Below are positions 1-64,000 of a DNA stretch of 64,000 nt, piece by piece (within the stretch, counting starts at the first letter, position 1; the number at the start of each line of letters is the position of its first letter). Under the pieces are notes generated by a model. It did no database searches, was not told the DNA's origin, and was given only the letters and a program-made list of their open reading frames with translations. Source of the stretch: Desulfocurvibacter africanus subsp. africanus DSM 2603 (GTDB lineage Bacteria; Desulfobacterota; Desulfovibrionia; Desulfovibrionales; Desulfovibrionaceae); NCBI RefSeq assembly GCF_000422545.1, contig NZ_AULZ01000005.1, forward strand, positions 62,001 through 126,000. The letters are read 5' to 3'. The position numbers and the translations under genes were made by a program.

Positions 1-176
1 CAGCCCGCCAGCACGTCGGAGATTCGCGGGAAAACGCCCAGGACGAAAATGGCCGCGGCCATGGACAGCCACCACACGCTGTAACGCGTGTAGAGGTGGT
101 CGCGGCGCACCAGATAAATGATGATCAGGGCTATGCTCACGCCCAGAATGCCGGTGGTCCATTGCAGGCTGATCAT
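1..176 (-). CDS. DUF2304 family small membrane protein (partial)
   Basis: The reading frame starts at 176 on the minus strand and runs off the window. The visible protein begins MISLQWTTGILGVSIALIII and has a hydrophobic segment, a basic stretch (LVRRDHLYTRY) and a second hydrophobic segment (WWLSMAAAIFVLGVF). This is the layout of DUF2304 proteins, short membrane proteins usually encoded directly after a dolichol-phosphate-mannose-type GT2. Its ATG overlaps the TGA of the upstream glycosyltransferase (ATGA), so the two are probably translationally coupled. The family has no firm biochemical role; involvement in polyprenyl-sugar transfer is inferred from context. Confidence 0.7.
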   Translation of the reverse strand, partial: MISLQWTTGILGVSIALIIIYLVRRDHLYTRYSVWWLSMAAAIFVLGVFPRISDVLAG

Positions 177-883
177 TGGTCCTCCCCGGCATTATCCGAT
201 TGGCGGGAACCGCGCACGCTCTTCGACATTGCCAGGATGGAACTGTGCAGCATGTATTTGCCCACCGAAGGCCAGGTGTTGAAAATACGCGAATGGCCGC
301 TCAGGCGGCAGGCCATGGCGATGGGCGTTTCCACGATGCGCAGGCCGCTCCCGCGCAGCAGGAAGAGCACGCCAAGGTCCTGGTAATCCAGAAGCGTGGC
401 GCGTGGTCCGGCCAGCAGTTCCATGGCCCGACGATTATAAGCCCTGAAGCCGGAAGTCAGGTCGCCCACGCCCAGCCCGCCGATACCCCGGAAAAGACCC
501 CAGGCGACTTGCCGCAAGGGGCTGCCCCGGCTCGTGCAAGAGCCGATGGCCGCATCGGCCCGGCCGCGCAGCACCGGTTCCAGCACCACGGGCAGGCTTT
601 GCACGGGGTGCTGCCCGTCGGCATCCATGGTCACGCAGCGCTTGTAGCCTCTGCTCAGGGCGTAGCGAATGCCGGCCTGCATGGCGCCCCATGCGCCAAG
701 CCCCAGCCGCAAGCTCAGGACGGTCGCCCCGGCCCTGCGCGCGGCGTCGGCGGTTTCGTCGTTGCTGGCGTCATCCACCACAACCACGGGCAAGCCCAGG
801 TCCGAGACCACGGCTCCGGCCACGAGATGCACCGACTCCTGCTCGTTCTTGGCTGGGATGATGACCAGGGTTTCCGGCGTCAT
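173..883 (-). CDS. Glycosyltransferase family 2, polyprenyl-phosphate sugar synthase type
   Basis: A 236-aa GT-A fold protein. The N-terminus reads LVIIPAKNEQESV, the usual GT2 opening. It is followed by VVVVDDASNDET (nucleotide-sugar binding) and MDADGQHP (DXD-like metal site), as in dolichol-phosphate-mannose synthase-type enzymes. There is no C-terminal membrane region; the DUF2304 protein encoded by the next, overlapping gene probably supplies the anchor. It likely moves a sugar from a nucleotide donor to a polyprenyl phosphate for envelope glycan synthesis. Donor and acceptor cannot be read from the sequence. Confidence 0.85.
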   Translation of the reverse strand: MTPETLVIIPAKNEQESVHLVAGAVVSDLGLPVVVVDDASNDETADAARRAGATVLSLRLGLGAWGAMQAGIRYALSRGYKRCVTMDADGQHPVQSLPVVLEPVLRGRADAAIGSCTSRGSPLRQVAWGLFRGIGGLGVGDLTSGFRAYNRRAMELLAGPRATLLDYQDLGVLFLLRGSGLRIVETPIAMACRLSGHSRIFNTWPSVGKYMLHSSILAMSKSVRGSRQSDNAGEDQ

Positions 884-921
884 GGCTGTTCCGTTAAGCC
901 GCGTTTGGGGTTTATGGATGC

Positions 922-947
922 GGGAGGCCGGACAAACCCGGCCTCCC
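922..947. terminator. Hairpin between the lipoprotein gene and the GT2 gene
   Basis: A perfect 10-bp GC-rich stem (GGGAGGCCGG / CCGGCCTCCC) with a 6-nt loop lies between two minus-strand genes. It sits just after the stop of the lipoprotein gene and has only a weak T tract, so termination is plausible but not certain. Confidence 0.5.
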
Positions 948-987
948 GTTTGGCACTATGCCATCATGCGTATTTCATGGATAGCTT

Positions 988-2781
988 TTAGGGAAGAATA
1001 GAACCTCCATTGATGGGCGCGCTGGCCAGGCCGGTGATATTTTTGTCAGTATCCAGGTCGATTCTGATATTAGCCGTGGTGCCGGTCACGTTGTCCGGGC
1101 TAAGGTAGCCGACATCGAAGGGCTCGCCAGTCACGAAAGCCATGCCCAGGAGCGACTTGCTCACGTTATCGGGGGTGCCGGCCCAGAACCAGCCGTTGTC
1201 CACGGTCAAGGTGGCCACGCCCGGAGCATCCGGCTGGCCGACGGGCTCTACCGTGCTGGTCAGGTTAATGGTCACTGTGCTGGTATTGTCATCGTTTACC
1301 ACCAGGCTGGAGCTTTCGATGGCCGTGGGACGCCTGTTGTCCGTGGGCTGGACAAAGGTGATGAGCCTGTCGGCGCCGTCAATGGTCAGGCCATCGAGGC
1401 TGGTGCCCAGGATGTTGGCCGTGACCGTGGCCGTGTTGTCCACGCCAACGAAAGGCAGAGTCTCGACCTGGAAGCCGGCTCCGCCGGTAACTGGTTCGGG
1501 AGTCAGCGTGGCGGGCAGGAATTCATCGCCGTCATCTGAGACGACCGAGGCCGCGAACCTCTGCAGATAGTCGCCGGTCACATCGACGCCCTTGCCGTCG
1601 AGCACCACGAAGTTAAGGGTGCTGGTAGCGGTGTCGTTGCTGGTTTCACCGGCTGGGATCTCCACCACGGCCGGATTGAGGATCAGGATCATCTGCGCCG
1701 GCGGGTTGGTTACCAGCTCAGACATTGCCGTAAAAGCCGGAACGGTGAAAGCGGGCGAGGTGGTGACGCCCAAGAATTCGGCCTCGGCGGTCAGGGTTGG
1801 ACCCAGGTTGTCGAGAGCGGTCTGGATGTCGCTGCCTGTGTATTCATTGAATCGAGTCTCGATCGCGGTCAGCACATCGCCGGGATCGGTGGCGGTATCG
1901 CCGCCAGGAATGAGCGCCACGGCCTCGGTGAACAGGCCTGTAAGAGCCGCGGCATTATCATCGCCGAAACCCTCCACTACGCCATCGACCAGGCCGTCGG
2001 ACAGATCCAGGCCGAACATGGCCAGGTTGCCGGCAAATTCGCTGGAGCCGATCTGCACGGGCGTGCCCAGATTGGAGAGCACGTCCTTGGCGATGGCCGA
2101 GGCGGCTCTGTTTGCCACCAGCGCGCTGGCATCTTCGGCGATCAGGTCGCCCTTGGGCAATGCGGGGCTGGTAAAGGCACTGAACGGCGCAAGGAACTCT
2201 CCACCGGCTTCCAGACCGGCGACGAAGGCGTTGGTGGCCATGTTTTCCACCATGGGACCGTAGTTCTCCAGGAGCGCATCGTCGATTTGTCCGTTCTTGG
2301 CAGCCTCGGCGCGCAGCATCCACACCGCGATGGTGGTCAGCGGCGTGACGTTGACCTGAGGCGAGTCGCCAGTGAGCTCGTCGGCCGTCACGATGGAGTA
2401 CCAGGGGCCGGCAAAGGGCTGCGGCAGGGACGTGCCGTCAGTGCCGACCTCGACCAGTTGGCTCGTTCCAGCCGACGTTCCCTGGACGCGGATGAGGAAG
2501 GGACCATCCTCATCATCCGGGATGTTAACGGTATAACCGCCGGTGTTATCCGTAGTCGCAGTGGCGACAATATCCCCCGTGACCGTCAGGACGGCCACTT
2601 CGGCATTCTGGATGAACGAACCTGCGACATCGCCGCTAAGCGCGGTTTCTCCGACTCCGCCGTTTCCACCATTACCTCCGTTACCGCCGTTGTCGTCATC
2701 GTCGTCGTCATTGCAGCCAATCGCCCCGAAGGCGAACAGGCAGCATGCGAGCACCAGGAACAATAATCTGCGGTTGAGCAT
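988..2781 (-). CDS. Secreted lipoprotein with Asp/Gly-rich N-terminus
   Basis: A 597-aa protein with a signal peptide (MLNRRLLFLVLACCLFAFG) ending in the lipobox-like AIGC, so it is probably a lipoprotein. A low-complexity tether of six Asp residues and Asn-Gly-Gly repeats follows the Cys. Residues ~45-110 resemble a carboxypeptidase-regulatory or Big-type beta domain (GGYTVNIPDDEDGPFLIRV). The rest is predicted to be extracellular, with no enzyme motif seen. GGAGGG lies about 6 nt upstream of ATG 2781, which supports this start. A surface or biofilm role is possible but not shown. Confidence 0.7.
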   Translation of the reverse strand: MLNRRLLFLVLACCLFAFGAIGCNDDDDDDNGGNGGNGGNGGVGETALSGDVAGSFIQNAEVAVLTVTGDIVATATTDNTGGYTVNIPDDEDGPFLIRVQGTSAGTSQLVEVGTDGTSLPQPFAGPWYSIVTADELTGDSPQVNVTPLTTIAVWMLRAEAAKNGQIDDALLENYGPMVENMATNAFVAGLEAGGEFLAPFSAFTSPALPKGDLIAEDASALVANRAASAIAKDVLSNLGTPVQIGSSEFAGNLAMFGLDLSDGLVDGVVEGFGDDNAAALTGLFTEAVALIPGGDTATDPGDVLTAIETRFNEYTGSDIQTALDNLGPTLTAEAEFLGVTTSPAFTVPAFTAMSELVTNPPAQMILILNPAVVEIPAGETSNDTATSTLNFVVLDGKGVDVTGDYLQRFAASVVSDDGDEFLPATLTPEPVTGGAGFQVETLPFVGVDNTATVTANILGTSLDGLTIDGADRLITFVQPTDNRRPTAIESSSLVVNDDNTSTVTINLTSTVEPVGQPDAPGVATLTVDNGWFWAGTPDNVSKSLLGMAFVTGEPFDVGYLSPDNVTGTTANIRIDLDTDKNITGLASAPINGGSILP

Positions 2782-3471
2782 GAAACCCTCCTCTCTCCAA
2801 CAAGAACATGTTTCGCATGACCCTCTGCTGAACCAATCCCTCTATACAATGGAAATTCCACGTCAGAACTTCATTGCAGTGTGATTATTACATGCGAAAT
2901 AAATCCACCTCCTTCCATTTACACCTTGGCATTTCATTACTAATGGCAGCACACACAATAGAATGCCAAGAGTAATGGCACTATATACCGCTAAACCCAC
3001 TAACAAAGGATTTTTTGGACAGGTTTTTCTCAAATGACTTTTTATATTGCGAGATGCGATAAATAAGGCTGAGCTGTATACTCTTTATGGAGGGAGGCAC
3101 CCTTCGCTGAAGCTTATATGGATCCGGGCATGCGCCAGGTTCCAACGCATGGGAACCTGAGCCCAGGCGCAACAAGCCTAGCTCGCAAATGATGAGGGGT
3201 GTTGCCTGGACAAGGGACCTGCCGCGCGAAGCAGGGCGGACCAAACGGGCATCAGATAAATACGACCGTGGCGGTCCGCGACAGAATCAGCCTGATAGGG
3301 GATGGGCGAGAAGAGACGGGGCAGGTATGCTTCCTTTCCATCTCCCGTGGAGCATGGGAAGGCCACATCAGACAGGTCGATGTTGAAGCGGAGGATGCCG
3401 GGCGGATAAGCGGTTTCGAATCGGACTCGGCCAATGGCCCGCACATCATAATAGACAGCCGAAAAGGAGAC
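2782..3471. other. Intergenic region, partly AT-rich, between divergent genes
   Basis: No convincing gene. Bases ~2880-3080 are clearly more AT-rich than the surroundings and probably hold the promoter of the lipoprotein gene. A 9-bp inverted repeat (CTTGGCATT / AATGCCAAG) lies at 2925-2933 and 2962-2970, and a small hairpin (CAGGTTCC / GGAACCTG) at 3136-3159. The open frame extending upstream of 3472 lacks coding character. Confidence 0.5.
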
Positions 3472-4473
3472 ATGCAGGCAATGCGCGTCTGCGCCATCGT
3501 CTTGAACTACAATGGGCTGGACCTCCTGGGTCCCTGCCTGGACGCGCTGCTGGCCAGCGATTGCCCTGGCCTCTCGGCCATGCTCGTGGACAACGCCTCA
3601 AGCGACGGCTCGGCCGAGTTCGTGCGCCGGCGCTATCCGCAGGTTGAGCTGCTGGAGAATCCCGAGAACTACTATTTCAGCCGAGGCAACAACGAGGGCA
3701 TGCGCCTGGCCCTGGAGCTCGGAGCGGACTACCTGCTCGTGCTCAACAACGACACGCTCATTGATCCGTCCTGCGTGCGCCTGCTGATCGAGTTCATGGA
3801 CGCCCACCCGAGAGCCGGGGCCTGCCAGCCGCTGCTGCGTTTCATGCACAGGCCGGACTTGGCGGCTTCGGCCGGCATCCGCCTGGGCATGGCCGGCAAG
3901 GCTTGGGACATGGCCTGCGGTGAGCCTGCCGAGTCCCTGGGCAGGCTGCCCTTCCAGGTTCTGGGAGCCACGGGCGGGGCCATGCTCCTGCGCGCCGAGG
4001 CCCTGAGCCAATGCGGCCTGTTCTGCGAGGAGTTCCAGATGTACTTCGAGGACGTGGACCTGAGCCTGAGGCTGCGCGAAGCGAGCTGGGACATCTGGTG
4101 CGTGCCCGAAGCCAGCGTGCTCCACGAGTGCTCGGTCACCACCAACCGCTCCGGCGCCTGGCGGCGCGGCTACTTCTGCGAGCGCAACAGCTACAAGGTC
4201 GTGCTGCGCAATTATCCGCCGGCCAAGATCCTCAAGGCCTATCTGCTCGGATGGCCCATGGCCGGCCTGGTCAGCGGGTACAATCTGCTGCTGCACGACC
4301 GGCGCTACGGCCTGGCCATTGCCCAGGCCATGCTCGAAGGCTTGCGCGACCTGGTCAGATTCCTGCCCGGCCGCCTGTCGCGCCGGGACCGCCAAGCCCG
4401 GCACTATCCCTTCTGGCCCATGATCGAGGAATCCGTGATTTACCCGCCGAACTGCCGGCGTGCAGACGGCTGA
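3472..4473 (+). CDS. Glycosyltransferase family 2, rhamnosyltransferase-like
   Basis: A 333-aa GT2 of the COG1216/WcaE-RfbF type. The N-terminus reads MRVCAIVLNYNG, with VDNASSDGS and NNDT (the DXD-equivalent) further in. FEDVDLSLRLRE is the late acidic motif typical of O-antigen and rhamnosyl transferases. The start at 3472 is chosen because AAAAGGAGA lies just upstream; the frame stays open for 91 more codons without coding character. It probably adds a deoxyhexose during LPS or exopolysaccharide synthesis. A MITE-like repeat begins 52 nt after the stop. Confidence 0.85.
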   Translation: MQAMRVCAIVLNYNGLDLLGPCLDALLASDCPGLSAMLVDNASSDGSAEFVRRRYPQVELLENPENYYFSRGNNEGMRLALELGADYLLVLNNDTLIDPSCVRLLIEFMDAHPRAGACQPLLRFMHRPDLAASAGIRLGMAGKAWDMACGEPAESLGRLPFQVLGATGGAMLLRAEALSQCGLFCEEFQMYFEDVDLSLRLREASWDIWCVPEASVLHECSVTTNRSGAWRRGYFCERNSYKVVLRNYPPAKILKAYLLGWPMAGLVSGYNLLLHDRRYGLAIAQAMLEGLRDLVRFLPGRLSRRDRQARHYPFWPMIEESVIYPPNCRRADG

Positions 4474-4524
4474 AACCTTTCCCGCCAGAGCCTTCCATAT
4501 GGGGAGCAGCCTGGCCCCCGTATC

Positions 4525-4652
4525 TAAAGCAGATTGCTTTTAAGACGCCCGCTCCGGCGTTGACGGCGCAAGTGAATTGCGCCTACGCCTACGCGGCGGC
4601 AAGCCATGCCGACGCATGGCTTGCAGAGCATTTTCAAAAGCAAAATGCTCTA
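4525..4652 (-). mobile_element. MITE-like element copy 1 (inverted relative to copies 2-4)
   Basis: A 128-bp unit including the flanking TA dinucleotides. The ends are near-perfect 15-16-bp inverted repeats (AGCAGATTGCTTTT at one end, AAAAGCAAAATGCTC at the other). The interior folds into nested hairpins, including GCAAGCCATGC / GCATGGCTTGC. It lacks coding capacity. TA flanks and short terminal inverted repeats are the signature of MITEs mobilised by IS630/Tc1-mariner-type transposases. No such transposase is visible in this window. Confidence 0.75.
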
Positions 4653-4852
4653 ATAATGATTACTTCGAGAACGGATTACGTCGGACCCGCTTTTCGCCGC
4701 CTGGGGAAGACGAGGCGCTTGATCCGGGCTGAATCCCGGCAGGACCAGCAGGCCAGGACGGCGTTGCATGTCCGCGCCGGCCACGTTATATATTAAGACT
4801 TGTCCGGGACGCTCCGTCCCACCCAAGCAGAATACGAGAGGGAGAACGGCCC

Positions 4853-5188
4853 ATGAGCCATGATACATATGATGAGGAATTGCAGGATCTGGTGCGCAAT
4901 GCACTAGCGCCCCTGGAGAAGTATTTCACGACTTTCATCGACCTCGGTTTCGAGGACCAGGAGCCGAGGAAGGTCTTCATCGACGATATCGGCAACACCG
5001 GCATGGCCCTGGTAAGCCACGCCCAGGAAGAGATCGCCCAGGCCCTGGAGCTTTTGCTGGACCGCGTCGGCCGGGTAGTGGTCAAGCGCGCGGGCATGGA
5101 AAACCGCCTGGGCGTGCGGCCGCGCAAGATCCTGGATGTTGACCTGGCCGGCGGCGAAATCAAGCAGCAAGGCTGGGCCAAACAGTAG
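4853..5188 (+). CDS. Conserved-looking small hypothetical protein
   Basis: A 111-aa acidic, soluble protein preceded by GAGAGGGAGA. Nothing in it matches a family I recognise. It is predicted to be largely helical (EEIAQALELLLDRVGRVVV) with no signal peptide or membrane segment. It lies between two inverted MITE copies, on the same strand as the following methyltransferase. Confidence 0.6.
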   Translation: MSHDTYDEELQDLVRNALAPLEKYFTTFIDLGFEDQEPRKVFIDDIGNTGMALVSHAQEEIAQALELLLDRVGRVVVKRAGMENRLGVRPRKILDVDLAGGEIKQQGWAKQ

Positions 5189-5299
5189 CTTCCGGCCGAG
5201 CAGTCCGGACCGCATGACCTGATAATTTTCCCCGCCGCAAATAATCATTGCTTCTCTCCGCTCCTGAAGGCCTGATAGTTCAGGATGCGGAGGGCAGCC

Positions 5300-6373
5300 A
5301 TGCAACAGCAGCGCAACACGACCGGCATGAGCCTGGAACAGGTTCGTAAGACAGTTCTCCTGAATGACATTGATCCGCGCACGGAGCGCGGAATCGAGTT
5401 CGGCCCCCTGAATCGCCCCCTTGTGACCAAGGACGACGGTCGCATCCTCTATATCGACTACACAACCACGGATGTCTTGCGCGCTCGGCATGCTCACCGA
5501 ACCGACAGAGATCCAGCCGCCATCGTGGATGTGGACCGCGTATGGAATGATGCATTGCCCAAAGTGCTGCGCGACGACTTGCCCCTGGACTATGCCGTGG
5601 CCAGCCACGTCATCGAGCACGTGCCGGATCTGGTGGGTTGGTTGAGCGAGGTGGCCCAGGTGCTGCGGCCCGGCGGACGGCTCTGCCTGACCGTGCCCGA
5701 CAAGCGCTACACCTTCGACTTTCAACGAACGCCCAGCCGTCTTACCGAGGCCATGAGCGCCCATCTGCAGAGCCTGCGCCGGCCCAGTCCACAGCAGGTC
5801 TTTGACCACTACCGTAAAGTCGTGCAGCTTCCGCTCCGGGAAGCTTGGCAAGGCCGTTTAGACATCTCAAACCTTTCGCGCATCCATGACTTCGACTACG
5901 CCCTTTCCCAGACCCGCAAGGCCCAGAATGGCGAGTACGTGGATTGCCACTGCTGGGTTTTCACGCCGCGCTCATTTCTGGATCTGCTGTCCGAGTTGGC
6001 CGAGCACGGCTTTCTGGCCTATCGCCTGACGTCCTTCCAGGATACCAGGCCCTATACCTTTGAATTCTACGTCTGCCTGGAATGCGACCAGGCCTTGCCC
6101 GGCGATCCCGATCGGCGCGCCGAGGCTGCGGCCTCCTTCCGCCGCAATCGGCCTGCCGGCCAGGACTCCGAGCCCGGCGACCCCTCGTCGCGGGAGTTGT
6201 TGACCAAGATGCAAGACCTGGGACGCAAGCTCGAAACCGCCGACAGACTGCTGAGGGAACTGCAAGCCAGCCTCGCGCGCGCTGAACAACAGATCCAGAG
6301 TCTGCAGCACGCCAACGATGCTTCCTGGTGCCGGCAAATCATGAAACGGCTGCGAATGCGCCCCACCAATTAG
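5300..6373 (+). CDS. Class I SAM-dependent methyltransferase, type 11
   Basis: A 357-aa protein with a methyltransferase core. VASHVIEHVPDLVGWL (motif II region) and RPGGRLCLTVPDKRYTFD (post-I to III) are typical of Methyltransf_11 enzymes found in glycan clusters. The C-terminal ~60 residues form a coiled coil (LRELQASLARAEQQIQSL). ATG 5300 is preferred because CGGAGGG precedes it at 5288-5294; an ATG at 5285 would leave that site inside the gene. The stop codon TAG (6371-6373) consists of the first bases of MITE copy 2, so the element defines the present C-terminus. Confidence 0.8.
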   Translation: MQQQRNTTGMSLEQVRKTVLLNDIDPRTERGIEFGPLNRPLVTKDDGRILYIDYTTTDVLRARHAHRTDRDPAAIVDVDRVWNDALPKVLRDDLPLDYAVASHVIEHVPDLVGWLSEVAQVLRPGGRLCLTVPDKRYTFDFQRTPSRLTEAMSAHLQSLRRPSPQQVFDHYRKVVQLPLREAWQGRLDISNLSRIHDFDYALSQTRKAQNGEYVDCHCWVFTPRSFLDLLSELAEHGFLAYRLTSFQDTRPYTFEFYVCLECDQALPGDPDRRAEAAASFRRNRPAGQDSEPGDPSSRELLTKMQDLGRKLETADRLLRELQASLARAEQQIQSLQHANDASWCRQIMKRLRMRPTN

Positions 6374-6498
6374 AGCATTTTGCTTTTGAAAATGCTCTGC
6401 AAGCCATGCGTCGGCATGGCTTGCCGCCGCGTAGGCGTAGGCGCAATTCACTTGCGCCGTCAACGCCGGAGCGGGCGTCTTAAAAGCAATCTGCTCTA
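6371..6498 (+). mobile_element. MITE-like element copy 2
   Basis: A 128-bp copy with TA on both sides. Terminal repeats are GAGCATTTTGCTTTT and AAAAGCAATCTGCTC. Internal hairpins include AGAGCATTTT / AAAATGCTCT (6372-6398) and GCAAGCCATGC / GCATGGCTTGC. It starts at the stop codon of the methyltransferase and lies in the opposite orientation to copy 1. Confidence 0.8.
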
Positions 6499-6699
6499 GG
6501 CTTTTGCCGCCTTCAGCCTGCGCGGCCATTCTCAGTTCGGGGCGAATCTTCGGTGGACGCCGGCCTTGTGCGGTTTCAGCGGCCCCTGGGAGGCAGGAGC
6601 GCCATGGCAGCATGCCAAACACGGCACTATTCCACAGACGTTATAAGATCCTGGAGGGTGGAGAAAGGGCGAAGGCCTTCCCATCTCTTGTAAACCGCC

Positions 6700-9600
6700 T
6701 TAGCCCGACTTCGCGGCCTTCCTCCAGGCGAATTCCGCCAATATCCGATGTAGTTCTTCGAAGTCGAGGGGTTTGGATAGGTAATCGTCCATGCCTGCCG
6801 CCAAAAAACGCTCGCGGTCGCCCTTGAGGGCATAGGCCGTCAGGGCCACGATGGGAATGGCCGGATCGACTCCTTGGGGCGGACTCTGCCGAATGATGCG
6901 CGTGGCCTCGATGCCGTCCATTTCCGGCATCTGCGCGTCCATGAACACCAGATCGAAGCGCCCCTGCGAAAGTAGATCAATGGCCTTTCGGCCGTTTGGC
7001 ACACAGATGACCATATGGCCCATCTCGTCCAGCCAATCTCGCATGACCAGTTGGTTGATCTCGTTATCCTCGGCCACCAAAATCCTGAGCGGCACAGTCA
7101 TGGGGCCGGACTGCCCGGCGACCTGCTCGCGACAGGTGGACTCGGCCTCGGAGGCTCGCGCCAACCTGACGGTGAAGCCGAACACGCTGCCCTGCCCCGG
7201 CTGGCTCTCCGCCCAGATCGTGCCGCCCATGATCTCCACGAGCTTCTTGGTAATGGCCAGCCCCAGGCCCGTGCCGCCGTACTCCTTGTCGTGACCCAGG
7301 GTGGCGAAGCTCTCGAAGACATGCTGAAGCTTGTCGGGCGGAATGCCGATGCCCGTATCGCTCACCGTGGCTTGCAGCGAAATCTCTTCCTGGCTCGCGC
7401 CGGGCTCCGGCGTCTCCCGACTGTCCGCAGCCTCCGCCACTCCGATGGCGATGGTGATCGAACCCCAGGAGGTGAACTTGAGGGCATTGCCTACAAGGTT
7501 CGTGAAGACCTGCCGCAGCCGAAGGTCATCGCCCATGAGCAGCTCCGGCACCTCGGGCCCGACATACCATGAAAGCTCCACGCCCTTGCGCTGGGCCGAG
7601 AGGCGCAGCGGCTGCAACAGGCTTTCCAGCGACTTCCTCAAATCGAAGGCCTTCTTTTCCAGCTCCATGCGGCCGGACTCCACCTTGGACAAGTCGAGAA
7701 TGTCGTTGATGAGCTCTAGGAGCGAATGCGCCGACTCCTTGATGAACCCCAGGTAGCTGGAGGCCTTTGAGTCGCAGCCGCCCATCAGGGCAAGATCGGT
7801 CATGCCGATTATACCGTTCATGGGCGTGCGTATTTCATGGCTCATGGCCGCCAGGAACTCGCTTTTGGCCTGGTTGGCGACCTCAGCCGCGTTTCTGGCC
7901 CGGCGCAATTCCTGCTCCAGCTCCTTATAGGCTGTGACGTCCCGGCTGATGGACAGGACCGAGACGACTTCTCCAGATGGCGCGAATTCGGGCGTAAGCC
8001 GACAATGGAAGTGCCGCGGCCCGTTGATCGTCGTCAGGCTGTACTCATGGCTTTCCTCGCGACCGCTGGCCAGGACCTGCTTGAGCAGTTCCTCGTATGC
8101 CCGGAGAAACTTCTCCCGATCAGGCCGCGCAGGCTCCCTCACGTGCATGCCCAGGTAATAGCTGGGAGGCATGCCCTGCAGCCTGCTAATGGCCGGGTTG
8201 ACATAGCTGCGCTTCAGGTCCTTGCCGATACGCACGATGATGTCCGGGCTGTTCTCGGCCAGCGCCCGGAACTCCTGTTCCCGACGGCGCAACTCCTGCT
8301 CGGTGCTCCGCCTGGCCGTTATTTCTCGGGAGATGGTCAGCATCGACACCACTTGCCTATCTGATGAAAACTCGGGAACGATCCTGGTCTCGTAGTAGAC
8401 TATCTCTCCGGACGGCCGTGCATAGGCTACCTCGATGCACTCATCCGTTCCGTTTTCCATAGCCTTGTGCAAGGCATCCTCGAAGGCTTTGCCATCACTG
8501 TCCGCGATGCGCGTCTCCGAAAGCGGTTTGCCTATGAAATGGGAAGCCGGCAACCCGTGCAGGGCTTCGACCGCCGAATTGACATACACGCGCTTCAGGT
8601 CGCGATTGAAACGGACTATGATGTCCGGGCTGTTCTCGACCAGGGCCCGGAACTCCTGTTCCCGACGGTACAGCTTCTCCTCGGTCCGCTTGCGCGCGGT
8701 GATGTCCTCCATGGCGCCTATGGTCCCCACCAAGCGCCCCAGGGCATTGCGCTCCAAGGATATGGTCACGTTGACCCACACGATCGTCCCGTCCTTGCGC
8801 ACCACTTGCTTCTCCGCGGCAAACCCATCGATATCCCCCGCCATGAGCCTTCTGAACAAATTGATATCCTCGGATATGTCGTCCGCATGAACCACATGCG
8901 TGAACGAACGACCGATAAGCTCATGGCGATCGTAGCCCGTGATGTCGCAGAACTTTCCGTTGGCCTCTGTGAAGCGCCCGTCCAGATCAATCCGGTTCAG
9001 TCCCACGGCGGCCTGTTCAAATACGACCCTGTAGCGCTCCTCCTGCTCCCTGGCCTGCGTGATGTCCCTGAGTATGCCGAGCACGCTTATCACGCGCTCG
9101 TCAGCATCGCGCTCCGGAATAAGGCGGCATTGGCACAGCTTATGGCCTGAGGGCGTCCGAAATACGACCTCGGCCGATTGTTCAGCTTTCTTGTCGAATG
9201 CGCCCCGGACTGCGGCGGCCAAGGTCTTGCCGCTGCCCTCCTCCAGGCTGGGGGACTGAAGAAAATAACCGATGAATGTGTCGGCAGGGGCGCCGGTCAA
9301 GGCTTCCACGGCGGGATTGATATACGTGCAGAACAGCTCCCGGTCGAACCTGCAGATGATGTCCGGCGAATTCTCCGCGAGCAGCCGGTAACCGGTCCCG
9401 GACTGAAAAAAAGAGCGGATGGAGTCCTCCACGGTTTGCCCGAAACGATCCGCCTCGCGGTAGGCGGCAACCACCGCGGCCAGCAGATAGAGGCACCCGA
9501 GGTAGTTGGCCGCGCGCCCGACCCAGCCGAGCGGACTGCCCACCCCCAGATTGATGCTGAAAGCCAGGGTGCCGGCCATCATGGTGATGAGCCCAAGCAT

Positions 9601-10275
9601 GAACCACCAGGCGAAGGATGACTTCCGGCGCTGGAACAGATGCAGGAGGTTGGCCGTGGCGAAGGCCAAGAGAACCAGGGAGATCATGAGAATGAGCTGC
9701 CGCAGCGGAGTTGCGCCTTGGCCTTGAATGAAAAAGACCGGCACTAGCCCTGCCTGTTCGGCGACCATAATTAGAATTCCGGCCGAAAAGGCGATCAGAT
9801 AGGAACAGGCCAATCTGAACGGTTTGCCTACATGTTCCCCGAGATGCAGCGCCTCGCGCGTGCTAAAACGTGAACTCGCGGCGCAGCATGTGGAGAATAG
9901 GAATGTCCCAGCATTTTGGGCCGTCACGGTAAAATTGACGCCAAGACCTAGCGGCTTGCCAATGCCCGACAGGAAGCTGCACGACCCCAAGGCCACCAGG
10001 CCGCAGCCAAGAACCAAAGCGCTCTCAAGTCCGTGGGCCAAGTATGATCTCGCGCAAAAGAAGGCTACGGCATAGCCTATACCTGTCATGAAAATGGCAT
10101 TGCCCGTGAGTGCAAGATAAGGAGACTCATTGATGGACGTTGAATTCTGAACAACCATGACCACGAGCAGAACAAAGATGGCCCAGATCGGCAGAAGCGC
10201 TAATCTACGGACGGACCTGCGTCCTTTCGTCGATGATTTTTTTTGACCAATAACATTCAATGACCTTATGTTCAT
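6700..10275 (-). CDS. Membrane-bound hybrid sensor histidine kinase with four PAS domains
   Basis: A 1,191-aa protein. About eight N-terminal hydrophobic segments (residues ~20-275) form a membrane sensor. Four PAS domains follow; three share the phrase ENSPDII. The HisKA box reads [11 protein letters not shown], with the phospho-His near residue 811. The HATPase has [17 protein letters not shown] and [10 protein letters not shown] receiver domain (VAEDNEINQ; phospho-Asp in [12 protein letters not shown] near residue 1112) ends the protein. ATG 10275 is preferred because GGAAGG lies 8 nt upstream; ATG 10281 is only 2 nt from it. No output regulator is adjacent, so the partner is unknown. Confidence 0.9.
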
Positions 10276-10393
10276 GCTCATGACCTTCCACTTAAATTTA
10301 TGGAAACCGGACAAGAGATCACTACAGAAGGCCATCTATGCTGCACAAGAGAATATAGATGCTAATTGCGGAAATTTCTTGAAAGCAGAGGCC

Positions 10394-10413
10394 CAGGCTT
10401 CAGGAGAAGCCTG
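10394..10413 (-). terminator. Short hairpin downstream of the CLC gene
   Basis: CAGGCTTC / GAAGCCTG with a 4-nt loop, lying about 110 bp after the CLC stop and before the kinase start. There is no clear T run, so it is a weak candidate. Confidence 0.35.
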
Positions 10414-10519
10414 TTTGGGCGGCGATGGGAGGCAATGTAAACGTGATCGCCCGGGGGCGTTCCTAAGAAAGCGAGTGGAAACCGACCGGTCCTGGCGACC
10501 TGATCAAAATCAATAAACC

Positions 10520-12526
10520 TTAGCTGCCCTGCCCGGACACCTTGTCGCCCTTGATGTCACGAATGGTCTTGGAATAGGCCCGGAACACGTCTTCTCTGTT
10601 GACCAGACCCAGCACTTCGGTGGGATCGTCGGGGTCGATCACGGGAATCTGGCCGTAGTCCGTGTCCACGAACTTGAGCAGGGCCGTATACAAGTCGTCC
10701 TGGGGCGAAAGTGTGACAGGTTTCCTGGCCAGCTCGCCCACCACGATGAGATCGAACAGCTCGCGCTCGAAGAGCAGCTTGCGCACGTCCTGCACGGACA
10801 GGATGCCAACCACGGAGCCATCCTTGCCGCGCACCGGAAAATAGGTCTCGTTGGTGTTGGCGATGATGTCCGTGAGGGCCTTGAGCGTCACGGCCTCTTC
10901 CAGCACCGTGACCCGGCTGGGCCGGTAGTGGTCCTGCACGCGCAGGCTCTCCAGCACGTTGATGGTCAGGTCTTCCAGGTGGGCCGGCGACTCGAACTTG
11001 TTGTCCACCTGGTTCTCGTACAGGCTGACCTTGCGGCACAGCACCAGACACAGGGCCGAGGCCAGCATGAGCGGGGCCAGCAGGCCGTAGCCGCGAGTCA
11101 GCTCCGTGACCATGATGAGCGGACCGATCGGCGCGTTGGCTATGCCGGCGAAAAAGGCGGCCATGCCCACCAGCACGTAGCCTCCGGGCTGGGTCACGAT
11201 GTCCGGGAACCACTTATGCCCGAGCTGGCCCACGAGCCCGCCGCTCAGGCCGCCCACGAACATGGCCGGGGCGAACATGCCGCCGCTCATGCCCGAGCCG
11301 ATGGTCAGCGAGGTGGCCAGGGTCTTGCCCAGGATGATGGCCAGCATGAGCATGGCCGGCACCTGGCCCAGCACGGCCATTTCCAGCCAGCCGTAGCCGT
11401 CGGACAGCACCTGCGGGAAGACGATGCCCAAAAGCCCCATGCACAGACCGCCCAGGGCCGTTGTCCACATGATCCCGACCTTGTCGCGGATGCGCGCGAA
11501 GATCGAATACTTCATGAAATAGAAGCTGCGCACATAGAACCAGCCCGCGGCAGAGCAGGCAACGGCCAACAAGGCGTAGAAGGGCAGCTCCCAGACGTTC
11601 TGGAAACGGAAGGTCGGCAGGCCCAGGATGGGCTCGGTGCCGTAAAAGAGCGTGAACAGGCTGTAGGCGACTACCGAGGAGAGCACAGCGGGCAGCAGGG
11701 CCTCGGCCTCGAAGTCCTCCTTGTAGATGACCTCCACGGCCGTGAGCGCGCCGCCCAAGGGCGCACGAAAGATGGCTCCCAGCCCGCCGGCAGCGCCGGC
11801 CAGCAGCAGGATGCGCCGCTCCTTGACCGTCAGCCCCAGCCGGTCGGCCATCCAACAGCCGATGCCCGCGCCGGCCTGGGAGATGGGACCCTCGCGGCCC
11901 GCGCTGCCGCCCGTGGAGATGGTCAGGATGGCGGTCAGGGTCTTGATGAGCGGGACCTTTGGGCGGATGTTGCCTTCCTGGCGATGGAAGGCCTTGATCA
12001 TGGAGTCCGTGCCGTCGGTGCCGCTCTCGGTGGTGTCGGGGATGAAGCGCTGCACGAGCCAGCCCGTGAGCAGACCCACGGCCGTGGTCAGGGCCGGGAT
12101 GACCCAGGGCCGGGCGTGGGCCATGACGCTCGCCGCATCGCTGGCCTGCCGGCCGCCGTGGCCCGCAGCGTGGAAGAGCGCCTCGCCCGAGGGCGCTGGC
12201 AGGCTCAAGCCTGCCAGCACGGTCAGGAACAGGTGCTTGCCGCCTTCTACGGCCAAATAGAACAGCACGGCCCCCAGACCCGAGAGCACGCCCACGCCGA
12301 TGCCGATGAGCAGCCAGCGAACATGGCTGATCTGGCGATAGGAACGCAGGATATCCCTGCCAAAGCGGAAGTATCTGAGCAGCAGAGCCAGGGGGGAATT
12401 CGTGATGGCGGCGGTCTTACCAGACAGGCCGGGCATGTCGGGCATGCCGTCGGGCGTGCGGCCAGGCGCATTTCCGGATACGCTGTGTGCTGCGTCGTCA
12501 GGTTGCGTGTCCGTGCTCCTATCCAT
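10520..12526 (-). CDS. CLC-family chloride channel/transporter with C-terminal CBS pair
   Basis: A 668-aa inner-membrane protein. Motifs include SAGREGPIS (gating glutamate near residue 212) and GSGMSGGMFAPAMFVGG, both characteristic of CLC pores. About 10-12 hydrophobic segments occupy residues ~80-490. The last ~150 residues carry two CBS domains (FPVRGKDGSVVGILSVQDV; IPVIDPDDPTEVLGLVNRED), which often bind adenine nucleotides. It probably moves Cl- with or without H+. The start lies 9 nt after the ribF stop, so the two may be cotranscribed. Confidence 0.92.
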   Translation of the reverse strand: MDRSTDTQPDDAAHSVSGNAPGRTPDGMPDMPGLSGKTAAITNSPLALLLRYFRFGRDILRSYRQISHVRWLLIGIGVGVLSGLGAVLFYLAVEGGKHLFLTVLAGLSLPAPSGEALFHAAGHGGRQASDAASVMAHARPWVIPALTTAVGLLTGWLVQRFIPDTTESGTDGTDSMIKAFHRQEGNIRPKVPLIKTLTAILTISTGGSAGREGPISQAGAGIGCWMADRLGLTVKERRILLLAGAAGGLGAIFRAPLGGALTAVEVIYKEDFEAEALLPAVLSSVVAYSLFTLFYGTEPILGLPTFRFQNVWELPFYALLAVACSAAGWFYVRSFYFMKYSIFARIRDKVGIMWTTALGGLCMGLLGIVFPQVLSDGYGWLEMAVLGQVPAMLMLAIILGKTLATSLTIGSGMSGGMFAPAMFVGGLSGGLVGQLGHKWFPDIVTQPGGYVLVGMAAFFAGIANAPIGPLIMVTELTRGYGLLAPLMLASALCLVLCRKVSLYENQVDNKFESPAHLEDLTINVLESLRVQDHYRPSRVTVLEEAVTLKALTDIIANTNETYFPVRGKDGSVVGILSVQDVRKLLFERELFDLIVVGELARKPVTLSPQDDLYTALLKFVDTDYGQIPVIDPDDPTEVLGLVNREDVFRAYSKTIRDIKGDKVSGQGS

Positions 12527-12535
12527 GCTCCGCCC

Positions 12536-13483
12536 TTATGGCCTGGCTGCAGCCAGATCCAGTATTTGTCGGCTCAGACGTACGTCCTCGTTGATACGCG
12601 CCACAAGCTCCTGCGGGCCGCTGAATTTGCGCTCGTCGCGGATGCGCTGCACGAAGTGGATGCGGATTTCGCGGCCATAAAGCTGAGCCTTGTAGTCCAG
12701 AATGTGCGCTTCCACGGACAGGGCGTTCTCGCCGAAGGTGGGATTATGGCCGATATTGGCCACGCCCCTGCGCAGCTCGCCCGGATATTCGGTTTCCACC
12801 CATACGGCGTAGACGCCGGGCTTGGGCAGCAACTCGTCATAGGGCTCAAGGTTGGCCGTGGGAAAACCGAGCAGATCGCCGCCGCGCTTGCGGCCGTGTA
12901 TGACCATGCCCCTGACCTGATAGAAGCGGCCCAGGAGATCGTGCGCTTCCCAAACCCGCCCGGACTCCACCATGTCGCGCACGCGCGTGGAGCTGACAAT
13001 GGCCTCGCCTACGATGACCGGGTCTATCTGCTCCACCGCGAAACCATGCTCCTGGCCCAGCAGCGTAAGCAGCCCGTAATTGCCCAGGCGGCCCTTGCCG
13101 AAGGCGTAGTCATAGCCGATGAACAGCTCCTTCACACGCAGGCCGTCCACGAGGTAACGCCGCACGAACGCCTCAGGCTCCAGGGCGGCCAACTCGTGGT
13201 TGAAGGGCAGCACCAGGGTCACCTGCGGGCCCAGGGCCGCGATAAGCTCCAGCTTCTGGGGCAGCAAGGTGATGCTGGGCGGGCTCTTACGGCCCGTGAA
13301 AAAACGCAGGGGATGGGGCTCGAAGGTGACCACCACGCTGGTCAGGCCGCGTTCCAGGGCCCGCTGCGCCGTCATGCTGATAAGCCGCTGATGGCCCTTG
13401 TGCACGCCGTCGAAGTTGCCGATGGTTGCGCAGGAGCCTTCCAGGGCCAAGGAAATCTCGTCGATGCTGTTGACTGTGATCAT
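12536..13483 (-). CDS. ribF: Bifunctional riboflavin kinase / FMN adenylyltransferase
   Basis: A 315-aa enzyme making FMN from riboflavin and then FAD. The N-terminal nucleotidyltransferase half has the HxGH-like IGNFDGVHKGHQ and later VSSTRVRDMV. The C-terminal flavokinase half has KRGGDLLGFPTANL, the usual GxxT/N-type motif. Length and domain order match bacterial RibF. The gene precedes a CLC transporter on the same strand with a 9-nt gap. Confidence 0.95.
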   Translation of the reverse strand: MITVNSIDEISLALEGSCATIGNFDGVHKGHQRLISMTAQRALERGLTSVVVTFEPHPLRFFTGRKSPPSITLLPQKLELIAALGPQVTLVLPFNHELAALEPEAFVRRYLVDGLRVKELFIGYDYAFGKGRLGNYGLLTLLGQEHGFAVEQIDPVIVGEAIVSSTRVRDMVESGRVWEAHDLLGRFYQVRGMVIHGRKRGGDLLGFPTANLEPYDELLPKPGVYAVWVETEYPGELRRGVANIGHNPTFGENALSVEAHILDYKAQLYGREIRIHFVQRIRDERKFSGPQELVARINEDVRLSRQILDLAAARP

Positions 13484-13692
13484 GCTCTGTCCAGGGGTCC
13501 GATCGGCGGATGGCCAAGCCGAGTTGGTTACCCCAATTCCACTGGAGCCGCAACCGTTCCGGACTGGTCTGCGCCCCTAGGGCCTGATAAACTAAGCCAC
13601 TGGCGTATAATCGGTCCAAGGGGCTAACTAGACGAGCATATGGGGATGGAGGCCGTTACCGCCGACCGAAAACGGCCGCCGGAGGAACCGAT

Positions 13693-13728
13693 ACGTCGCG
13701 GCGCGCTCAATAGGGCGCGCCGCGACGT
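13693..13728. repeat. Perfect 14-bp GC-rich inverted repeat
   Basis: The two arms are exact complements separated by TCAATAGG. It lies upstream of ribF. It could be a terminator of an unseen transcript or a REP-type unit; no T tract is present. Confidence 0.6.
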
Positions 13729-13883
13729 CCTCAAATCTATTTCCCACAATTAAAAGTCTCGCCCAAAGCCGCCCGCACACTCTGCCTGCTTTCGACACAA
13801 GAGCAATATGCGAACTTGCCTCCTCAGTCCGGGCTCCGTTCCATAGAGGCTGGTCCTGGTAGGTTCAAAGCCCTTTCAAATAT

Positions 13884-14012
13884 TAGAGCATTTTGCTTTT
13901 GAAAATGCTCTGCAAGCCATGCGTCGGCATGGCTTGCAGCTAGCTTCGGCGTAGGCGCAATTCACTTGCGCCGTCAACGCCGGAGCGGGCGTCTTAAAAG
14001 CAATCTGCTCTA
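13884..14012 (+). mobile_element. MITE-like element copy 3
   Basis: A 129-bp copy with TA flanks and the same GAGCATTTTGCTTTT / AAAAGCAATCTGCTC ends. In the centre, CAGCTAGCTTCGGCG replaces the CCGCCGCGTAGGCG of copies 2 and 4, so the family has sequence variants. Confidence 0.78.
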
Positions 14013-14475
14013 GTCGCGCTATACGCAGGGTGCCGTGACAGGGATTTTATGATGGCATGGGCAGTATTAGCGGGGGCCGGAGGAGCGCATCCGGCGCGGT
14101 TGTCATCCGCACAAAAAAATGCGCCCCGGTTTCCCAGGACGCTTATGGATTCGGCGGAGTACCGGTTGCCGACATTGGAAGGCTCGACCAGCGAGAGCCA
14201 TGCAAGGTGCAGGAGGACGCGGGCCGTAGCGGTCGAGAATGCTTGTCCTACTTGAGCCTTTGGACGTGGCCTTCAGGGCCGAGGTCCGCGGACCCTGCGC
14301 TTGGAGCCCTGGAGGAGCAATCCCGGTTTCAGGAACCGGGGCCGCGACATCTCCGTACGGGCATTGCGAAGCGCCTTATCGTGCTGTTCATTCTCCTGGG
14401 CCGTTCTCTCGACCCGCGCCTCCGCAAGAAGAGTATAAACACCCTTTAGCCACATACAAGGCTTATCGGCCCATT

Positions 14476-14604
14476 TAGAGCATTTTGCTTTTTGAAAATG
14501 CTCTGCAAGCCATGCGTCGACATAGCTTGCCGCCGCGTAGGCGTAGGCGCAATTCACTTGCGCCGTCAACGCCGGAGCGGGCGTCTTAAAAGCATTCTGC
14601 TCTA
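14476..14604 (+). mobile_element. MITE-like element copy 4
   Basis: A 129-bp copy with TA flanks. It has an extra T in the first loop and CGACATAGC in place of CGGCATGGC in the second hairpin. It ends 51 nt before the MFS gene, so any promoter or terminator in it could act on that gene. Confidence 0.78.
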
Positions 14605-14654
14605 GACAAGAAATTGACGTCGAGCCCGGCAAGCCTCTTTGCCAAGCAGAATGC

Positions 14655-15845
14655 ATGGGTATATGCAAGATTTCCATGCGCCCGCTGCAACTGATCGCCA
14701 TTCTGACCACGACCGTGGCGGTAGTCTGCTCGCTGTACGCTCCCCAGCCCATACAGCGAGTGCTCGCCGCCCATTTCGGCGTGGGGCTCCAAACCTCCGC
14801 GCTGTTCATCACCGTGGCCCTGCTGCCGCTGAGCATCGCCCCACTGGCGTATGGCCTGCTCCTGGAGCGCATCCAGGCCCGGCGCATGCTCATGGTCAGC
14901 GTGCTGGGTCTGGCGTTGACCACCACGGCCCTGGCCTTCTGCGACGGCCTGCGTCCGTTCCTGGCCTTGCGGTTCGCGCAGGGGCTGCTCATCCCGGCCG
15001 CGCTCACCGGGCTCATGACCTACGTTGCCACCCACAGCCGGCCCGAGGCCGTGCAGCGCTCCATGGCCTTCTATGTGGCCGCGACAATTTTCGGGGGATT
15101 TTTCGGGCGCTTCATGGCTGGCCTGCTCACCACGGCCTTCGACTGGCGCGCGCCTTTCGGGGCGATCGGATTGGCGCTGTCGGCCTGCCTCGTCCTGCTG
15201 CTGAGCCTTGACCCCGACGCGCGCGCCCGCTTCGAGCGCATCCGGCCGAGCGCCATGCCCGAAATCCTGCGCCGGCCAGCCTTCCTGCGCGTCTACCTGA
15301 TCATCTTCTGCTGCTTCTTCGTGTACACGGGGCTGCTCAATTTTCTGCCCCACCGCCTGGCCAGCCTGGACAGCGGGATCTCGGAACTGCGCATCGGAGC
15401 GGCCTACCTCGGCTACCTCATGGGCATAGCCGCGGCGCTCACGTCGCGACGGATCTGCCGCATTCTGGGCGGAGAGCGCAACGCCATGATCGCTGGCCTT
15501 GCGTTGCACATGACCGCGACTGTCCTGTTCGCCCTGCCCTGGCTCACGACAGCGTTTCTGAGCATGTTCCCGTTCTGCGCCGGCATGTTCTTCGTGCACG
15601 CTCTGGCCCCCGGACTGCTCAACAGCCTGTCGGACCAAAACCGCGGCATGGTCAACGGCCTGTACATCGCCTTCTATTACACGGGCGGCACGCTTGGCTC
15701 GTTCCTGCCCGGGCTGGTTTACGCCCGCTTCGGCTGGACCGCCCTGGTGACCGTGCTCTGCGGCATGCTCGGCCTGGCTCTCCTGCTGGCTCGCGGTCTG
15801 TGTCTGGCGACTCAGGCGCAAGCCGCTCCGGCAAGCGAGGGATAA
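14655..15845 (+). CDS. Major facilitator superfamily permease
   Basis: A 396-aa protein with about twelve hydrophobic segments, the N-terminal one being LIAILTTTVAVVCSLYAPQP. An MFS-like loop follows TM2 (LLLERIQARRMLMVS). Weak resemblance is to YnfM-type drug/arabinose exporters; the substrate is unknown. The start is uncertain: ATG 14655 or ATG 14676 (MRPLQLIAIL), and neither has a strong ribosome site. MITE copy 4 ends 51 nt upstream and may contribute to or block its expression. Confidence 0.82.
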   Translation: MGICKISMRPLQLIAILTTTVAVVCSLYAPQPIQRVLAAHFGVGLQTSALFITVALLPLSIAPLAYGLLLERIQARRMLMVSVLGLALTTTALAFCDGLRPFLALRFAQGLLIPAALTGLMTYVATHSRPEAVQRSMAFYVAATIFGGFFGRFMAGLLTTAFDWRAPFGAIGLALSACLVLLLSLDPDARARFERIRPSAMPEILRRPAFLRVYLIIFCCFFVYTGLLNFLPHRLASLDSGISELRIGAAYLGYLMGIAAALTSRRICRILGGERNAMIAGLALHMTATVLFALPWLTTAFLSMFPFCAGMFFVHALAPGLLNSLSDQNRGMVNGLYIAFYYTGGTLGSFLPGLVYARFGWTALVTVLCGMLGLALLLARGLCLATQAQAAPASEG

Positions 15846-15876
15846 AGTAAGCTCTTAGCTCTGTCTCCAAAACGAA

Positions 15877-15932
15877 TTGAGGAGGGCGCTGCCCTCCTCA
15901 AACTCCACCCGGCAGGGGACAAGCGTCCCCTG
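15877..15932. repeat. REP-type double hairpin
   Basis: The first stem TTGAGGAGGGC / GCCCTCCTCAA (loop GCT) is followed by the spacer ACTCCACCCGG and a second stem CAGGGGAC / GTCCCCTG. The same two-hairpin layout recurs near 20.6, 58.2 and 61.9 kb. It may also end transcription of the MFS gene. Confidence 0.65.
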
Positions 15933-16003
15933 CACCCGCGATTCTTGATGCATTATTTCTGGCTGGTCGCACGACCAGCAGCAAGCGGCTTTGAAAATAC
16001 GCC

Positions 16004-17083
16004 TCAGCGCCTGCCCTCGATCATCTCCAGCGCCTGGCGCAGATCCTCGCGCGTGCCTGCCGGAGCGTAAAAACGGCTGAGCTGCAGGCCCGCGTCCCTG
16101 ACGCGCTCGAAGACCTGGGGCTGACGAAAAAGCCTGTTCAGCAGGCTAGGCAATGCCGCGGGATCGCGGGGATCGTGGAAAAGGGCGAACTGCGCCGGCT
16201 GCTCCGGCAGCGGGTCCGCATAGCGCTGGTGGGGCTCGATGGCCGAAAGCATGCACAAGGTGCGGCAGGCCATGGCCTCCAGCGCCATGGGGCCCACGCC
16301 CTCGGCCAGATAGGACGCCACCAGCACATCGGCCTCGCGGTAAAGCGCGGCCATCTGGGCGTCGCTCTCGATGACATGGAACTCGTCCACCAGGTCCAGC
16401 TTGGCTTCGGAAGCAGGAATGGGCCGTGGCGAGACGCGCACCAGGCGGAAGGGATGCTCGGCCTTAAGCTTGCGCAGGCTTTCGTAGACAAAGCCCACGT
16501 TGTGATGGGCGACCTGGCTGTCGCCGATGCACAATACCGTGCGCGGCCCCTCGGATCGCGCGCCGCCCGGCCAGTACGCGCCGGCATCCACATAATCGCG
16601 GACAAGGGCCGTCTCCTGGCCGTAGCCCTCCCTGAACATCTTGTGCAGATAGGGCGTGGATACCCAGCGCACGGGGCGCGCGCGATAATGGCGGCGCACC
16701 GACCTGCGGCGTAGCGCGTATTTCAGCCCCAGGAATAGCCGACCTATGGCTCCATCACGGCCCTCGGCCTTCCGCAGATCGTGGTCCTCCCGGAGCCGAT
16801 CAAGGTCGCTGGCCTGATGGAACATGATGCTGCGGCACCCGCAGGCGCGTGTTTTGCGGAAATCACGCATATTGGTGCAAACCAGAGCCTGCACACCGTG
16901 AGCCGCTATTTCGGACATGCCGGAGACGATGATCGGCTTCAGGCCGAAATCGAAGCCGGTTTCGACATGCCCTGTAAAAAGGAGCACCTCGTGCCCCATG
17001 TCCCTAAGCATGGCGAATTGACGGCCTACGGCCTTGGTTTCACCGCACAGGGTTAGCCGATCCAAAAAATAGCCGATCTTCAT
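16004..17083 (-). CDS. Glycosyltransferase, GT4/GT1 type
   Basis: A 359-aa protein starting MKIGYFLDRLTLCGETKAVG, the usual opening of GT-B retaining enzymes. The C-terminal half holds LCIGDSQVAHHN and the EX7E-like region EADVLVASYLAEGVGPMALEAMAC, typical of GT4. Start 17083 is preferred over the longer frame (17254) because GGTGGGA precedes it and the extension lacks coding character. It lies alone on the minus strand. It probably acts in envelope polysaccharide synthesis; the sugar is unknown. Confidence 0.83.
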   Translation of the reverse strand: MKIGYFLDRLTLCGETKAVGRQFAMLRDMGHEVLLFTGHVETGFDFGLKPIIVSGMSEIAAHGVQALVCTNMRDFRKTRACGCRSIMFHQASDLDRLREDHDLRKAEGRDGAIGRLFLGLKYALRRRSVRRHYRARPVRWVSTPYLHKMFREGYGQETALVRDYVDAGAYWPGGARSEGPRTVLCIGDSQVAHHNVGFVYESLRKLKAEHPFRLVRVSPRPIPASEAKLDLVDEFHVIESDAQMAALYREADVLVASYLAEGVGPMALEAMACRTLCMLSAIEPHQRYADPLPEQPAQFALFHDPRDPAALPSLLNRLFRQPQVFERVRDAGLQLSRFYAPAGTREDLRQALEMIEGRR

Positions 17084-17354
17084 ACGTTCCCACCTGTATG
17101 ACAAATGCCGACGCCTTCGCACGGTCAATGGACGTCGAGTCGAATCCTTGACTCCGCCGGGCCATGAAGCGCCCGTTCTTTGCCTAAACCGTGCCGAAGC
17201 CGCCCGCGAAAAGACCCAGCCCCAAAAATGCGGCAAGTGAACGCAAGATCTCAATTTCTCATCCCCATGATCCGGCGCATGCGATACACTTGATCGATTC
17301 GGTAGGGAAGAGTTGATTCGTTTTTGACATGTATCGCTTACCAGGGGAGCGTTA

Positions 17355-18380
17355 ATGACGGTTCAAAAGCACATTCTCTCATGCATCCTGATCTTTCTGG
17401 CGCTGCTAGCGCCTTCCGCGGTCCAGGCCGTCTCGTTCGAAGACGGTCGGGTCTTCGAGGCCATCCAGGACAATGACTGGTTCGGCGGAGATGATCGCTG
17501 GAACACCAACGATGTCAGGATAGCCTACATATCCGCGCCCATCGAACAGGACGCAGCCGCACGCATCAGCGACGACATATCTTGGCTCAGCTTGCCCCTG
17601 TGGGAGTCCTCGGAGTTCTTCCGCAGATGGACCTTCGCGGGCAGTCAATCCATGTTCACTCCGGCAAGCACGAGCAATCCGGACCTGATCGAGGATGACA
17701 GGCCCTATGCCGGCTGGCTGAATATCGCCCTGGGCCTGAACAAGCAGAGCAGGCGTCAGCTGGACGCCCTGGAACTGACCATGGGCGTTGTAGGTCCCTG
17801 GGCTCTGGGCGAGGAGGCCCAGAACTTCATCCATACCGAAGACCAGGAATCGAAGGGCTGGGACAACCAACTGCGCAACGAACCCGGCTTCATGCTCGCC
17901 TGGCAGCGCTACCTGCGGGTTACGGACTGGTCCGGCCCCGGCTGGGGATTCGACGCCATCCCGCATTTCGGAGGCGTGGCCGGAAACGTATACACCTTCG
18001 CCAATGCCGGCCTGGAACTGCGCGCAGGCCAAAACCTGCCCTCGGACTTCGGCTCATCCCTGGCCTGGCAGGTGGGCCACAGCGGCACCACCGCGCCAAC
18101 CACTCCGGACGATCCCCGGCTCAACGGCAAGTACGGCTGGCACTTCTTCGCTGTCGCCGATGGCCGCTATGTGGCCCACAACATCTTCCTGGACGGCAAC
18201 ACCTGGCGCGACAGCCACAGCGTGGACAAGGAGGAGTGGGTCGCGGACTTGAGCGCAGGCGCGGCGCTGCTCATCAGACGAGTCAAGGTCACGTACACTC
18301 ACACCATGCGCACCAAGGAGTTCACGCAGCAGCCCGAAGTCCAGTGGTTCGGGTCGGTCAACATTTCCGTGGTGTTCTGA
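17355..18380 (+). CDS. LpxR-like lipid A deacylase (DUF2219) outer-membrane protein
   Basis: A 341-aa protein with a signal peptide (ILIFLALLAPSAVQA). The mature N-terminus has DNDWFGGDDRWNTNDVRIAY, the family's conserved N-D and T-N-x-R block. DDRPYAGWLNIALGL and GPWALGEEAQNFIH follow; the latter carries the conserved His. LpxR removes the 3'-acyloxyacyl chain of lipid A from within a 12-strand barrel, and the protein ends in an aromatic/hydrophobic strand (VNISVVF) as expected. Activity is inferred from family motifs only. Confidence 0.85.
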   Translation: MTVQKHILSCILIFLALLAPSAVQAVSFEDGRVFEAIQDNDWFGGDDRWNTNDVRIAYISAPIEQDAAARISDDISWLSLPLWESSEFFRRWTFAGSQSMFTPASTSNPDLIEDDRPYAGWLNIALGLNKQSRRQLDALELTMGVVGPWALGEEAQNFIHTEDQESKGWDNQLRNEPGFMLAWQRYLRVTDWSGPGWGFDAIPHFGGVAGNVYTFANAGLELRAGQNLPSDFGSSLAWQVGHSGTTAPTTPDDPRLNGKYGWHFFAVADGRYVAHNIFLDGNTWRDSHSVDKEEWVADLSAGAALLIRRVKVTYTHTMRTKEFTQQPEVQWFGSVNISVVF

Positions 18381-18396
18381 GAGCCGGGCAGAGAGG

Positions 18397-18882
18397 TTAG
18401 GAGGCCTTGATATCGGCGGCGCGGCCGCCCGTGATCCGCTCAAGCTCGCTCGGCGTCAGGCGGAACACGGCATTGGGCGTTCCCGCGGCGGCCCAGAGGA
18501 CCTCCAAGCCCATCAGATCATCATCGAGGATGGTTTCGATCGCTGTTGCGTGGCCGCACGGCGGGATGCCGCCAATGGCGTAACCCGTGGCTTCGCGCAC
18601 GAAGTCGGCGTCCGCCTTGGCGATGGGCGCGCCGAGTAGCGCGGAGACCTTGACCAGGTCCACGCGGTTGGCTCCGCTGGCGATGACGAGCAGCGGACCA
18701 CCCGTGTCCTTGCGGCGAAAGACCAGGGATTTGGCGATCTGGGCCACTTCGCAGCCAACGGAATCCGCTGCGTCCTGAGCCGTGCGCGTGGATGAGGGGA
18801 ACTCGACAACTTCCAGGGCGATTCCGAAGGAGTCGAGGTGCGCCTGGACACGCCGGGCGCTGGGGCTGAGATTCCCTGTCAT
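18397..18882 (-). CDS. YbaK/EbsC-family aminoacyl-tRNA deacylase
   Basis: A 161-aa single-domain protein. IAKSLVFRRKD contains the conserved catalytic-site Lys of the YbaK fold. GYAIGGIPPCGHA is the second conserved loop. Family members hydrolyse mischarged tRNA such as Cys-tRNA(Pro) or Ala-tRNA(Pro); the specificity here cannot be fixed. It is convergent with the LpxR-like gene and lies downstream of ahcY on the same strand. Confidence 0.88.
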   Translation of the reverse strand: MTGNLSPSARRVQAHLDSFGIALEVVEFPSSTRTAQDAADSVGCEVAQIAKSLVFRRKDTGGPLLVIASGANRVDLVKVSALLGAPIAKADADFVREATGYAIGGIPPCGHATAIETILDDDLMGLEVLWAAAGTPNAVFRLTPSELERITGGRAADIKAS

Positions 18883-18948
18883 TGTGATTCTCCCGGTGGG
18901 CGGATGAAAAAGGAGGGCCCGGCCTGAACCGGACCCTCCCAGTGGAAG

Positions 18949-20376
<1,428 letters not shown>

Positions 20377-20678
20377 GTGCGTATCCTCCAAATCGTTAGG
20401 TTGCGGTGAATCGGGGCTGACGGCCCCGAACCCCGTCCGGGGGAATGCGATTCCCCCGGACCCCCTGCTTTGCGGCATGGGATGATTTCCCGTCATACGC
20501 CGACACGCCTTAAGGTGGGTCGGCAAAGCAAGCGCGTCTTCGCCGCCGCTGTCGCTTCGGCAAACCCGCGTTTGCGGCCCGCGCTCCGGCCGGTCCCTCC
20601 GGCCGGAGCGAAACAAGGGTCCAGGGGAATTATTCCCCTGGCGGGTGGGTCTGGGAGGGCAGCGCCCTCCCAGTGCCT
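20377..20678. repeat. REP/BIME-like hairpin cluster between ahcY and the regulator
   Basis: At least four GC-rich inverted repeats: CGGGGC / GCCCCG near 20412-20429, GTCCGGGGGAAT / ATTCCCCCGGAC (20430-20456), CCAGGGGAA / TTCCCCTGG (20622-20641) and CTGGGAGGGC / GCCCTCCCAG (20650-20673). No SAH-riboswitch consensus was recognised. The cluster may reduce read-through from the regulator into ahcY. Confidence 0.6.
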
Positions 20679-21593
20679 TTATCTCTTTCGCGCCATGGCC
20701 AGGAGCAGCGTCAACCCGCTCTCCAGGCGTTGGGCGTTCAAGCTCTCCAGATGCAGCCCGGCCTGGGCGATCCAGACGCGCAGGTCGTCTTCATCGAAGC
20801 CGAGCCAGCGGTCGCCGTAACGCTGGCGCAACTCCTCGCGGTCGTGACGGCCGAAGTCGGCGATGACCAGCACGCCGCCGTTGGCAAGCACGCGAGCCGC
20901 CTCGACAACGGCCTGCTCGGGCCGCGAGAGATGGTGCAGGCTCAGGTTCATGACCGCCGAAGCCAGCTCGCCGTCCCGCAAGGGCAAATGCTCCAGCTCG
21001 CCCATGCGCAGTTCGATAGCCGATTCCGCGGCAAAACGTGCGCGGGCGATGTCCAACATGCTTTGCGAGTTGTCCACGCCGATAGCCGTACCCGCGCGCA
21101 AGGCGATCTCCGGGAGCATGCCGCCGGTGCCGCAACCCAGGTCGCCGGACGGGCCGGCGTTTCTGGGCAGCAGGCCCAGGATGGCCGCCGAGAGATCGAA
21201 ACCGCTCAGCAGCTCGCCGCGCATGGCCTCCCAGTTCGGGGCCACGCGGTTGAAGAAGCGCTTGGTTTCACTGCGCCTGGCGGCCATGACCGCCTCGGCC
21301 GAGTCCATGTCCTGCGCTGCGCCTGCGGCTTGGCCCAGCCAGGGGCCCATGCAGGACAGAAACTCGGCGGCCTGGCCATGGCTCGTGGCGCTATAGAAAG
21401 CCCACAATCCGTCGCGCCGGACCTGCACCAGCCCGGCGTCCGCCAGGATCTTGAGGTGGCGTGAGACACGCGGCTGGCTCATGCCGAGCACCTGCACGAC
21501 CTCGCCCACGGACAACTCGTAGCGCGAGAGCAGATGTAGCAGGCGCAGCCTGGTGTCGTCGGAGAGAGCCTTGAGCCAGCGAAGCAGTGCCAT
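20679..21593 (-). CDS. ArsR-family regulator fused to a SAM-dependent methyltransferase (SahR-like)
   Basis: 304 aa. Residues 1-90 form an ArsR winged helix ([39 protein letters not shown]). Residues ~150-290 form a class I methyltransferase-like domain ([35 protein letters not shown]). Its place just upstream of ahcY fits SahR, the ArsR-family regulator of SAM/SAH recycling described in Desulfovibrio; this link is an inference. The methyltransferase-like domain could be the SAH/SAM sensor. It is divergent from the DUF721 gene, with an AT-rich 100-bp gap. Confidence 0.8.
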
Positions 21594-21595
21594 AT

Positions 21596-21625
21596 ATTAC
21601 AATATCCTTATATACGAATGCATGC
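21596..21625. promoter_or_regulatory. AT-rich candidate operator upstream of the ArsR-type regulator
   Basis: The sequence around ATATTACAATATCC and TTATATACGAATGC is strikingly AT-rich against GC-rich surroundings and sits directly before the regulator's start codon, in the divergent gap. ArsR-family proteins usually bind such AT-rich imperfect dyads and repress their own gene. No perfect palindrome is present. Confidence 0.4.
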
Positions 21626-21694
21626 ATACCGCCAGCGATCGCGCCTGTCAACAAGCTCGTTGCCAAGCGGCCGCCGGGGCAGTAGAAGCGGGGC

Positions 21695-22189
21695 ATGAAG
21701 CGCAAGGATTGGCCGGTAATTCGGCGCAAGGATCGCACCTGGCGGACCTTGAGGGCCGGTGATGCCGCGGCGAAATTCCTGCGCCGGCTCGGCTCGGGCG
21801 AAGAACTCAAGTTTCTGCGGCTTTGGCGGCACTGGGGAGAGGTTCTGGGCGAACTGGCGGCAGAGGCCCGGCCCATGGAACGGCGCGGCCCGACGCTTGT
21901 GCTTGGCGTGCAAAACTCCATAGCCAGCCAGGAGTTAAGCTACTTCCAGCCGCAAATCCTCCAACGCGTCAACGCCTTCCTGGGCGAGGAATGCTTTGAC
22001 AAAGTCATCTTCGAACTGCTAAGGGGCAGGGTTCCATTGGATGTGGAACGTCCCAGACCGGAGCCTCCACTACGCCCGGAGCCCCCGAGGCCGGAGCAAC
22101 TGGGCGGATTGGAAGGGCTCGCCGAGGCGGATACGCCAGCGGGCCGGGCGTACAAGGCATATATCCGGCGTATGGCCGGCAAGCTGTAG
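21695..22189 (+). CDS. DUF721 / DciA-family protein
   Basis: 164 aa. The core LWRHWGEVLGELAAEARPMERRGPTLVLGV, followed by a hydrophobic-polar LSYFQPQILQRVNAF segment, matches DUF721, the family that includes the DnaB-helicase loader DciA. The N-terminus is basic and the C-terminus Pro-rich. A role in loading the replicative helicase is inferred from the family. It is divergently transcribed from the ArsR fusion. Confidence 0.75.
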   Translation: MKRKDWPVIRRKDRTWRTLRAGDAAAKFLRRLGSGEELKFLRLWRHWGEVLGELAAEARPMERRGPTLVLGVQNSIASQELSYFQPQILQRVNAFLGEECFDKVIFELLRGRVPLDVERPRPEPPLRPEPPRPEQLGGLEGLAEADTPAGRAYKAYIRRMAGKL

Positions 22190-22227
22190 ATATCCCGCGG
22201 GTAACAGCCCGATGCAAGGAGGAGAGC

Positions 22228-22575
22228 ATGAGCGACGAGATCACCCTACAGAGCCTGGGGCTCAAGAAGACCCTGGACAAGATGACCGCCAAGGAACTGC
22301 GCCAGCTTGTCATGGACAAGATCCCGCAGATCACCGGCGCCACCGGCATGGACAAGGACCAGCTCCTTGTGGCCATCAAGGACGTGCTTGGCATCAAGGA
22401 AGAGGAAGGCGTCAAGAACAATCCCTACAAGGCGCAGATCCACGACATCAAGAGCGACATCCGCAGCATGCGCGAGCAGAAGGCCAAGGCCACCGCACGC
22501 AAGGATAAGGACATCCTGCGCAAGCGCATCAACAAGCTCAAGAAGCGCACTCGCCGTCTGTCGCGCGCTGTGTAG
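22228..22575 (+). CDS. Small basic protein of unknown function
   Basis: 115 aa, preceded by AAGGAGGAGAGC. The N-terminal half (LKKTLDKMTAKELRQLVMDKIPQI) looks like a SAP/Rho-N-type helical hairpin. The C-terminal half is strongly basic and coiled (RKRINKLKKRTRRLSRA), suggesting nucleic-acid binding. It follows the DciA-like gene with a 38-nt gap, so cotranscription is likely. The function is unknown. Confidence 0.75.
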   Translation: MSDEITLQSLGLKKTLDKMTAKELRQLVMDKIPQITGATGMDKDQLLVAIKDVLGIKEEEGVKNNPYKAQIHDIKSDIRSMREQKAKATARKDKDILRKRINKLKKRTRRLSRAV

Positions 22576-22604
22576 ATATTTTTAAGTGTTGAGGCCTAAG
22601 GCTC

Positions 22605-22633
22605 TTGACACAGAGGGCATGTCTCATTAAACA
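22605..22633 (+). promoter_or_regulatory. Sigma70-type promoter of the tRNA-Gln/tRNA-Glu pair
   Basis: TTGACA at 22605-22610, a 17-nt spacer and TAAACA at 22628-22633, about 14 nt before the tRNA-Gln 5' end. A 9-bp inverted repeat (AGGGCATGT / ACATGCCCT, 22614-22622 and 22631-22639) overlaps the spacer and -10; it could instead be the terminator of the preceding gene. Confidence 0.6.
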
Positions 22634-22646
22634 TGCCCTTCCGCGT

Positions 22647-22720
22647 TGGGGGATCGTCTAGCGGCAGGACGACGGGTTCTGGCCCCGTTAACCGAGGTTC
22701 AAATCCTCGTCCCCCAGCCA
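22647..22720 (+). tRNA. tRNA-Gln(CTG)
   Basis: A 74-nt cloverleaf: acceptor TGGGGGA / TCCCCCA, anticodon stem ACGGG / CCCGT with loop TTCTGGC (anticodon CTG), T arm CGAGG-TTCAAAT-CCTCG, discriminator G and an encoded CCA. Confidence 0.95.
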
Positions 22721-22768
22721 AAAAAATGGAACTGGAGCCCGATCCCGGGCTCTTTAAGTCCACAGAGC

Positions 22769-22846
22769 GTCCCCATCGTCTAGCCTGGTCCAGGACACCT
22801 GCCTTTCACGCAGGCGACAGGGGTTCAAATCCCCTTGGGGACGCCA
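22769..22846 (+). tRNA. tRNA-Glu(TTC)
   Basis: A 78-nt cloverleaf: acceptor GTCCCCA / TGGGGAC, anticodon stem CCTGC / GCAGG with loop CTTTCAC (anticodon TTC), T arm with GGTTCAAATCC, and encoded CCA. Its 3' part from 22803 is repeated exactly at 59,218-59,262, so the gene served as an integration site and was restored by the incoming DNA. Confidence 0.95.
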
Positions 22847-22847
22847 A
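22803..22847 (+). repeat. attL-like repeat: 3' half of tRNA-Glu
   Basis: 45 bp from the anticodon loop through the CCA end, identical to 59,218-59,262. Such tRNA 3'-end duplications are left by tyrosine-recombinase integration. Similarity continues weakly beyond the identical block (AAATCAA and GGTTAC at both sites). Confidence 0.85.
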
Positions 22848-22855
22848 ACGAAATC

Positions 22856-22885
22856 AAAGGGTTACGGCTTCGGCTGTGACCCTTT
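22856..22885 (+). terminator. Terminator after tRNA-Glu
   Basis: The stem AAAGGGTTAC / GTGACCCTTT (one G-T pair) around a GGC-TTC-GGCT top lies 10 nt after the tRNA 3' end, just inside the tRNA-bracketed segment. Confidence 0.6.
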
Positions 22886-22978
22886 CTTCGTTTACGTGTC
22901 CCTGCCGCGTGTCTGATTCAAAACTACCCCCACACACAAATCCGCAAATACATCCAGCCACGGTCCCTGCTTCGCTGA

Positions 22979-22983
22979 CCAAG
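22979..22983 (+). repeat. 5-bp target-site duplication (right end of Mu-like prophage)
   Basis: CCAAG directly precedes the terminal TGT of the prophage and matches CCAAG at 57,681-57,685. Five base pairs is the duplication made by Mu-type transposition. Confidence 0.85.
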
Positions 22984-23013
22984 TGTAGCGCGGCGCGGGG
23001 TTTTCGCACCTGC
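22984..23013 (+). repeat. Right terminal sequence of the Mu-like prophage
   Basis: Begins TGTAGCGCGGCGCGGGGTTT. It shares TGT, GCGGCGC, CACC and the final GC with the left end. This is the expected MuA cleavage and binding region. Confidence 0.8.
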
Positions 23014-23034
23014 GACAGTAGACTTTGACACCCC

Positions 23035-23050
23035 ACTGAACCGCTTCAGT
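23035..23050 (+). promoter_or_regulatory. Late-type operator dyad, copy C (before right-end cargo gene)
   Basis: ACTGAACCGCTTCAGT: 6-bp inverted arms and a central CCGC. It lies 69 nt before the plus-strand gene at 23119. Two related dyads precede the lysis and protease/scaffold genes, suggesting shared control by the phage's Mor/C activator. Confidence 0.55.
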
Positions 23051-23118
23051 CCACTCTCTGCCCAGCCGACTTGACGAACTTTTTGAACTCTGGGCATGGT
23101 CCGCCCTGGAGGTGCAGC

Positions 23119-23466
23119 ATGCCCAGGTGGAACTATTCGCCATCCCAGGTGTTTGAGGTCATTGAGCACGGCTCGGCTAAAGAATATGTCGTTGCCTGTG
23201 TTCGTTTCCCGAAGGAGGACCATCCTTACGACAAAGACTGCGGCCAGCTCATATTCCGTTGCCCAGTTTGCGGGGATGTTCATTACCATGGAGGCGGAGG
23301 GCCATTCCTTGGCGATGGAGATGGGAATAGAGTTCCTCACTGCATAAAGAACGCTGACTACCCCTATTCATTTACTCTCCGCGAAGTTGATGATCTGGAA
23401 CTCGCGGGAGGGTTCCCCAAGCGCATTAGGCAGCGCATCATGCCTGCCCCTTATCGCCCCAAGTAA
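23119..23466 (+). CDS. Right-end cargo protein with Cys/His zinc-like pattern
   Basis: 115 aa, start supported by GGAGGTG 5 nt upstream. CPVCGDVHYHGGG and, 14 residues later, VPHC give a C-x2-C-x4-H-x-H...H-C pattern that suggests a metal site. It lies opposite to the phage late operon at the right end, the position of mom in Mu, and has its own copy of the dyad upstream. There is no similarity to Mom that I can see. The function is unknown; accessory or moron status is inferred. Confidence 0.7.
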   Translation: MPRWNYSPSQVFEVIEHGSAKEYVVACVRFPKEDHPYDKDCGQLIFRCPVCGDVHYHGGGGPFLGDGDGNRVPHCIKNADYPYSFTLREVDDLELAGGFPKRIRQRIMPAPYRPK

Positions 23467-23487
23467 TCTTATTTCAAAGAGCCTACT

Positions 23488-23513
23488 GGCCCCGGCACAA
23501 TGCCGGGGCCTCT
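23488..23513. terminator. Bidirectional terminator between convergent genes
   Basis: A perfect 10-bp stem GGCCCCGGCA / TGCCGGGGCC with a 3-nt loop, followed by TCTT. It separates the plus-strand cargo gene from the end of the leftward tail operon. Confidence 0.75.
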
Positions 23514-23517
23514 TGAC

Positions 23518-23685
23518 CTATTCTTCAGTCAGGGATTCCGTCGCCTGGGTTTCTTGCATGGCATCGGGAATGATGCCGGGGAATATCACGATCCTTCCAC
23601 AGTCTTGACAGATCAAGTACTTGGGATAGGTCGGATGTTGAACAAGGTCCGTACTTCCGCAGGCTTTACAATAGAGTGTAGGCAC
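23518..23685 (-). CDS. Small zinc-ribbon protein at the end of the tail operon
   Basis: 55 aa with a GTG start at 23685, chosen because GGGAGG lies 9 nt upstream. It begins PTLYCKACGSTDLV and later has YLICQDCGRIVIF, a CxxC-x(n)-CxxC zinc ribbon. Mu carries the zinc-finger protein Com near the same end, but the resemblance is only of type. The rest is acidic. It follows the tail-fibre assembly gene. Confidence 0.65.
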   Translation of the reverse strand: MPTLYCKACGSTDLVQHPTYPKYLICQDCGRIVIFPGIIPDAMQETQATESLTEE

Positions 23686-23687
23686 GT

Positions 23688-24038
23688 CTAGGCACCTCCC
23701 AGCAGCTGTATGATTTCCAAGTCTTTCTGATCCACCAGGGTTTGCCAATCCGCCTGAATCTCAGCTGTCTTCGCCGCCTGGTTAGTCCCATCGGCTGCGA
23801 GGACGATGATCAAGCGGTCTTTAAGTGCTGCAAACTTAGACTCATACCTCGCATCAATAGCGGCAATCTGCGCATCAAGGTCCAAGCCTATCCAGGCCTC
23901 CTCAATCTCGGCCCAGGTAGGCTTTGGTCGCTCATCCTCCCAACGCAGTTCGTTATATGATTCTTGCGTGTTGGAGGTCAGAGACCCTCCATATTTAGCT
24001 GCCGGAACCAAAGCATCCAGAGCGAGTGCGACGTTCAC
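23688..24038 (-). CDS. Tail fibre assembly / XkdW-like protein
   Basis: 116 aa. RWEDERPKPTWAEIEEAWIG is the characteristic phrase of small XkdW-type proteins encoded next to tail fibres. The C-terminal part is helical. Its start overlaps the stop of the tail-fibre gene by 1 nt. It probably assists fibre assembly or host-range variation; this is inferred from position. Confidence 0.7.
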   Translation of the reverse strand: MNVALALDALVPAAKYGGSLTSNTQESYNELRWEDERPKPTWAEIEEAWIGLDLDAQIAAIDARYESKFAALKDRLIIVLAADGTNQAAKTAEIQADWQTLVDQKDLEIIQLLGGA

Positions 24039-24994
24039 TAGCTAATCCTCCATACCTTCATCTCCGAAAATACTTCCACTTCACCCATATTTACGGGCAC
24101 GCCGCCGCTGGCCGTACCAGCAGTACTGTTATATTGTTGTAACTCGAATTGCTTCTGTCCGCTGACGGACATGCGCCCGCCCAAGAAAGACCGGCACTGA
24201 TCAACGCCCCCGGCAAACTCGGACGACCCAATCAACTCGGTCACGTTGTCGGTTATGTTGCGGATGCGAATCCGAAACGAGTTACCCTCGTACGACGGTG
24301 CGCTTGCCTCGATATAATACTCGCCGGCAGGAAGCGTTACCTTATTGGAAACAAGAGACGCCCCCGCGATTCCTGCGTGCTTGATCGCGTTCAGGTCCCT
24401 GGTCCGCCAAGCCCCGGCCGTGACAGTTCCACCTCCCGTTCCACTTGGCTTTTCATCACGCACATGCAGCAGAGGGGGCACGGCCAAGCTGGAAACCGTC
24501 AGCCACGCAGACGAGCCATCGGTCACGATGGTCCGCCGTGCGTACTGCCCCAAAAGCGTGATGCTCGTTACTCCATCGATCGTATCCGCCCCGGCGCGCT
24601 GGATCGTGACCATGTTGGCTGTATTATCCACGCGCACAATTCGGAACGTCGCCCCTTTGAGTGCGTTCGCCGCCGGCAATGTCAGGACAATGTCACCAGC
24701 AGTCGCATCCACGCGCACGAGCCCGGCCTGGTCGAGGCTGAGCGTGCCTGTGGCCGTGACGGTCGCGGCCACGTTGCCGCCCATAAGCCGGCGCATGGAC
24801 TGCAGGACCTGATCAAACTTGGCTTCATCAGGAGCAATGCCAGCAGCCGTAAGAATGCTGCACAACTCTTCCAGGAGATGGTTGCCCATGTTCGCGATGA
24901 AAACCGATGCCGGGACGCCGCCGGCGGGATCGCCGTCAGTGAAGCGACCCTCCAGGGTGCCGTATTCCGGCGCGCCTTGCTGTGGCCTGCGCAT
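24038..24994 (-). CDS. Tail fibre protein
   Basis: 318 aa, starting MRRPQQGAPEYGTLEGRFTD. The middle is beta-rich with a Pectate-lyase-like or Big-like repeat (TLSLDQAGLVRVDATAGDIV), and the C-terminal part looks like a receptor-binding head (GVPVNMGEVEVFSEMKVWRI). It lies directly after the gp48-type gene, where Mu carries its fibre. Start 24994 is preceded by GGAGG and overlaps the preceding stop region; the longer frame from 25057 lies inside that gene. Confidence 0.75.
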   Translation of the reverse strand: MRRPQQGAPEYGTLEGRFTDGDPAGGVPASVFIANMGNHLLEELCSILTAAGIAPDEAKFDQVLQSMRRLMGGNVAATVTATGTLSLDQAGLVRVDATAGDIVLTLPAANALKGATFRIVRVDNTANMVTIQRAGADTIDGVTSITLLGQYARRTIVTDGSSAWLTVSSLAVPPLLHVRDEKPSGTGGGTVTAGAWRTRDLNAIKHAGIAGASLVSNKVTLPAGEYYIEASAPSYEGNSFRIRIRNITDNVTELIGSSEFAGGVDQCRSFLGGRMSVSGQKQFELQQYNSTAGTASGGVPVNMGEVEVFSEMKVWRIS

Positions 24995-24996
24995 GA

Positions 24997-25584
24997 TTAG
25001 CCTCCGTATGCGAAGATGATGATGGTGTTGGCCGGCTTGGCCTTGTTGAGCGCGCATTCCAGGCGCTCATTGCCCCATACGCGCAGCGGCTCGCCGAAGG
25101 CGCTGCGGCCGAACCGGAAGGGCGTGACGCTCACCTCCGGCGCGCTTACGCGGAACGTGAAGGCCCATTGGTCATTGGTCATGGCCTGGCCAAAACTGGC
25201 CCGGCCGAAGCGGAACGGCGTGAACTCCGTGATTTCGATTACATAGCCAAGCTCAGCCGCGACTTCTTCCAAGTAGGCAATCGACTGCCCGCCGCGCCCT
25301 GTGAGCTTGGCAAGCAGCGCTGCCCGGCGCTCCTGGAGCACCTCATAGCTGCGCGAGCATTCATCAGGCAGGCCGCAGGCGCGCTCCCAGTCAGGGAGCA
25401 TGCGCACGGTGAACTGCGGATCTGCCTCATCCAGGAGGCCCCAGGCCGCGTCTTCGACTCTGGACAGCTCAAGCCCCAGGGCGTTGCACAGCTCAAGGAG
25501 CTGCGTTTCGTCTTCCCTGGGCCAGGCCATGCCCACGGGCAGGAGCGCCAGGAGCAGGCGGCCGTAATCGGTTGTGGCGCGCAT
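24997..25584 (-). CDS. Baseplate/tail protein, YmfQ/DUF2313 family (Mu gp48-like)
   Basis: 195 aa. LLLALLPVGMAWPREDETQL near the start and LPDWERACGLPDE are hallmarks of DUF2313 proteins. WAFTFRVSAP and CALNKAKPANTII close the protein as usual. It connects baseplate wedge to fibre in Mu-like phages. It directly follows the gp47-like gene. Confidence 0.88.
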   Translation of the reverse strand: MRATTDYGRLLLALLPVGMAWPREDETQLLELCNALGLELSRVEDAAWGLLDEADPQFTVRMLPDWERACGLPDECSRSYEVLQERRAALLAKLTGRGGQSIAYLEEVAAELGYVIEITEFTPFRFGRASFGQAMTNDQWAFTFRVSAPEVSVTPFRFGRSAFGEPLRVWGNERLECALNKAKPANTIIIFAYGG

Positions 25585-26643
25585 CTACATGGCTCCGAAG
25601 GTGATGACCCCGAGGACCGGGATCTGCCCGGCGGCCGCGACGATGTTTCCCACAGGGCTGACCAGGGCGTGGTCGGATTCGCCGGCGGCAATCGAAATTG
25701 CCTCGCGGAAGTGCGAGTGCAGGATCGTCCCGCCGACTTCGGCTTCACGATTGAACAGGGCCTCCAGCTCCGACGTGACAGCGGCCTGCACGCTCGCGGT
25801 GTTCGGGGAAAGGTTGATCTCCAGGTCGACGACCAGCAGCTCGGGCGCGAACACATGGATTTCGGCCGTCACTGGCCTGCGCTCTTCGATGTAGGCGGCC
25901 ACGGCGTCGAGCGTGGCCTGGGCCGGGGTGATGGGCGTCGATTCGTCATCAACGACGTACACGGAGACGGTTCCCGCACCCAGCAGGCCACCAAAAACCC
26001 AGGCCCTGGAGACGCCTGGCACGGCCAGCGCCCAGGCCTCATAGTCGTGAGCAGCTCCGCCCGCCGGCGTCTCCTTGAGCCTGGCCAGGAGCCTGGCGCG
26101 CAGGCTGTCATCAGCCTCAATGTCGGCTCCGCCGCCCAGGCCGCCCGTGGCCACGGTGGCCTGGCTCTGCACTCCAGAGACCGGAGAGACCAGGGACAGG
26201 GCCTGGCCCGCGACGGAGTTTCCTGCCGCGCCGGCCACCTGCGCTTGAACCTGCGCCGAGGCGGTGCCGCCGGCTATTACCGCGTCGGCCGTGGTCGCGT
26301 ATTCGGCGCCGTCCGAGCGTTGCAGAAGCGTGCCGGCCGGGATGGTCGCGCCGTCCGTGCCGCTGAAGGTGACCGGACCCAGGGCCGGGCTTGCCGGCTT
26401 GCGCGCGATGCCCCACAGGGAGGCATGCCGCTCCAGGAACTCCGCCTCGGCAGTGTCTGGAATGACCTGCTTGGCCAGCCAGTCGAGATAGCCGAACAGG
26501 CCGTGTACTCCGCCTGCGTGCATGTGCGCGATGGCCGAGAGGATCGAGCGGCGCAGGCGCGCATCGGTTCCGGGCAGACGGCCCTCCAGGTCGGACTGGG
26601 CGCGCGAGATGAGCGTCTTCAAATCCGGGCGTGCAAAGGGCAT
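25585..26643 (-). CDS. Baseplate J-like protein (Mu gp47-like)
   Basis: 352 aa. MPFARPDLKTLISRAQSDLE at the start and DGTEYATT-type beta segments (LQRSDGAEYATTADAV) are typical of the Baseplate_J family. The GGLGGGADIEADDSLRARLL segment is the most conserved. It forms the baseplate wedge of the contractile tail. It sits between gp46- and gp48-type genes with no gap. Confidence 0.92.
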   Translation of the reverse strand: MPFARPDLKTLISRAQSDLEGRLPGTDARLRRSILSAIAHMHAGGVHGLFGYLDWLAKQVIPDTAEAEFLERHASLWGIARKPASPALGPVTFSGTDGATIPAGTLLQRSDGAEYATTADAVIAGGTASAQVQAQVAGAAGNSVAGQALSLVSPVSGVQSQATVATGGLGGGADIEADDSLRARLLARLKETPAGGAAHDYEAWALAVPGVSRAWVFGGLLGAGTVSVYVVDDESTPITPAQATLDAVAAYIEERRPVTAEIHVFAPELLVVDLEINLSPNTASVQAAVTSELEALFNREAEVGGTILHSHFREAISIAAGESDHALVSPVGNIVAAAGQIPVLGVITFGAM

Positions 26644-27105
26644 TTAAACGGCCTCCAGCGGGTAGTTGAAGCTCTCCTCGAAGCGGCTGCCGTCCGGCTG
26701 TCTGATCTCCACGCGCAGCCCCAGGAGACCCTTGCTCACGATCTCGGCCGTGACGCTCACGGACGTGGCCACGCCGTCCTCGACCATCCAGGCCAGGGCC
26801 TCCTCGGCATACTCGCGGGCTAGGCGCACGGTCTCGGGCAGCTGCTTGGAGCGGCGCAGGAGCCAAAGCCGGGAGCCCCAGCGGTCCCCCTCGCGCTCGG
26901 CGTAGGCATCCGCCCACCAGCCGCGCCGGTCGCCCGTGCCGTCCGGGATCTCGTCATCATCCTCAGCGCGGCGATCCGTGAGCAGGGACAGAAGCACGGC
27001 CGTGCGCAGGCCGGAATCCGAGGCCAGATCCGGCCCATTCAGGGCCAGGTCGAACATGAGCACGTCGCCGCCCTGGATCTTCTGCTGCAGAAGCGCGATA
27101 TCCAC
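26644..27105 (-). CDS. Phage GP46 family protein
   Basis: 153 aa. RGWWADAYAEREGDRWGSRLWLL is the GP46 signature, followed by the helical VRLAREYAEEALAWMVEDGV. It is the baseplate wedge component W-like protein encoded between V (gp45) and J (gp47) in Mu. Confidence 0.9.
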   Translation of the reverse strand: MDIALLQQKIQGGDVLMFDLALNGPDLASDSGLRTAVLLSLLTDRRAEDDDEIPDGTGDRRGWWADAYAEREGDRWGSRLWLLRRSKQLPETVRLAREYAEEALAWMVEDGVATSVSVTAEIVSKGLLGLRVEIRQPDGSRFEESFNYPLEAV

Positions 27106-27108
27106 AGG

Positions 27109-27681
27109 CTACTCCATGGGCGTGGTCGGGGTGCCAGTCGTTGGGGTGCCCGACGGGTGCTTATGGGCGTTGAAGATGCTGCGCATTTCAGCCATATCCC
27201 CGGCCGCGTCGGAGACGCTCTGACCGCTGACAGCCCCCGAGGCCACCAGCTGCGCGCACTCGACGATTCCGGAGAACACGGCCTTGGGCGCGGTAACAGA
27301 GACTTGCGTGCCGGCGGTTACCTCGATCTTGCGGCCGCGACGCAGGACGATGCTGTCTCCCTCATCCGAGTAGATGGCCACCTCGCCGGCCTTGAGGCCC
27401 GTAAGGCGGTAACGCCGATCGCCCACGCACACGACGATGCAGTGCGAGCGGTTGCCGCCGGCGGCCAGGGCCACGCCCTCGGCGCCGGGATGCGGGCAGC
27501 TGGTGAAGCCATAGGCCTCGAAGTGCTCGGCATCGTCCAGCAGCTCGTCGGCCAATAGCTTCACCTGCAGCAGCTGCATGGCCTGGTTGCTGTCCACCAG
27601 GCTGACCACGCACCGGGTGACCAGGAGCGAGATCCGCCGCTTGATGGGTCCGAGGACTTTGCCGAGTGCGCGCATGTCCAT
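27109..27681 (-). CDS. Baseplate assembly protein V / spike (Mu gp45-like)
   Basis: 190 aa, starting MDMRALGKVLGPIKRRISLL at 27681, where TGATG overlaps the stop of the gp44-like gene. The OB-like core is ADELLDDAEHFEAYGFTSCP. Repetitive beta segments (GRKIEVTAGTQVSVTAPKAV) and a C-terminal His-rich tip (FNAHKHPSGTPTTGTP) match the trimeric spike. A longer overlapping frame upstream is a shadow. Confidence 0.88.
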   Translation of the reverse strand: MDMRALGKVLGPIKRRISLLVTRCVVSLVDSNQAMQLLQVKLLADELLDDAEHFEAYGFTSCPHPGAEGVALAAGGNRSHCIVVCVGDRRYRLTGLKAGEVAIYSDEGDSIVLRRGRKIEVTAGTQVSVTAPKAVFSGIVECAQLVASGAVSGQSVSDAAGDMAEMRSIFNAHKHPSGTPTTGTPTTPME

Positions 27682-28724
27682 CACCAGGCCCCCATGCCCG
27701 CGCCAGGCTCGGGCAGCTCCACGCGCGCGAAGGCCTCGCGCGGCATGAGCGTAAGCTCGCTGCGCAGGCCGTCGCCATCCAGGATCAGGGCCACGCTGGT
27801 CAGCAGCCGATCCGCCTTGAGGCCCAAGTACTCGTCGCGCGCGGAAACAATGACATTGGGCGTCCACAAGCCGTCCCTGTGGGCCCAGCCGTCCACGGTG
27901 TAGACCAGACGCTGGGAGCGGCCGAAGCGCACGTTGCGCTCCCACTCGGCGCGCACCTTGGCGGCCGCGTTGTCGATCTGCTCCTCGGCCACGACAGTCA
28001 GCGGCCGATGACGCGCGATCCGGCTGTCCTTGGCCACAGCCTTGGGCTGCGCTGCGGCCTCGCCGTTCCAGGCCTCGGAGCCCGAGGACTGGCCCTTGAT
28101 GGCGATCTCGGAATACCTGTCCCGGTGTGAAAATTGGCTGTCGCAGGAGAGCACATTGACGCCGGACGAAATGGCCGAGCCGATGCGCCTTGAACTTGCG
28201 CGGGTGATGACCAGGTTGCCCTGTCCGTCGCTCACGAGAAGCACGCCTCGCACGCGCGCGGCCGCCTCCAGGACCTCGAAGACGCTGTCGCCTTCGTTGC
28301 TCTTGAGCGAGGTGAACGGCGCGCCTGCGTCGACCTCGGAGCGCACGCCGATCTTGAAAGGAGCACACAGGGACCTGGCCACGTCGGCAAGCGTGCGGCC
28401 GCGCCACTGAGTGGATGGCGCCGAGCAGTCCACCAGGTCGCCCGTGGCGTCCCGGCCGCTGACCTCGACGGAGTGATCCTTGGCGTCATAGCGGATGGCC
28501 ACATCGTCCACATAGCCCGTGATCACGGGCTGGTTGTCGATCAGGACCTTGCAGGCCGCGCCTGGATGGATGGGCCGGGGCGTGTCCTGGCCGGACCAAC
28601 GTTCGGTGACGGACAGCTCAAAGCTGCCGGCGACCTGCTCCAGGCCGCGCCGGATGGAAATCTTCTGCCAGCCGCCGTAGAGCGTGCCGTCCACGAGCAG
28701 GCGCACATCAGGCATCTCAGCCAT
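27681..28724 (-). CDS. Tail hub / baseplate protein (Mu gp44, P-like)
   Basis: 347 aa, starting MAEMPDVRLLVDGTLYGGWQ. SFELSVTERW and SVEVSGRDATGDLVDCSAP identify the gpP/late-control D-type hub. It forms the base of the tail spike. ATG 28724 overlaps the gp43-like stop by 8 nt; the upstream extension of the frame lies wholly inside that gene. Confidence 0.88.
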   Translation of the reverse strand: MAEMPDVRLLVDGTLYGGWQKISIRRGLEQVAGSFELSVTERWSGQDTPRPIHPGAACKVLIDNQPVITGYVDDVAIRYDAKDHSVEVSGRDATGDLVDCSAPSTQWRGRTLADVARSLCAPFKIGVRSEVDAGAPFTSLKSNEGDSVFEVLEAAARVRGVLLVSDGQGNLVITRASSRRIGSAISSGVNVLSCDSQFSHRDRYSEIAIKGQSSGSEAWNGEAAAQPKAVAKDSRIARHRPLTVVAEEQIDNAAAKVRAEWERNVRFGRSQRLVYTVDGWAHRDGLWTPNVIVSARDEYLGLKADRLLTSVALILDGDGLRSELTLMPREAFARVELPEPGAGMGAW

Positions 28725-29925
28725 TGGCGAGCACCTCCAGGGCCTGGCCGCCGGGCACGGCCAGCGGGTTGCGCAGCTTGTTGCGGGCCACGATCTCGCC
28801 TGCGCGCGTGGCGTCGCCATAGATCCGGTGAGCGATGACCAGCGCCGGCAGAGTCGCCGGCGGCGTCCAGGTCGACAGCTTGGGCAGCTGCATGGCCCTG
28901 TCGGTCAGGTCGCGCACGAGCGCCGCGCGCAGATCCACGAGAGCGGCATAGACCGAATCAGGGGCCAGCTGCGCTTCCTGGTCAAGCCTGTCGGCCAGTT
29001 CGTCGCGCACGGCCTGGGCATCGGCCGAGCTGGCGTAGTCCCAGCCGGAAGAGGCCCTAGAGGCTTCGATGATGGCCGTCTGGCGAACCAGGCTGTCGGA
29101 TGCGTCGCGGTTTTCCTCCAGCTTGGCGCGGGTCGGCGTCGGAATGGACTCGGGCGGCCGGCCGGAGGTGCTCTTGCCCAGGCCGTGGCCGAAGAACGGG
29201 CGGTACGTGGCCATGACCGCGTCGGGCAGGCCGCCGATCCGTCCCGCGCTGCCCACAACCGACTGGATCTGGCCGGCCAGGTTGCCGGGGCTGGTCAGCA
29301 GCGTGGCCAGCGAGGAGTTGAGCGCCCACAGGTCCGACTGCGTCTGGGTCAGCTCGGAAGGCATGCCCGGCACGGAGGACGTGGCGCCCTGGATGGCCTC
29401 GACAGCCTGGCCGAGCCAGGTCTTGGCGTCATCGCGCACCCATTCGGGTTGATCCGCGACGCTGAAGCGATCCTCGAAGCTCGCCTTGCTCGCGGCAAGC
29501 GCCTCATCGGCCCGCGAGGACACGGCCGAGGAGGTGTCCGTGGCCGCGTCGGGCCGGGGAGCCTCGCCGGCCTCGACGAAGGTGACAGAGAAGGTCGCCT
29601 TGCCGCCTTCGCGGCTGGTCTCGCGCAGGCGCGCTTCTTCCACGTGCACGCGCACCGTACCGAGATACGGGTGCACGAGCGTGCCGGCGCCGGGCTGCCC
29701 CAGGGCTTCGGCCAATCGGTCGCGCGCGCTGAAGTACTCCGGCCCGAGCACGAACAGCTCTAGGCTGTAGCGCTTGGCCTTGCGGCCCAGGTCCTGGACA
29801 TACGGCTCGTCACGCAGGGGAAATTCGCGCACGGCCAGGCGCCGGCCGAAAGGATGGTCATGGGCCTCGATCAGGAAGGGCACGCCCCGGAAGGAGCCCG
29901 GCCTCAGCTCGTCACGCCAGGCCAT
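28717..29925 (-). CDS. DNA circularisation/tail protein N (Mu gp43-like)
   Basis: 402 aa. ELRPGSFRGVPFLIEAHDHPFGRR at the start is the DNA_circ_N signature, and DLGRKAKRYSLELFVLGPEYF follows. The family name comes from a circularisation factor, but in Mu-like phages it is a tail/baseplate component. It lies between tape measure and P. Confidence 0.9.
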   Translation of the reverse strand: MAWRDELRPGSFRGVPFLIEAHDHPFGRRLAVREFPLRDEPYVQDLGRKAKRYSLELFVLGPEYFSARDRLAEALGQPGAGTLVHPYLGTVRVHVEEARLRETSREGGKATFSVTFVEAGEAPRPDAATDTSSAVSSRADEALAASKASFEDRFSVADQPEWVRDDAKTWLGQAVEAIQGATSSVPGMPSELTQTQSDLWALNSSLATLLTSPGNLAGQIQSVVGSAGRIGGLPDAVMATYRPFFGHGLGKSTSGRPPESIPTPTRAKLEENRDASDSLVRQTAIIEASRASSGWDYASSADAQAVRDELADRLDQEAQLAPDSVYAALVDLRAALVRDLTDRAMQLPKLSTWTPPATLPALVIAHRIYGDATRAGEIVARNKLRNPLAVPGGQALEVLANG

Positions 29926-29926
29926 G

Positions 29927-31834
29927 CTAGTAGGCCCCCATGTTCAGGCCGGTGTCTACGTCGAAATCCCGACCTCGGCCCGTAGCCGATCGAAGCGTCG
30001 CCGGCGCGCCTTGAATTTCCAGCACGAGCCTGCCGCCTGCATCCTGGGCAACATTGCGGGCCACGGCTCGGCCGATTTTATCAGCAAGTGCATCCTCGTC
30101 GCCACCCTTGAACAGGCCGGCAAGCTTCTCTCCGCCCCATTCGCCGGCAAGATAACCGCCAAGGCCACCAATGCCAGCGCCGATAGCAGTGCCGATGCCC
30201 GGCAGAATCGCCGTACCGATGAGCCCTCCGATCTTGGCCCCAGCCCAGCCGCCTGCCGCTCCACCGACGAAACCCGCTCCTTGCTCAACCTTCTGGCCAG
30301 TTGTCAGAGAGTCATCCATAAGCGTGGTGGCCAAGCCGACGCCCCCTGCCACCAGCCCCAGGGCGCCTCCGGCGCGGCCAAACCAGCGGCCTAGACGTGA
30401 TCCACGGCGAGCCAGAGCAGCTCCAGCGCCAGCAGCCTTTCCACTGGCACCGGGGATTGGCAGGCCAGAACCGCCAAACGAACCGGGCATGTTCACCACG
30501 TACACGGGCGTTACGCCGGAGACTTCCTCCAAGACCTTGCCAGCTGCCAGACCACCGCCCAGTCCGCCCACTTTCGACAGCAGCTTGCCGCCACCTTTGA
30601 TGACTCCAAAGCCGAGCGCAGCAGCGGCGATGCCTCCGCCCAGCAGCTCCTTTCCGCCGAGCTTGCGCTCATCAAGAAGGAACTGGATGGCCTCCTGGAT
30701 GGTGTCGTTGATGGGCCTTGAAAATTCGTCAGCCGCATCCCGCAAGGCGGCCTTGAGCCGTGCGACCTGGTCAACGGAGTTGGAAATTGCCTCAGGCAGG
30801 TCCTTGGAAATTACCCCGGTAGCGCGTTCGATCTGCCCTGTCATTGTACGAACGCCAGCCAGAGAATCACCGCCAAGCAGCATCGCAAGGCCTTTCTTGG
30901 TGTCCAGGTCGGCATCTCCGAAAGCAGCGTCAATGAAGCTGTCTCGCTGTTGGCCAGTGGCTAGCGTCTTGTACTTGGCAGCGATATCATCAAGGACCTC
31001 AAAGGCGGCCCGGCGCTCTCCATCCTTGTCGTAGAAGCTTACTCCCGTAACCGCTGCGGCTTTCTTGAGATAGTTTTGGTTGGTGAACAGCCTCAGAGTG
31101 GAGTCGGCCAGAGTGGCCAACCGCTCCGGGTTACGCTCTATGAGCGAAAGCTGCTCGATGAAGCCCAGCGTTTGGGGGAAAGAAAGGTTAGCGGCCTTCG
31201 CATTGACGCCAATTCGGGCAAAAATTCCGGCAAGATCTTCCAACTCGGCATTGCCGAGACGGCCAGCTACGGTCATCTGGTCGAGCAGGTCCTTCGAGGT
31301 TTCCAGCTTGGCCAGGTCAAAATCGAATGCCTCGCCAGCCACTGTCAGGCCAGCCGATAAGACATCCGCGCTCGCGCCGGTCACAGCCATGGCAGAGTTG
31401 ATGGCCTGGATCGTCGCAAAGGCTGCGTCCCACTCCAGGCCGGCCTGGATCAGGTTGTTGAAGCCGTCGAGCAGGCCATCAAGCGACTGACCCGTGCTCT
31501 GAGACATCAAATGCAGTTCCTTGCGCAGTGCGATGGCGGCCTGTTTGGTTGCTCCTGCCGTCTGGGTGATACGGACAAGCTTCTTGTCCAGCGCGGCCGA
31601 ATCCATTACGGCCTGGGTCGATTTGTACGCCGCACCGGCGCCGGCGATGGCGGCGGTATACCTGTTCCCAAGCCCGTCCAGCATCTTGCCAACAGACGAA
31701 ACCGAGCTGCGCAGCATGCCCATGCTGCGCTGACCTCGGTTGGCCAGGGAGTCCAGGGAGCCCGCAAAACGGGCCGCCCTGGACTCCAGGTTGCCGGCCA
31801 AGTTAAGGACGATACTGGTTTTCAGGTTGCTCAT
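29927..31834 (-). CDS. Tail tape measure protein (Mu gp42-like)
   Basis: 635 aa. The N-terminal ~330 residues match TP901-type tape measures (VAGEAFDFDLAKLETSKDLL; LGNAELEDLAGIFARIGVNA). Hydrophobic Gly-rich segments follow (GRAGGALGLVAGGVGLATTL; IGGLIGTAILPGIGTAIGAG). It sets tail length and is probably ejected during infection. Its ATG lies inside the stop of the frameshifted gp41' frame. Confidence 0.92.
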   Translation of the reverse strand: MSNLKTSIVLNLAGNLESRAARFAGSLDSLANRGQRSMGMLRSSVSSVGKMLDGLGNRYTAAIAGAGAAYKSTQAVMDSAALDKKLVRITQTAGATKQAAIALRKELHLMSQSTGQSLDGLLDGFNNLIQAGLEWDAAFATIQAINSAMAVTGASADVLSAGLTVAGEAFDFDLAKLETSKDLLDQMTVAGRLGNAELEDLAGIFARIGVNAKAANLSFPQTLGFIEQLSLIERNPERLATLADSTLRLFTNQNYLKKAAAVTGVSFYDKDGERRAAFEVLDDIAAKYKTLATGQQRDSFIDAAFGDADLDTKKGLAMLLGGDSLAGVRTMTGQIERATGVISKDLPEAISNSVDQVARLKAALRDAADEFSRPINDTIQEAIQFLLDERKLGGKELLGGGIAAAALGFGVIKGGGKLLSKVGGLGGGLAAGKVLEEVSGVTPVYVVNMPGSFGGSGLPIPGASGKAAGAGAALARRGSRLGRWFGRAGGALGLVAGGVGLATTLMDDSLTTGQKVEQGAGFVGGAAGGWAGAKIGGLIGTAILPGIGTAIGAGIGGLGGYLAGEWGGEKLAGLFKGGDEDALADKIGRAVARNVAQDAGGRLVLEIQGAPATLRSATGRGRDFDVDTGLNMGAY

Positions 31835-32350
31835 GGCGTCTTAGGTTGCAGGTGCTTCAGGCTTCGCAGGAGCCGCCTCGGGCTCAACTCGTAAATCTCG
31901 CCCCGGCTCCAGCCGGTACTACTTCCCAGCCTCAGGGTGAGCTTCTCCAGGAGCGCCGCCCACCCGATCATCTCGCCCCCTGGCCGCAGCCTCCTGGCCG
32001 GCCGTCCTCGGAGCGATCTCGGCCAACATGGCCCGCTCCAGTTCGTCGGCCTTGCGGTTGAGCAGTCCCATATCTTCAGGATGCAGCCGCTTGAGCATAA
32101 CCAGATCAATGGGGCCCTGGACGTTGCCGATGCGCACTATCTGCCGACGCAAGACGTGCACGCCCACAAGGGATGGGCTCGGCACCAACCGTGGTTCAGG
32201 GCCGTCTTTGCCCTGGAGCACAATGAGCTTTTCCGCTTCTTCCTGAGCCTCGATAATGTCGCCTGCGGTAGGCTCCCTGAGGACTACATCCAGGAGGGTG
32301 TCCGAACCGACCTTCAAGCCATGTTTAAGGGTCACTTCAACGCTGGCCAT
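31831..32350 (-). CDS. Tail assembly chaperone gp41 with -2 frameshifted extension
   Basis: The zero frame runs 32350-31919 (143 aa; MASVEVTLKHGLKVGSDTLL, the phage tail E/gp41 family). A second open frame without its own start site continues to 31831 and encodes WAALLEKLTLRLGSSTGWSR and ELSPRRLLRSLK. The overlap contains AGGGGGCGAGA (31981-31971). A P-site tRNA on GGG (31978-31976) can slip back 2 nt onto GGG (31980-31978), giving the fused product. Mu is known for -2 frameshifting in this gene pair. The long and short forms would chaperone the tape measure. Confidence 0.8.
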
Positions 32351-32353
32351 GGG

Positions 32354-32710
32354 CTACACCTTGTCGCAGCTGACGGCGCTCATCTTGAGCGCTACAGAGC
32401 CGTCCTGAGAGTTGATTACGGGCGTCTCCATGGTGAAGGCCTCGCGCAGAAGATGCTTCTCGCCGATATCTTCCTCGAACATGACCGTGGCATTCACCAG
32501 GGAGCCCAGCCACTTCACGTCGAGATCTTTGGTCCGCGCGATCTGGCAGTCCAGTTCGGGCGCCTTGTCCTCTTCCTGATAGCCGTGGACCTTTCCGCCG
32601 CCCGTAATGGGCTTGCGTGTTACCCCTCCGGTATCCAGAGTTGCGCCGGGCAGCGTGCGCAGCTCCTGGCCATCCACGCGGATCACGGCTTTTCCTGTTA
32701 CCTGTGCCAT
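32354..32710 (-). CDS. Phage tail tube protein (Mu gp40-like)
   Basis: 118 aa. KAVIRVDGQELRTLPGATLD and GYQEEDKAPELDCQI identify the Mu-type tube protein family. It is expressed between sheath and chaperone genes, the usual order for contractile tails. Confidence 0.9.
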   Translation of the reverse strand: MAQVTGKAVIRVDGQELRTLPGATLDTGGVTRKPITGGGKVHGYQEEDKAPELDCQIARTKDLDVKWLGSLVNATVMFEEDIGEKHLLREAFTMETPVINSQDGSVALKMSAVSCDKV

Positions 32711-32725
32711 CTTCCTTGCCTCGCG

Positions 32726-34201
32726 TTAGAGGATGAACTGGATCTGCTTGGCGAAGATCACGAACCCGTTGACCAGGTCCGGATTGCCCAGCACGTTGAC
32801 GCGGTTGCGGTCGGTCGCGTCGCGCTCGACCACGAGATCCTCGGCGTACTGATCGAAGTTCTCGACCAGGCCCAGCTCTTCCAGCTCACGGAACAGGGCC
32901 AGCAGCTCGGCGCGGATCACGCTCGGCGTGACGATGGCCTGGCCGGGCCCGAACTTCGTCCCGTCATCCGCCAGCTTGTGCCTGGGGAATTTCTGCGTGA
33001 TGCGGGCCTTGGTCGCATAGCGGAGATAGCCGAGTGTGTAAGGCGTGGTGACATCCAGGTAGCTCGGATCATCCACGCCGTACGCGTTCTTCTGGTACGT
33101 GGTGACCTGGCGCTCGATGCAGACCTGGCCGCCGGCGTCCACGAAGTACGTGCTCGCTCCGTCGTAGAGCAGCAGATTGCGCTCTTCGAGGGTCCAGCGA
33201 TCCCCAGGAGCCGGAGGCAGCACGCCGGGCAGCACGAGCGTCTGCAGCGGCCTGGCCGGGTCCCTGGCGATGGAGCCGATGCCGATAACGGCATTCACGG
33301 CGGCCATGATCCAGGGCGAAGTCGGGCTCTTGCCCACGGGCATGATCGTGGCCAGGTGATCGTTGCGGCCGGAGCCGAAGGTTCCCGTCTCGCCGTGCGT
33401 GCCCCGGAAGCTGAACCAGACCAGACCCTCGCGCTGGACAGTGGGGCCCCAACGGTTGAGCATCTCGGCTTTGAGCGCGTCGAGGTTGGCCGTGTCGTTC
33501 CAGGGCATGACGATCGCGTTCCACCACTCGTCACCGAAGCCGGCGATGGCGCCGGCCACGTCCGGGTTGGCCGCGCCGGCGCTCATGGCCGTGATCGTGG
33601 CCGTGACGCCCGAGGGCAGCTTCTCGCCGGCGTAGTAGTTGAGTCTCAGGTCCAGGTCGTTGCCGGTCGCGCCCTTCCAGCGGCAGGTCAGGTTGACCTT
33701 CTCGGCCGTGACGCCGTCCACGGCCGCCGTGACGGGCAGGTCCGTGTTGGCGTTGATGGCTGCGGCCAGGGTTGTGGCCACGTCGGCCCCGGCATCGCCC
33801 GAGCCGACGCCGGCGCGCACGCGCGTGCCTCCGATGTAGAGGTTGACCACGCCGGACTCGGTGGCCAGCCCGGCGAACGTGATGGAACCGGCAGCGGCCA
33901 CGCCGGCGGCATCATCGGCCAGGGCGATGGCCCAGGTCTCCAGGAAGCGGTCGGCCGCCTTGATGGCCACGAACATGGCGTGCAGCTGGCTTCCCCGGCC
34001 GAATAGCTCGCCAGCCTGGTCGGCGCTCGTCACGCGCACGGGAACGCCCGCGGCTTGCGTGCCGGCGACCAGCTTCTGGCCGAGCACGAGCAGCTTGTAA
34101 TTGAGCCCGGCCGGGCCCGTGTTGGCCCGCGAGTTGTCAAACTCGATATAGACCAGGGGCACGCGCAGGCTGCTTGGAATGCTGTTGAACGAAATGGCCA
34201 T
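32726..34201 (-). CDS. Tail sheath protein (Mu gp39, L-like)
   Basis: 491 aa. ISFNSIPSSLRVPLVYIEFD and GPAGLNYKLLVLGQ at the N-terminus match Mu-type sheath. The C-terminal LGNPDLVNGFVIFAKQIQFIL is the inner sheath domain. Its length is normal for the family. Confidence 0.93.
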   Translation of the reverse strand: MAISFNSIPSSLRVPLVYIEFDNSRANTGPAGLNYKLLVLGQKLVAGTQAAGVPVRVTSADQAGELFGRGSQLHAMFVAIKAADRFLETWAIALADDAAGVAAAGSITFAGLATESGVVNLYIGGTRVRAGVGSGDAGADVATTLAAAINANTDLPVTAAVDGVTAEKVNLTCRWKGATGNDLDLRLNYYAGEKLPSGVTATITAMSAGAANPDVAGAIAGFGDEWWNAIVMPWNDTANLDALKAEMLNRWGPTVQREGLVWFSFRGTHGETGTFGSGRNDHLATIMPVGKSPTSPWIMAAVNAVIGIGSIARDPARPLQTLVLPGVLPPAPGDRWTLEERNLLLYDGASTYFVDAGGQVCIERQVTTYQKNAYGVDDPSYLDVTTPYTLGYLRYATKARITQKFPRHKLADDGTKFGPGQAIVTPSVIRAELLALFRELEELGLVENFDQYAEDLVVERDATDRNRVNVLGNPDLVNGFVIFAKQIQFIL

Positions 34202-34204
34202 GAT

Positions 34205-34420
34205 TTACTCCTTGCGGCCCTTGCGGGGCTTGGCCTCGGGCTCGGGCGCGGACTCGGCCTGGACGCGCTGCTCGGGGTTGCCCTCGACCAGGTCGCCGTC
34301 CTGGATGCGCCGCAGCACGTACGCCGTGCGCGCCATATCCTTGCCCTCGGCAGGGATGGCCCGGCCGCGCTCGTCGCGGACTTGCAGGCCGGCCCTGGGC
34401 GTTACGAAAACGGTCTTCAT
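34205..34420 (-). CDS. DUF2635 protein (Mu gp38-like)
   Basis: 71 aa. MKTVFVTPRAGLQVRDERGR and the Arg/Lys-rich tail match DUF2635, found just before the sheath gene in Mu-like phages. The function is unknown. Confidence 0.85.
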   Translation of the reverse strand: MKTVFVTPRAGLQVRDERGRAIPAEGKDMARTAYVLRRIQDGDLVEGNPEQRVQAESAPEPEAKPRKGRKE

Positions 34421-34962
34421 CAGCTTGCTCCTTCGAGCTGGACGTTCGTCTCAAGGACCGGCGCGCCGGGCTTGGCTTCCTCCGGCGTGGTCGCGACGTG
34501 GGCGGCCAGGAAGTCGTCGAGGACCACGGCGCCGGCGTCGATGAGCATGCGCTGGCGCCAGCCGATGGCCCACATGGCCACGCCGTGCTTATCCAGCTGG
34601 GCCGAGTAGAGGTTGTCCGCGCGGATCTGCTCGGGGATGCCCTCGGACTCCTCAAGCCCCCAGCGGTTGCCGGGGATGTGCGTGCCCAGGGCATGCACCA
34701 GGGCAAGCGAGGAGACATGGCGCGGGTTGCCGGGCTTATCGCCGGTGACCACGAACGCGGCCCAGGCAACCTCGGCGCTGATCTCGTGGCCTTTCTCCTC
34801 GACGTCGGAAAAGCCCAGGCAGGCCACGAACACGGCCGGAGTCCTGGTAGCCGCACGCTTCAATTCATCCAGGTCGAAACGCCCGGCATGGGGTTCGACC
34901 TGCACATGGAGCAGATCCGCGAGCAGGGCCACGATGGCCGCCCTGATGTCGATCAGTGTCAC
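34420..34962 (-). CDS. DUF1834 protein (Mu gp37-like)
   Basis: 180 aa from GTG 34962, where GTGA overlaps the stop of the upstream morphogenesis gene. VFVACLGFSDVEEKGHEISA and EVAWAAFVVTGDKPGNPR match DUF1834, the likely tail terminator. The frame extends upstream without coding character. Confidence 0.85.
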   Translation of the reverse strand: MTLIDIRAAIVALLADLLHVQVEPHAGRFDLDELKRAATRTPAVFVACLGFSDVEEKGHEISAEVAWAAFVVTGDKPGNPRHVSSLALVHALGTHIPGNRWGLEESEGIPEQIRADNLYSAQLDKHGVAMWAIGWRQRMLIDAGAVVLDDFLAAHVATTPEEAKPGAPVLETNVQLEGAS

Positions 34963-35423
34963 AGTGCCTCCATCTGCCCGTCCGCCCAATCGTCCACCAG
35001 GCGGGCCAGGTCGCTGACATTGCCCTCGGACAGGCCAAGGTACGGCCTGGCCGGGATGGTTGCCGAGCCCCTGCGGCCGGCCTGGCCGCCGAACTGGTGG
35101 ATCGCGGCATAGACCAGATTCGTTCCCACCTCGACGGTATCGCCGACGATTCCTTGGGTGTGAGTAATAGAGTCGTACAGGTGCCCCTGGTCGGAGAGCA
35201 GGCTTTTGTCTCCAACCCTGGTCAGGCGGTAGCGTTCCGACCAGGCCTGCCAAGGCTCTCCCTCGGGGCTCTCCTTCTCGCTTGCGATGCGCTCCCTGGC
35301 CTGGGCCTCGACCGTCGCGCCGATGTCATCCAGGAGCCCGCGCGTATCGAGATGGCGCAGCCGCTCCAGGCGCTTGGCCAGGCGGTCTATGCCGGACAGG
35401 TCCACCTGCAGGGCGACACTCAC
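34959..35423 (-). CDS. Phage virion morphogenesis protein (tail completion S-like)
   Basis: 154 aa. KESPEGEPWQAWSERYR, LLSDQGHLYDSITH and the terminal ARPYLGLSEGNVSDL are the Phage_tail_S family pattern. It probably completes the tail during head-tail joining. Confidence 0.9.
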   Translation of the reverse strand: MSVALQVDLSGIDRLAKRLERLRHLDTRGLLDDIGATVEAQARERIASEKESPEGEPWQAWSERYRLTRVGDKSLLSDQGHLYDSITHTQGIVGDTVEVGTNLVYAAIHQFGGQAGRRGSATIPARPYLGLSEGNVSDLARLVDDWADGQMEAL

Positions 35424-35836
35424 AGCAGGCCTCCACTGCGTCCGAAGCGGCGCGGGCCGCTCGTCATGTGCACGCCACCGCCGGTCGAGGCCGGAGCCTC
35501 GGCCAAGCCCAGGGACGCCTGGCCCGTGGAGATGCGTTTCAGGAGGTCAACGGCGTCCTCGTAGCGCTGCCGGCGCTCCTCGGTGCCCGTGCCAGCATCC
35601 GCAGCCAGGCGGTAGACCACGATGTCCACGGCCAGGCGCTTGAGCACGGCCGGGACCGTGGCCAGCGGCAGCTGGTAGCGGGCGGCCAGATAGGCGTCGA
35701 TCTCGGCGTCCGCGTCGGCCAGGGTCTGGGCGATCACGTCCGGATCGGCCACGCCGTCATTGTCGCGGTCGGCGAGGAGGACCAAAGCCTCCTCGCCGTA
35801 GCGATCAACGATGTCCTGCTGCGAAGCGTAGGACAT
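35420..35836 (-). CDS. DUF1320 head-tail connector protein (Mu gp36-like)
   Basis: 138 aa. MSYASQQDIVDRYGEEALVL and DAEIDAYLAARYQLPLATVP are the DUF1320 signature. Members sit between head and tail genes and act in joining. The stop overlaps the next start by 4 nt. Confidence 0.92.
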   Translation of the reverse strand: MSYASQQDIVDRYGEEALVLLADRDNDGVADPDVIAQTLADADAEIDAYLAARYQLPLATVPAVLKRLAVDIVVYRLAADAGTGTEERRQRYEDAVDLLKRISTGQASLGLAEAPASTGGGVHMTSGPRRFGRSGGLL

Positions 35837-35839
35837 GGC

Positions 35840-36136
35840 TTACTTCTTCTCCTTGGCCTTGCCGGACTCCTTGGCCTCTGGCTTCTTGGCGGCCTCATCC
35901 TCGGCCTTGGGCTTGTCTTCCGCCCTGGGCTCGGCCGGGATCTCCGTGAACTGGACAACCAGGTTCGGCTCGGCGCACAAGGCGTCGATCTGCTTCTCAG
36001 TCAGCTCCGAACGCTTGACTACCGTGCCCGAGGCGGACCAGGCGCGGCCGGCCCGGCGGAACCCGTCCCGCTTGGCCACCACGCGCACGGCCTCGACAAA
36101 CTCAGGCGCGGCTTGGGTCTGATTCTGGGTGCTCAT
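35840..36136 (-). CDS. Mu gp35-like small head protein
   Basis: 98 aa. VVAKRDGFRRAGRAWSASGT and ELTEKQIDALCAEPNL match the FluMu N-terminal domain found in gp35-type proteins. The C-terminus is a Lys/Glu/Pro tail of low complexity. It follows the major capsid gene. Confidence 0.82.
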   Translation of the reverse strand: MSTQNQTQAAPEFVEAVRVVAKRDGFRRAGRAWSASGTVVKRSELTEKQIDALCAEPNLVVQFTEIPAEPRAEDKPKAEDEAAKKPEAKESGKAKEKK

Positions 36137-36172
36137 GTATTACTCGCTCCTGTCAGGTGGATTGAACCGGGA

Positions 36173-37213
36173 CTAGCCCTGGCCGGTGCTGCCGTAGGCC
36201 AGCTGCCAGAAGGCATAGCCGCCGGATGCGCGCGCCTCGGCCCCGAACTTGTAGACGGCCCGGTTGAACACGTCGTCGGCGTTCGAGTCGGTCTGCTGCA
36301 CGAAGACGGGCTTCTTGCGCTCCTGGTAGACAAGCGGCTTGACCGGCTTGGTCGTATCTAGGAGGAACCAGGCGGTATCGGAGGTCAGGCGCGGGGCCAC
36401 AACGACCTCGGCAGTACCCTTGTAGGGGTTCGGCTTGCCGTCTTCGAGCCGGTCCACGGTGACCAGGGCGCGGGCCGTGTCCTCCAGGGCGGGCGGCACG
36501 AGCAGCACGCTGGGCGTGACGCCAAGCGGCCGGCCTTCATCGTCCTTGAACTTGCCCATAGCCGTGCGGGCCGCGCCGTAGCTGGCCTGAGCCAGGGCGA
36601 GCGTCGCGGCGCTCAGGGCGGCGGTGCCCTTGTTGCTCACGCTTGCGTCACCCACGGGATGGTCGGTGTCGAAGAAGTATTGGCCGTCGTAGCACAGGGA
36701 TGTGAAGCCGGCGTTGACGAGGTCAAAGACGATCTCGTCGGGCAGCTGCGCGGCGGACCAGCCGGCCATCTGCGCCTGGGGCGCGTAGATGCCCAGGTTA
36801 TCGTCCTCGATGTCGTTGCGCCGCACCTCGACGGTAGCTTCAAAGTCGTCGTTGACGATGGTGTACTTGAAGGCCGCAAGCGCCTTGACGACCTTGTCGC
36901 CGACCCATTTGCGCATGCGCGGGAAGTTGGACAGCCAGGTGTAGTCGTTCTGGCTGCCGGTGGAGGGCACGAGCATGGCCACCTTGCTCCACAAGGGCTT
37001 CACGTCCTGAAAGGCCTTGTGGAAGGTGGTCTTCAGGTTGATGAAGACGTTTTCGATGGCAGCCTTGTTGACCAGCAGGCCACCGAAGCCGGCCAGGGCC
37101 AGCCCCAGACCGTCCGGGCGGGTCAGCTCGGCAGCTGCCTCGACCGGGAACGCGAGCACGGCCGCGACGAGCAGCAGGGCCCAGATGCACAGGGTGTTGA
37201 ATGCGCGTTTCAT
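36173..37213 (-). CDS. Major capsid protein (Mu gpT/gp34-like) with hydrophobic N-terminal extension
   Basis: 346 aa from ATG 37213. The capsid fold begins around LVNKAAIENVFINLKTTF and continues with LSNFPRMRKWVGDKVV and QYFFDTDHPVGD, as in Mu gpT. Before it lie about 45 residues starting MKRAFNTLCIWALLLVAAVL and ending FPVEAAAELT, which look like a signal peptide. No ATG/GTG is present at the usual capsid start. GGAAGG lies 10 nt upstream of 37213. A longer start at 37267 would overlap the decoration gene. Confidence 0.87.
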   Translation of the reverse strand: MKRAFNTLCIWALLLVAAVLAFPVEAAAELTRPDGLGLALAGFGGLLVNKAAIENVFINLKTTFHKAFQDVKPLWSKVAMLVPSTGSQNDYTWLSNFPRMRKWVGDKVVKALAAFKYTIVNDDFEATVEVRRNDIEDDNLGIYAPQAQMAGWSAAQLPDEIVFDLVNAGFTSLCYDGQYFFDTDHPVGDASVSNKGTAALSAATLALAQASYGAARTAMGKFKDDEGRPLGVTPSVLLVPPALEDTARALVTVDRLEDGKPNPYKGTAEVVVAPRLTSDTAWFLLDTTKPVKPLVYQERKKPVFVQQTDSNADDVFNRAVYKFGAEARASGGYAFWQLAYGSTGQG

Positions 37214-37247
37214 GGTGCGTGAACCTTCCTTGAAGGGGTTGTCGGGG

Positions 37248-37649
37248 CTACTGGACCCAGACGCCATCGGAGTCGATGCCGACCACGATGCCGGCCGCCG
37301 AGCGGGTATTGGTGCCGTTGGTCGCGGCTACGGTCTCGTCGTCCACGATGTAGCAAGTCTTGCCCAGGCTGGCCTGGGTCACTGCGTCAGTCCCGGAGTT
37401 TTTCCACTTGAAGGCCTTCTTGCGGCGGATCTGGATCACCTTGCCGCCGTTCTGGCCGCTGGAGTTGTCCACGGTTTCCTCGAAGCGGCCGAGATACGTC
37501 AGACCCGTTGCCGTTGAGCCGGGCGCGGCGTAGCCGTTTGCATTGGCCACGGCGATGCCACCGGCGTAGCACTTGGTGCTTGCGGCCACGGGCGCCGAGA
37601 CCAGCTCGCCGTCCTCGAACGGGGTGTTGCGGTCAGCGCTGAGCGCCAT
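37248..37649 (-). CDS. Capsid decoration-type / DUF2190-like protein
   Basis: 133 aa. MALSADRNTPFEDGELVSAP and KCYAGGIAVANANGYAAPGS resemble the small proteins encoded between protease/scaffold and capsid in Mu-like phages. The fold is predicted to be beta. It is probably a head decoration protein; the assignment rests mainly on position. Confidence 0.72.
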   Translation of the reverse strand: MALSADRNTPFEDGELVSAPVAASTKCYAGGIAVANANGYAAPGSTATGLTYLGRFEETVDNSSGQNGGKVIQIRRKKAFKWKNSGTDAVTQASLGKTCYIVDDETVAATNGTNTRSAAGIVVGIDSDGVWVQ

Positions 37650-37688
37650 TGTCTCGTCTCCTTGCTCTCGTTGATCGTCCAGCCCGGC

Positions 37689-46443: not shown

Positions 46444-46863
46444 TCAACCGATCCCAGGCAGCATGATCTGCCTGCTGCGCTCGGCTTCGCCGGCGCGGTT
46501 CAGGATTTCCCACACCCACCTCTCTGTCAGCCCTACCTGGGGCGCTATGTCCCTCGGGGCCAGGCCATCGGCGCGCAGGCGCAGGACCTGGCGATCGCGG
46601 GCGTTGCGCAGGGCACCCGCGCAACGCGGGATGTTGCGCAGGCAGTCGCCGCCGTAGATCTTCGACAGCTTGAGCGCGGCCGGGAATCCCAGCTCGCGCG
46701 CCAGATCATGGCCAGGCGTCATGTCCTTGGGCACGTACACGGCCGTGATCCCGCCCCAACGCTCCACGAGCTTGAGCGAGGCCGGCAGGCCAATGAGGTC
46801 CACCAGCTCGCGCAGGCTCTCGGGAAGAGCGGAAAGGGGCGCGTCTTGAAGTGCGTTCGTCAT
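46444..46863 (-). CDS. Mor/C-family transcription activator
   Basis: 139 aa. LPESLRELVDLIGLPASLKL, GGITAVYVPKDM and LRLRADGLAPRDIAPQVGLT, the last being the C-terminal helix-turn-helix, match the Mor/C family. Mor and C act as dimers on dyads and turn on middle and late promoters in Mu. Only one such protein is visible here, so it may do both jobs. It probably acts on the CTGAA-N4-TTCAG sites; this is inference. Confidence 0.9.
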   Translation of the reverse strand: MTNALQDAPLSALPESLRELVDLIGLPASLKLVERWGGITAVYVPKDMTPGHDLARELGFPAALKLSKIYGGDCLRNIPRCAGALRNARDRQVLRLRADGLAPRDIAPQVGLTERWVWEILNRAGEAERSRQIMLPGIG

Positions 46864-46865
46864 GG

Positions 46866-47084
46866 CTACTGCTCACGGGCCGGAGTGCACCGCACCAGGC
46901 GCTCGGCCTCCGACTTGCTCATGGTGATATCGTCAGTGCCCCACACCAGCTCAACGAGACGTTCAGGACGCTTAGGCGTGCCGGGCTCTGTCCGGCTGGC
47001 GGCGCTCCCGCCTCGGCTGCCGAGCCAGTAGCCGGCCAAAAGTGCCCCGTAAGCCAAGGCCAGGGCGAGATTCCATGTGATCAT
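46866..47084 (-). CDS. Small single-TM phage protein
   Basis: 72 aa from ATG 47084 (ATGA overlap with gemA). One transmembrane segment (LALALAYGALLAGYWLG) precedes a soluble tail. No family is recognised. It lies between gemA and the mor-like gene. Confidence 0.65.
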   Translation of the reverse strand: MITWNLALALAYGALLAGYWLGSRGGSAASRTEPGTPKRPERLVELVWGTDDITMSKSEAERLVRCTPAREQ

Positions 47085-47581
47085 TCCGTCTCCCTGCCTT
47101 TGCGCTGCGCGTCCCGGTACAGGGCTGCGATGACGCCCGAGAGCTGCTCGGGCGAAGCGAACTCCAGGCGCTCCACGCCGCACTGGCGCTTGAGGATCGA
47201 GGCCGCGTAGCTCCAGGGGATGAACCCATTCTCGTCGGTTCCCTTCTCGGCCAGCATGGCCTCGATCTTCTTCATCATGGCCGTGCGGGAGTTATAGCCC
47301 TTGCGGTTCAGGTTCCCTGGCCGGCCGTGGGCATCGGCCTTGCTCCTGGCCTTGGGCGCATCCTGCCAGCCAAGACCCCGGAAGTGGGCGATGAGCTTGC
47401 GCAGCTGGCCGTCGGAGAGCTGCCCGGCCGAGTCCTGGCCGAACTGCTCCAGGAGCACGGCCCGGTAATCGTCATCGGACAGACCAAGCTGCTTCTTGGC
47501 CACGTGGACCTTGGCGAGCAGGGACTTGCCCAGGGCGGAGCGCTCCTTGACGTGCTTGGTGGTCTTCAGGGCGGCATTCAT
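47081..47581 (-). CDS. gemA: GemA/Gp16-like regulatory protein (DUF1018)
   Basis: 166 aa. AKVHVAKKQLGLSDDDYRAV, GQLRKLIAHFRGLGWQ and VERLEFASPEQLSGVIAAL are the DUF1018 pattern. GemA of Mu changes host DNA topology-related gene expression. Its start overlaps the stop of the upstream membrane protein by 4 nt. Confidence 0.9.
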   Translation of the reverse strand: MNAALKTTKHVKERSALGKSLLAKVHVAKKQLGLSDDDYRAVLLEQFGQDSAGQLSDGQLRKLIAHFRGLGWQDAPKARSKADAHGRPGNLNRKGYNSRTAMMKKIEAMLAEKGTDENGFIPWSYAASILKRQCGVERLEFASPEQLSGVIAALYRDAQRKGRETE

Positions 47582-48639
47582 AACTGTCCTCCGGCGGCTT
47601 GCATCTTGGTCGGCGAGAGGAAGCGGCCGGCCAGCTCCTGGATCTTTGCGTCGGATACAGTCGGCTCGCCGCGCTTCAGCCTGTCGAAATGGTTGCGCAG
47701 CCAGGACACGTCCCGCTGATTCACCCCTTCGGCATCGCAGAATTTGCGGGCGCTTCCGGCCTGGCTGATTCGCTCTGTCATCTCTCTCTGCAGACGGCGG
47801 ATGGTCACTTCGTCCGGCTTGAACGCGGGTTGAATCGACGTTTCATCCGAGTGATTCGCTTCATGCTTCAGCGCTTCCGGCTCGGCTGCTTCAACCGCTT
47901 CAATCGTGGCGACTGATTCAACGAGTGCTTCAACAGCCTCTTCAGCAGTCGCTTCAACGGACTCAGCCGAGACGACCGCTTGGGCCTCGGCGCGGATCTC
48001 GCTCGTGGCCGGGCTGACCGTGGCCACCTCGCGCACGGCACGCAGGCGACGGCCGGCCAGGGCTGCCATGGACGCGGCTCCAATCTGCAGCAGGATGAGG
48101 GCCACGGCCTGGAGCCCGGCGGCAGCCAGGCGCTGGCCGCTCACGGACTCGGGCGCGCTGTCCACCAGAGCGGCGCGGCGGGCCTCCAGGTCGGCCAGGG
48201 CCGTGCGGGCGTCATCGATCCGGCCGTGCCAGCCGTAGCGGCCGGAGGCGGTAATGGCCAGGTACTTGTCCAGTTCGGCGCGCCTGGCGTCGATGGCTGC
48301 ATCCAGGTTGGCCAGCCGGCCAGGCAGGGCCTTGGCCGCCTCATGGGCCTGCACAATGGGCGAGCTGACCTGGTAGAGCGGCCCGGCCAGGAGCACCAGG
48401 CTGGCCACCATGGCCAGCAGGCCGTAACCAAGCCGCGCAGCCCAGCTCCGCGACCAGGCCGAGACGGCCCACCAGCTTGCCGCGAGCACGGCCAGGGTCA
48501 CGGACAGGCCAGGGCCTGCAACCTGGTCGAAGTAGGCTGACCAGAAGGTCCAGCCGTGCCACTGCAGGAGCACTTCGCAGCAGGCCAGGACGGGAATGGG
48601 CAGGGCCAGGGCGGTGATGATCTGGGCTAGACGGCGCAT
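47578..48639 (-). CDS. Early-region membrane protein with repetitive acidic segment
   Basis: 353 aa. Three hydrophobic segments at residues ~5-95 and a fourth around ~175-195 enclose a coiled region (RRAELDKYLAITASGRYGWH). Residues ~230-265 are a Val/Glu/Ala repeat (EAVEALVESVATIEAVEAA). The C-terminal ~70 residues (VNQRDVSWLRNHFDRLKRGE) look like a DNA-binding helical domain. I recognise no family. It is unusually large for a gene between Gam and GemA in Mu-like phages. Confidence 0.72.
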   Translation of the reverse strand: MRRLAQIITALALPIPVLACCEVLLQWHGWTFWSAYFDQVAGPGLSVTLAVLAASWWAVSAWSRSWAARLGYGLLAMVASLVLLAGPLYQVSSPIVQAHEAAKALPGRLANLDAAIDARRAELDKYLAITASGRYGWHGRIDDARTALADLEARRAALVDSAPESVSGQRLAAAGLQAVALILLQIGAASMAALAGRRLRAVREVATVSPATSEIRAEAQAVVSAESVEATAEEAVEALVESVATIEAVEAAEPEALKHEANHSDETSIQPAFKPDEVTIRRLQREMTERISQAGSARKFCDAEGVNQRDVSWLRNHFDRLKRGEPTVSDAKIQELAGRFLSPTKMQAAGGQL

Positions 48640-48944
48640 GATTCCTCCTTCAGGTAGCCCAGCTCACGGGCCATACGGTTCAGCTTTTTGGCCAATGCGC
48701 TCTGGCGACGCAGAATGGCCTTGCGTGCCTTTTGAGTCCGAATCGTGGGCCATTCAGCCTGGAGCCGATCGTACAAACCGCATATGCGCCGGAACTCTCG
48801 CTCCTTGCTGGCTTTGACGATCACGCCCACAAATTCTTCACCAGCGCCTTTGCTGGTCTGAATCTGAGGCAGGATTTCCGACAGAACTTCTGCGAGCACA
48901 TCCTTGCTGGCCTGCATGAACTGCTTTTTCATTTCGATGTTCAT
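48627..48944 (-). CDS. Phage early protein of unknown function
   Basis: 105 aa from ATG 48944 (MNIEMKKQF), preceded by GAGGGAGAG. It is helical and basic at the C-terminus (AILRRQSALAKKLNRMAREL). The stop overlaps the following gene's start. No family is recognised. Confidence 0.65.
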   Translation of the reverse strand: MNIEMKKQFMQASKDVLAEVLSEILPQIQTSKGAGEEFVGVIVKASKEREFRRICGLYDRLQAEWPTIRTQKARKAILRRQSALAKKLNRMARELGYLKEESCAV

Positions 48945-49630
48945 GCGCTCTCCCTCTCCGCCCATGCGCGGAGCTTCTTGCTCACACTCAAGGCCTTTTG
49001 AAGCTCGTCCTTGAACTGCACCGGGGCCTTGAAGATGGTCATGCCCAGGCTGGCCAGCATGGCCTCGACCTGGATGACGTCTGAGCGGCAGAGCCCGGCC
49101 AAGTACTCCAGTCCCAGGGCGCAGGCCTCAGCCTCGGGCAGCGCCTCGCGCACAGCCCTGGCCAGCGTGGCCACGTCGAGTTCGGGAACGGCTTCGGCTA
49201 GAGGTTTTGGCTGGACGGACTCAACTGGCTGGATGTCCGACTCGCTCTTCTCTTGCTCGTCTCCGAGACAAAGCAGCCATGCCGGCCGGACGCCACCAAA
49301 GGAGCAGACGGCTTGGAGGTGTTCGTCCTTCAGCTTCAGGACTCCACGTTCCCAGCCGCTGACTGTCACCTGAGCCACGCCCATTGCGTCCGCCAATTCG
49401 TATTGGCTTAGGCCAAGCGACTCACGCAGGGCCCGCAAGCGCCTGCCGATGGCCACGGCCACTGGCTCTTGGGTCTGCTGCGGCTCCTCGAAAAACTCCG
49501 GCATCGGAGCCGGGGTGTCCTCACTGCCGCATGAGCCGCACAGGACCCGACGCGAATCCAGATCCAGACCAAGCTTCACCTCTGCGCACTCGCCGGGGAA
49601 GGCCTCGCGTCCCAGGATGGCACAGATCAC
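48941..49630 (-). CDS. Helix-turn-helix (XRE) protein with N-terminal Cys cluster
   Basis: 229 aa. The N-terminal C-x(16)-CGSCGSE may bind metal. Residues ~60-115 are an XRE domain (LRALRESLGLSQYELADAMG; VTVSGWERGVLKLKDEHLQA). The C-terminal half is helical and acidic. It is probably an early phage regulator. Confidence 0.78.
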   Translation of the reverse strand: MICAILGREAFPGECAEVKLGLDLDSRRVLCGSCGSEDTPAPMPEFFEEPQQTQEPVAVAIGRRLRALRESLGLSQYELADAMGVAQVTVSGWERGVLKLKDEHLQAVCSFGGVRPAWLLCLGDEQEKSESDIQPVESVQPKPLAEAVPELDVATLARAVREALPEAEACALGLEYLAGLCRSDVIQVEAMLASLGMTIFKAPVQFKDELQKALSVSKKLRAWAERESA

Positions 49631-49809
49631 CGCGAGCCTCCGCAGCAGCGCCGCGCCAGGTCCCTGGCTGCTTCTGCCTCGCGCCTGGCGGCCTTGAGGT
49701 AGGCGCAGCGGCAGTCCCGGCTTGAAAACTTGGCCAACCTGTTAACCTGGCTGGCCAGTTCGGCGTGCTGTTCCTGGGGATCGCGGTAGCGGATGCGCTT
49801 GGGTCTCAT
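49627..49809 (-). CDS. Small Cys- and Arg-rich phage protein
   Basis: 60 aa, overlapping the next start by 4 nt. MRPKRIRYRDPQEQHAELAS and a C-terminal helix with DCRCAYLKAARREAEAARD. No family is recognised. Tight spacing in the early operon supports it. Confidence 0.6.
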   Translation of the reverse strand: MRPKRIRYRDPQEQHAELASQVNRLAKFSSRDCRCAYLKAARREAEAARDLARRCCGGSR

Positions 49810-49893
49810 GGCGGGCTCCGTTGTGGCTGCTCATCAGGGCCGGGCCGCCACGCCCGGCCGACCGTCGCCCGAGGACGGGCGGACGGTTTCGCT

Positions 49894-50130
49894 TCATTCG
49901 ATGGCCGTCACGCGCTCCAGCGCGTAGCAGCCGCTGATTCCCTCCAGCCAGATCACGGCCGTGTGACCGCTCAGGAGCTGGGCCTCGGACCTGGTGCGAG
50001 TCTGGACCGTGCCGCCATTGTCCCGGAGTGCCGTGACAGCAGTTCCCACGGGATGACGCTCGTTCCAGGCATCGCACTCGGCCTGGAGGCGCAGCGCGCG
50101 GATGGTCCTGCGGTAGCTTGCGGCGGCCAT
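49894..50130 (-). CDS. Phage early protein of unknown function
   Basis: 78 aa from ATG 50130. MAAASYRRTIRALRLQAECD is helical, and the rest predicts a small beta domain (VTALRDNGGTVQTRTRSEAQ) resembling RNA/DNA-handling SH3-like folds. It lies 2 nt after the preceding stop. An 84-nt gap to the next gene shows nothing else. Confidence 0.65.
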   Translation of the reverse strand: MAAASYRRTIRALRLQAECDAWNERHPVGTAVTALRDNGGTVQTRTRSEAQLLSGHTAVIWLEGISGCYALERVTAIE

Positions 50131-50132
50131 GG

Positions 50133-50375
50133 CTAGCGCCCACCCCTGTCCGACGTCGGGTACCGGAACACGACGAACTCGTTCCCCGCCCCGATGAAGT
50201 GCGGCACGGCGCAAGTGCGCTCGCACCTGGGGCAGACGAGCTGCTCGCCCTTCCGGACGGTCCGCGCGCGGATCTCGGAGCCGGGCCTGGTCAGCTTGCA
50301 GGGCTTGTAGCCCGGCAGGACTACCAGGATTGGCACGCCGCCCTTGGTGTCGGTTTCGTGCTTGAAGACGCTCAT
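50133..50375 (-). CDS. Small zinc-ribbon phage protein
   Basis: 80 aa. YKPCKLTRPGSEIRART and QLVCPRCERTCAVPHF give a CxxC-x2-C pattern. It follows gam with a 4-nt overlap. The function is unknown. Confidence 0.68.
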   Translation of the reverse strand: MSVFKHETDTKGGVPILVVLPGYKPCKLTRPGSEIRARTVRKGEQLVCPRCERTCAVPHFIGAGNEFVVFRYPTSDRGGR

Positions 50376-50890
50376 GCCGCTTCCTCCTTGAGCTTCTCCT
50401 GGCTCAGCTCGATGAAGAACTCGTCGCTCGTGTCCAGCTTCACGCCGACCGTCTCCTGGCGCTCCTCGGGCCAGGTCTGCAGGGCTTCCTTGTTGACCTC
50501 TTCCTTGATCCGGATGCCGTCCTCCAGTTTCAGCTCCTTGAGGCGCTGGAGCACCAGTGCCCAGGTGAACTTGGAAAGAAGCTTGAGCTTGGTGGACTTG
50601 CGGAAGCCGAACACGCCGAAGGCGCGCTCAACGGACCTGCGCTTCTTGAACAGATCGGCCTTGTTGTAGGCCCCGAACGTGGCCAGAGCCGTCTCCAGCT
50701 CCTTCTTGCGCGCGGCCAGGGGTGCGGCCGCCTTCTTGGCCTCGGCCTTGGCCACGTCCAGGGCTTCGTTCATGGCTGCCTCGATCTCGCCCAGCTTGCG
50801 GCCGATGCGACACAGCTCTTCCAGCACGGCATCGGCCTGGGCCAGATCCTCGATTGTCATCACTTGCGGTTTGCTCCGTGCCACGGTCAT
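50372..50890 (-). CDS. gam: Host-nuclease inhibitor Gam (Mu Gam-like)
   Basis: 172 aa. IEAAMNEALDVAKAEAKKAA, then YNKADLFKKRRSVERAFGVF and GFRKSTKLKLLSKFTW are Gam signatures. Gam binds linear double-stranded ends and blocks RecBCD-type nucleases; it resembles Ku. Its position early in the operon fits. Confidence 0.93.
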   Translation of the reverse strand: MTVARSKPQVMTIEDLAQADAVLEELCRIGRKLGEIEAAMNEALDVAKAEAKKAAAPLAARKKELETALATFGAYNKADLFKKRRSVERAFGVFGFRKSTKLKLLSKFTWALVLQRLKELKLEDGIRIKEEVNKEALQTWPEERQETVGVKLDTSDEFFIELSQEKLKEEAA

Positions 50891-50908
50891 CCTTCCTTGG
50901 TCTGTCGA

Positions 50909-51187
50909 TTACGCGCGAAAGCAGTCATTCAGCTGGCCGCAGACAAGGCACTCGCTCAGCGGCACGGATTGGCCCGGCTTTACCCCGTTCTCGGGGCAGG
51001 CCACGTGGAGCCTTTCGCCGTCCTCCATCGTGGACATGATGCCCAGGGCCTCCAGGTTGGACAGGGGCTCCTGGATGCCGCGCAGCTGCGCATGAATCGG
51101 GCTCAGGCGTTCCCAGATGTCCGAGGGCACCGTGCCGGCCAGCGATCCGAGGTCATTTAAAGCCGCGTTAAACTTCTCCGTAATCAT
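50909..51187 (-). CDS. Phage early protein of unknown function
   Basis: 92 aa from ATG 51187 (ATGA overlap). FNAALNDLGSLAGTVPSDIW is helical, followed by ACPENGVKPGQSV and CLVCGQLNDCFRA with three Cys. No family is recognised. Confidence 0.63.
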   Translation of the reverse strand: MITEKFNAALNDLGSLAGTVPSDIWERLSPIHAQLRGIQEPLSNLEALGIMSTMEDGERLHVACPENGVKPGQSVPLSECLVCGQLNDCFRA

Positions 51188-51567
51188 GCTCCGCCTTCCT
51201 TGTTTTGCAGGTTTCGCGGGCAAGCCTGGCAGGCCTGCCAAAGCTTCACGGCCCAGCCGCTGTCAGGAGCAAGCGGCTTGCGCTGCTGCTCCAGACACTC
51301 CTGGCCGGTGATCTCGCCCAGGGCCGGGCAGGTGACTCGCTCGCTCATGAGCGCGGCGCGCACACGGGCCTCGACCTGGGCTAGGTTGCCCCTGTAGTCG
51401 TTCTTGAGCACACCGCTGATGACCGCCGGGCAGTAGCCAAGACGCTTGGCCAAGGAGGCCTGCTTCTGCCCGGCGTCCACTTCGCGGGCCAGGGCGAGCA
51501 CCCAGTCCGGGGCATCGTCCCGCCAGGCGACCCGCACGGCGGTTTCCTTGGGTCCTACGATGCTCAC
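51184..51567 (-). CDS. Helix-turn-helix phage regulator
   Basis: 127 aa. WVLALAREVDAGQKQASLAK, RLGYCPAVISGVLKNDYRGN form a Cro/XRE-type helix-turn-helix, and Cys pairs follow (CPALGEITGQEC; CQACPRN). It is found in the early operon of Mu-like phages. Targets are unknown. Confidence 0.72.
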   Translation of the reverse strand: MSIVGPKETAVRVAWRDDAPDWVLALAREVDAGQKQASLAKRLGYCPAVISGVLKNDYRGNLAQVEARVRAALMSERVTCPALGEITGQECLEQQRKPLAPDSGWAVKLWQACQACPRNLQNKEGGA

Positions 51568-52154
51568 GAGACACCTCCAGCGCTCCAGACCACGCGCCCC
51601 TCATTCGGGTCCCAGATCTGCTTCGTGCGCTGAATCTGAGGCGGGAGAATGCCAGTGTCGCGGTCGTCGCACAGGCGATAGCGCGCCAGGCGATGCGGCC
51701 CGAACTTCTCCACCTCGGCGAGGTAGCCGGCCTTGAACAGGTGCTTCACGTAGTCCTTGGCTTCGCCCTCGGCCACGCGCACGCCGTCGGCGCTGGCCGC
51801 GTCGGCCAGCTCGCGGTAATTGAAAGGCTTTTTCATGCGCATGATCAGCCACATCTTCTCCCGGCCCGAGCCCATGCGCACGGTCTGGCCGTCCTTGTCC
51901 AGGCGCGGCGTCTGGAGGCTGCCGCGCTCCAGCTCGTAGACCTGCGCCGGGCCGAGCATGTAGGCCGGCCGCAGATAGCCGCCCTTGACCAAGCGGCGCA
52001 CGTAGTCGACCACGGCTGCGCGCGAGCCGTTGCTCAGGGCATGGACGCTGCTGACGGTGATGGGCTTCTTGTCCCTGTCCAGGTCGGAGATGATCCGCCA
52101 GTAATGGTCCTGGCCGCGCATCCGCGACTGCTGATGGATGGGCTTGCGGGCCAT
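51564..52154 (-). CDS. Phage early protein with tandem winged-helix-like segments
   Basis: 196 aa from ATG 52154. Two similar units (VVDYVRRLVKGGYLRPAYML and AKDYVKHLFKAGYLAEVEKF) suggest a duplicated winged helix. GREKMWLIMRMKKPFNYREL opens the second. It lies directly after the MuB-like gene, with a 4-nt overlap to the next. The function is unknown. Confidence 0.7.
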   Translation of the reverse strand: MARKPIHQQSRMRGQDHYWRIISDLDRDKKPITVSSVHALSNGSRAAVVDYVRRLVKGGYLRPAYMLGPAQVYELERGSLQTPRLDKDGQTVRMGSGREKMWLIMRMKKPFNYRELADAASADGVRVAEGEAKDYVKHLFKAGYLAEVEKFGPHRLARYRLCDDRDTGILPPQIQRTKQIWDPNEGRVVWSAGGVS

Positions 52155-52156
52155 GG

Positions 52157-52894
52157 CTAGCGCCTCCTGGCGGGCGGACGGCCGGAGAAGAAGGGCTCGT
52201 CGCCCCACTGGGCCAGGCCCATGATCTCCAGGCCCTCGATGGCCGCGCGCTCGCGCGCCCGCTCCAGATTCACGCAGATCCGGCGCACGCGGCCCCCTCC
52301 GGCCTCGTGGATCTTCGCCAGCAGGTCCTGGCCGATCTCAACGCCTGGGGCGTAAAGCCGGGCCAGATGGCGCGTGTCCTCAAGGCTCGCGGGCTGGGCC
52401 GGAACCCAATCCAGGACCCGGTTGTCCACGCGCTCCCACCTGGAGAGCAGCTCCGGAAGCATTTCCTCGCCGATGAGCACGATGGACGCTCCGCTCTTGT
52501 CGTGGATCTCGCGCACCACCTCGATCATGCCCTTGCGGGCCAAATGGTCCGCTTCGTCCACGAGCACCGGCAGCTTGGTACGGCACAGGCAATCGATGAT
52601 CTGCTCGATCATGTCCGCCACCGTGCGCTTGGCCGGTACGCCGACCTGGCGCAGGAGCGCTGTGCAGAGCTTCTTGCGCGTCCAGCTCTCGCCGACCTCC
52701 ACGTACACGGCCCGGTTGACCACCACGGCCCTGGTCGCGGCCACGGTCTTGCCGTAGCCGCTGTGGCCGTAGAAGCAGCCCATGCCTGGCAGATGCGGCG
52801 GGCGGTTCATGACCCGCTTGACCAGTTCGTCCAGCAGCGTCACGTTCCGCAGTGGGGCCACGTCCCCGTTGACAGAGGGTTGTGCCTGGGTCAT
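52157..52894 (-). CDS. MuB-like AAA ATPase, transposition target selector
   Basis: 245 aa. Walker A GHSGYGKT, Walker B LPVLVDEAD and sensor SIVLIGEEML are seen. The C-terminal VRRICVNLERARERA is the DNA-contact region of this clade (ExeA-like). In Mu, MuB picks target DNA, prevents self-insertion and activates MuA. It lies 33 nt after the transposase stop. Confidence 0.9.
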   Translation of the reverse strand: MTQAQPSVNGDVAPLRNVTLLDELVKRVMNRPPHLPGMGCFYGHSGYGKTVAATRAVVVNRAVYVEVGESWTRKKLCTALLRQVGVPAKRTVADMIEQIIDCLCRTKLPVLVDEADHLARKGMIEVVREIHDKSGASIVLIGEEMLPELLSRWERVDNRVLDWVPAQPASLEDTRHLARLYAPGVEIGQDLLAKIHEAGGGRVRRICVNLERARERAAIEGLEIMGLAQWGDEPFFSGRPPARRR

Positions 52895-52927
52895 CCTTCA
52901 ACCTCCTTGATTGACAAGGCCTCGCGG

Positions 52928-55015
52928 CTACGCTTCAAACGCCGCGAGGCCGAATTCCCGATACATGTCCCGCTGGCTCAGGTACTCGGCAGTCTTGCTG
53001 TAGCCATCCAGCCAGCGGGCATCCGCTTCCGAAATCTGCTCCCCACGCTCCAGCCGCTGCTCCAGGCTCAAGGCCCTCAGGTAGCGCGCCTTCTTGATGT
53101 CCATGGGCTTCGGCTCCGGCCTGACCTGCTCGGCCGGCTCGGCCTTGGCCTGCAGGGCCTGCTCGAACTCGCGCACAAGCTCGGCGTGCTTGGCCTGCTG
53201 GGCCGGGGTAAGCTCGACGGCCACGGGCGCGGCCTCCAGCATGGGCGCGGCTCCGGCCAGGATCTTGTCCTCCTTGCGCCGGATGCGCTTGAGTTGCTGC
53301 CGGGCGCGCTCCTCGCGGGCCTGCTCGATGACGGGCTTGGGGAAGTAGGGCGTGGCGTTGGCGTCCAGGCCGGCCGTGCAGATGAGCCGGCCTTCCAGGT
53401 CGCGCACCCACACCATCTGGACATTGTGGATGTCGTAGCCGACCTGCACCTCTCTCTCGTGGTAGAGGTCCAGCTCACGGGCGAAATAGGAGTTGTTGGC
53501 GACCTGGACGACGCAGCGGCGCACGGTGCGCACAACGTAGGGCCGGAACAGGTCGGCGGTCTCCTCGGGAGTTGGCCGCAGGACCTCAGCTCCCTGGGAC
53601 AGGCGCAGGTTCCAAAGCTCGTTGGGGCTCATGTGCCGAGCCCGGCCCGTCTCCTGGTCGGTGATCTTGGGCAGGCTGGAGTGCGGGCGGTTGTTGTAGG
53701 CGTCGATGCACCCCTGAGCCCAGTCCACGAACTGCTGCCAGCTCATGAGCAGCTTGGACGATCCCTGCTCCTTGAGGTCCTTCTTGATGCGGTCGTCGCG
53801 CTCCTTGCGGGACTGCTGGTCCATGTCCATGCCGCAGTAGGCCGGCAGCATGCGTGCGGAGCGGACCCAGCAGGAGCCCTGGAAGCGTTCGATGACGCCG
53901 CGCGCCTGGCTGCCGTAGGGCAGCGAGTGCTGCACCGAGGTGCCCAGGCGGGAGAGCATGCCCAGGGCCGGGCCTGTGAGCACCTCGTTCTTGAAGCCGC
54001 AGCCGTTGTCCACGTAGAAGATGGCCGGGATTCCGCCGATCTCCACGGCGTTGCGCACGGCGTCGGCCACGAGCCAGGACGATTCGTGCAGCTCGGCGCT
54101 CCAGCCCACGCAGCGCCTGGTCACAAGATCCAGCACGGAGATGATCTCCGGCCGCACGGGCTGGCCGTGGATGGGATGCTGTACATTCAGGTCGGCCTTG
54201 TGGCCGTCCGCCGTGTAGACGTCCCCCAGCTCCAGGTCGTCGAGGCCGCGACGCTTGTAGGCCATGAACTTCTTGAGTTCGCGCGAGCCCAGGCGACCCT
54301 TGTTCTTGACCCGCACGCCCATGCGCGCCAGCTCGCGCTCGACAGTGCGCAGCGCGGGCAAGGTCACATCGTCCGGCAGGAGCCCAGGTGTCTGAAGCTC
54401 TTCATAGCACTGCCTGATGCTTGGCTGGCCGCGCCGCTGGTACAGCTTCATGAAATAGAGCAGCCAGGCCGGATCGTTCCGCCTGGCCTCGGGAGCCTTG
54501 GGCGCAAGGCCGTCCGGGCCCTGCAGCTTGAGGATGCGCCGCCAGTTGCGCAGGGTCGCGGCGGACAATGCGCGGGATGAGCCCGAGCGGGCATTGGCTT
54601 TGAGCACAAGGGCCTGCAGGTGCTCGACCAGGCCGCCGCACGCGGCCGCTTCGGCGATCTTGCGCTCGGCCTCCAGCATGCCCACGGCGGCACCCAGGCG
54701 GGATACGGCGTCGAGGATGGCCAGTCGCGCGTCGCGGATCTCGCGCTGCCAGGTCTTGAGGCTGACGGCCGGGGCCGGAATGGCCTCCGGGGCAAGGATC
54801 ACGGCCGGAGCCGAGCGAGCCAGGAGCGCCTCGGCAAGCTTGTCACGGGTTTCGATGGGCAGGGCGGAGGTGATCCACTCGCTTCCGCCGCCACGGCCGG
54901 AGCGCGGGCGGGACTGCCAGCCTTCAGCCTTAGCTTGACGCTGGATCGTCCGCTCGCTTGTGCCGAGCAGGTCCGCAAGCTCCTTCGTGCTGTATACGTC
55001 TTTCAGCGTAGTCAT
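52928..55015 (-). CDS. MuA-type DDE transposase
   Basis: 695 aa. The N-terminal DNA-binding region starts TLKDVYSTKELADLLGTSER. The catalytic core has D270 (YTADGHKADL), D336 (FYVDNGCGFKNE) and E376 (RGVIERFQGSCW). The C-terminal part (GYDIHNVQMVWVRDLEGRLI) is the Mu-transpos_C beta barrel and ends with a coiled MuB-interaction-like tail. The catalytic triad is intact. It directs both integration and replication by transposition. Confidence 0.95.
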   Translation of the reverse strand: MTTLKDVYSTKELADLLGTSERTIQRQAKAEGWQSRPRSGRGGGSEWITSALPIETRDKLAEALLARSAPAVILAPEAIPAPAVSLKTWQREIRDARLAILDAVSRLGAAVGMLEAERKIAEAAACGGLVEHLQALVLKANARSGSSRALSAATLRNWRRILKLQGPDGLAPKAPEARRNDPAWLLYFMKLYQRRGQPSIRQCYEELQTPGLLPDDVTLPALRTVERELARMGVRVKNKGRLGSRELKKFMAYKRRGLDDLELGDVYTADGHKADLNVQHPIHGQPVRPEIISVLDLVTRRCVGWSAELHESSWLVADAVRNAVEIGGIPAIFYVDNGCGFKNEVLTGPALGMLSRLGTSVQHSLPYGSQARGVIERFQGSCWVRSARMLPAYCGMDMDQQSRKERDDRIKKDLKEQGSSKLLMSWQQFVDWAQGCIDAYNNRPHSSLPKITDQETGRARHMSPNELWNLRLSQGAEVLRPTPEETADLFRPYVVRTVRRCVVQVANNSYFARELDLYHEREVQVGYDIHNVQMVWVRDLEGRLICTAGLDANATPYFPKPVIEQAREERARQQLKRIRRKEDKILAGAAPMLEAAPVAVELTPAQQAKHAELVREFEQALQAKAEPAEQVRPEPKPMDIKKARYLRALSLEQRLERGEQISEADARWLDGYSKTAEYLSQRDMYREFGLAAFEA

Positions 55016-55111
55016 CCGGCTGTCCCGCTATCCTCTTTGGTCCTACAAGGCTGGGCCGCACAAAGCCGCAGAGCGGCCGTTGTTGGATTCAGCGCCCCCT
55101 GCTATGGGTCG

Positions 55112-55342
55112 TTAAACGCCCTTCACAAACCCCTGAAAAAAGAGCGTTGCTCGTGCTCGGACCAATCGCGCATGCCAAGCAAGCCAGCGCAATGCTGGAT
55201 GCGCTGACAAAGCACTTTTTCGCGCCAGGGTTGTCTTACCTGCAAGCCACGGCCGTTGCTGGAGAAATATATCTCGACGTTCTCGCGCCAGAGATACTCG
55301 ATTGGCCGTTTTGGTCGCCTGATCCATTCGCGGAGTAGCCAT
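55112..55342 (-). CDS. Small basic early protein, probable
   Basis: 76 aa. ATG 55342 is preceded by AGGAGG with 7-nt spacing, inside the upstream gene's stop region. The protein is basic (ANRVSLARERRDIF; LVRARATLFF) without a recognisable family. It lies between the Ner-like and transposase genes. The strong ribosome site is the main support. Confidence 0.5.
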   Translation of the reverse strand: MATPRMDQATKTANRVSLARERRDIFLQQRPWLAGKTTLARKSALSAHPALRWLAWHARLVRARATLFFQGFVKGV

Positions 55343-55585
55343 CTACGCCGCCTCCTGTCCGTTGTTCTCCAGGTCCTCAGGCAGGGCCAGGAACTGCTTG
55401 GGACAGCCCTTGTCCCTCAAGGCACGCAGGACTCGGCGGCTGTTCTTGCGGCCGAATATCGTGTGGCTAACCAGAGAGTGGTGCACTCCCAGTTCGGCGG
55501 CCACGTCGTTGACCTCCAGGCCGATGTCAGCCATCCATTCTTTGATCCTGTACGGCTTGCGCCGCTTGCCTGAGCCCTGCTTCAT
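55343..55585 (-). CDS. Ner-like small DNA-binding protein
   Basis: 80 aa. YRIKEWMADIGLEVNDVAAE and LGVHHSLVSHTIFGRKNSRR form a helix-turn-helix. It lies where Mu has ner, between the early operator and the transposase. It probably represses early transcription during lytic growth. Confidence 0.75.
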   Translation of the reverse strand: MKQGSGKRRKPYRIKEWMADIGLEVNDVAAELGVHHSLVSHTIFGRKNSRRVLRALRDKGCPKQFLALPEDLENNGQEAA

Positions 55586-56013
55586 ATTTCTTCCTCAAGC
55601 TTCTTTTTGCGACGTTGCAGCCGCTTGATCTCGGCTTCGATCTCGGCCCGCTCCAGGAGCGCCGCCTGTCGTTCATCTATGATCGTGAGCCCAAGCGGCG
55701 CGGCCAGAGCCTGGATGGCCCCGTGATCGCCCACGACGCGGCAGAACACCACCAGAGCGCGCAGCCCAGGCACATGCTCTCGGTCAGCTGGATTGAGCCA
55801 CTTCTCAAGGGTCGCCGGAGCCATTCGTAAGGCATTCCCGGCCTGCAACCTGATGCCGTGCTCGGCGGCCACCTCGGACATGCGGTCGCAGATCTGCTCA
55901 CGGGACAAAGCACTTTCCTTGGCGGCCCTGTTCATGGCCGCCTTGAGCGCCTGGAGTACGTCCAGTCCAGGCCCGAAGAGGGAAAGTTGCCTACCGTCCG
56001 CTGACTTGCGCAT
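55582..56013 (-). CDS. First early gene: putative phage regulator
   Basis: 143 aa. REQICDRMSEVAAEHGIRLQ and MAPATLEKWLNPAD look like a helix-turn-helix, VPGLRALVVFCRVVGDHGAI follows, and the C-terminus is a Lys/Glu coiled coil (RLQRRKKKLEEE). It is first in the leftward operon, divergent from the repressor. It is probably a regulator of lysis-lysogeny choice. Confidence 0.72.
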   Translation of the reverse strand: MRKSADGRQLSLFGPGLDVLQALKAAMNRAAKESALSREQICDRMSEVAAEHGIRLQAGNALRMAPATLEKWLNPADREHVPGLRALVVFCRVVGDHGAIQALAAPLGLTIIDERQAALLERAEIEAEIKRLQRRKKKLEEEI

Positions 56014-56227
56014 TCGCTATCCGGTCAATTTGTGACCTCGGACATTGACCCCCCGAAGGAGTGCCGAGTAAGGTCTAACCGTGACGGTCGTTTTGTGACC
56101 ATCTTTCTGGGCACTTTATGACCCATAATTTTGGGAGTCAACATGAAAAAGTATGTCGCAGTTCATTTTTATGAGCTAGCGACCCACTTTTATGGATTTG
56201 TGTGGAATTATATGGAGATAGCAACAG
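56014..56227. promoter_or_regulatory. Lysogeny control region with repeated operators
   Basis: A 214-bp gap between the divergent early operon and repressor. TTTGTGACC occurs at 56029 and 56092, and TTTATGACC at 56115. Related GACCC/TTTTATG sequences lie at 56180-56195. The region is AT-richer than the prophage average and ends with TATATGGAGATAGC before the repressor ATG. The repeats are the likely binding sites of the repressor and Ner-like protein. Confidence 0.7.
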
Positions 56228-56974
56228 ATGGCGACCAACGAAGGGCTGTCGGAGTTTGTGTCGGAGTTTGACCCTAGAAGTGCGACACAAAATTTTGGGG
56301 AAAGACTCAAAAAAGAACGCGAGAAGCTGGGCTTGTCCCAGCGTGACATGGCCCAAAAAGTTGGTGTTGGTCTATCCTCAATCCAGAATTATGAAAGCGG
56401 GCTTCTGCCTAAGGGAGACCACCTGGTAAAACTGGCAGTTGCCCTTTCTTGCTCTGTAGACTGGCTCCTCTTCGGAACCAAGCAGGGCGCCGGTGAGCAC
56501 TCCGAAGCTTCAAGGATGGGTGTTGGTTTTCCTAGCCAAGTAATCCAACCCTGCGACCCGGAGTTGGTCATGGTACCAAAGGTCGAGGCCAGGCTCTCTG
56601 CCGGGACAGGCAGCCTGGAGACCAGCGCGGAAATCACAGGGCGATTCGCCTTCCGCTCCAAGTGGATTCGAGCCCGAGGCAATCCTCAAGAGATGGTTTT
56701 GATGGACATCTACGGGGATTCAATGGAGCCGGAGATCAAGGCAGGTGACACGGCCCTGATTGACCAGAGCCAGACCGACGTGCATGTGGGTAGAATCTAT
56801 GCGATAGGCATTGATAGTGAGGTTTTCATCAAGTACGTGGACCGAATCCCCGGCAAGTATATTCTTCGATCTGCAAACAAAAACTACGAACCTATCCCCG
56901 TTGATCTTAACGAAGAGAGCTGCAACGTCCGCATTATCGGCCGGGTTGTGTGGTGGTGCAGGGAGGCCCGCTGA
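56228..56974 (+). CDS. S24/LexA-type phage repressor
   Basis: 248 aa. An XRE helix-turn-helix (GERLKKEREKLGLSQRDMAQ; VGLSSIQNYESG) covers residues ~22-75. The C-terminal peptidase S24 domain has YGDSMEP (catalytic Ser) and EVFIKYVDRI (catalytic Lys). ARLSAGTGS may be the cleavage-region loop. Such repressors are inactivated after DNA damage, so the prophage may be SOS-inducible, unlike Mu itself. Only this gene and the adjacent cargo are rightward at this end. Confidence 0.92.
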   Translation: MATNEGLSEFVSEFDPRSATQNFGERLKKEREKLGLSQRDMAQKVGVGLSSIQNYESGLLPKGDHLVKLAVALSCSVDWLLFGTKQGAGEHSEASRMGVGFPSQVIQPCDPELVMVPKVEARLSAGTGSLETSAEITGRFAFRSKWIRARGNPQEMVLMDIYGDSMEPEIKAGDTALIDQSQTDVHVGRIYAIGIDSEVFIKYVDRIPGKYILRSANKNYEPIPVDLNEESCNVRIIGRVVWWCREAR

Positions 56975-57537
56975 TGAAGGTTGCTAAATCGTTATGTATC
57001 GCACTAGCATTCTCTTTTATATTTTCTGCAAATGGATTTGCGGAGAAAGTTGCATTTTCAATCACTGGTAAAGAAGATTTTAGTTTTCCAGGCAGGAGTA
57101 GAAAGTCATTTACGCTTGTTCCTGATAGAGATGATCTGACGTTTGACATGTTGCTGGAGGCGGTCAAATCTGCTGCCGTTAATCTCCAGCAAAATGAAAG
57201 ATGCGACGTGGTTGAGGTCTGGATAACATGCGCCAAGTCTGGAGACACGTTTTCTGGATTCAATGTTTTGGCCCTGGCCAGATATTGTCCTGATGGACGC
57301 GGACACTCTGGGAGCGATAAGTGGACTTGGGAAGTATTTGTAACCAAAAATGCTACGCCTGATAAAATCAAGTTTATCAATGCACTTGAAACGCGTTATC
57401 CAAAATTCAGGGATATGTATTCAAAAGAGTATAACGCCGCCCGCACACAGATCGCCGCTGACCTTGGGTTGCCGCCTGATTTCAGGCCGGACATTGAACT
57501 AGAGGAAGTTGTCAGCCGCCGTAGCGGGGGTGTCTAA
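56974..57537 (+). CDS. Secreted cargo protein beside the repressor
   Basis: 187 aa, ATG overlapping the repressor TGA, with GGGAGG before it. A signal peptide (SLCIALAFSFIFSANGFA) is followed by KVAFSITGKEDFSFPGRSRK, weakly like DUF4875 proteins. Codon use is clearly AT-richer than phage neighbours. Coupling to the repressor predicts expression in the lysogen, so it is probably a lysogenic-conversion gene. The function is unknown. Confidence 0.72.
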   Translation: MKVAKSLCIALAFSFIFSANGFAEKVAFSITGKEDFSFPGRSRKSFTLVPDRDDLTFDMLLEAVKSAAVNLQQNERCDVVEVWITCAKSGDTFSGFNVLALARYCPDGRGHSGSDKWTWEVFVTKNATPDKIKFINALETRYPKFRDMYSKEYNAARTQIAADLGLPPDFRPDIELEEVVSRRSGGV

Positions 57538-57541
57538 AACA

Positions 57542-57573
57542 ACCGCCGCGCGGATTATTTTTCTGGCGGCGGT
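57542..57573 (+). terminator. Terminator of the repressor operon
   Basis: The stem ACCGCCG / CGGCGGT with a loop that contains ATTATTTTTCT follows the secreted protein's stop by a few bases, just inside the prophage left end. Confidence 0.5.
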
Positions 57574-57650
57574 GTTCAAATCAGCCTTTTCCCCTCGGAT
57601 GCCCACGAGTCCCGATATATCCCGGCATTTCCCCGAATATCCCGGATAGT

Positions 57651-57680
57651 GCCGGTGTTAGAATCTAGCGCCGCAGCACA
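57651..57680 (-). repeat. Left terminal sequence of the Mu-like prophage
   Basis: Read on the minus strand it begins TGTGCTGCGGCGCTAGATTC. It aligns to the right end over 30 bp with 20 matches. The related CCGATATATCCCGG and CCGAATATCCCGG inside it (57610-57645) may be further transposase sites. Confidence 0.8.
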
Positions 57681-57685
57681 CCAAG
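57681..57685 (+). repeat. 5-bp target-site duplication (left end)
   Basis: CCAAG immediately after the terminal ACA of the prophage, equal to 22979-22983. Confidence 0.85.
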
Positions 57686-57737
57686 CGCACGCATCCGCAT
57701 CCCGGCGGGCGCGAATTTCGTGTACCAGATAGTCCAG

Positions 57738-58016
57738 ATGGACGTACGCTGCACTGTTACCCTGTCCAAGGACTGTTTCCAGGCTAAGTTGGCCTTCTTC
57801 GCGGACTTGGCCATTCACCGTCCCTTTGAACAGGTTAAGGCGGTCTTTCAAGACAAGGAGCGGCTCAAGCCGTCCTACTCCAGCGTGTTCGCCCAGAAGC
57901 GCAAGCTGGCGAAGGCCATGGTCGCCGCCGCCAAGTGCGCTGGACGAAGCGACTTCAACCGGGAACGGTTTCCCATCGATTCAAGGCGACGAATTATGCA
58001 TGAGACGGACGACTGA
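57738..58016 (+). CDS. Small protein of the tRNA-bracketed segment, possibly truncated
   Basis: 92 aa, VTLSKDCFQAKLAFFADLAI near the start, then a basic helical part (SVFAQKRKLAKAMVAAAKC). Third codon positions are strongly GC-biased, supporting coding. No ribosome site precedes ATG 57738 or GTG 57720. On the rejoined pre-insertion sequence a TGA lies just upstream in this frame, so it may be the 3' part of an older gene. A strong hairpin follows the stop. Confidence 0.55.
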   Translation: MDVRCTVTLSKDCFQAKLAFFADLAIHRPFEQVKAVFQDKERLKPSYSSVFAQKRKLAKAMVAAAKCAGRSDFNRERFPIDSRRRIMHETDD

Positions 58017-58017
58017 A

Positions 58018-58045
58018 CGAAGGCCCCGCGAATGCGGGGCCTTCG
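58018..58045. terminator. Strong hairpin terminator
   Basis: A perfect 12-bp stem CGAAGGCCCCGC / GCGGGGCCTTCG with loop GAAT, beginning 2 nt after the stop of the preceding gene. Confidence 0.7.
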
Positions 58046-58074
58046 TACGTTCAAAAGGGGGGCTTCCAAAGCCC

Positions 58075-58262
58075 TTGCCGTCGGCTGATCGCCGACGGCA
58101 ATTCACCTCCTGCTTTATCGTGTTATTGGTCGGCTTGCAGCCGGCCAATAACACCATGACAAAGCTAACAAACGACGATTATAGGCGCTTGCGGTTGAAC
58201 CAAGCGAGGGCGCTGCCCTCTCTCAGACTCACTCCCGGCAGGGAGCTGGGCTCCCTGCCCCC
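58075..58262. repeat. REP/BIME-like hairpin cluster
   Basis: Stems TTGCCGTCGGC / GCCGACGGCAA (58075-58101), GTTATTGG / CCAATAAC (58122-58152), GAGGGC / GCCCTC (58206-58220) and GGCAGGGAGC / GCTCCCTGCC (58237-58259). The last two copy the double-hairpin layout at 15.9 kb, showing host-type repeats inside the tRNA-bracketed segment. Confidence 0.65.
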
Positions 58263-58469
58263 ATTTTATGTGCAATGTGCCGTAGTTTAGCTTGCAGAAT
58301 AAATGCTATCAACACATCAATCCATGCCTCTTGATGCATATGCGTAAAACCGGTATAAAGACAGGCTCTATCGACAGTTTGGTGCCCATAAACTGCAGAT
58401 TGCAGCATTTTTGTCCGCCGGAATTGCCGAAAATATAACGTTTACAACTCCGGCTGAAAGGAGCCTATA

Positions 58470-58679
58470 GTGGAAGCCTACATCGACTACATCATCCATA
58501 GCACGGTCATACTATTGACTATCCTGTTCATCTACATCCTAAAATGTATCAGTGATAAAGCCGCCGCTTCTAAATCCACCTCTTTAGATATTCAAAAGAG
58601 GTGCGAAAGTGATGACACTTCGCTAGATCCATTCTACTCCAGCTTTGCTGACAACATACATCATCGTATCGGCGAGTAA
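58470..58679 (+). CDS. Small single-TM membrane protein
   Basis: 69 aa from GTG 58470, supported by GAAAGGAG 6 nt upstream. One transmembrane helix (STVILLTILFIYILKCI) near the N-terminus is followed by a polar tail. Composition is AT-rich. It is the only clear gene between the hairpin cluster and the tRNA remnant. The function is unknown. Confidence 0.6.
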   Translation: MEAYIDYIIHSTVILLTILFIYILKCISDKAAASKSTSLDIQKRCESDDTSLDPFYSSFADNIHHRIGE

Positions 58680-59217
58680 TAACAATCCCTTACGATAAAT
58701 AACCCACAAATCTCTGTAGTCATCCTTTCATCAAGTATATGACACAAAGACCGCAACGAAGTCGGCTAAACTGTATACAGCCTAGCCGACTTCGTTGCGG
58801 CCGTTATCTTTACCAATCCCATCTTTTTGACCCCTTATTCCCGCCTGCCTATAGTTCATTGCCAGGGGATGGCCGACTCGGCGCCCTCGGTTGGCATCTC
58901 CTTGGGAACCACGATACCGCTTGCGTGCCGACTTCACTTGGTTCGGCGGCCTCCGCAACCACGGTGCTGCCCCACCAGTCGTTCTGTCGACAAGCTGAGA
59001 CTGCTTACCTGTGCCGTGTTTGACGACAGCCCCCACGTCCAGGCCATCGCCAACCACATCTCCCCACATGTTCATCTGGACTATTGCAGTTCAGCTAAAA
59101 CTACGTGTCCGACACGTGTCCCAATCCGTTTTTTCCGTGTTTTTGGTGGCACTTGGCTCATCGACAGGTCTAATGATTTAAGGCAGTTTAGCGGCCTAAT
59201 AGTTTAGAAGCACACGA
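58680..59217. other. Gene-free stretch with a 50-bp near-palindrome
   Basis: Apart from the inverted repeat at 58751-58800, no gene is convincing. The minus-strand frame 58782-59075 lacks a ribosome site. TACGTGTCC and a second CGTGTC near 59101-59120 echo a similar pair just inside the tRNA-Glu end (22894-22912). Confidence 0.45.
58751..58800. repeat. 18-bp perfect inverted repeat with palindromic core
   Basis: CCGCAACGAAGTCGGCTA and its exact complement are separated by 14 nt that contain the 10-bp palindrome CTGTATACAG. No T tract follows, so it is more like a protein-binding or recombination site than a terminator. Confidence 0.75.
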
Positions 59218-59262
59218 CTTTCACGCAGGCGACAGGGGTTCAAATCCCCTTGGGGACGCCAA
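59218..59262 (+). repeat. attR-like repeat: tRNA-Glu 3'-half remnant
   Basis: 45 bp identical to 22803-22847, from the anticodon loop to CCAA. The 5' half of a tRNA is absent, so this is a remnant and not a functional gene. It marks the distal end of the integrated segment. Confidence 0.85.
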
Positions 59263-59334
59263 CGCAAATCAACAGGTTACATACCTGAGCATTTTCCAGG
59301 GGTAGCATTGGACTAGCACTGCCCCGCAATTGCA

Positions 59335-59365
59335 GCCCTCGAAGCATCCGCTTCGGGGGCTTTTT
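59335..59365 (+). terminator. Rho-independent terminator
   Basis: Stem GCCCTCGAAGC / GCTTCGGGGGC (one G-T pair), followed by TTTTT. It is probably the original terminator of the tRNA-Glu transcript, displaced by the integration. The rest of the 59,263-59,676 gap shows no gene. Confidence 0.75.
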
Positions 59366-59676
59366 GCATCTTGAACAGAAACACCCTCCCACGCGGCCCA
59401 AGTCTCTCCAGTGGGTTCTTCACGCACCCGAGCTAATGCAAATATCTTCAGGGTTCTTCTTTCGACCTTTCGACTGGCCGCGACGCTTGGCTTGCGGCCC
59501 TGGAGAGGATAGCGTTGCGTGGTCTTGAACTATCCGGCCAAGGCCTGCCAGCGCGCCGGTACGCGCGCGGCCCTTGATTTGCAGCCTGTGAGCCTTATTT
59601 CTTGGCCCGGCCACTCGGCGCAACCTCCATGCCTCACCCGGCGCGCCCCAACGGTCCAAGACCCCAACGAGCACGC

Positions 59677-62600
59677 ATGAACCCGACCATCCATGATTTC
59701 CTGGCCAGCCTGGCCAAGGACGACCCCTACGGCGACCAGGTCGTCCATCACGAGATCCTGCCCGAGCGGGCCGAGAGCCTGGCCCAGACGCGCCGGCCAT
59801 GGCCCAGGCTCGTGCAGGGCCTTTTGGCCTCGCGGTCGATTTCCAAGCTTTACAGCCATCAGGCCTTGGCCTGCGACCTGGTGCGCGCCGGCCGCCATGT
59901 GGTCGTGGCCACGCCCACGGCCAGCGGCAAGTCGCTGACCTACACGCTGCCCGTCATCGAGCAGTCCCTGGCCATGCCCGACAGCAAGGCCCTGTGGCTG
60001 TTCCCGCTCAAGGCCCTGGCCCAGGACCAGCTGCGCTCCTTCAACGAGCTTACGGCCCTGCTGCCGCCCGACCCGCGCCCCGGCGCGGCCATCTACGACG
60101 GCGACACGCCCGACCACCGACGCCGCAAGCTGCGCGAGGACCCGCCCGGCGTGCTGCTGACCAACCCCGAGATGCTGCATCTTTCATTGCTTCCTCACCA
60201 CTCCACCTGGGCCGCCTTCTGGGCAGGGCTCACGCACGTCGTGGTGGACGAGGTGCACACGTATCGCGGGGTCATGGGCTCGCACATGGCCATGCTCTTC
60301 CGGCGCATGCTGCGCATGTGCCGCTACTACGGCGCGCAGCCGACCTTCGTGTTCTGCTCCGCGACCATCGGCAACCCCGGCGAGCTGGCCAACCTGCTCA
60401 CGAATCTGCGGGCCGAGGTCATCCTCGATAGCGGCGCGCCCCAGGGCCGGCGACATTTCCTGTTCATGGACCCGGCCGCCAGCGCCGCCACTGCCGCCAT
60501 ACGCCTGCTACGCCAAGCCCTGGAACGCGGCCTGCGCACCATCGTCTACTGCCAGTCGCGCAAGATGACCGAACTCATCGCCATCTGGGCCGCCGAGAAG
60601 TCCGGCGAGTTCAAAGAGCGCATTAGCGCCTACCGCGCCGGCTTCCTGCCCGAGGAGCGTCGGGAAGTGGAAACGCGCATGGCCTCCGGCGACCTGCTGG
60701 CCGTCGTGACCACCAGCGCCCTGGAGCTGGGCATCGATATCGGCTCCCTGGACCTGTGCATCCTCGTGGGCTACCCCGGCACGATCATGGCCACCCTGCA
60801 GCGCGGCGGCCGCGTGGGCCGCAAGCAGCAGGAATCCGCCGTGGTGCTCATCGCCCAGGAAGACGCCCTGGACCAGTATTTCCTGCGCCATCCCGAGGAC
60901 TTCTTCAACCGGCCGCCCGAATCCGCCGTGCTCAACCCGGCCAACCCGGTCATCGTCACCCGTCACCTGGACTGCGCCGCCGCCGAGCTGCCCCTGCGCA
61001 TGGACGAGCCCATGCTCCAGGAGGAAGGCATCGCCCAGGTCGCCCAGGACATGCTGCAACAAGGCACGCTCCTGCAATCCGCCGACGGCCGCCAGTTGCA
61101 TTCCCGGCGCAAGCGCCCCCACCGCGAAGTGGACTTGCGCGGAGCCGGCGGCACCATGGTCATCGAGGTCGACGGTCAGGTCATCGGTCAGATCGACGAG
61201 TACCGCGCTTTCCGCGAGGCGCACGACGGCGCGGTCTACCTGCACCGGGGCGAGACCTTTGTAGTAGATCGCCTGGACCTGCCCGGCCGGCGCGCCCTGG
61301 CTCACAAAGCCCGCGTGGGCTACTACACGCGCGTGCGCGGCGAAAAGGACACCGAAATCCTGCGTGTGTACGGCTCGCGTCAGGTCCTCGACACCCGCGT
61401 GCACCACGGCCGGCTGCGCGTCACCGAAACCATCACCGGCTACGAGAAACGCCGCACCAGCGACGGCAAGATGTTGACCATCGTGCCCCTGGAATTGCCG
61501 CCCCAGTCCTATGAAACCGAGGGCCTGTGGATCGAAATCCCTTCCGAAATCCAGGCCGCCGCCGAGGAAGAACGCCACCACTTCATGGGCGGCATCCACG
61601 CAGTGGAGCACGCGGCCATCGGCATCCTGCCGCTTCTTGTCATGTGCGACCGCAACGACCTCGGCGGCATCTCCATACCTTTCCATCCGCAAGTCAACTC
61701 GGCCGCGGTCTTCGTCTACGACGGAGCGCCCGGCGGCGTGGGCCTGTCTCGCCTGGCCTTCACCAAGGCCGAGGAACTGCTGGTCAAAACCCTGGCCGTC
61801 GTGCGCGAATGCCCCTGCGAACTGGGCTGCCCGTCCTGCGTGCACTCGCCCAAATGCGGCTCCGGCAACCGGCCCATATCAAAAGACGCCGCGGCATTCG
61901 TGCTCGAACTGCTTTGTGGAGAATCGGGGAGGGCGTTGCCCTCCCCGAACCCCACCCACCAGGGGGGACGCCCCGCTGGACCCGCGATGTTCCGGAGCGA
62001 TGAGGCCCTCGCAGACTCGGCCCCCATCGCTCCGGAAAGAGTATATCTCGCAGATACTATCCCCCCGGTCGGCCGCAGGCCGACCGGCGAACGCGGCGGC
62101 GGATTCGCCGGCGCTTTGGCCGGAGAAGACGCCGCCGATTTCCCGACCGACCCCGAGGCGTCTCCCGGTCCATCCGAACAGCGCCCTTCTGCCGCACAGC
62201 GGAGGGGCCGGGGGGACGAGTTCCCCCGGCAGGGGTCTGGGGGCGGCGCCCCCAGTTCGCCTTCGCCTTCCCGCTTCGTGGTCCTCGACGTGGAGACGCG
62301 CCGCTCGGCCGCCGAGGTCGGCGGCTGGCACAGGGCGCGGGACATGGGCGTGAGCGTGGCCGTGGCTTATGACTCGACCACGGATGTGTTTCATACGTTC
62401 GGGCAGGACGAGCTGGACGGCCTGTGCGAGCTGCTGTCCGGCGTGGAGCTGGTGGTGGGCTTCAATGTGCGCCGCTTCGACTACGCAGTGCTCTCGGGCT
62501 GCGTGGAGTATGACTTCCTGCGGCTAAAGACTCTGGACATGCTGGAGCACGTCAAGCGGCGGTTGGGCTATCGGCTGGCCCTGGACCATTTGGCCTCGGC

Positions 62601-62805
62601 CACGCTGGGAGCCGGCAAGAGCGCAGACGGGTTGCAGGCTCTGGCTTGGTGGAAGGAAGGCCGGGTGGATCTCATTGCCGAGTACTGCCGGGCCGATGTG
62701 CGCATCACTCGCGACCTGTACCTGTTCGGCCGGGACAAAGGCCACCTGCTGTTCAAAAACAAAGCCGGCAGCCTGGTGCGCCTGCCGGTGGACTGGACTG
62801 GTTAG
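59677..62805 (+). CDS. MrfA-type DEAD/DEVH helicase fused to an MrfB-like DEDD exonuclease
   Basis: 1,042 aa. Helicase motifs: Walker A TPTASGKS (~80-86), DEVH (~191-194), SAT-like CSATIG, and motif VI QRGGRVGRK. A DUF1998 zinc cluster CPCELGCPSCVHSPKCG lies near residues 712-728. Residues ~866-1042 are an RNase H-like exonuclease (VLDVETRR; GFNVRRFDY; YCRAD). In Bacillus MrfA and MrfB are separate partners in mitomycin repair; here they are one chain. The linker (~750-860) is translated from REP-type hairpins. Start 59677 fits the helicase N-terminus. Confidence 0.87.
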   Translation: MNPTIHDFLASLAKDDPYGDQVVHHEILPERAESLAQTRRPWPRLVQGLLASRSISKLYSHQALACDLVRAGRHVVVATPTASGKSLTYTLPVIEQSLAMPDSKALWLFPLKALAQDQLRSFNELTALLPPDPRPGAAIYDGDTPDHRRRKLREDPPGVLLTNPEMLHLSLLPHHSTWAAFWAGLTHVVVDEVHTYRGVMGSHMAMLFRRMLRMCRYYGAQPTFVFCSATIGNPGELANLLTNLRAEVILDSGAPQGRRHFLFMDPAASAATAAIRLLRQALERGLRTIVYCQSRKMTELIAIWAAEKSGEFKERISAYRAGFLPEERREVETRMASGDLLAVVTTSALELGIDIGSLDLCILVGYPGTIMATLQRGGRVGRKQQESAVVLIAQEDALDQYFLRHPEDFFNRPPESAVLNPANPVIVTRHLDCAAAELPLRMDEPMLQEEGIAQVAQDMLQQGTLLQSADGRQLHSRRKRPHREVDLRGAGGTMVIEVDGQVIGQIDEYRAFREAHDGAVYLHRGETFVVDRLDLPGRRALAHKARVGYYTRVRGEKDTEILRVYGSRQVLDTRVHHGRLRVTETITGYEKRRTSDGKMLTIVPLELPPQSYETEGLWIEIPSEIQAAAEEERHHFMGGIHAVEHAAIGILPLLVMCDRNDLGGISIPFHPQVNSAAVFVYDGAPGGVGLSRLAFTKAEELLVKTLAVVRECPCELGCPSCVHSPKCGSGNRPISKDAAAFVLELLCGESGRALPSPNPTHQGGRPAGPAMFRSDEALADSAPIAPERVYLADTIPPVGRRPTGERGGGFAGALAGEDAADFPTDPEASPGPSEQRPSAAQRRGRGDEFPRQGSGGGAPSSPSPSRFVVLDVETRRSAAEVGGWHRARDMGVSVAVAYDSTTDVFHTFGQDELDGLCELLSGVELVVGFNVRRFDYAVLSGCVEYDFLRLKTLDMLEHVKRRLGYRLALDHLASATLGAGKSADGLQALAWWKEGRVDLIAEYCRADVRITRDLYLFGRDKGHLLFKNKAGSLVRLPVDWTG
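61925..62255 (+). repeat. REP/BIME-like hairpin array inside the helicase gene
   Basis: Five inverted repeats in 330 bp: CGGGGAGGGC / GCCCTCCCCG (61925-61947), TTCCGGAGCGATG / CATCGCTCCGGAA (61990-62037), CCGGTCGGCC / GGCCGACCGG (62065-62087), GCCGGGGGGA / TCCCCCGGC (62207-62230) and CTGGGGGCG / CGCCCCCAG (62237-62255). They resemble intergenic units elsewhere in the window, yet the reading frame stays open through all. Confidence 0.8.
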
Positions 62806-62891
62806 GTATAGGACCGTCGGGCCTGGATATTTGCGGTGAAATCCACCACAATCCGCACGTCCTGAACGCCGATGCGCGGCACAAGGTATGC

Positions 62892-63800
62892 ATGGGCGGC
62901 AGCGTGGAAGAATATCTGCTCATAGCCGACCTGGCCAAGGCTGCGGGAATGGCCAGGAATATCGTGCGCCGCTACGTGAAGTCCTTTCCGAGACTCTTTC
63001 CGGGCAAGCGCTTCGGCCGTGTCACACGTTATCCGGAAGCGTCGGTCGAAACGTTGCAGCGCATCGCGGAGCTCTACCGCGAGGGCCTTAACGCCGCCGA
63101 GATCAAAAAGCGCCTGACCGGAGCAGAGCCTGGTGAGCGCGAGAAGTCAGCTCAATCAGGGATTGCTCCGGTAGTTGAGTCAAAGACAGCCCTGGAGCCT
63201 GCTGAAGGCGCTGTTCGAGATGCGGCCCGAAACGAGGCCGATGATGAGCGAATCGTGGAGTTGTCCACCGAACTACGCAGATTGACCGGGGAGCTGGACG
63301 CCGTACGCCAGGAGGCCGTGCGGCTGGCCGGGCAGGTGAACCAGTTGACTCGGGACCGCCTGGAAAACCTGGAGCGGCAAGAGCGTCTGGAAGCGCGCCT
63401 GAACGAGCTCGAGGCCTTGCAGGGTCCGCCTGCGGAGTTCCTGCGCCTGCCCCTGGTGTTCCGTTCGGAGCAGGGCGAATACCTGGGTGTGACCGATAAG
63501 CAGAGCAGCCAGCATTTCAGCCTGCGCGACTTCGTCTGCATCATCCACAAAAACGCCGGCGGCCGCACTGACGTGGACACGAGCTGGCAACGCTCCGGCA
63601 ACGCAGGCTGGCGGCTGATCATCCGCGAAATAGCCTCGGTCACGGGTCGCAGCAAGAGCCATTACGTGGACGTGGAGCGCTTCGCCACGCCCAAGGGCAA
63701 CCTCGTGGCCAAGCTCATGGACCTGTGCTTCGACGGCCAGACCATGCCGCCGTTCTTCGTCTACGAGCTGTTCCGGCAGATCGGCCGGGACTTCACTTAA
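62892..63800 (+). CDS. MerR-like DNA-binding protein with coiled coil
   Basis: 302 aa from ATG 62892 (MGGSVEEYLLIADLAKAAGM). Residues ~5-75 resemble a MerR-type winged helix (RYPEASVETLQRIAELYREG; EIKKRL). Residues ~120-185 are a coiled coil (LRRLTGELDAVRQEAVRLAG). The C-terminal ~110 residues (LRLPLVFRSEQGEYLGVTDK) are a separate unknown domain. The start is uncertain because the frame is open far upstream without coding character. Confidence 0.72.
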   Translation: MGGSVEEYLLIADLAKAAGMARNIVRRYVKSFPRLFPGKRFGRVTRYPEASVETLQRIAELYREGLNAAEIKKRLTGAEPGEREKSAQSGIAPVVESKTALEPAEGAVRDAARNEADDERIVELSTELRRLTGELDAVRQEAVRLAGQVNQLTRDRLENLERQERLEARLNELEALQGPPAEFLRLPLVFRSEQGEYLGVTDKQSSQHFSLRDFVCIIHKNAGGRTDVDTSWQRSGNAGWRLIIREIASVTGRSKSHYVDVERFATPKGNLVAKLMDLCFDGQTMPPFFVYELFRQIGRDFT

Positions 63801-63939
63801 GCCCTTCCCGCCTCCGCAATACGCATATCGATAAAACAATGGGCTGACCGGGCCCGTCCCCGATGATATCCTGGTTCATTGCCGCCCAAGCCGACAGGAC
63901 CGGCTGCCTGATCGCGGCAAGAGCAAACCAGGAGGCCGC

Positions 63940-64000
63940 ATGCCCTTCGCCATGCCCCCAAGAACACATACGCATGAAGGTCGGGAACGCCGCGTCGGCG
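63940..64000 (+). CDS. Start of a further gene (partial)
   Basis: ATG 63940 with GGAGG 5 nt upstream opens a frame (MPFAMPPRTHTHEGRERRVG) that runs to the window end. Too little is visible to name it. Confidence 0.4.
   Translation, partial: MPFAMPPRTHTHEGRERRVG

Follow-up and report, generated by a model that had tools for sequence, protein, structure and literature searches.

Ends, target-site duplication and mosaic gene content of a Mu-like prophage in Desulfocurvibacter africanus

The 64,000-nucleotide stretch analysed here (the window) almost certainly contains a complete, structurally intact Mu-like prophage, 34,697 bp long, whose DDE transposase duplicated 5 bp of the target on insertion. 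Read directly from the letters, the element proper occupies 22984–57680 and lies between two copies of CCAAG, one on the attR side (22979–22983) and one on the attL side (57681–57685). After the first copy, TGTAGCGCGGCGC begins at 22984, and GCGCCGCAGCACA stops at 57680, followed by the second. The ends and the exact duplication proposed in a first-pass annotation thus hold to the base; its span of 22979–57685 has the flanks right and includes the duplications, which are not part of the element. An ungapped comparison of the 30-bp termini returned the 20 matches that it had also claimed. Since the genes read from right to left, 57680 is the left, repressor-side end, and the prophage is inverted in the window, with attL at the window's right end and attR at its left.

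No other TG...CA pair in the two scanned zones combined an exact 5-bp duplication with at least 16 matches. Random TGT-anchored pairs reach 20 at a frequency of 0.000255. When the same search for the best pair was repeated on zones drawn at random from the window, 3 of 396 zone pairs reached 20, and larger zones searched in other genomes (G044, G015) contained pairs scoring 19–20, apparently by chance. Taken alone, the terminal match and duplication are suggestive (P ~0.008); the ends are settled because a related prophage (in genome G211), phage MP29 and the internal transposase sites agree with them. A strain lacking the prophage is predicted to carry one CCAAG between ...CGCTGACCAAG and CGCACGCATC...; the relatives listed included no second genome from this genus.

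The related prophage, on contig C11 of G211, belongs to another genus of the same family, and its transposase is 49% identical to that of the window (45.5% by tblastn). It provides a second case of the TG...CA ends with 5-bp duplication expected of Mu-like phages: a duplication scan run there without motif input gave, as its best pair, attL TGTACCCC... and attR TGTAGCGCGGCATT..., with duplication CTGAT, a length of 35,078 and 19/30 matches. This score falls in the chance range, yet the right terminus, TGTAGCGCGGC, is that of the window. The first 14 bases of the MP29 right end, TGTAGCGCGGCGCG, are likewise identical to the window's. Among the three closest relatives scanned for a duplication, only G211 was convincing; the scan did not find the ends in G219, and G188 carries two copies of each end, attL and attR, whose four flanks all differ and do not match one another, which we read as rearrangement. 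Phage ends lying elsewhere, or lacking a duplication, had been named in the first-pass annotation as evidence that would count against it. Neither is seen in G211, while the four differing flanks of G188 give the duplication rule no support. The scan yielded no convincing pair in eight more distant prophages (best scores 16–20, chance-like), and in two further distant relatives the right-end stretch is missing or only 2,260 bp long. In the end search, the attR of G197 had no mate and G020 no candidate. The duplication is verified in two prophages only, those of the window and G211. The window transposase had no close relative in genome_contigs or viral_contigs, the attR pattern matched three contigs in genome_contigs and none in viral_contigs, and blastn searches of phages and plasmids with the attR region returned no match.

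At the right end, attR (22984–23039, plus strand) comprises the terminus TGTAGCGCGGCGCG, a putative R1 site (about 22998–23017) and a putative R2 site (23020–23039) in the same orientation. At the left end, the attL terminus TGTGCTGCGGCGCTAG with putative site L1 (57647–57666) spans 57647–57680 on the minus strand, and putative sites L2 (57564–57583) and L3 (57522–57541) lie inward on the same strand (57522–57583). Five putative sites are thus present as sequence, where a Mu-like phage is expected to have three per end; R3 was not located at the right end by consensus or matrix scans. The matrix, trained on five G211 sites only and scanned over both strands of the 64 kb, ranked L1 first, L3 third, L2 tenth and R2 fourteenth; the ten others among the fourteen matches listed fall elsewhere, and R1 is missing from those fourteen. 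The consensus scan ranked R1 first, with L2 and L3 tied next, along with others.

The right terminus is not confined to this locus. It recurs with about 75–83 bp of adjoining sequence on contigs C7 and C10, a piece without the terminus lies on C8, and none of the three has other phage genes nearby. These recurrences would fit a separate repeated element, such as an insertion sequence end or a small repeat, sitting beside the phage at 22984, with the true end elsewhere. We consider this very improbable: MP29 and the G211 prophage both have this terminus at their right ends, the latter with its own duplication, the R1/R2 spacing is equal in the window and G211, and no IS21-family transposase exceeds the cut-off in the genome (three matches fall below it). 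An origin of the terminus in IS21 or another insertion sequence, considered on account of the ~75-bp recurrences, was rejected on the evidence of MP29 and G211. We treat 22984 as the phage end and the other copies as right-end relics. A 115-aa Cys/His-rich ORF with no match in family scans adjoins attR (23119–23466, plus strand), and a degenerate relative of it is present at the C8 relic.

The prophage is nested in what is left of an older element that had integrated at a tRNA-Glu gene (TTC; 22769–22846, plus strand). One copy of the island repeat (family D5; 22796–22865, plus strand) covers the 3' part of the tRNA gene, and the second, a partial tRNA-Glu copy 89% identical to it, lies at 59211–59280 on the same strand. 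Around the downstream helicase gene (~1.5 kb flank each), 29 of 29 relative loci had no tRNA, and the local gene order shows no empty island site. The nesting, the relics on three contigs and a phased array between L1 and L2, described below, had not been mentioned in the first-pass annotation.

Family scans bear out the earlier statement that all expected modules are there. The MuA-type DDE transposase (695 aa; 52928–55015, minus strand) matches the Mu C-terminal domain PF09299 (8.1e-17), HTH_Tnp_Mu_1 (3e-08) and rve (3.1e-06, below its cut-off). Its D270, D336 and E376, previously reported as an intact triad, were corroborated by position and align with D269, D336 and E392 of MuA; the triad is unchanged in 21 of 21 aligned transposases. 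An adjoining MuB-like AAA ATPase (52157–52894; phrog_296, 2.6e-56; AAA_22, TniB), a Gam-like end protection protein (50372–50890), GemA (47081–47581; PF06252), a Mor-type late transcription activator (46444–46863) and a weakly matching Ner-like repressor (55343–55585) are all encoded on the minus strand. The leftmost repressor, a CI-like lysogeny repressor with HTH and Peptidase S24 domains (56228–56974, plus strand; S24, 3.2e-22), diverges from this minus-strand early–late operon. One more gene stands between it and attL: it overlaps the repressor gene (56950–57537, plus strand) and encodes a DUF4875 protein whose N terminus resembles a signal peptide by eye, making it a candidate lysogenic conversion gene. 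The late genes, all on the minus strand, comprise holin and endolysin (Peptidase_M15_3; 44931–45826), a head and packaging block (36173–44104; PHROGs: major head protein, protease, minor head protein, portal, large and small terminase) and tail and neck-side genes (24038–36136; PHROGs, NCBIfam: fiber, baseplate wedge, gpV at 27109–27690, hubs, tape measure, tube, sheath and neck). The sheath match (phrog_165, 6.9e-211) together with the baseplate genes indicates a contractile tail.

This gene set suggests how the phage may live. In the lysogen, the S24-type repressor would silence the early operon; the repressor transcript probably also yields the DUF4875 protein. Loss of the repressor, probably through RecA-assisted cleavage after DNA damage, would allow the transposase and MuB-like ATPase to bind L1–L3 and R1–R2; the TG...CA ends would be paired and the phage would replicate by transposition, after which the Mor-type activator would switch on the lysis, head and contractile-tail genes. 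It is possible, though in our view unlikely, that the ends are correct and the prophage is nevertheless cryptic, incapable of induction, replication or particle formation. Several early genes, like the attR-proximal ORF, lack a recognised homologue, just one late activator was found, and R3 is missing from the sites located. Against this, the reading frames of the core genes for transposition, lysis, head and tail are open and match their families over most of their length, and both termini look undamaged. The element may be active, as the first-pass annotation proposed.

The L1–L2 spacer contains a 10-bp-phased CCGGGATAT-type array (57590–57646, minus strand; spacer repeat analysis). The G211 prophage shares the phased array, and the L1–L2 spacer of Mu, which is its HU site, has a weaker counterpart in phased GGGA repeats. 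By analogy, the array may help the left end to bend, serving as a bend site like the HU-bound site in Mu. No such array was found in the left ends of D3112, MP29 and DMS3, nor in RcapMu (0.31, P 0.17), the record of which begins at the annotated attL1; these four argue against the array as a general Mu-like left-end marker. KS10 scored 0.44 (P 0.0046), but its best lag was 9 and the record end used may not be attL; SuMu, PY223 and martha were, like KS10, taken at the record end, perhaps not attL, and their values say little. MuM16-2 and B3 were left out of this comparison. Of ten more distant relatives, only G015 scored clearly in its upstream region (0.65; others 0.45–0.53).

A search with an attL model gave 43 matches, not counting the three places on which it was trained or the second copy in G188. 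A Mu-type transposase domain lay at most 6 kb inward on the right strand in 6 of the 43, leaving 37 without explanation. Five matches reached the terminus, four of them with such a domain; two of these four are near-identical G093 copies. Inspection of 20 of the 43 loci revealed two strong, correctly placed transposases and a third, weak one, which lay on the opposite strand. A Pfam scan of ten long ORFs, taken from nine or ten of those loci, gave one Mu-type transposase, one portal protein, one Mutator-family transposase and one weak ABC match; six gave nothing. We tentatively raise, and ourselves rather doubt, the idea that diverse transposable phages share a helically phased left-end bend: four to six CCGGGATAT-type units, one per 10 bp, would fill the L1–L2 spacer, act as the site at which HU or a phage protein docks and the DNA is bent, and set left-end geometry in transpososome assembly; the Mu HU site would be a worn version, and D3112-type phages and RcapMu would have lost or never had the array. 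We lowered its likelihood because RcapMu is without the array. If the array were a bend site common to several groups, natural spacers with and without it could be compared to test what architectural part HU plays in Mu transposition.

The prophage is a mosaic of a D3112-type transposition module, a Mu-type contractile tail and an S24-type repressor, and provides a clean, base-exact reference for such transposable phages, with att-site anatomy comparable across widely differing transposases. By transposase sequence, its transposition module is nearest to D3112-type phages (37.6% identity) rather than Mu (22%). Muvirus (Mu, SfMu, D108), in which Mu makes a 5-bp target duplication, has tail sheaths 47–48% identical to the window's and shares Gam, GemA and Mor-type genes, whereas MuA is only 22% identical, the transposase sites differ in sequence, and the window repressor is S24-type, unlike that of Muvirus. 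D3112-like phages of Pseudomonas aeruginosa (Casadabanvirus; MP29, D3112), with a transposase 37.6% identical over 98%, share the gene order repressor (reverse), ner-like, regulators, A, B and a TTTTGACAC-type L1 site. PMC4378225 places their L1, L2 and L3 at 10, 93 and 124 bp, a left-site order that agrees with ours, and gives R1 as inverted relative to R2 and R3; in the window R1 points the same way as R2, and the phased array that they lack is present. They are described as siphoviruses in PMC5977238, whereas the window carries contractile-tail genes and no non-contractile tail module characteristic of Casadabanvirus. The G211 prophage shares the right terminus, site spacing, phased array and 5-bp duplication, with homologues of the portal, large terminase, major head protein and MuB-like ATPase; it differs in its transposase (45–49% identical), and tblastn at 1e-4 with the tail sheath and fiber of the window gave no match there. 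By description only (PMC12724379), the Mu-like prophages of Desulfovibrio piger are also similar, being sheath-bearing and encoding Mu-like proteins.

The first-pass annotation had placed a complete Mu-like prophage between two CCAAG copies, and direct reading bears out both letters and coordinates: CCAAG at 22979–22983, the element at 22984–57680 and CCAAG at 57681–57685. Its count of 20 identical positions out of 30 between the termini is likewise correct, and no other TG...CA pair in the zones scanned combines an exact 5-bp duplication with 16 or more matching positions. Taken alone, terminal match and duplication are a modest statistic, since 20 matches are also attained in 3 of 396 pairs of zones drawn at random from the window, and chance-looking pairs with 19 or 20 occur in larger zones of other genomes (G015, G044). 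When the prophage on contig C11 of G211, which belongs to the same family and another genus and encodes a transposase 49% identical to the window's, was scanned with no motif supplied, the best pair was TGTACCCC... and TGTAGCGCGGCATT... (duplication CTGAT, length 35,078, 19 matches). This score is unremarkable; the telling point is the right terminus, where TGTAGCGCGGC, a sequence not given to the scan, is common to the G211 and window prophages. The same motif-free scan found no comparable terminal pair in two further close relatives, G188 and G219. The window's prophage also has TGTAGCGCGGCGCG in common with the sequenced phage MP29. Beyond the terminal statistic, the G211 right terminus, the MP29 match and the spacing of the putative transposase sites decide the ends, as judged from sequence. 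The prophage is of a known kind and well delimited, and the individual member is new.

Cores of the putative TTTT-RACACC-type sites L1, R1 and R2 start 22, 22 and 44 bp from the termini in both the window and G211, while those of L2 and L3 follow a long spacer, at 105 and 147 in the window versus 116 and 160 in G211. With a matrix trained on five G211 sites, L1, L3, L2 and R2 ranked 1st, 3rd, 10th and 14th when both strands of the window were scanned; 10 of the 14 top-ranked matches lie elsewhere in the window. According to excerpts of PMC4378225, the D3112 group carries L1–L3 at 10, 93 and 124 bp and R1–R3 at 4, 46 and 93 bp, with R1 inverted, whereas R1 and R2 in the window share one direction; no R3 was found.

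CCGGGATAT-like units at 10-bp intervals, the array at 57590–57646, make up the L1–L2 spacer, as they do in G211 and G188, with lag-10 identities of 0.58, 0.55 and 0.69, respectively; none of 5000 simple shuffles scored that high. The array was noticed before its test, and the G188 attL was located through it; cleaner evidence comes from G211, whose end was located independently of the array, and from the window as a whole, in which the twelve top-scoring 65-base stretches without exception fall in this spacer. G015 alone shows a clear array among ten relatives that are more distant. Three sequences were used to build a left-end model, which gave 47 matches in 37 of the family's 247 genomes, 43 of them outside training. 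Six of these 43, two of them copies in one genome, lie within 6 kb of a correctly oriented Mu-type transposase domain, and the six include four of the five matches that reach the terminus; this is far more than chance placement would give against a background of 35 such domains in the 37 genomes. The remaining 37 of 43 have no domain so placed, several being multi-copy or at contig ends. CCGGGAC/T arrays (L186–L205), partly multi-copy and mostly with no recognised Mu-type transposase nearby, also occur elsewhere in related genomes. Mu and SfMu have weaker phased spacers (0.44, P 0.0048; 0.49, P 0.0004) and D108 less still (0.38, P 0.036), all uncorrected for 14 sequences, and D3112, MP29, DMS3 and RcapMu showed no array at lag 10. 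The 74-bp L1–L2 spacer of Mu is the HU site (PMC3820752). No description of such an array was found among the matches listed in titles and abstract openings of open-access papers; PMC5357137, one of the papers listed, contains the words "phased" and "bend".

Two features merit further attention, the phased spacer and the solo right ends. Copies of the phage right end with no phage genes around them are present on three other contigs: relics of ~75–83 bp with R1–R2 at C7:171347 (L002, ~100 bp from the contig end) and C10:119237 (L003), and a piece at C8:47807 (L004) that lacks the terminus but carries a relative of the 23119 ORF. Searches of this genome gave no second attL. Hairpin-plus-T terminator-like sequences, judged by eye, precede the C7 and C10 relics by ~40–50 bp. 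A dispersed repeat, TTAGAGCATTTTGCTTTTGAAAATGCTCTGCAAGCCATGCG..., is present on three contigs (L002 end, L003 ~2000–2130, L004 1–130). Across the family, a right-end model gave 13 matches in 9 of 247 genomes; those in other genomes that begin at the terminus are in G188 (two), G211, G197 and G020. G188 (L080, L081, L159, L184) has two left ends (219637 and 3702876) and two right ends (243792 and 285769), with four different flanks and only one Mu-type transposase domain, and these likely represent rearranged prophages. A protein search of the present genome found no second transposase of the prophage's type; a domain search did turn up a further Mu-type transposase domain, which lies in a frame of 727 aa (G000:C5:151376-151561) and probably marks another transposable prophage.

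The prophage is nested in a ~1.65-kb remnant of an older tRNA-integrated island. Both are enclosed by two direct 70-bp copies of the tRNA-Glu 3' part (22796–22865 and 59211–59280, 89% identical), and no integrase was recognised among the scanned ORFs of the remnant. The tRNA-Glu site looks like an integration hotspot, because at least 8 of the 38 further genomes compared (G001, G005, G009, G015, G018, G027, G034 and G036) also have a full tRNA-Glu followed, on one contig and strand and within 41 kb, by a partial copy of its 3' part.

All expected modules, as first annotated, were recognised by PHROGs, Pfam and NCBIfam from repressor through fiber. The orientation is reversed, with early genes toward the window's right side: repressor (HTH and Peptidase S24), MuA-type transposase, MuB-like ATPase, Gam and GemA, plus a weak match to a Ner-like protein. 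These are accompanied by a Mor-type activator, endolysin and holin, by packaging and head genes (both terminase subunits, portal, minor head protein, protease, major head protein) and by tail-side genes (neck proteins, sheath, tube, tape measure, hubs, gpV, wedges, fiber). A gene (56950–57537) of the DUF4875 family, a name that occurs in no paper of the literature searched, overlaps the repressor gene and has a start resembling a signal peptide; it is a candidate for lysogenic conversion or superinfection exclusion. The transposase triad proved intact as claimed: D270, D336 and E376 align with MuA D269, D336 and E392, and all 21 transposases in the alignment keep the three residues; structure 4FCY aligns across the first two. 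Intact ends, putative sites, triad and genes are directly documented at the sequence level. S24 repressors are inactivated through RecA-assisted self-cleavage, so DNA damage would be the likely trigger of induction; by analogy with known families, transposition-replication and then packaging would follow. The transposition half resembles that of D3112-like phages (37.6% identity to MP42, MP29 and kin), whereas the transposase is just 22% identical to MuA; the tail is Mu-like, its sheath being 47–52% identical to those of Mu, SfMu and Bordetella phages. With a D3112-like transposition half and a Mu-like tail, the element is therefore a mosaic transposable phage with a contractile tail.
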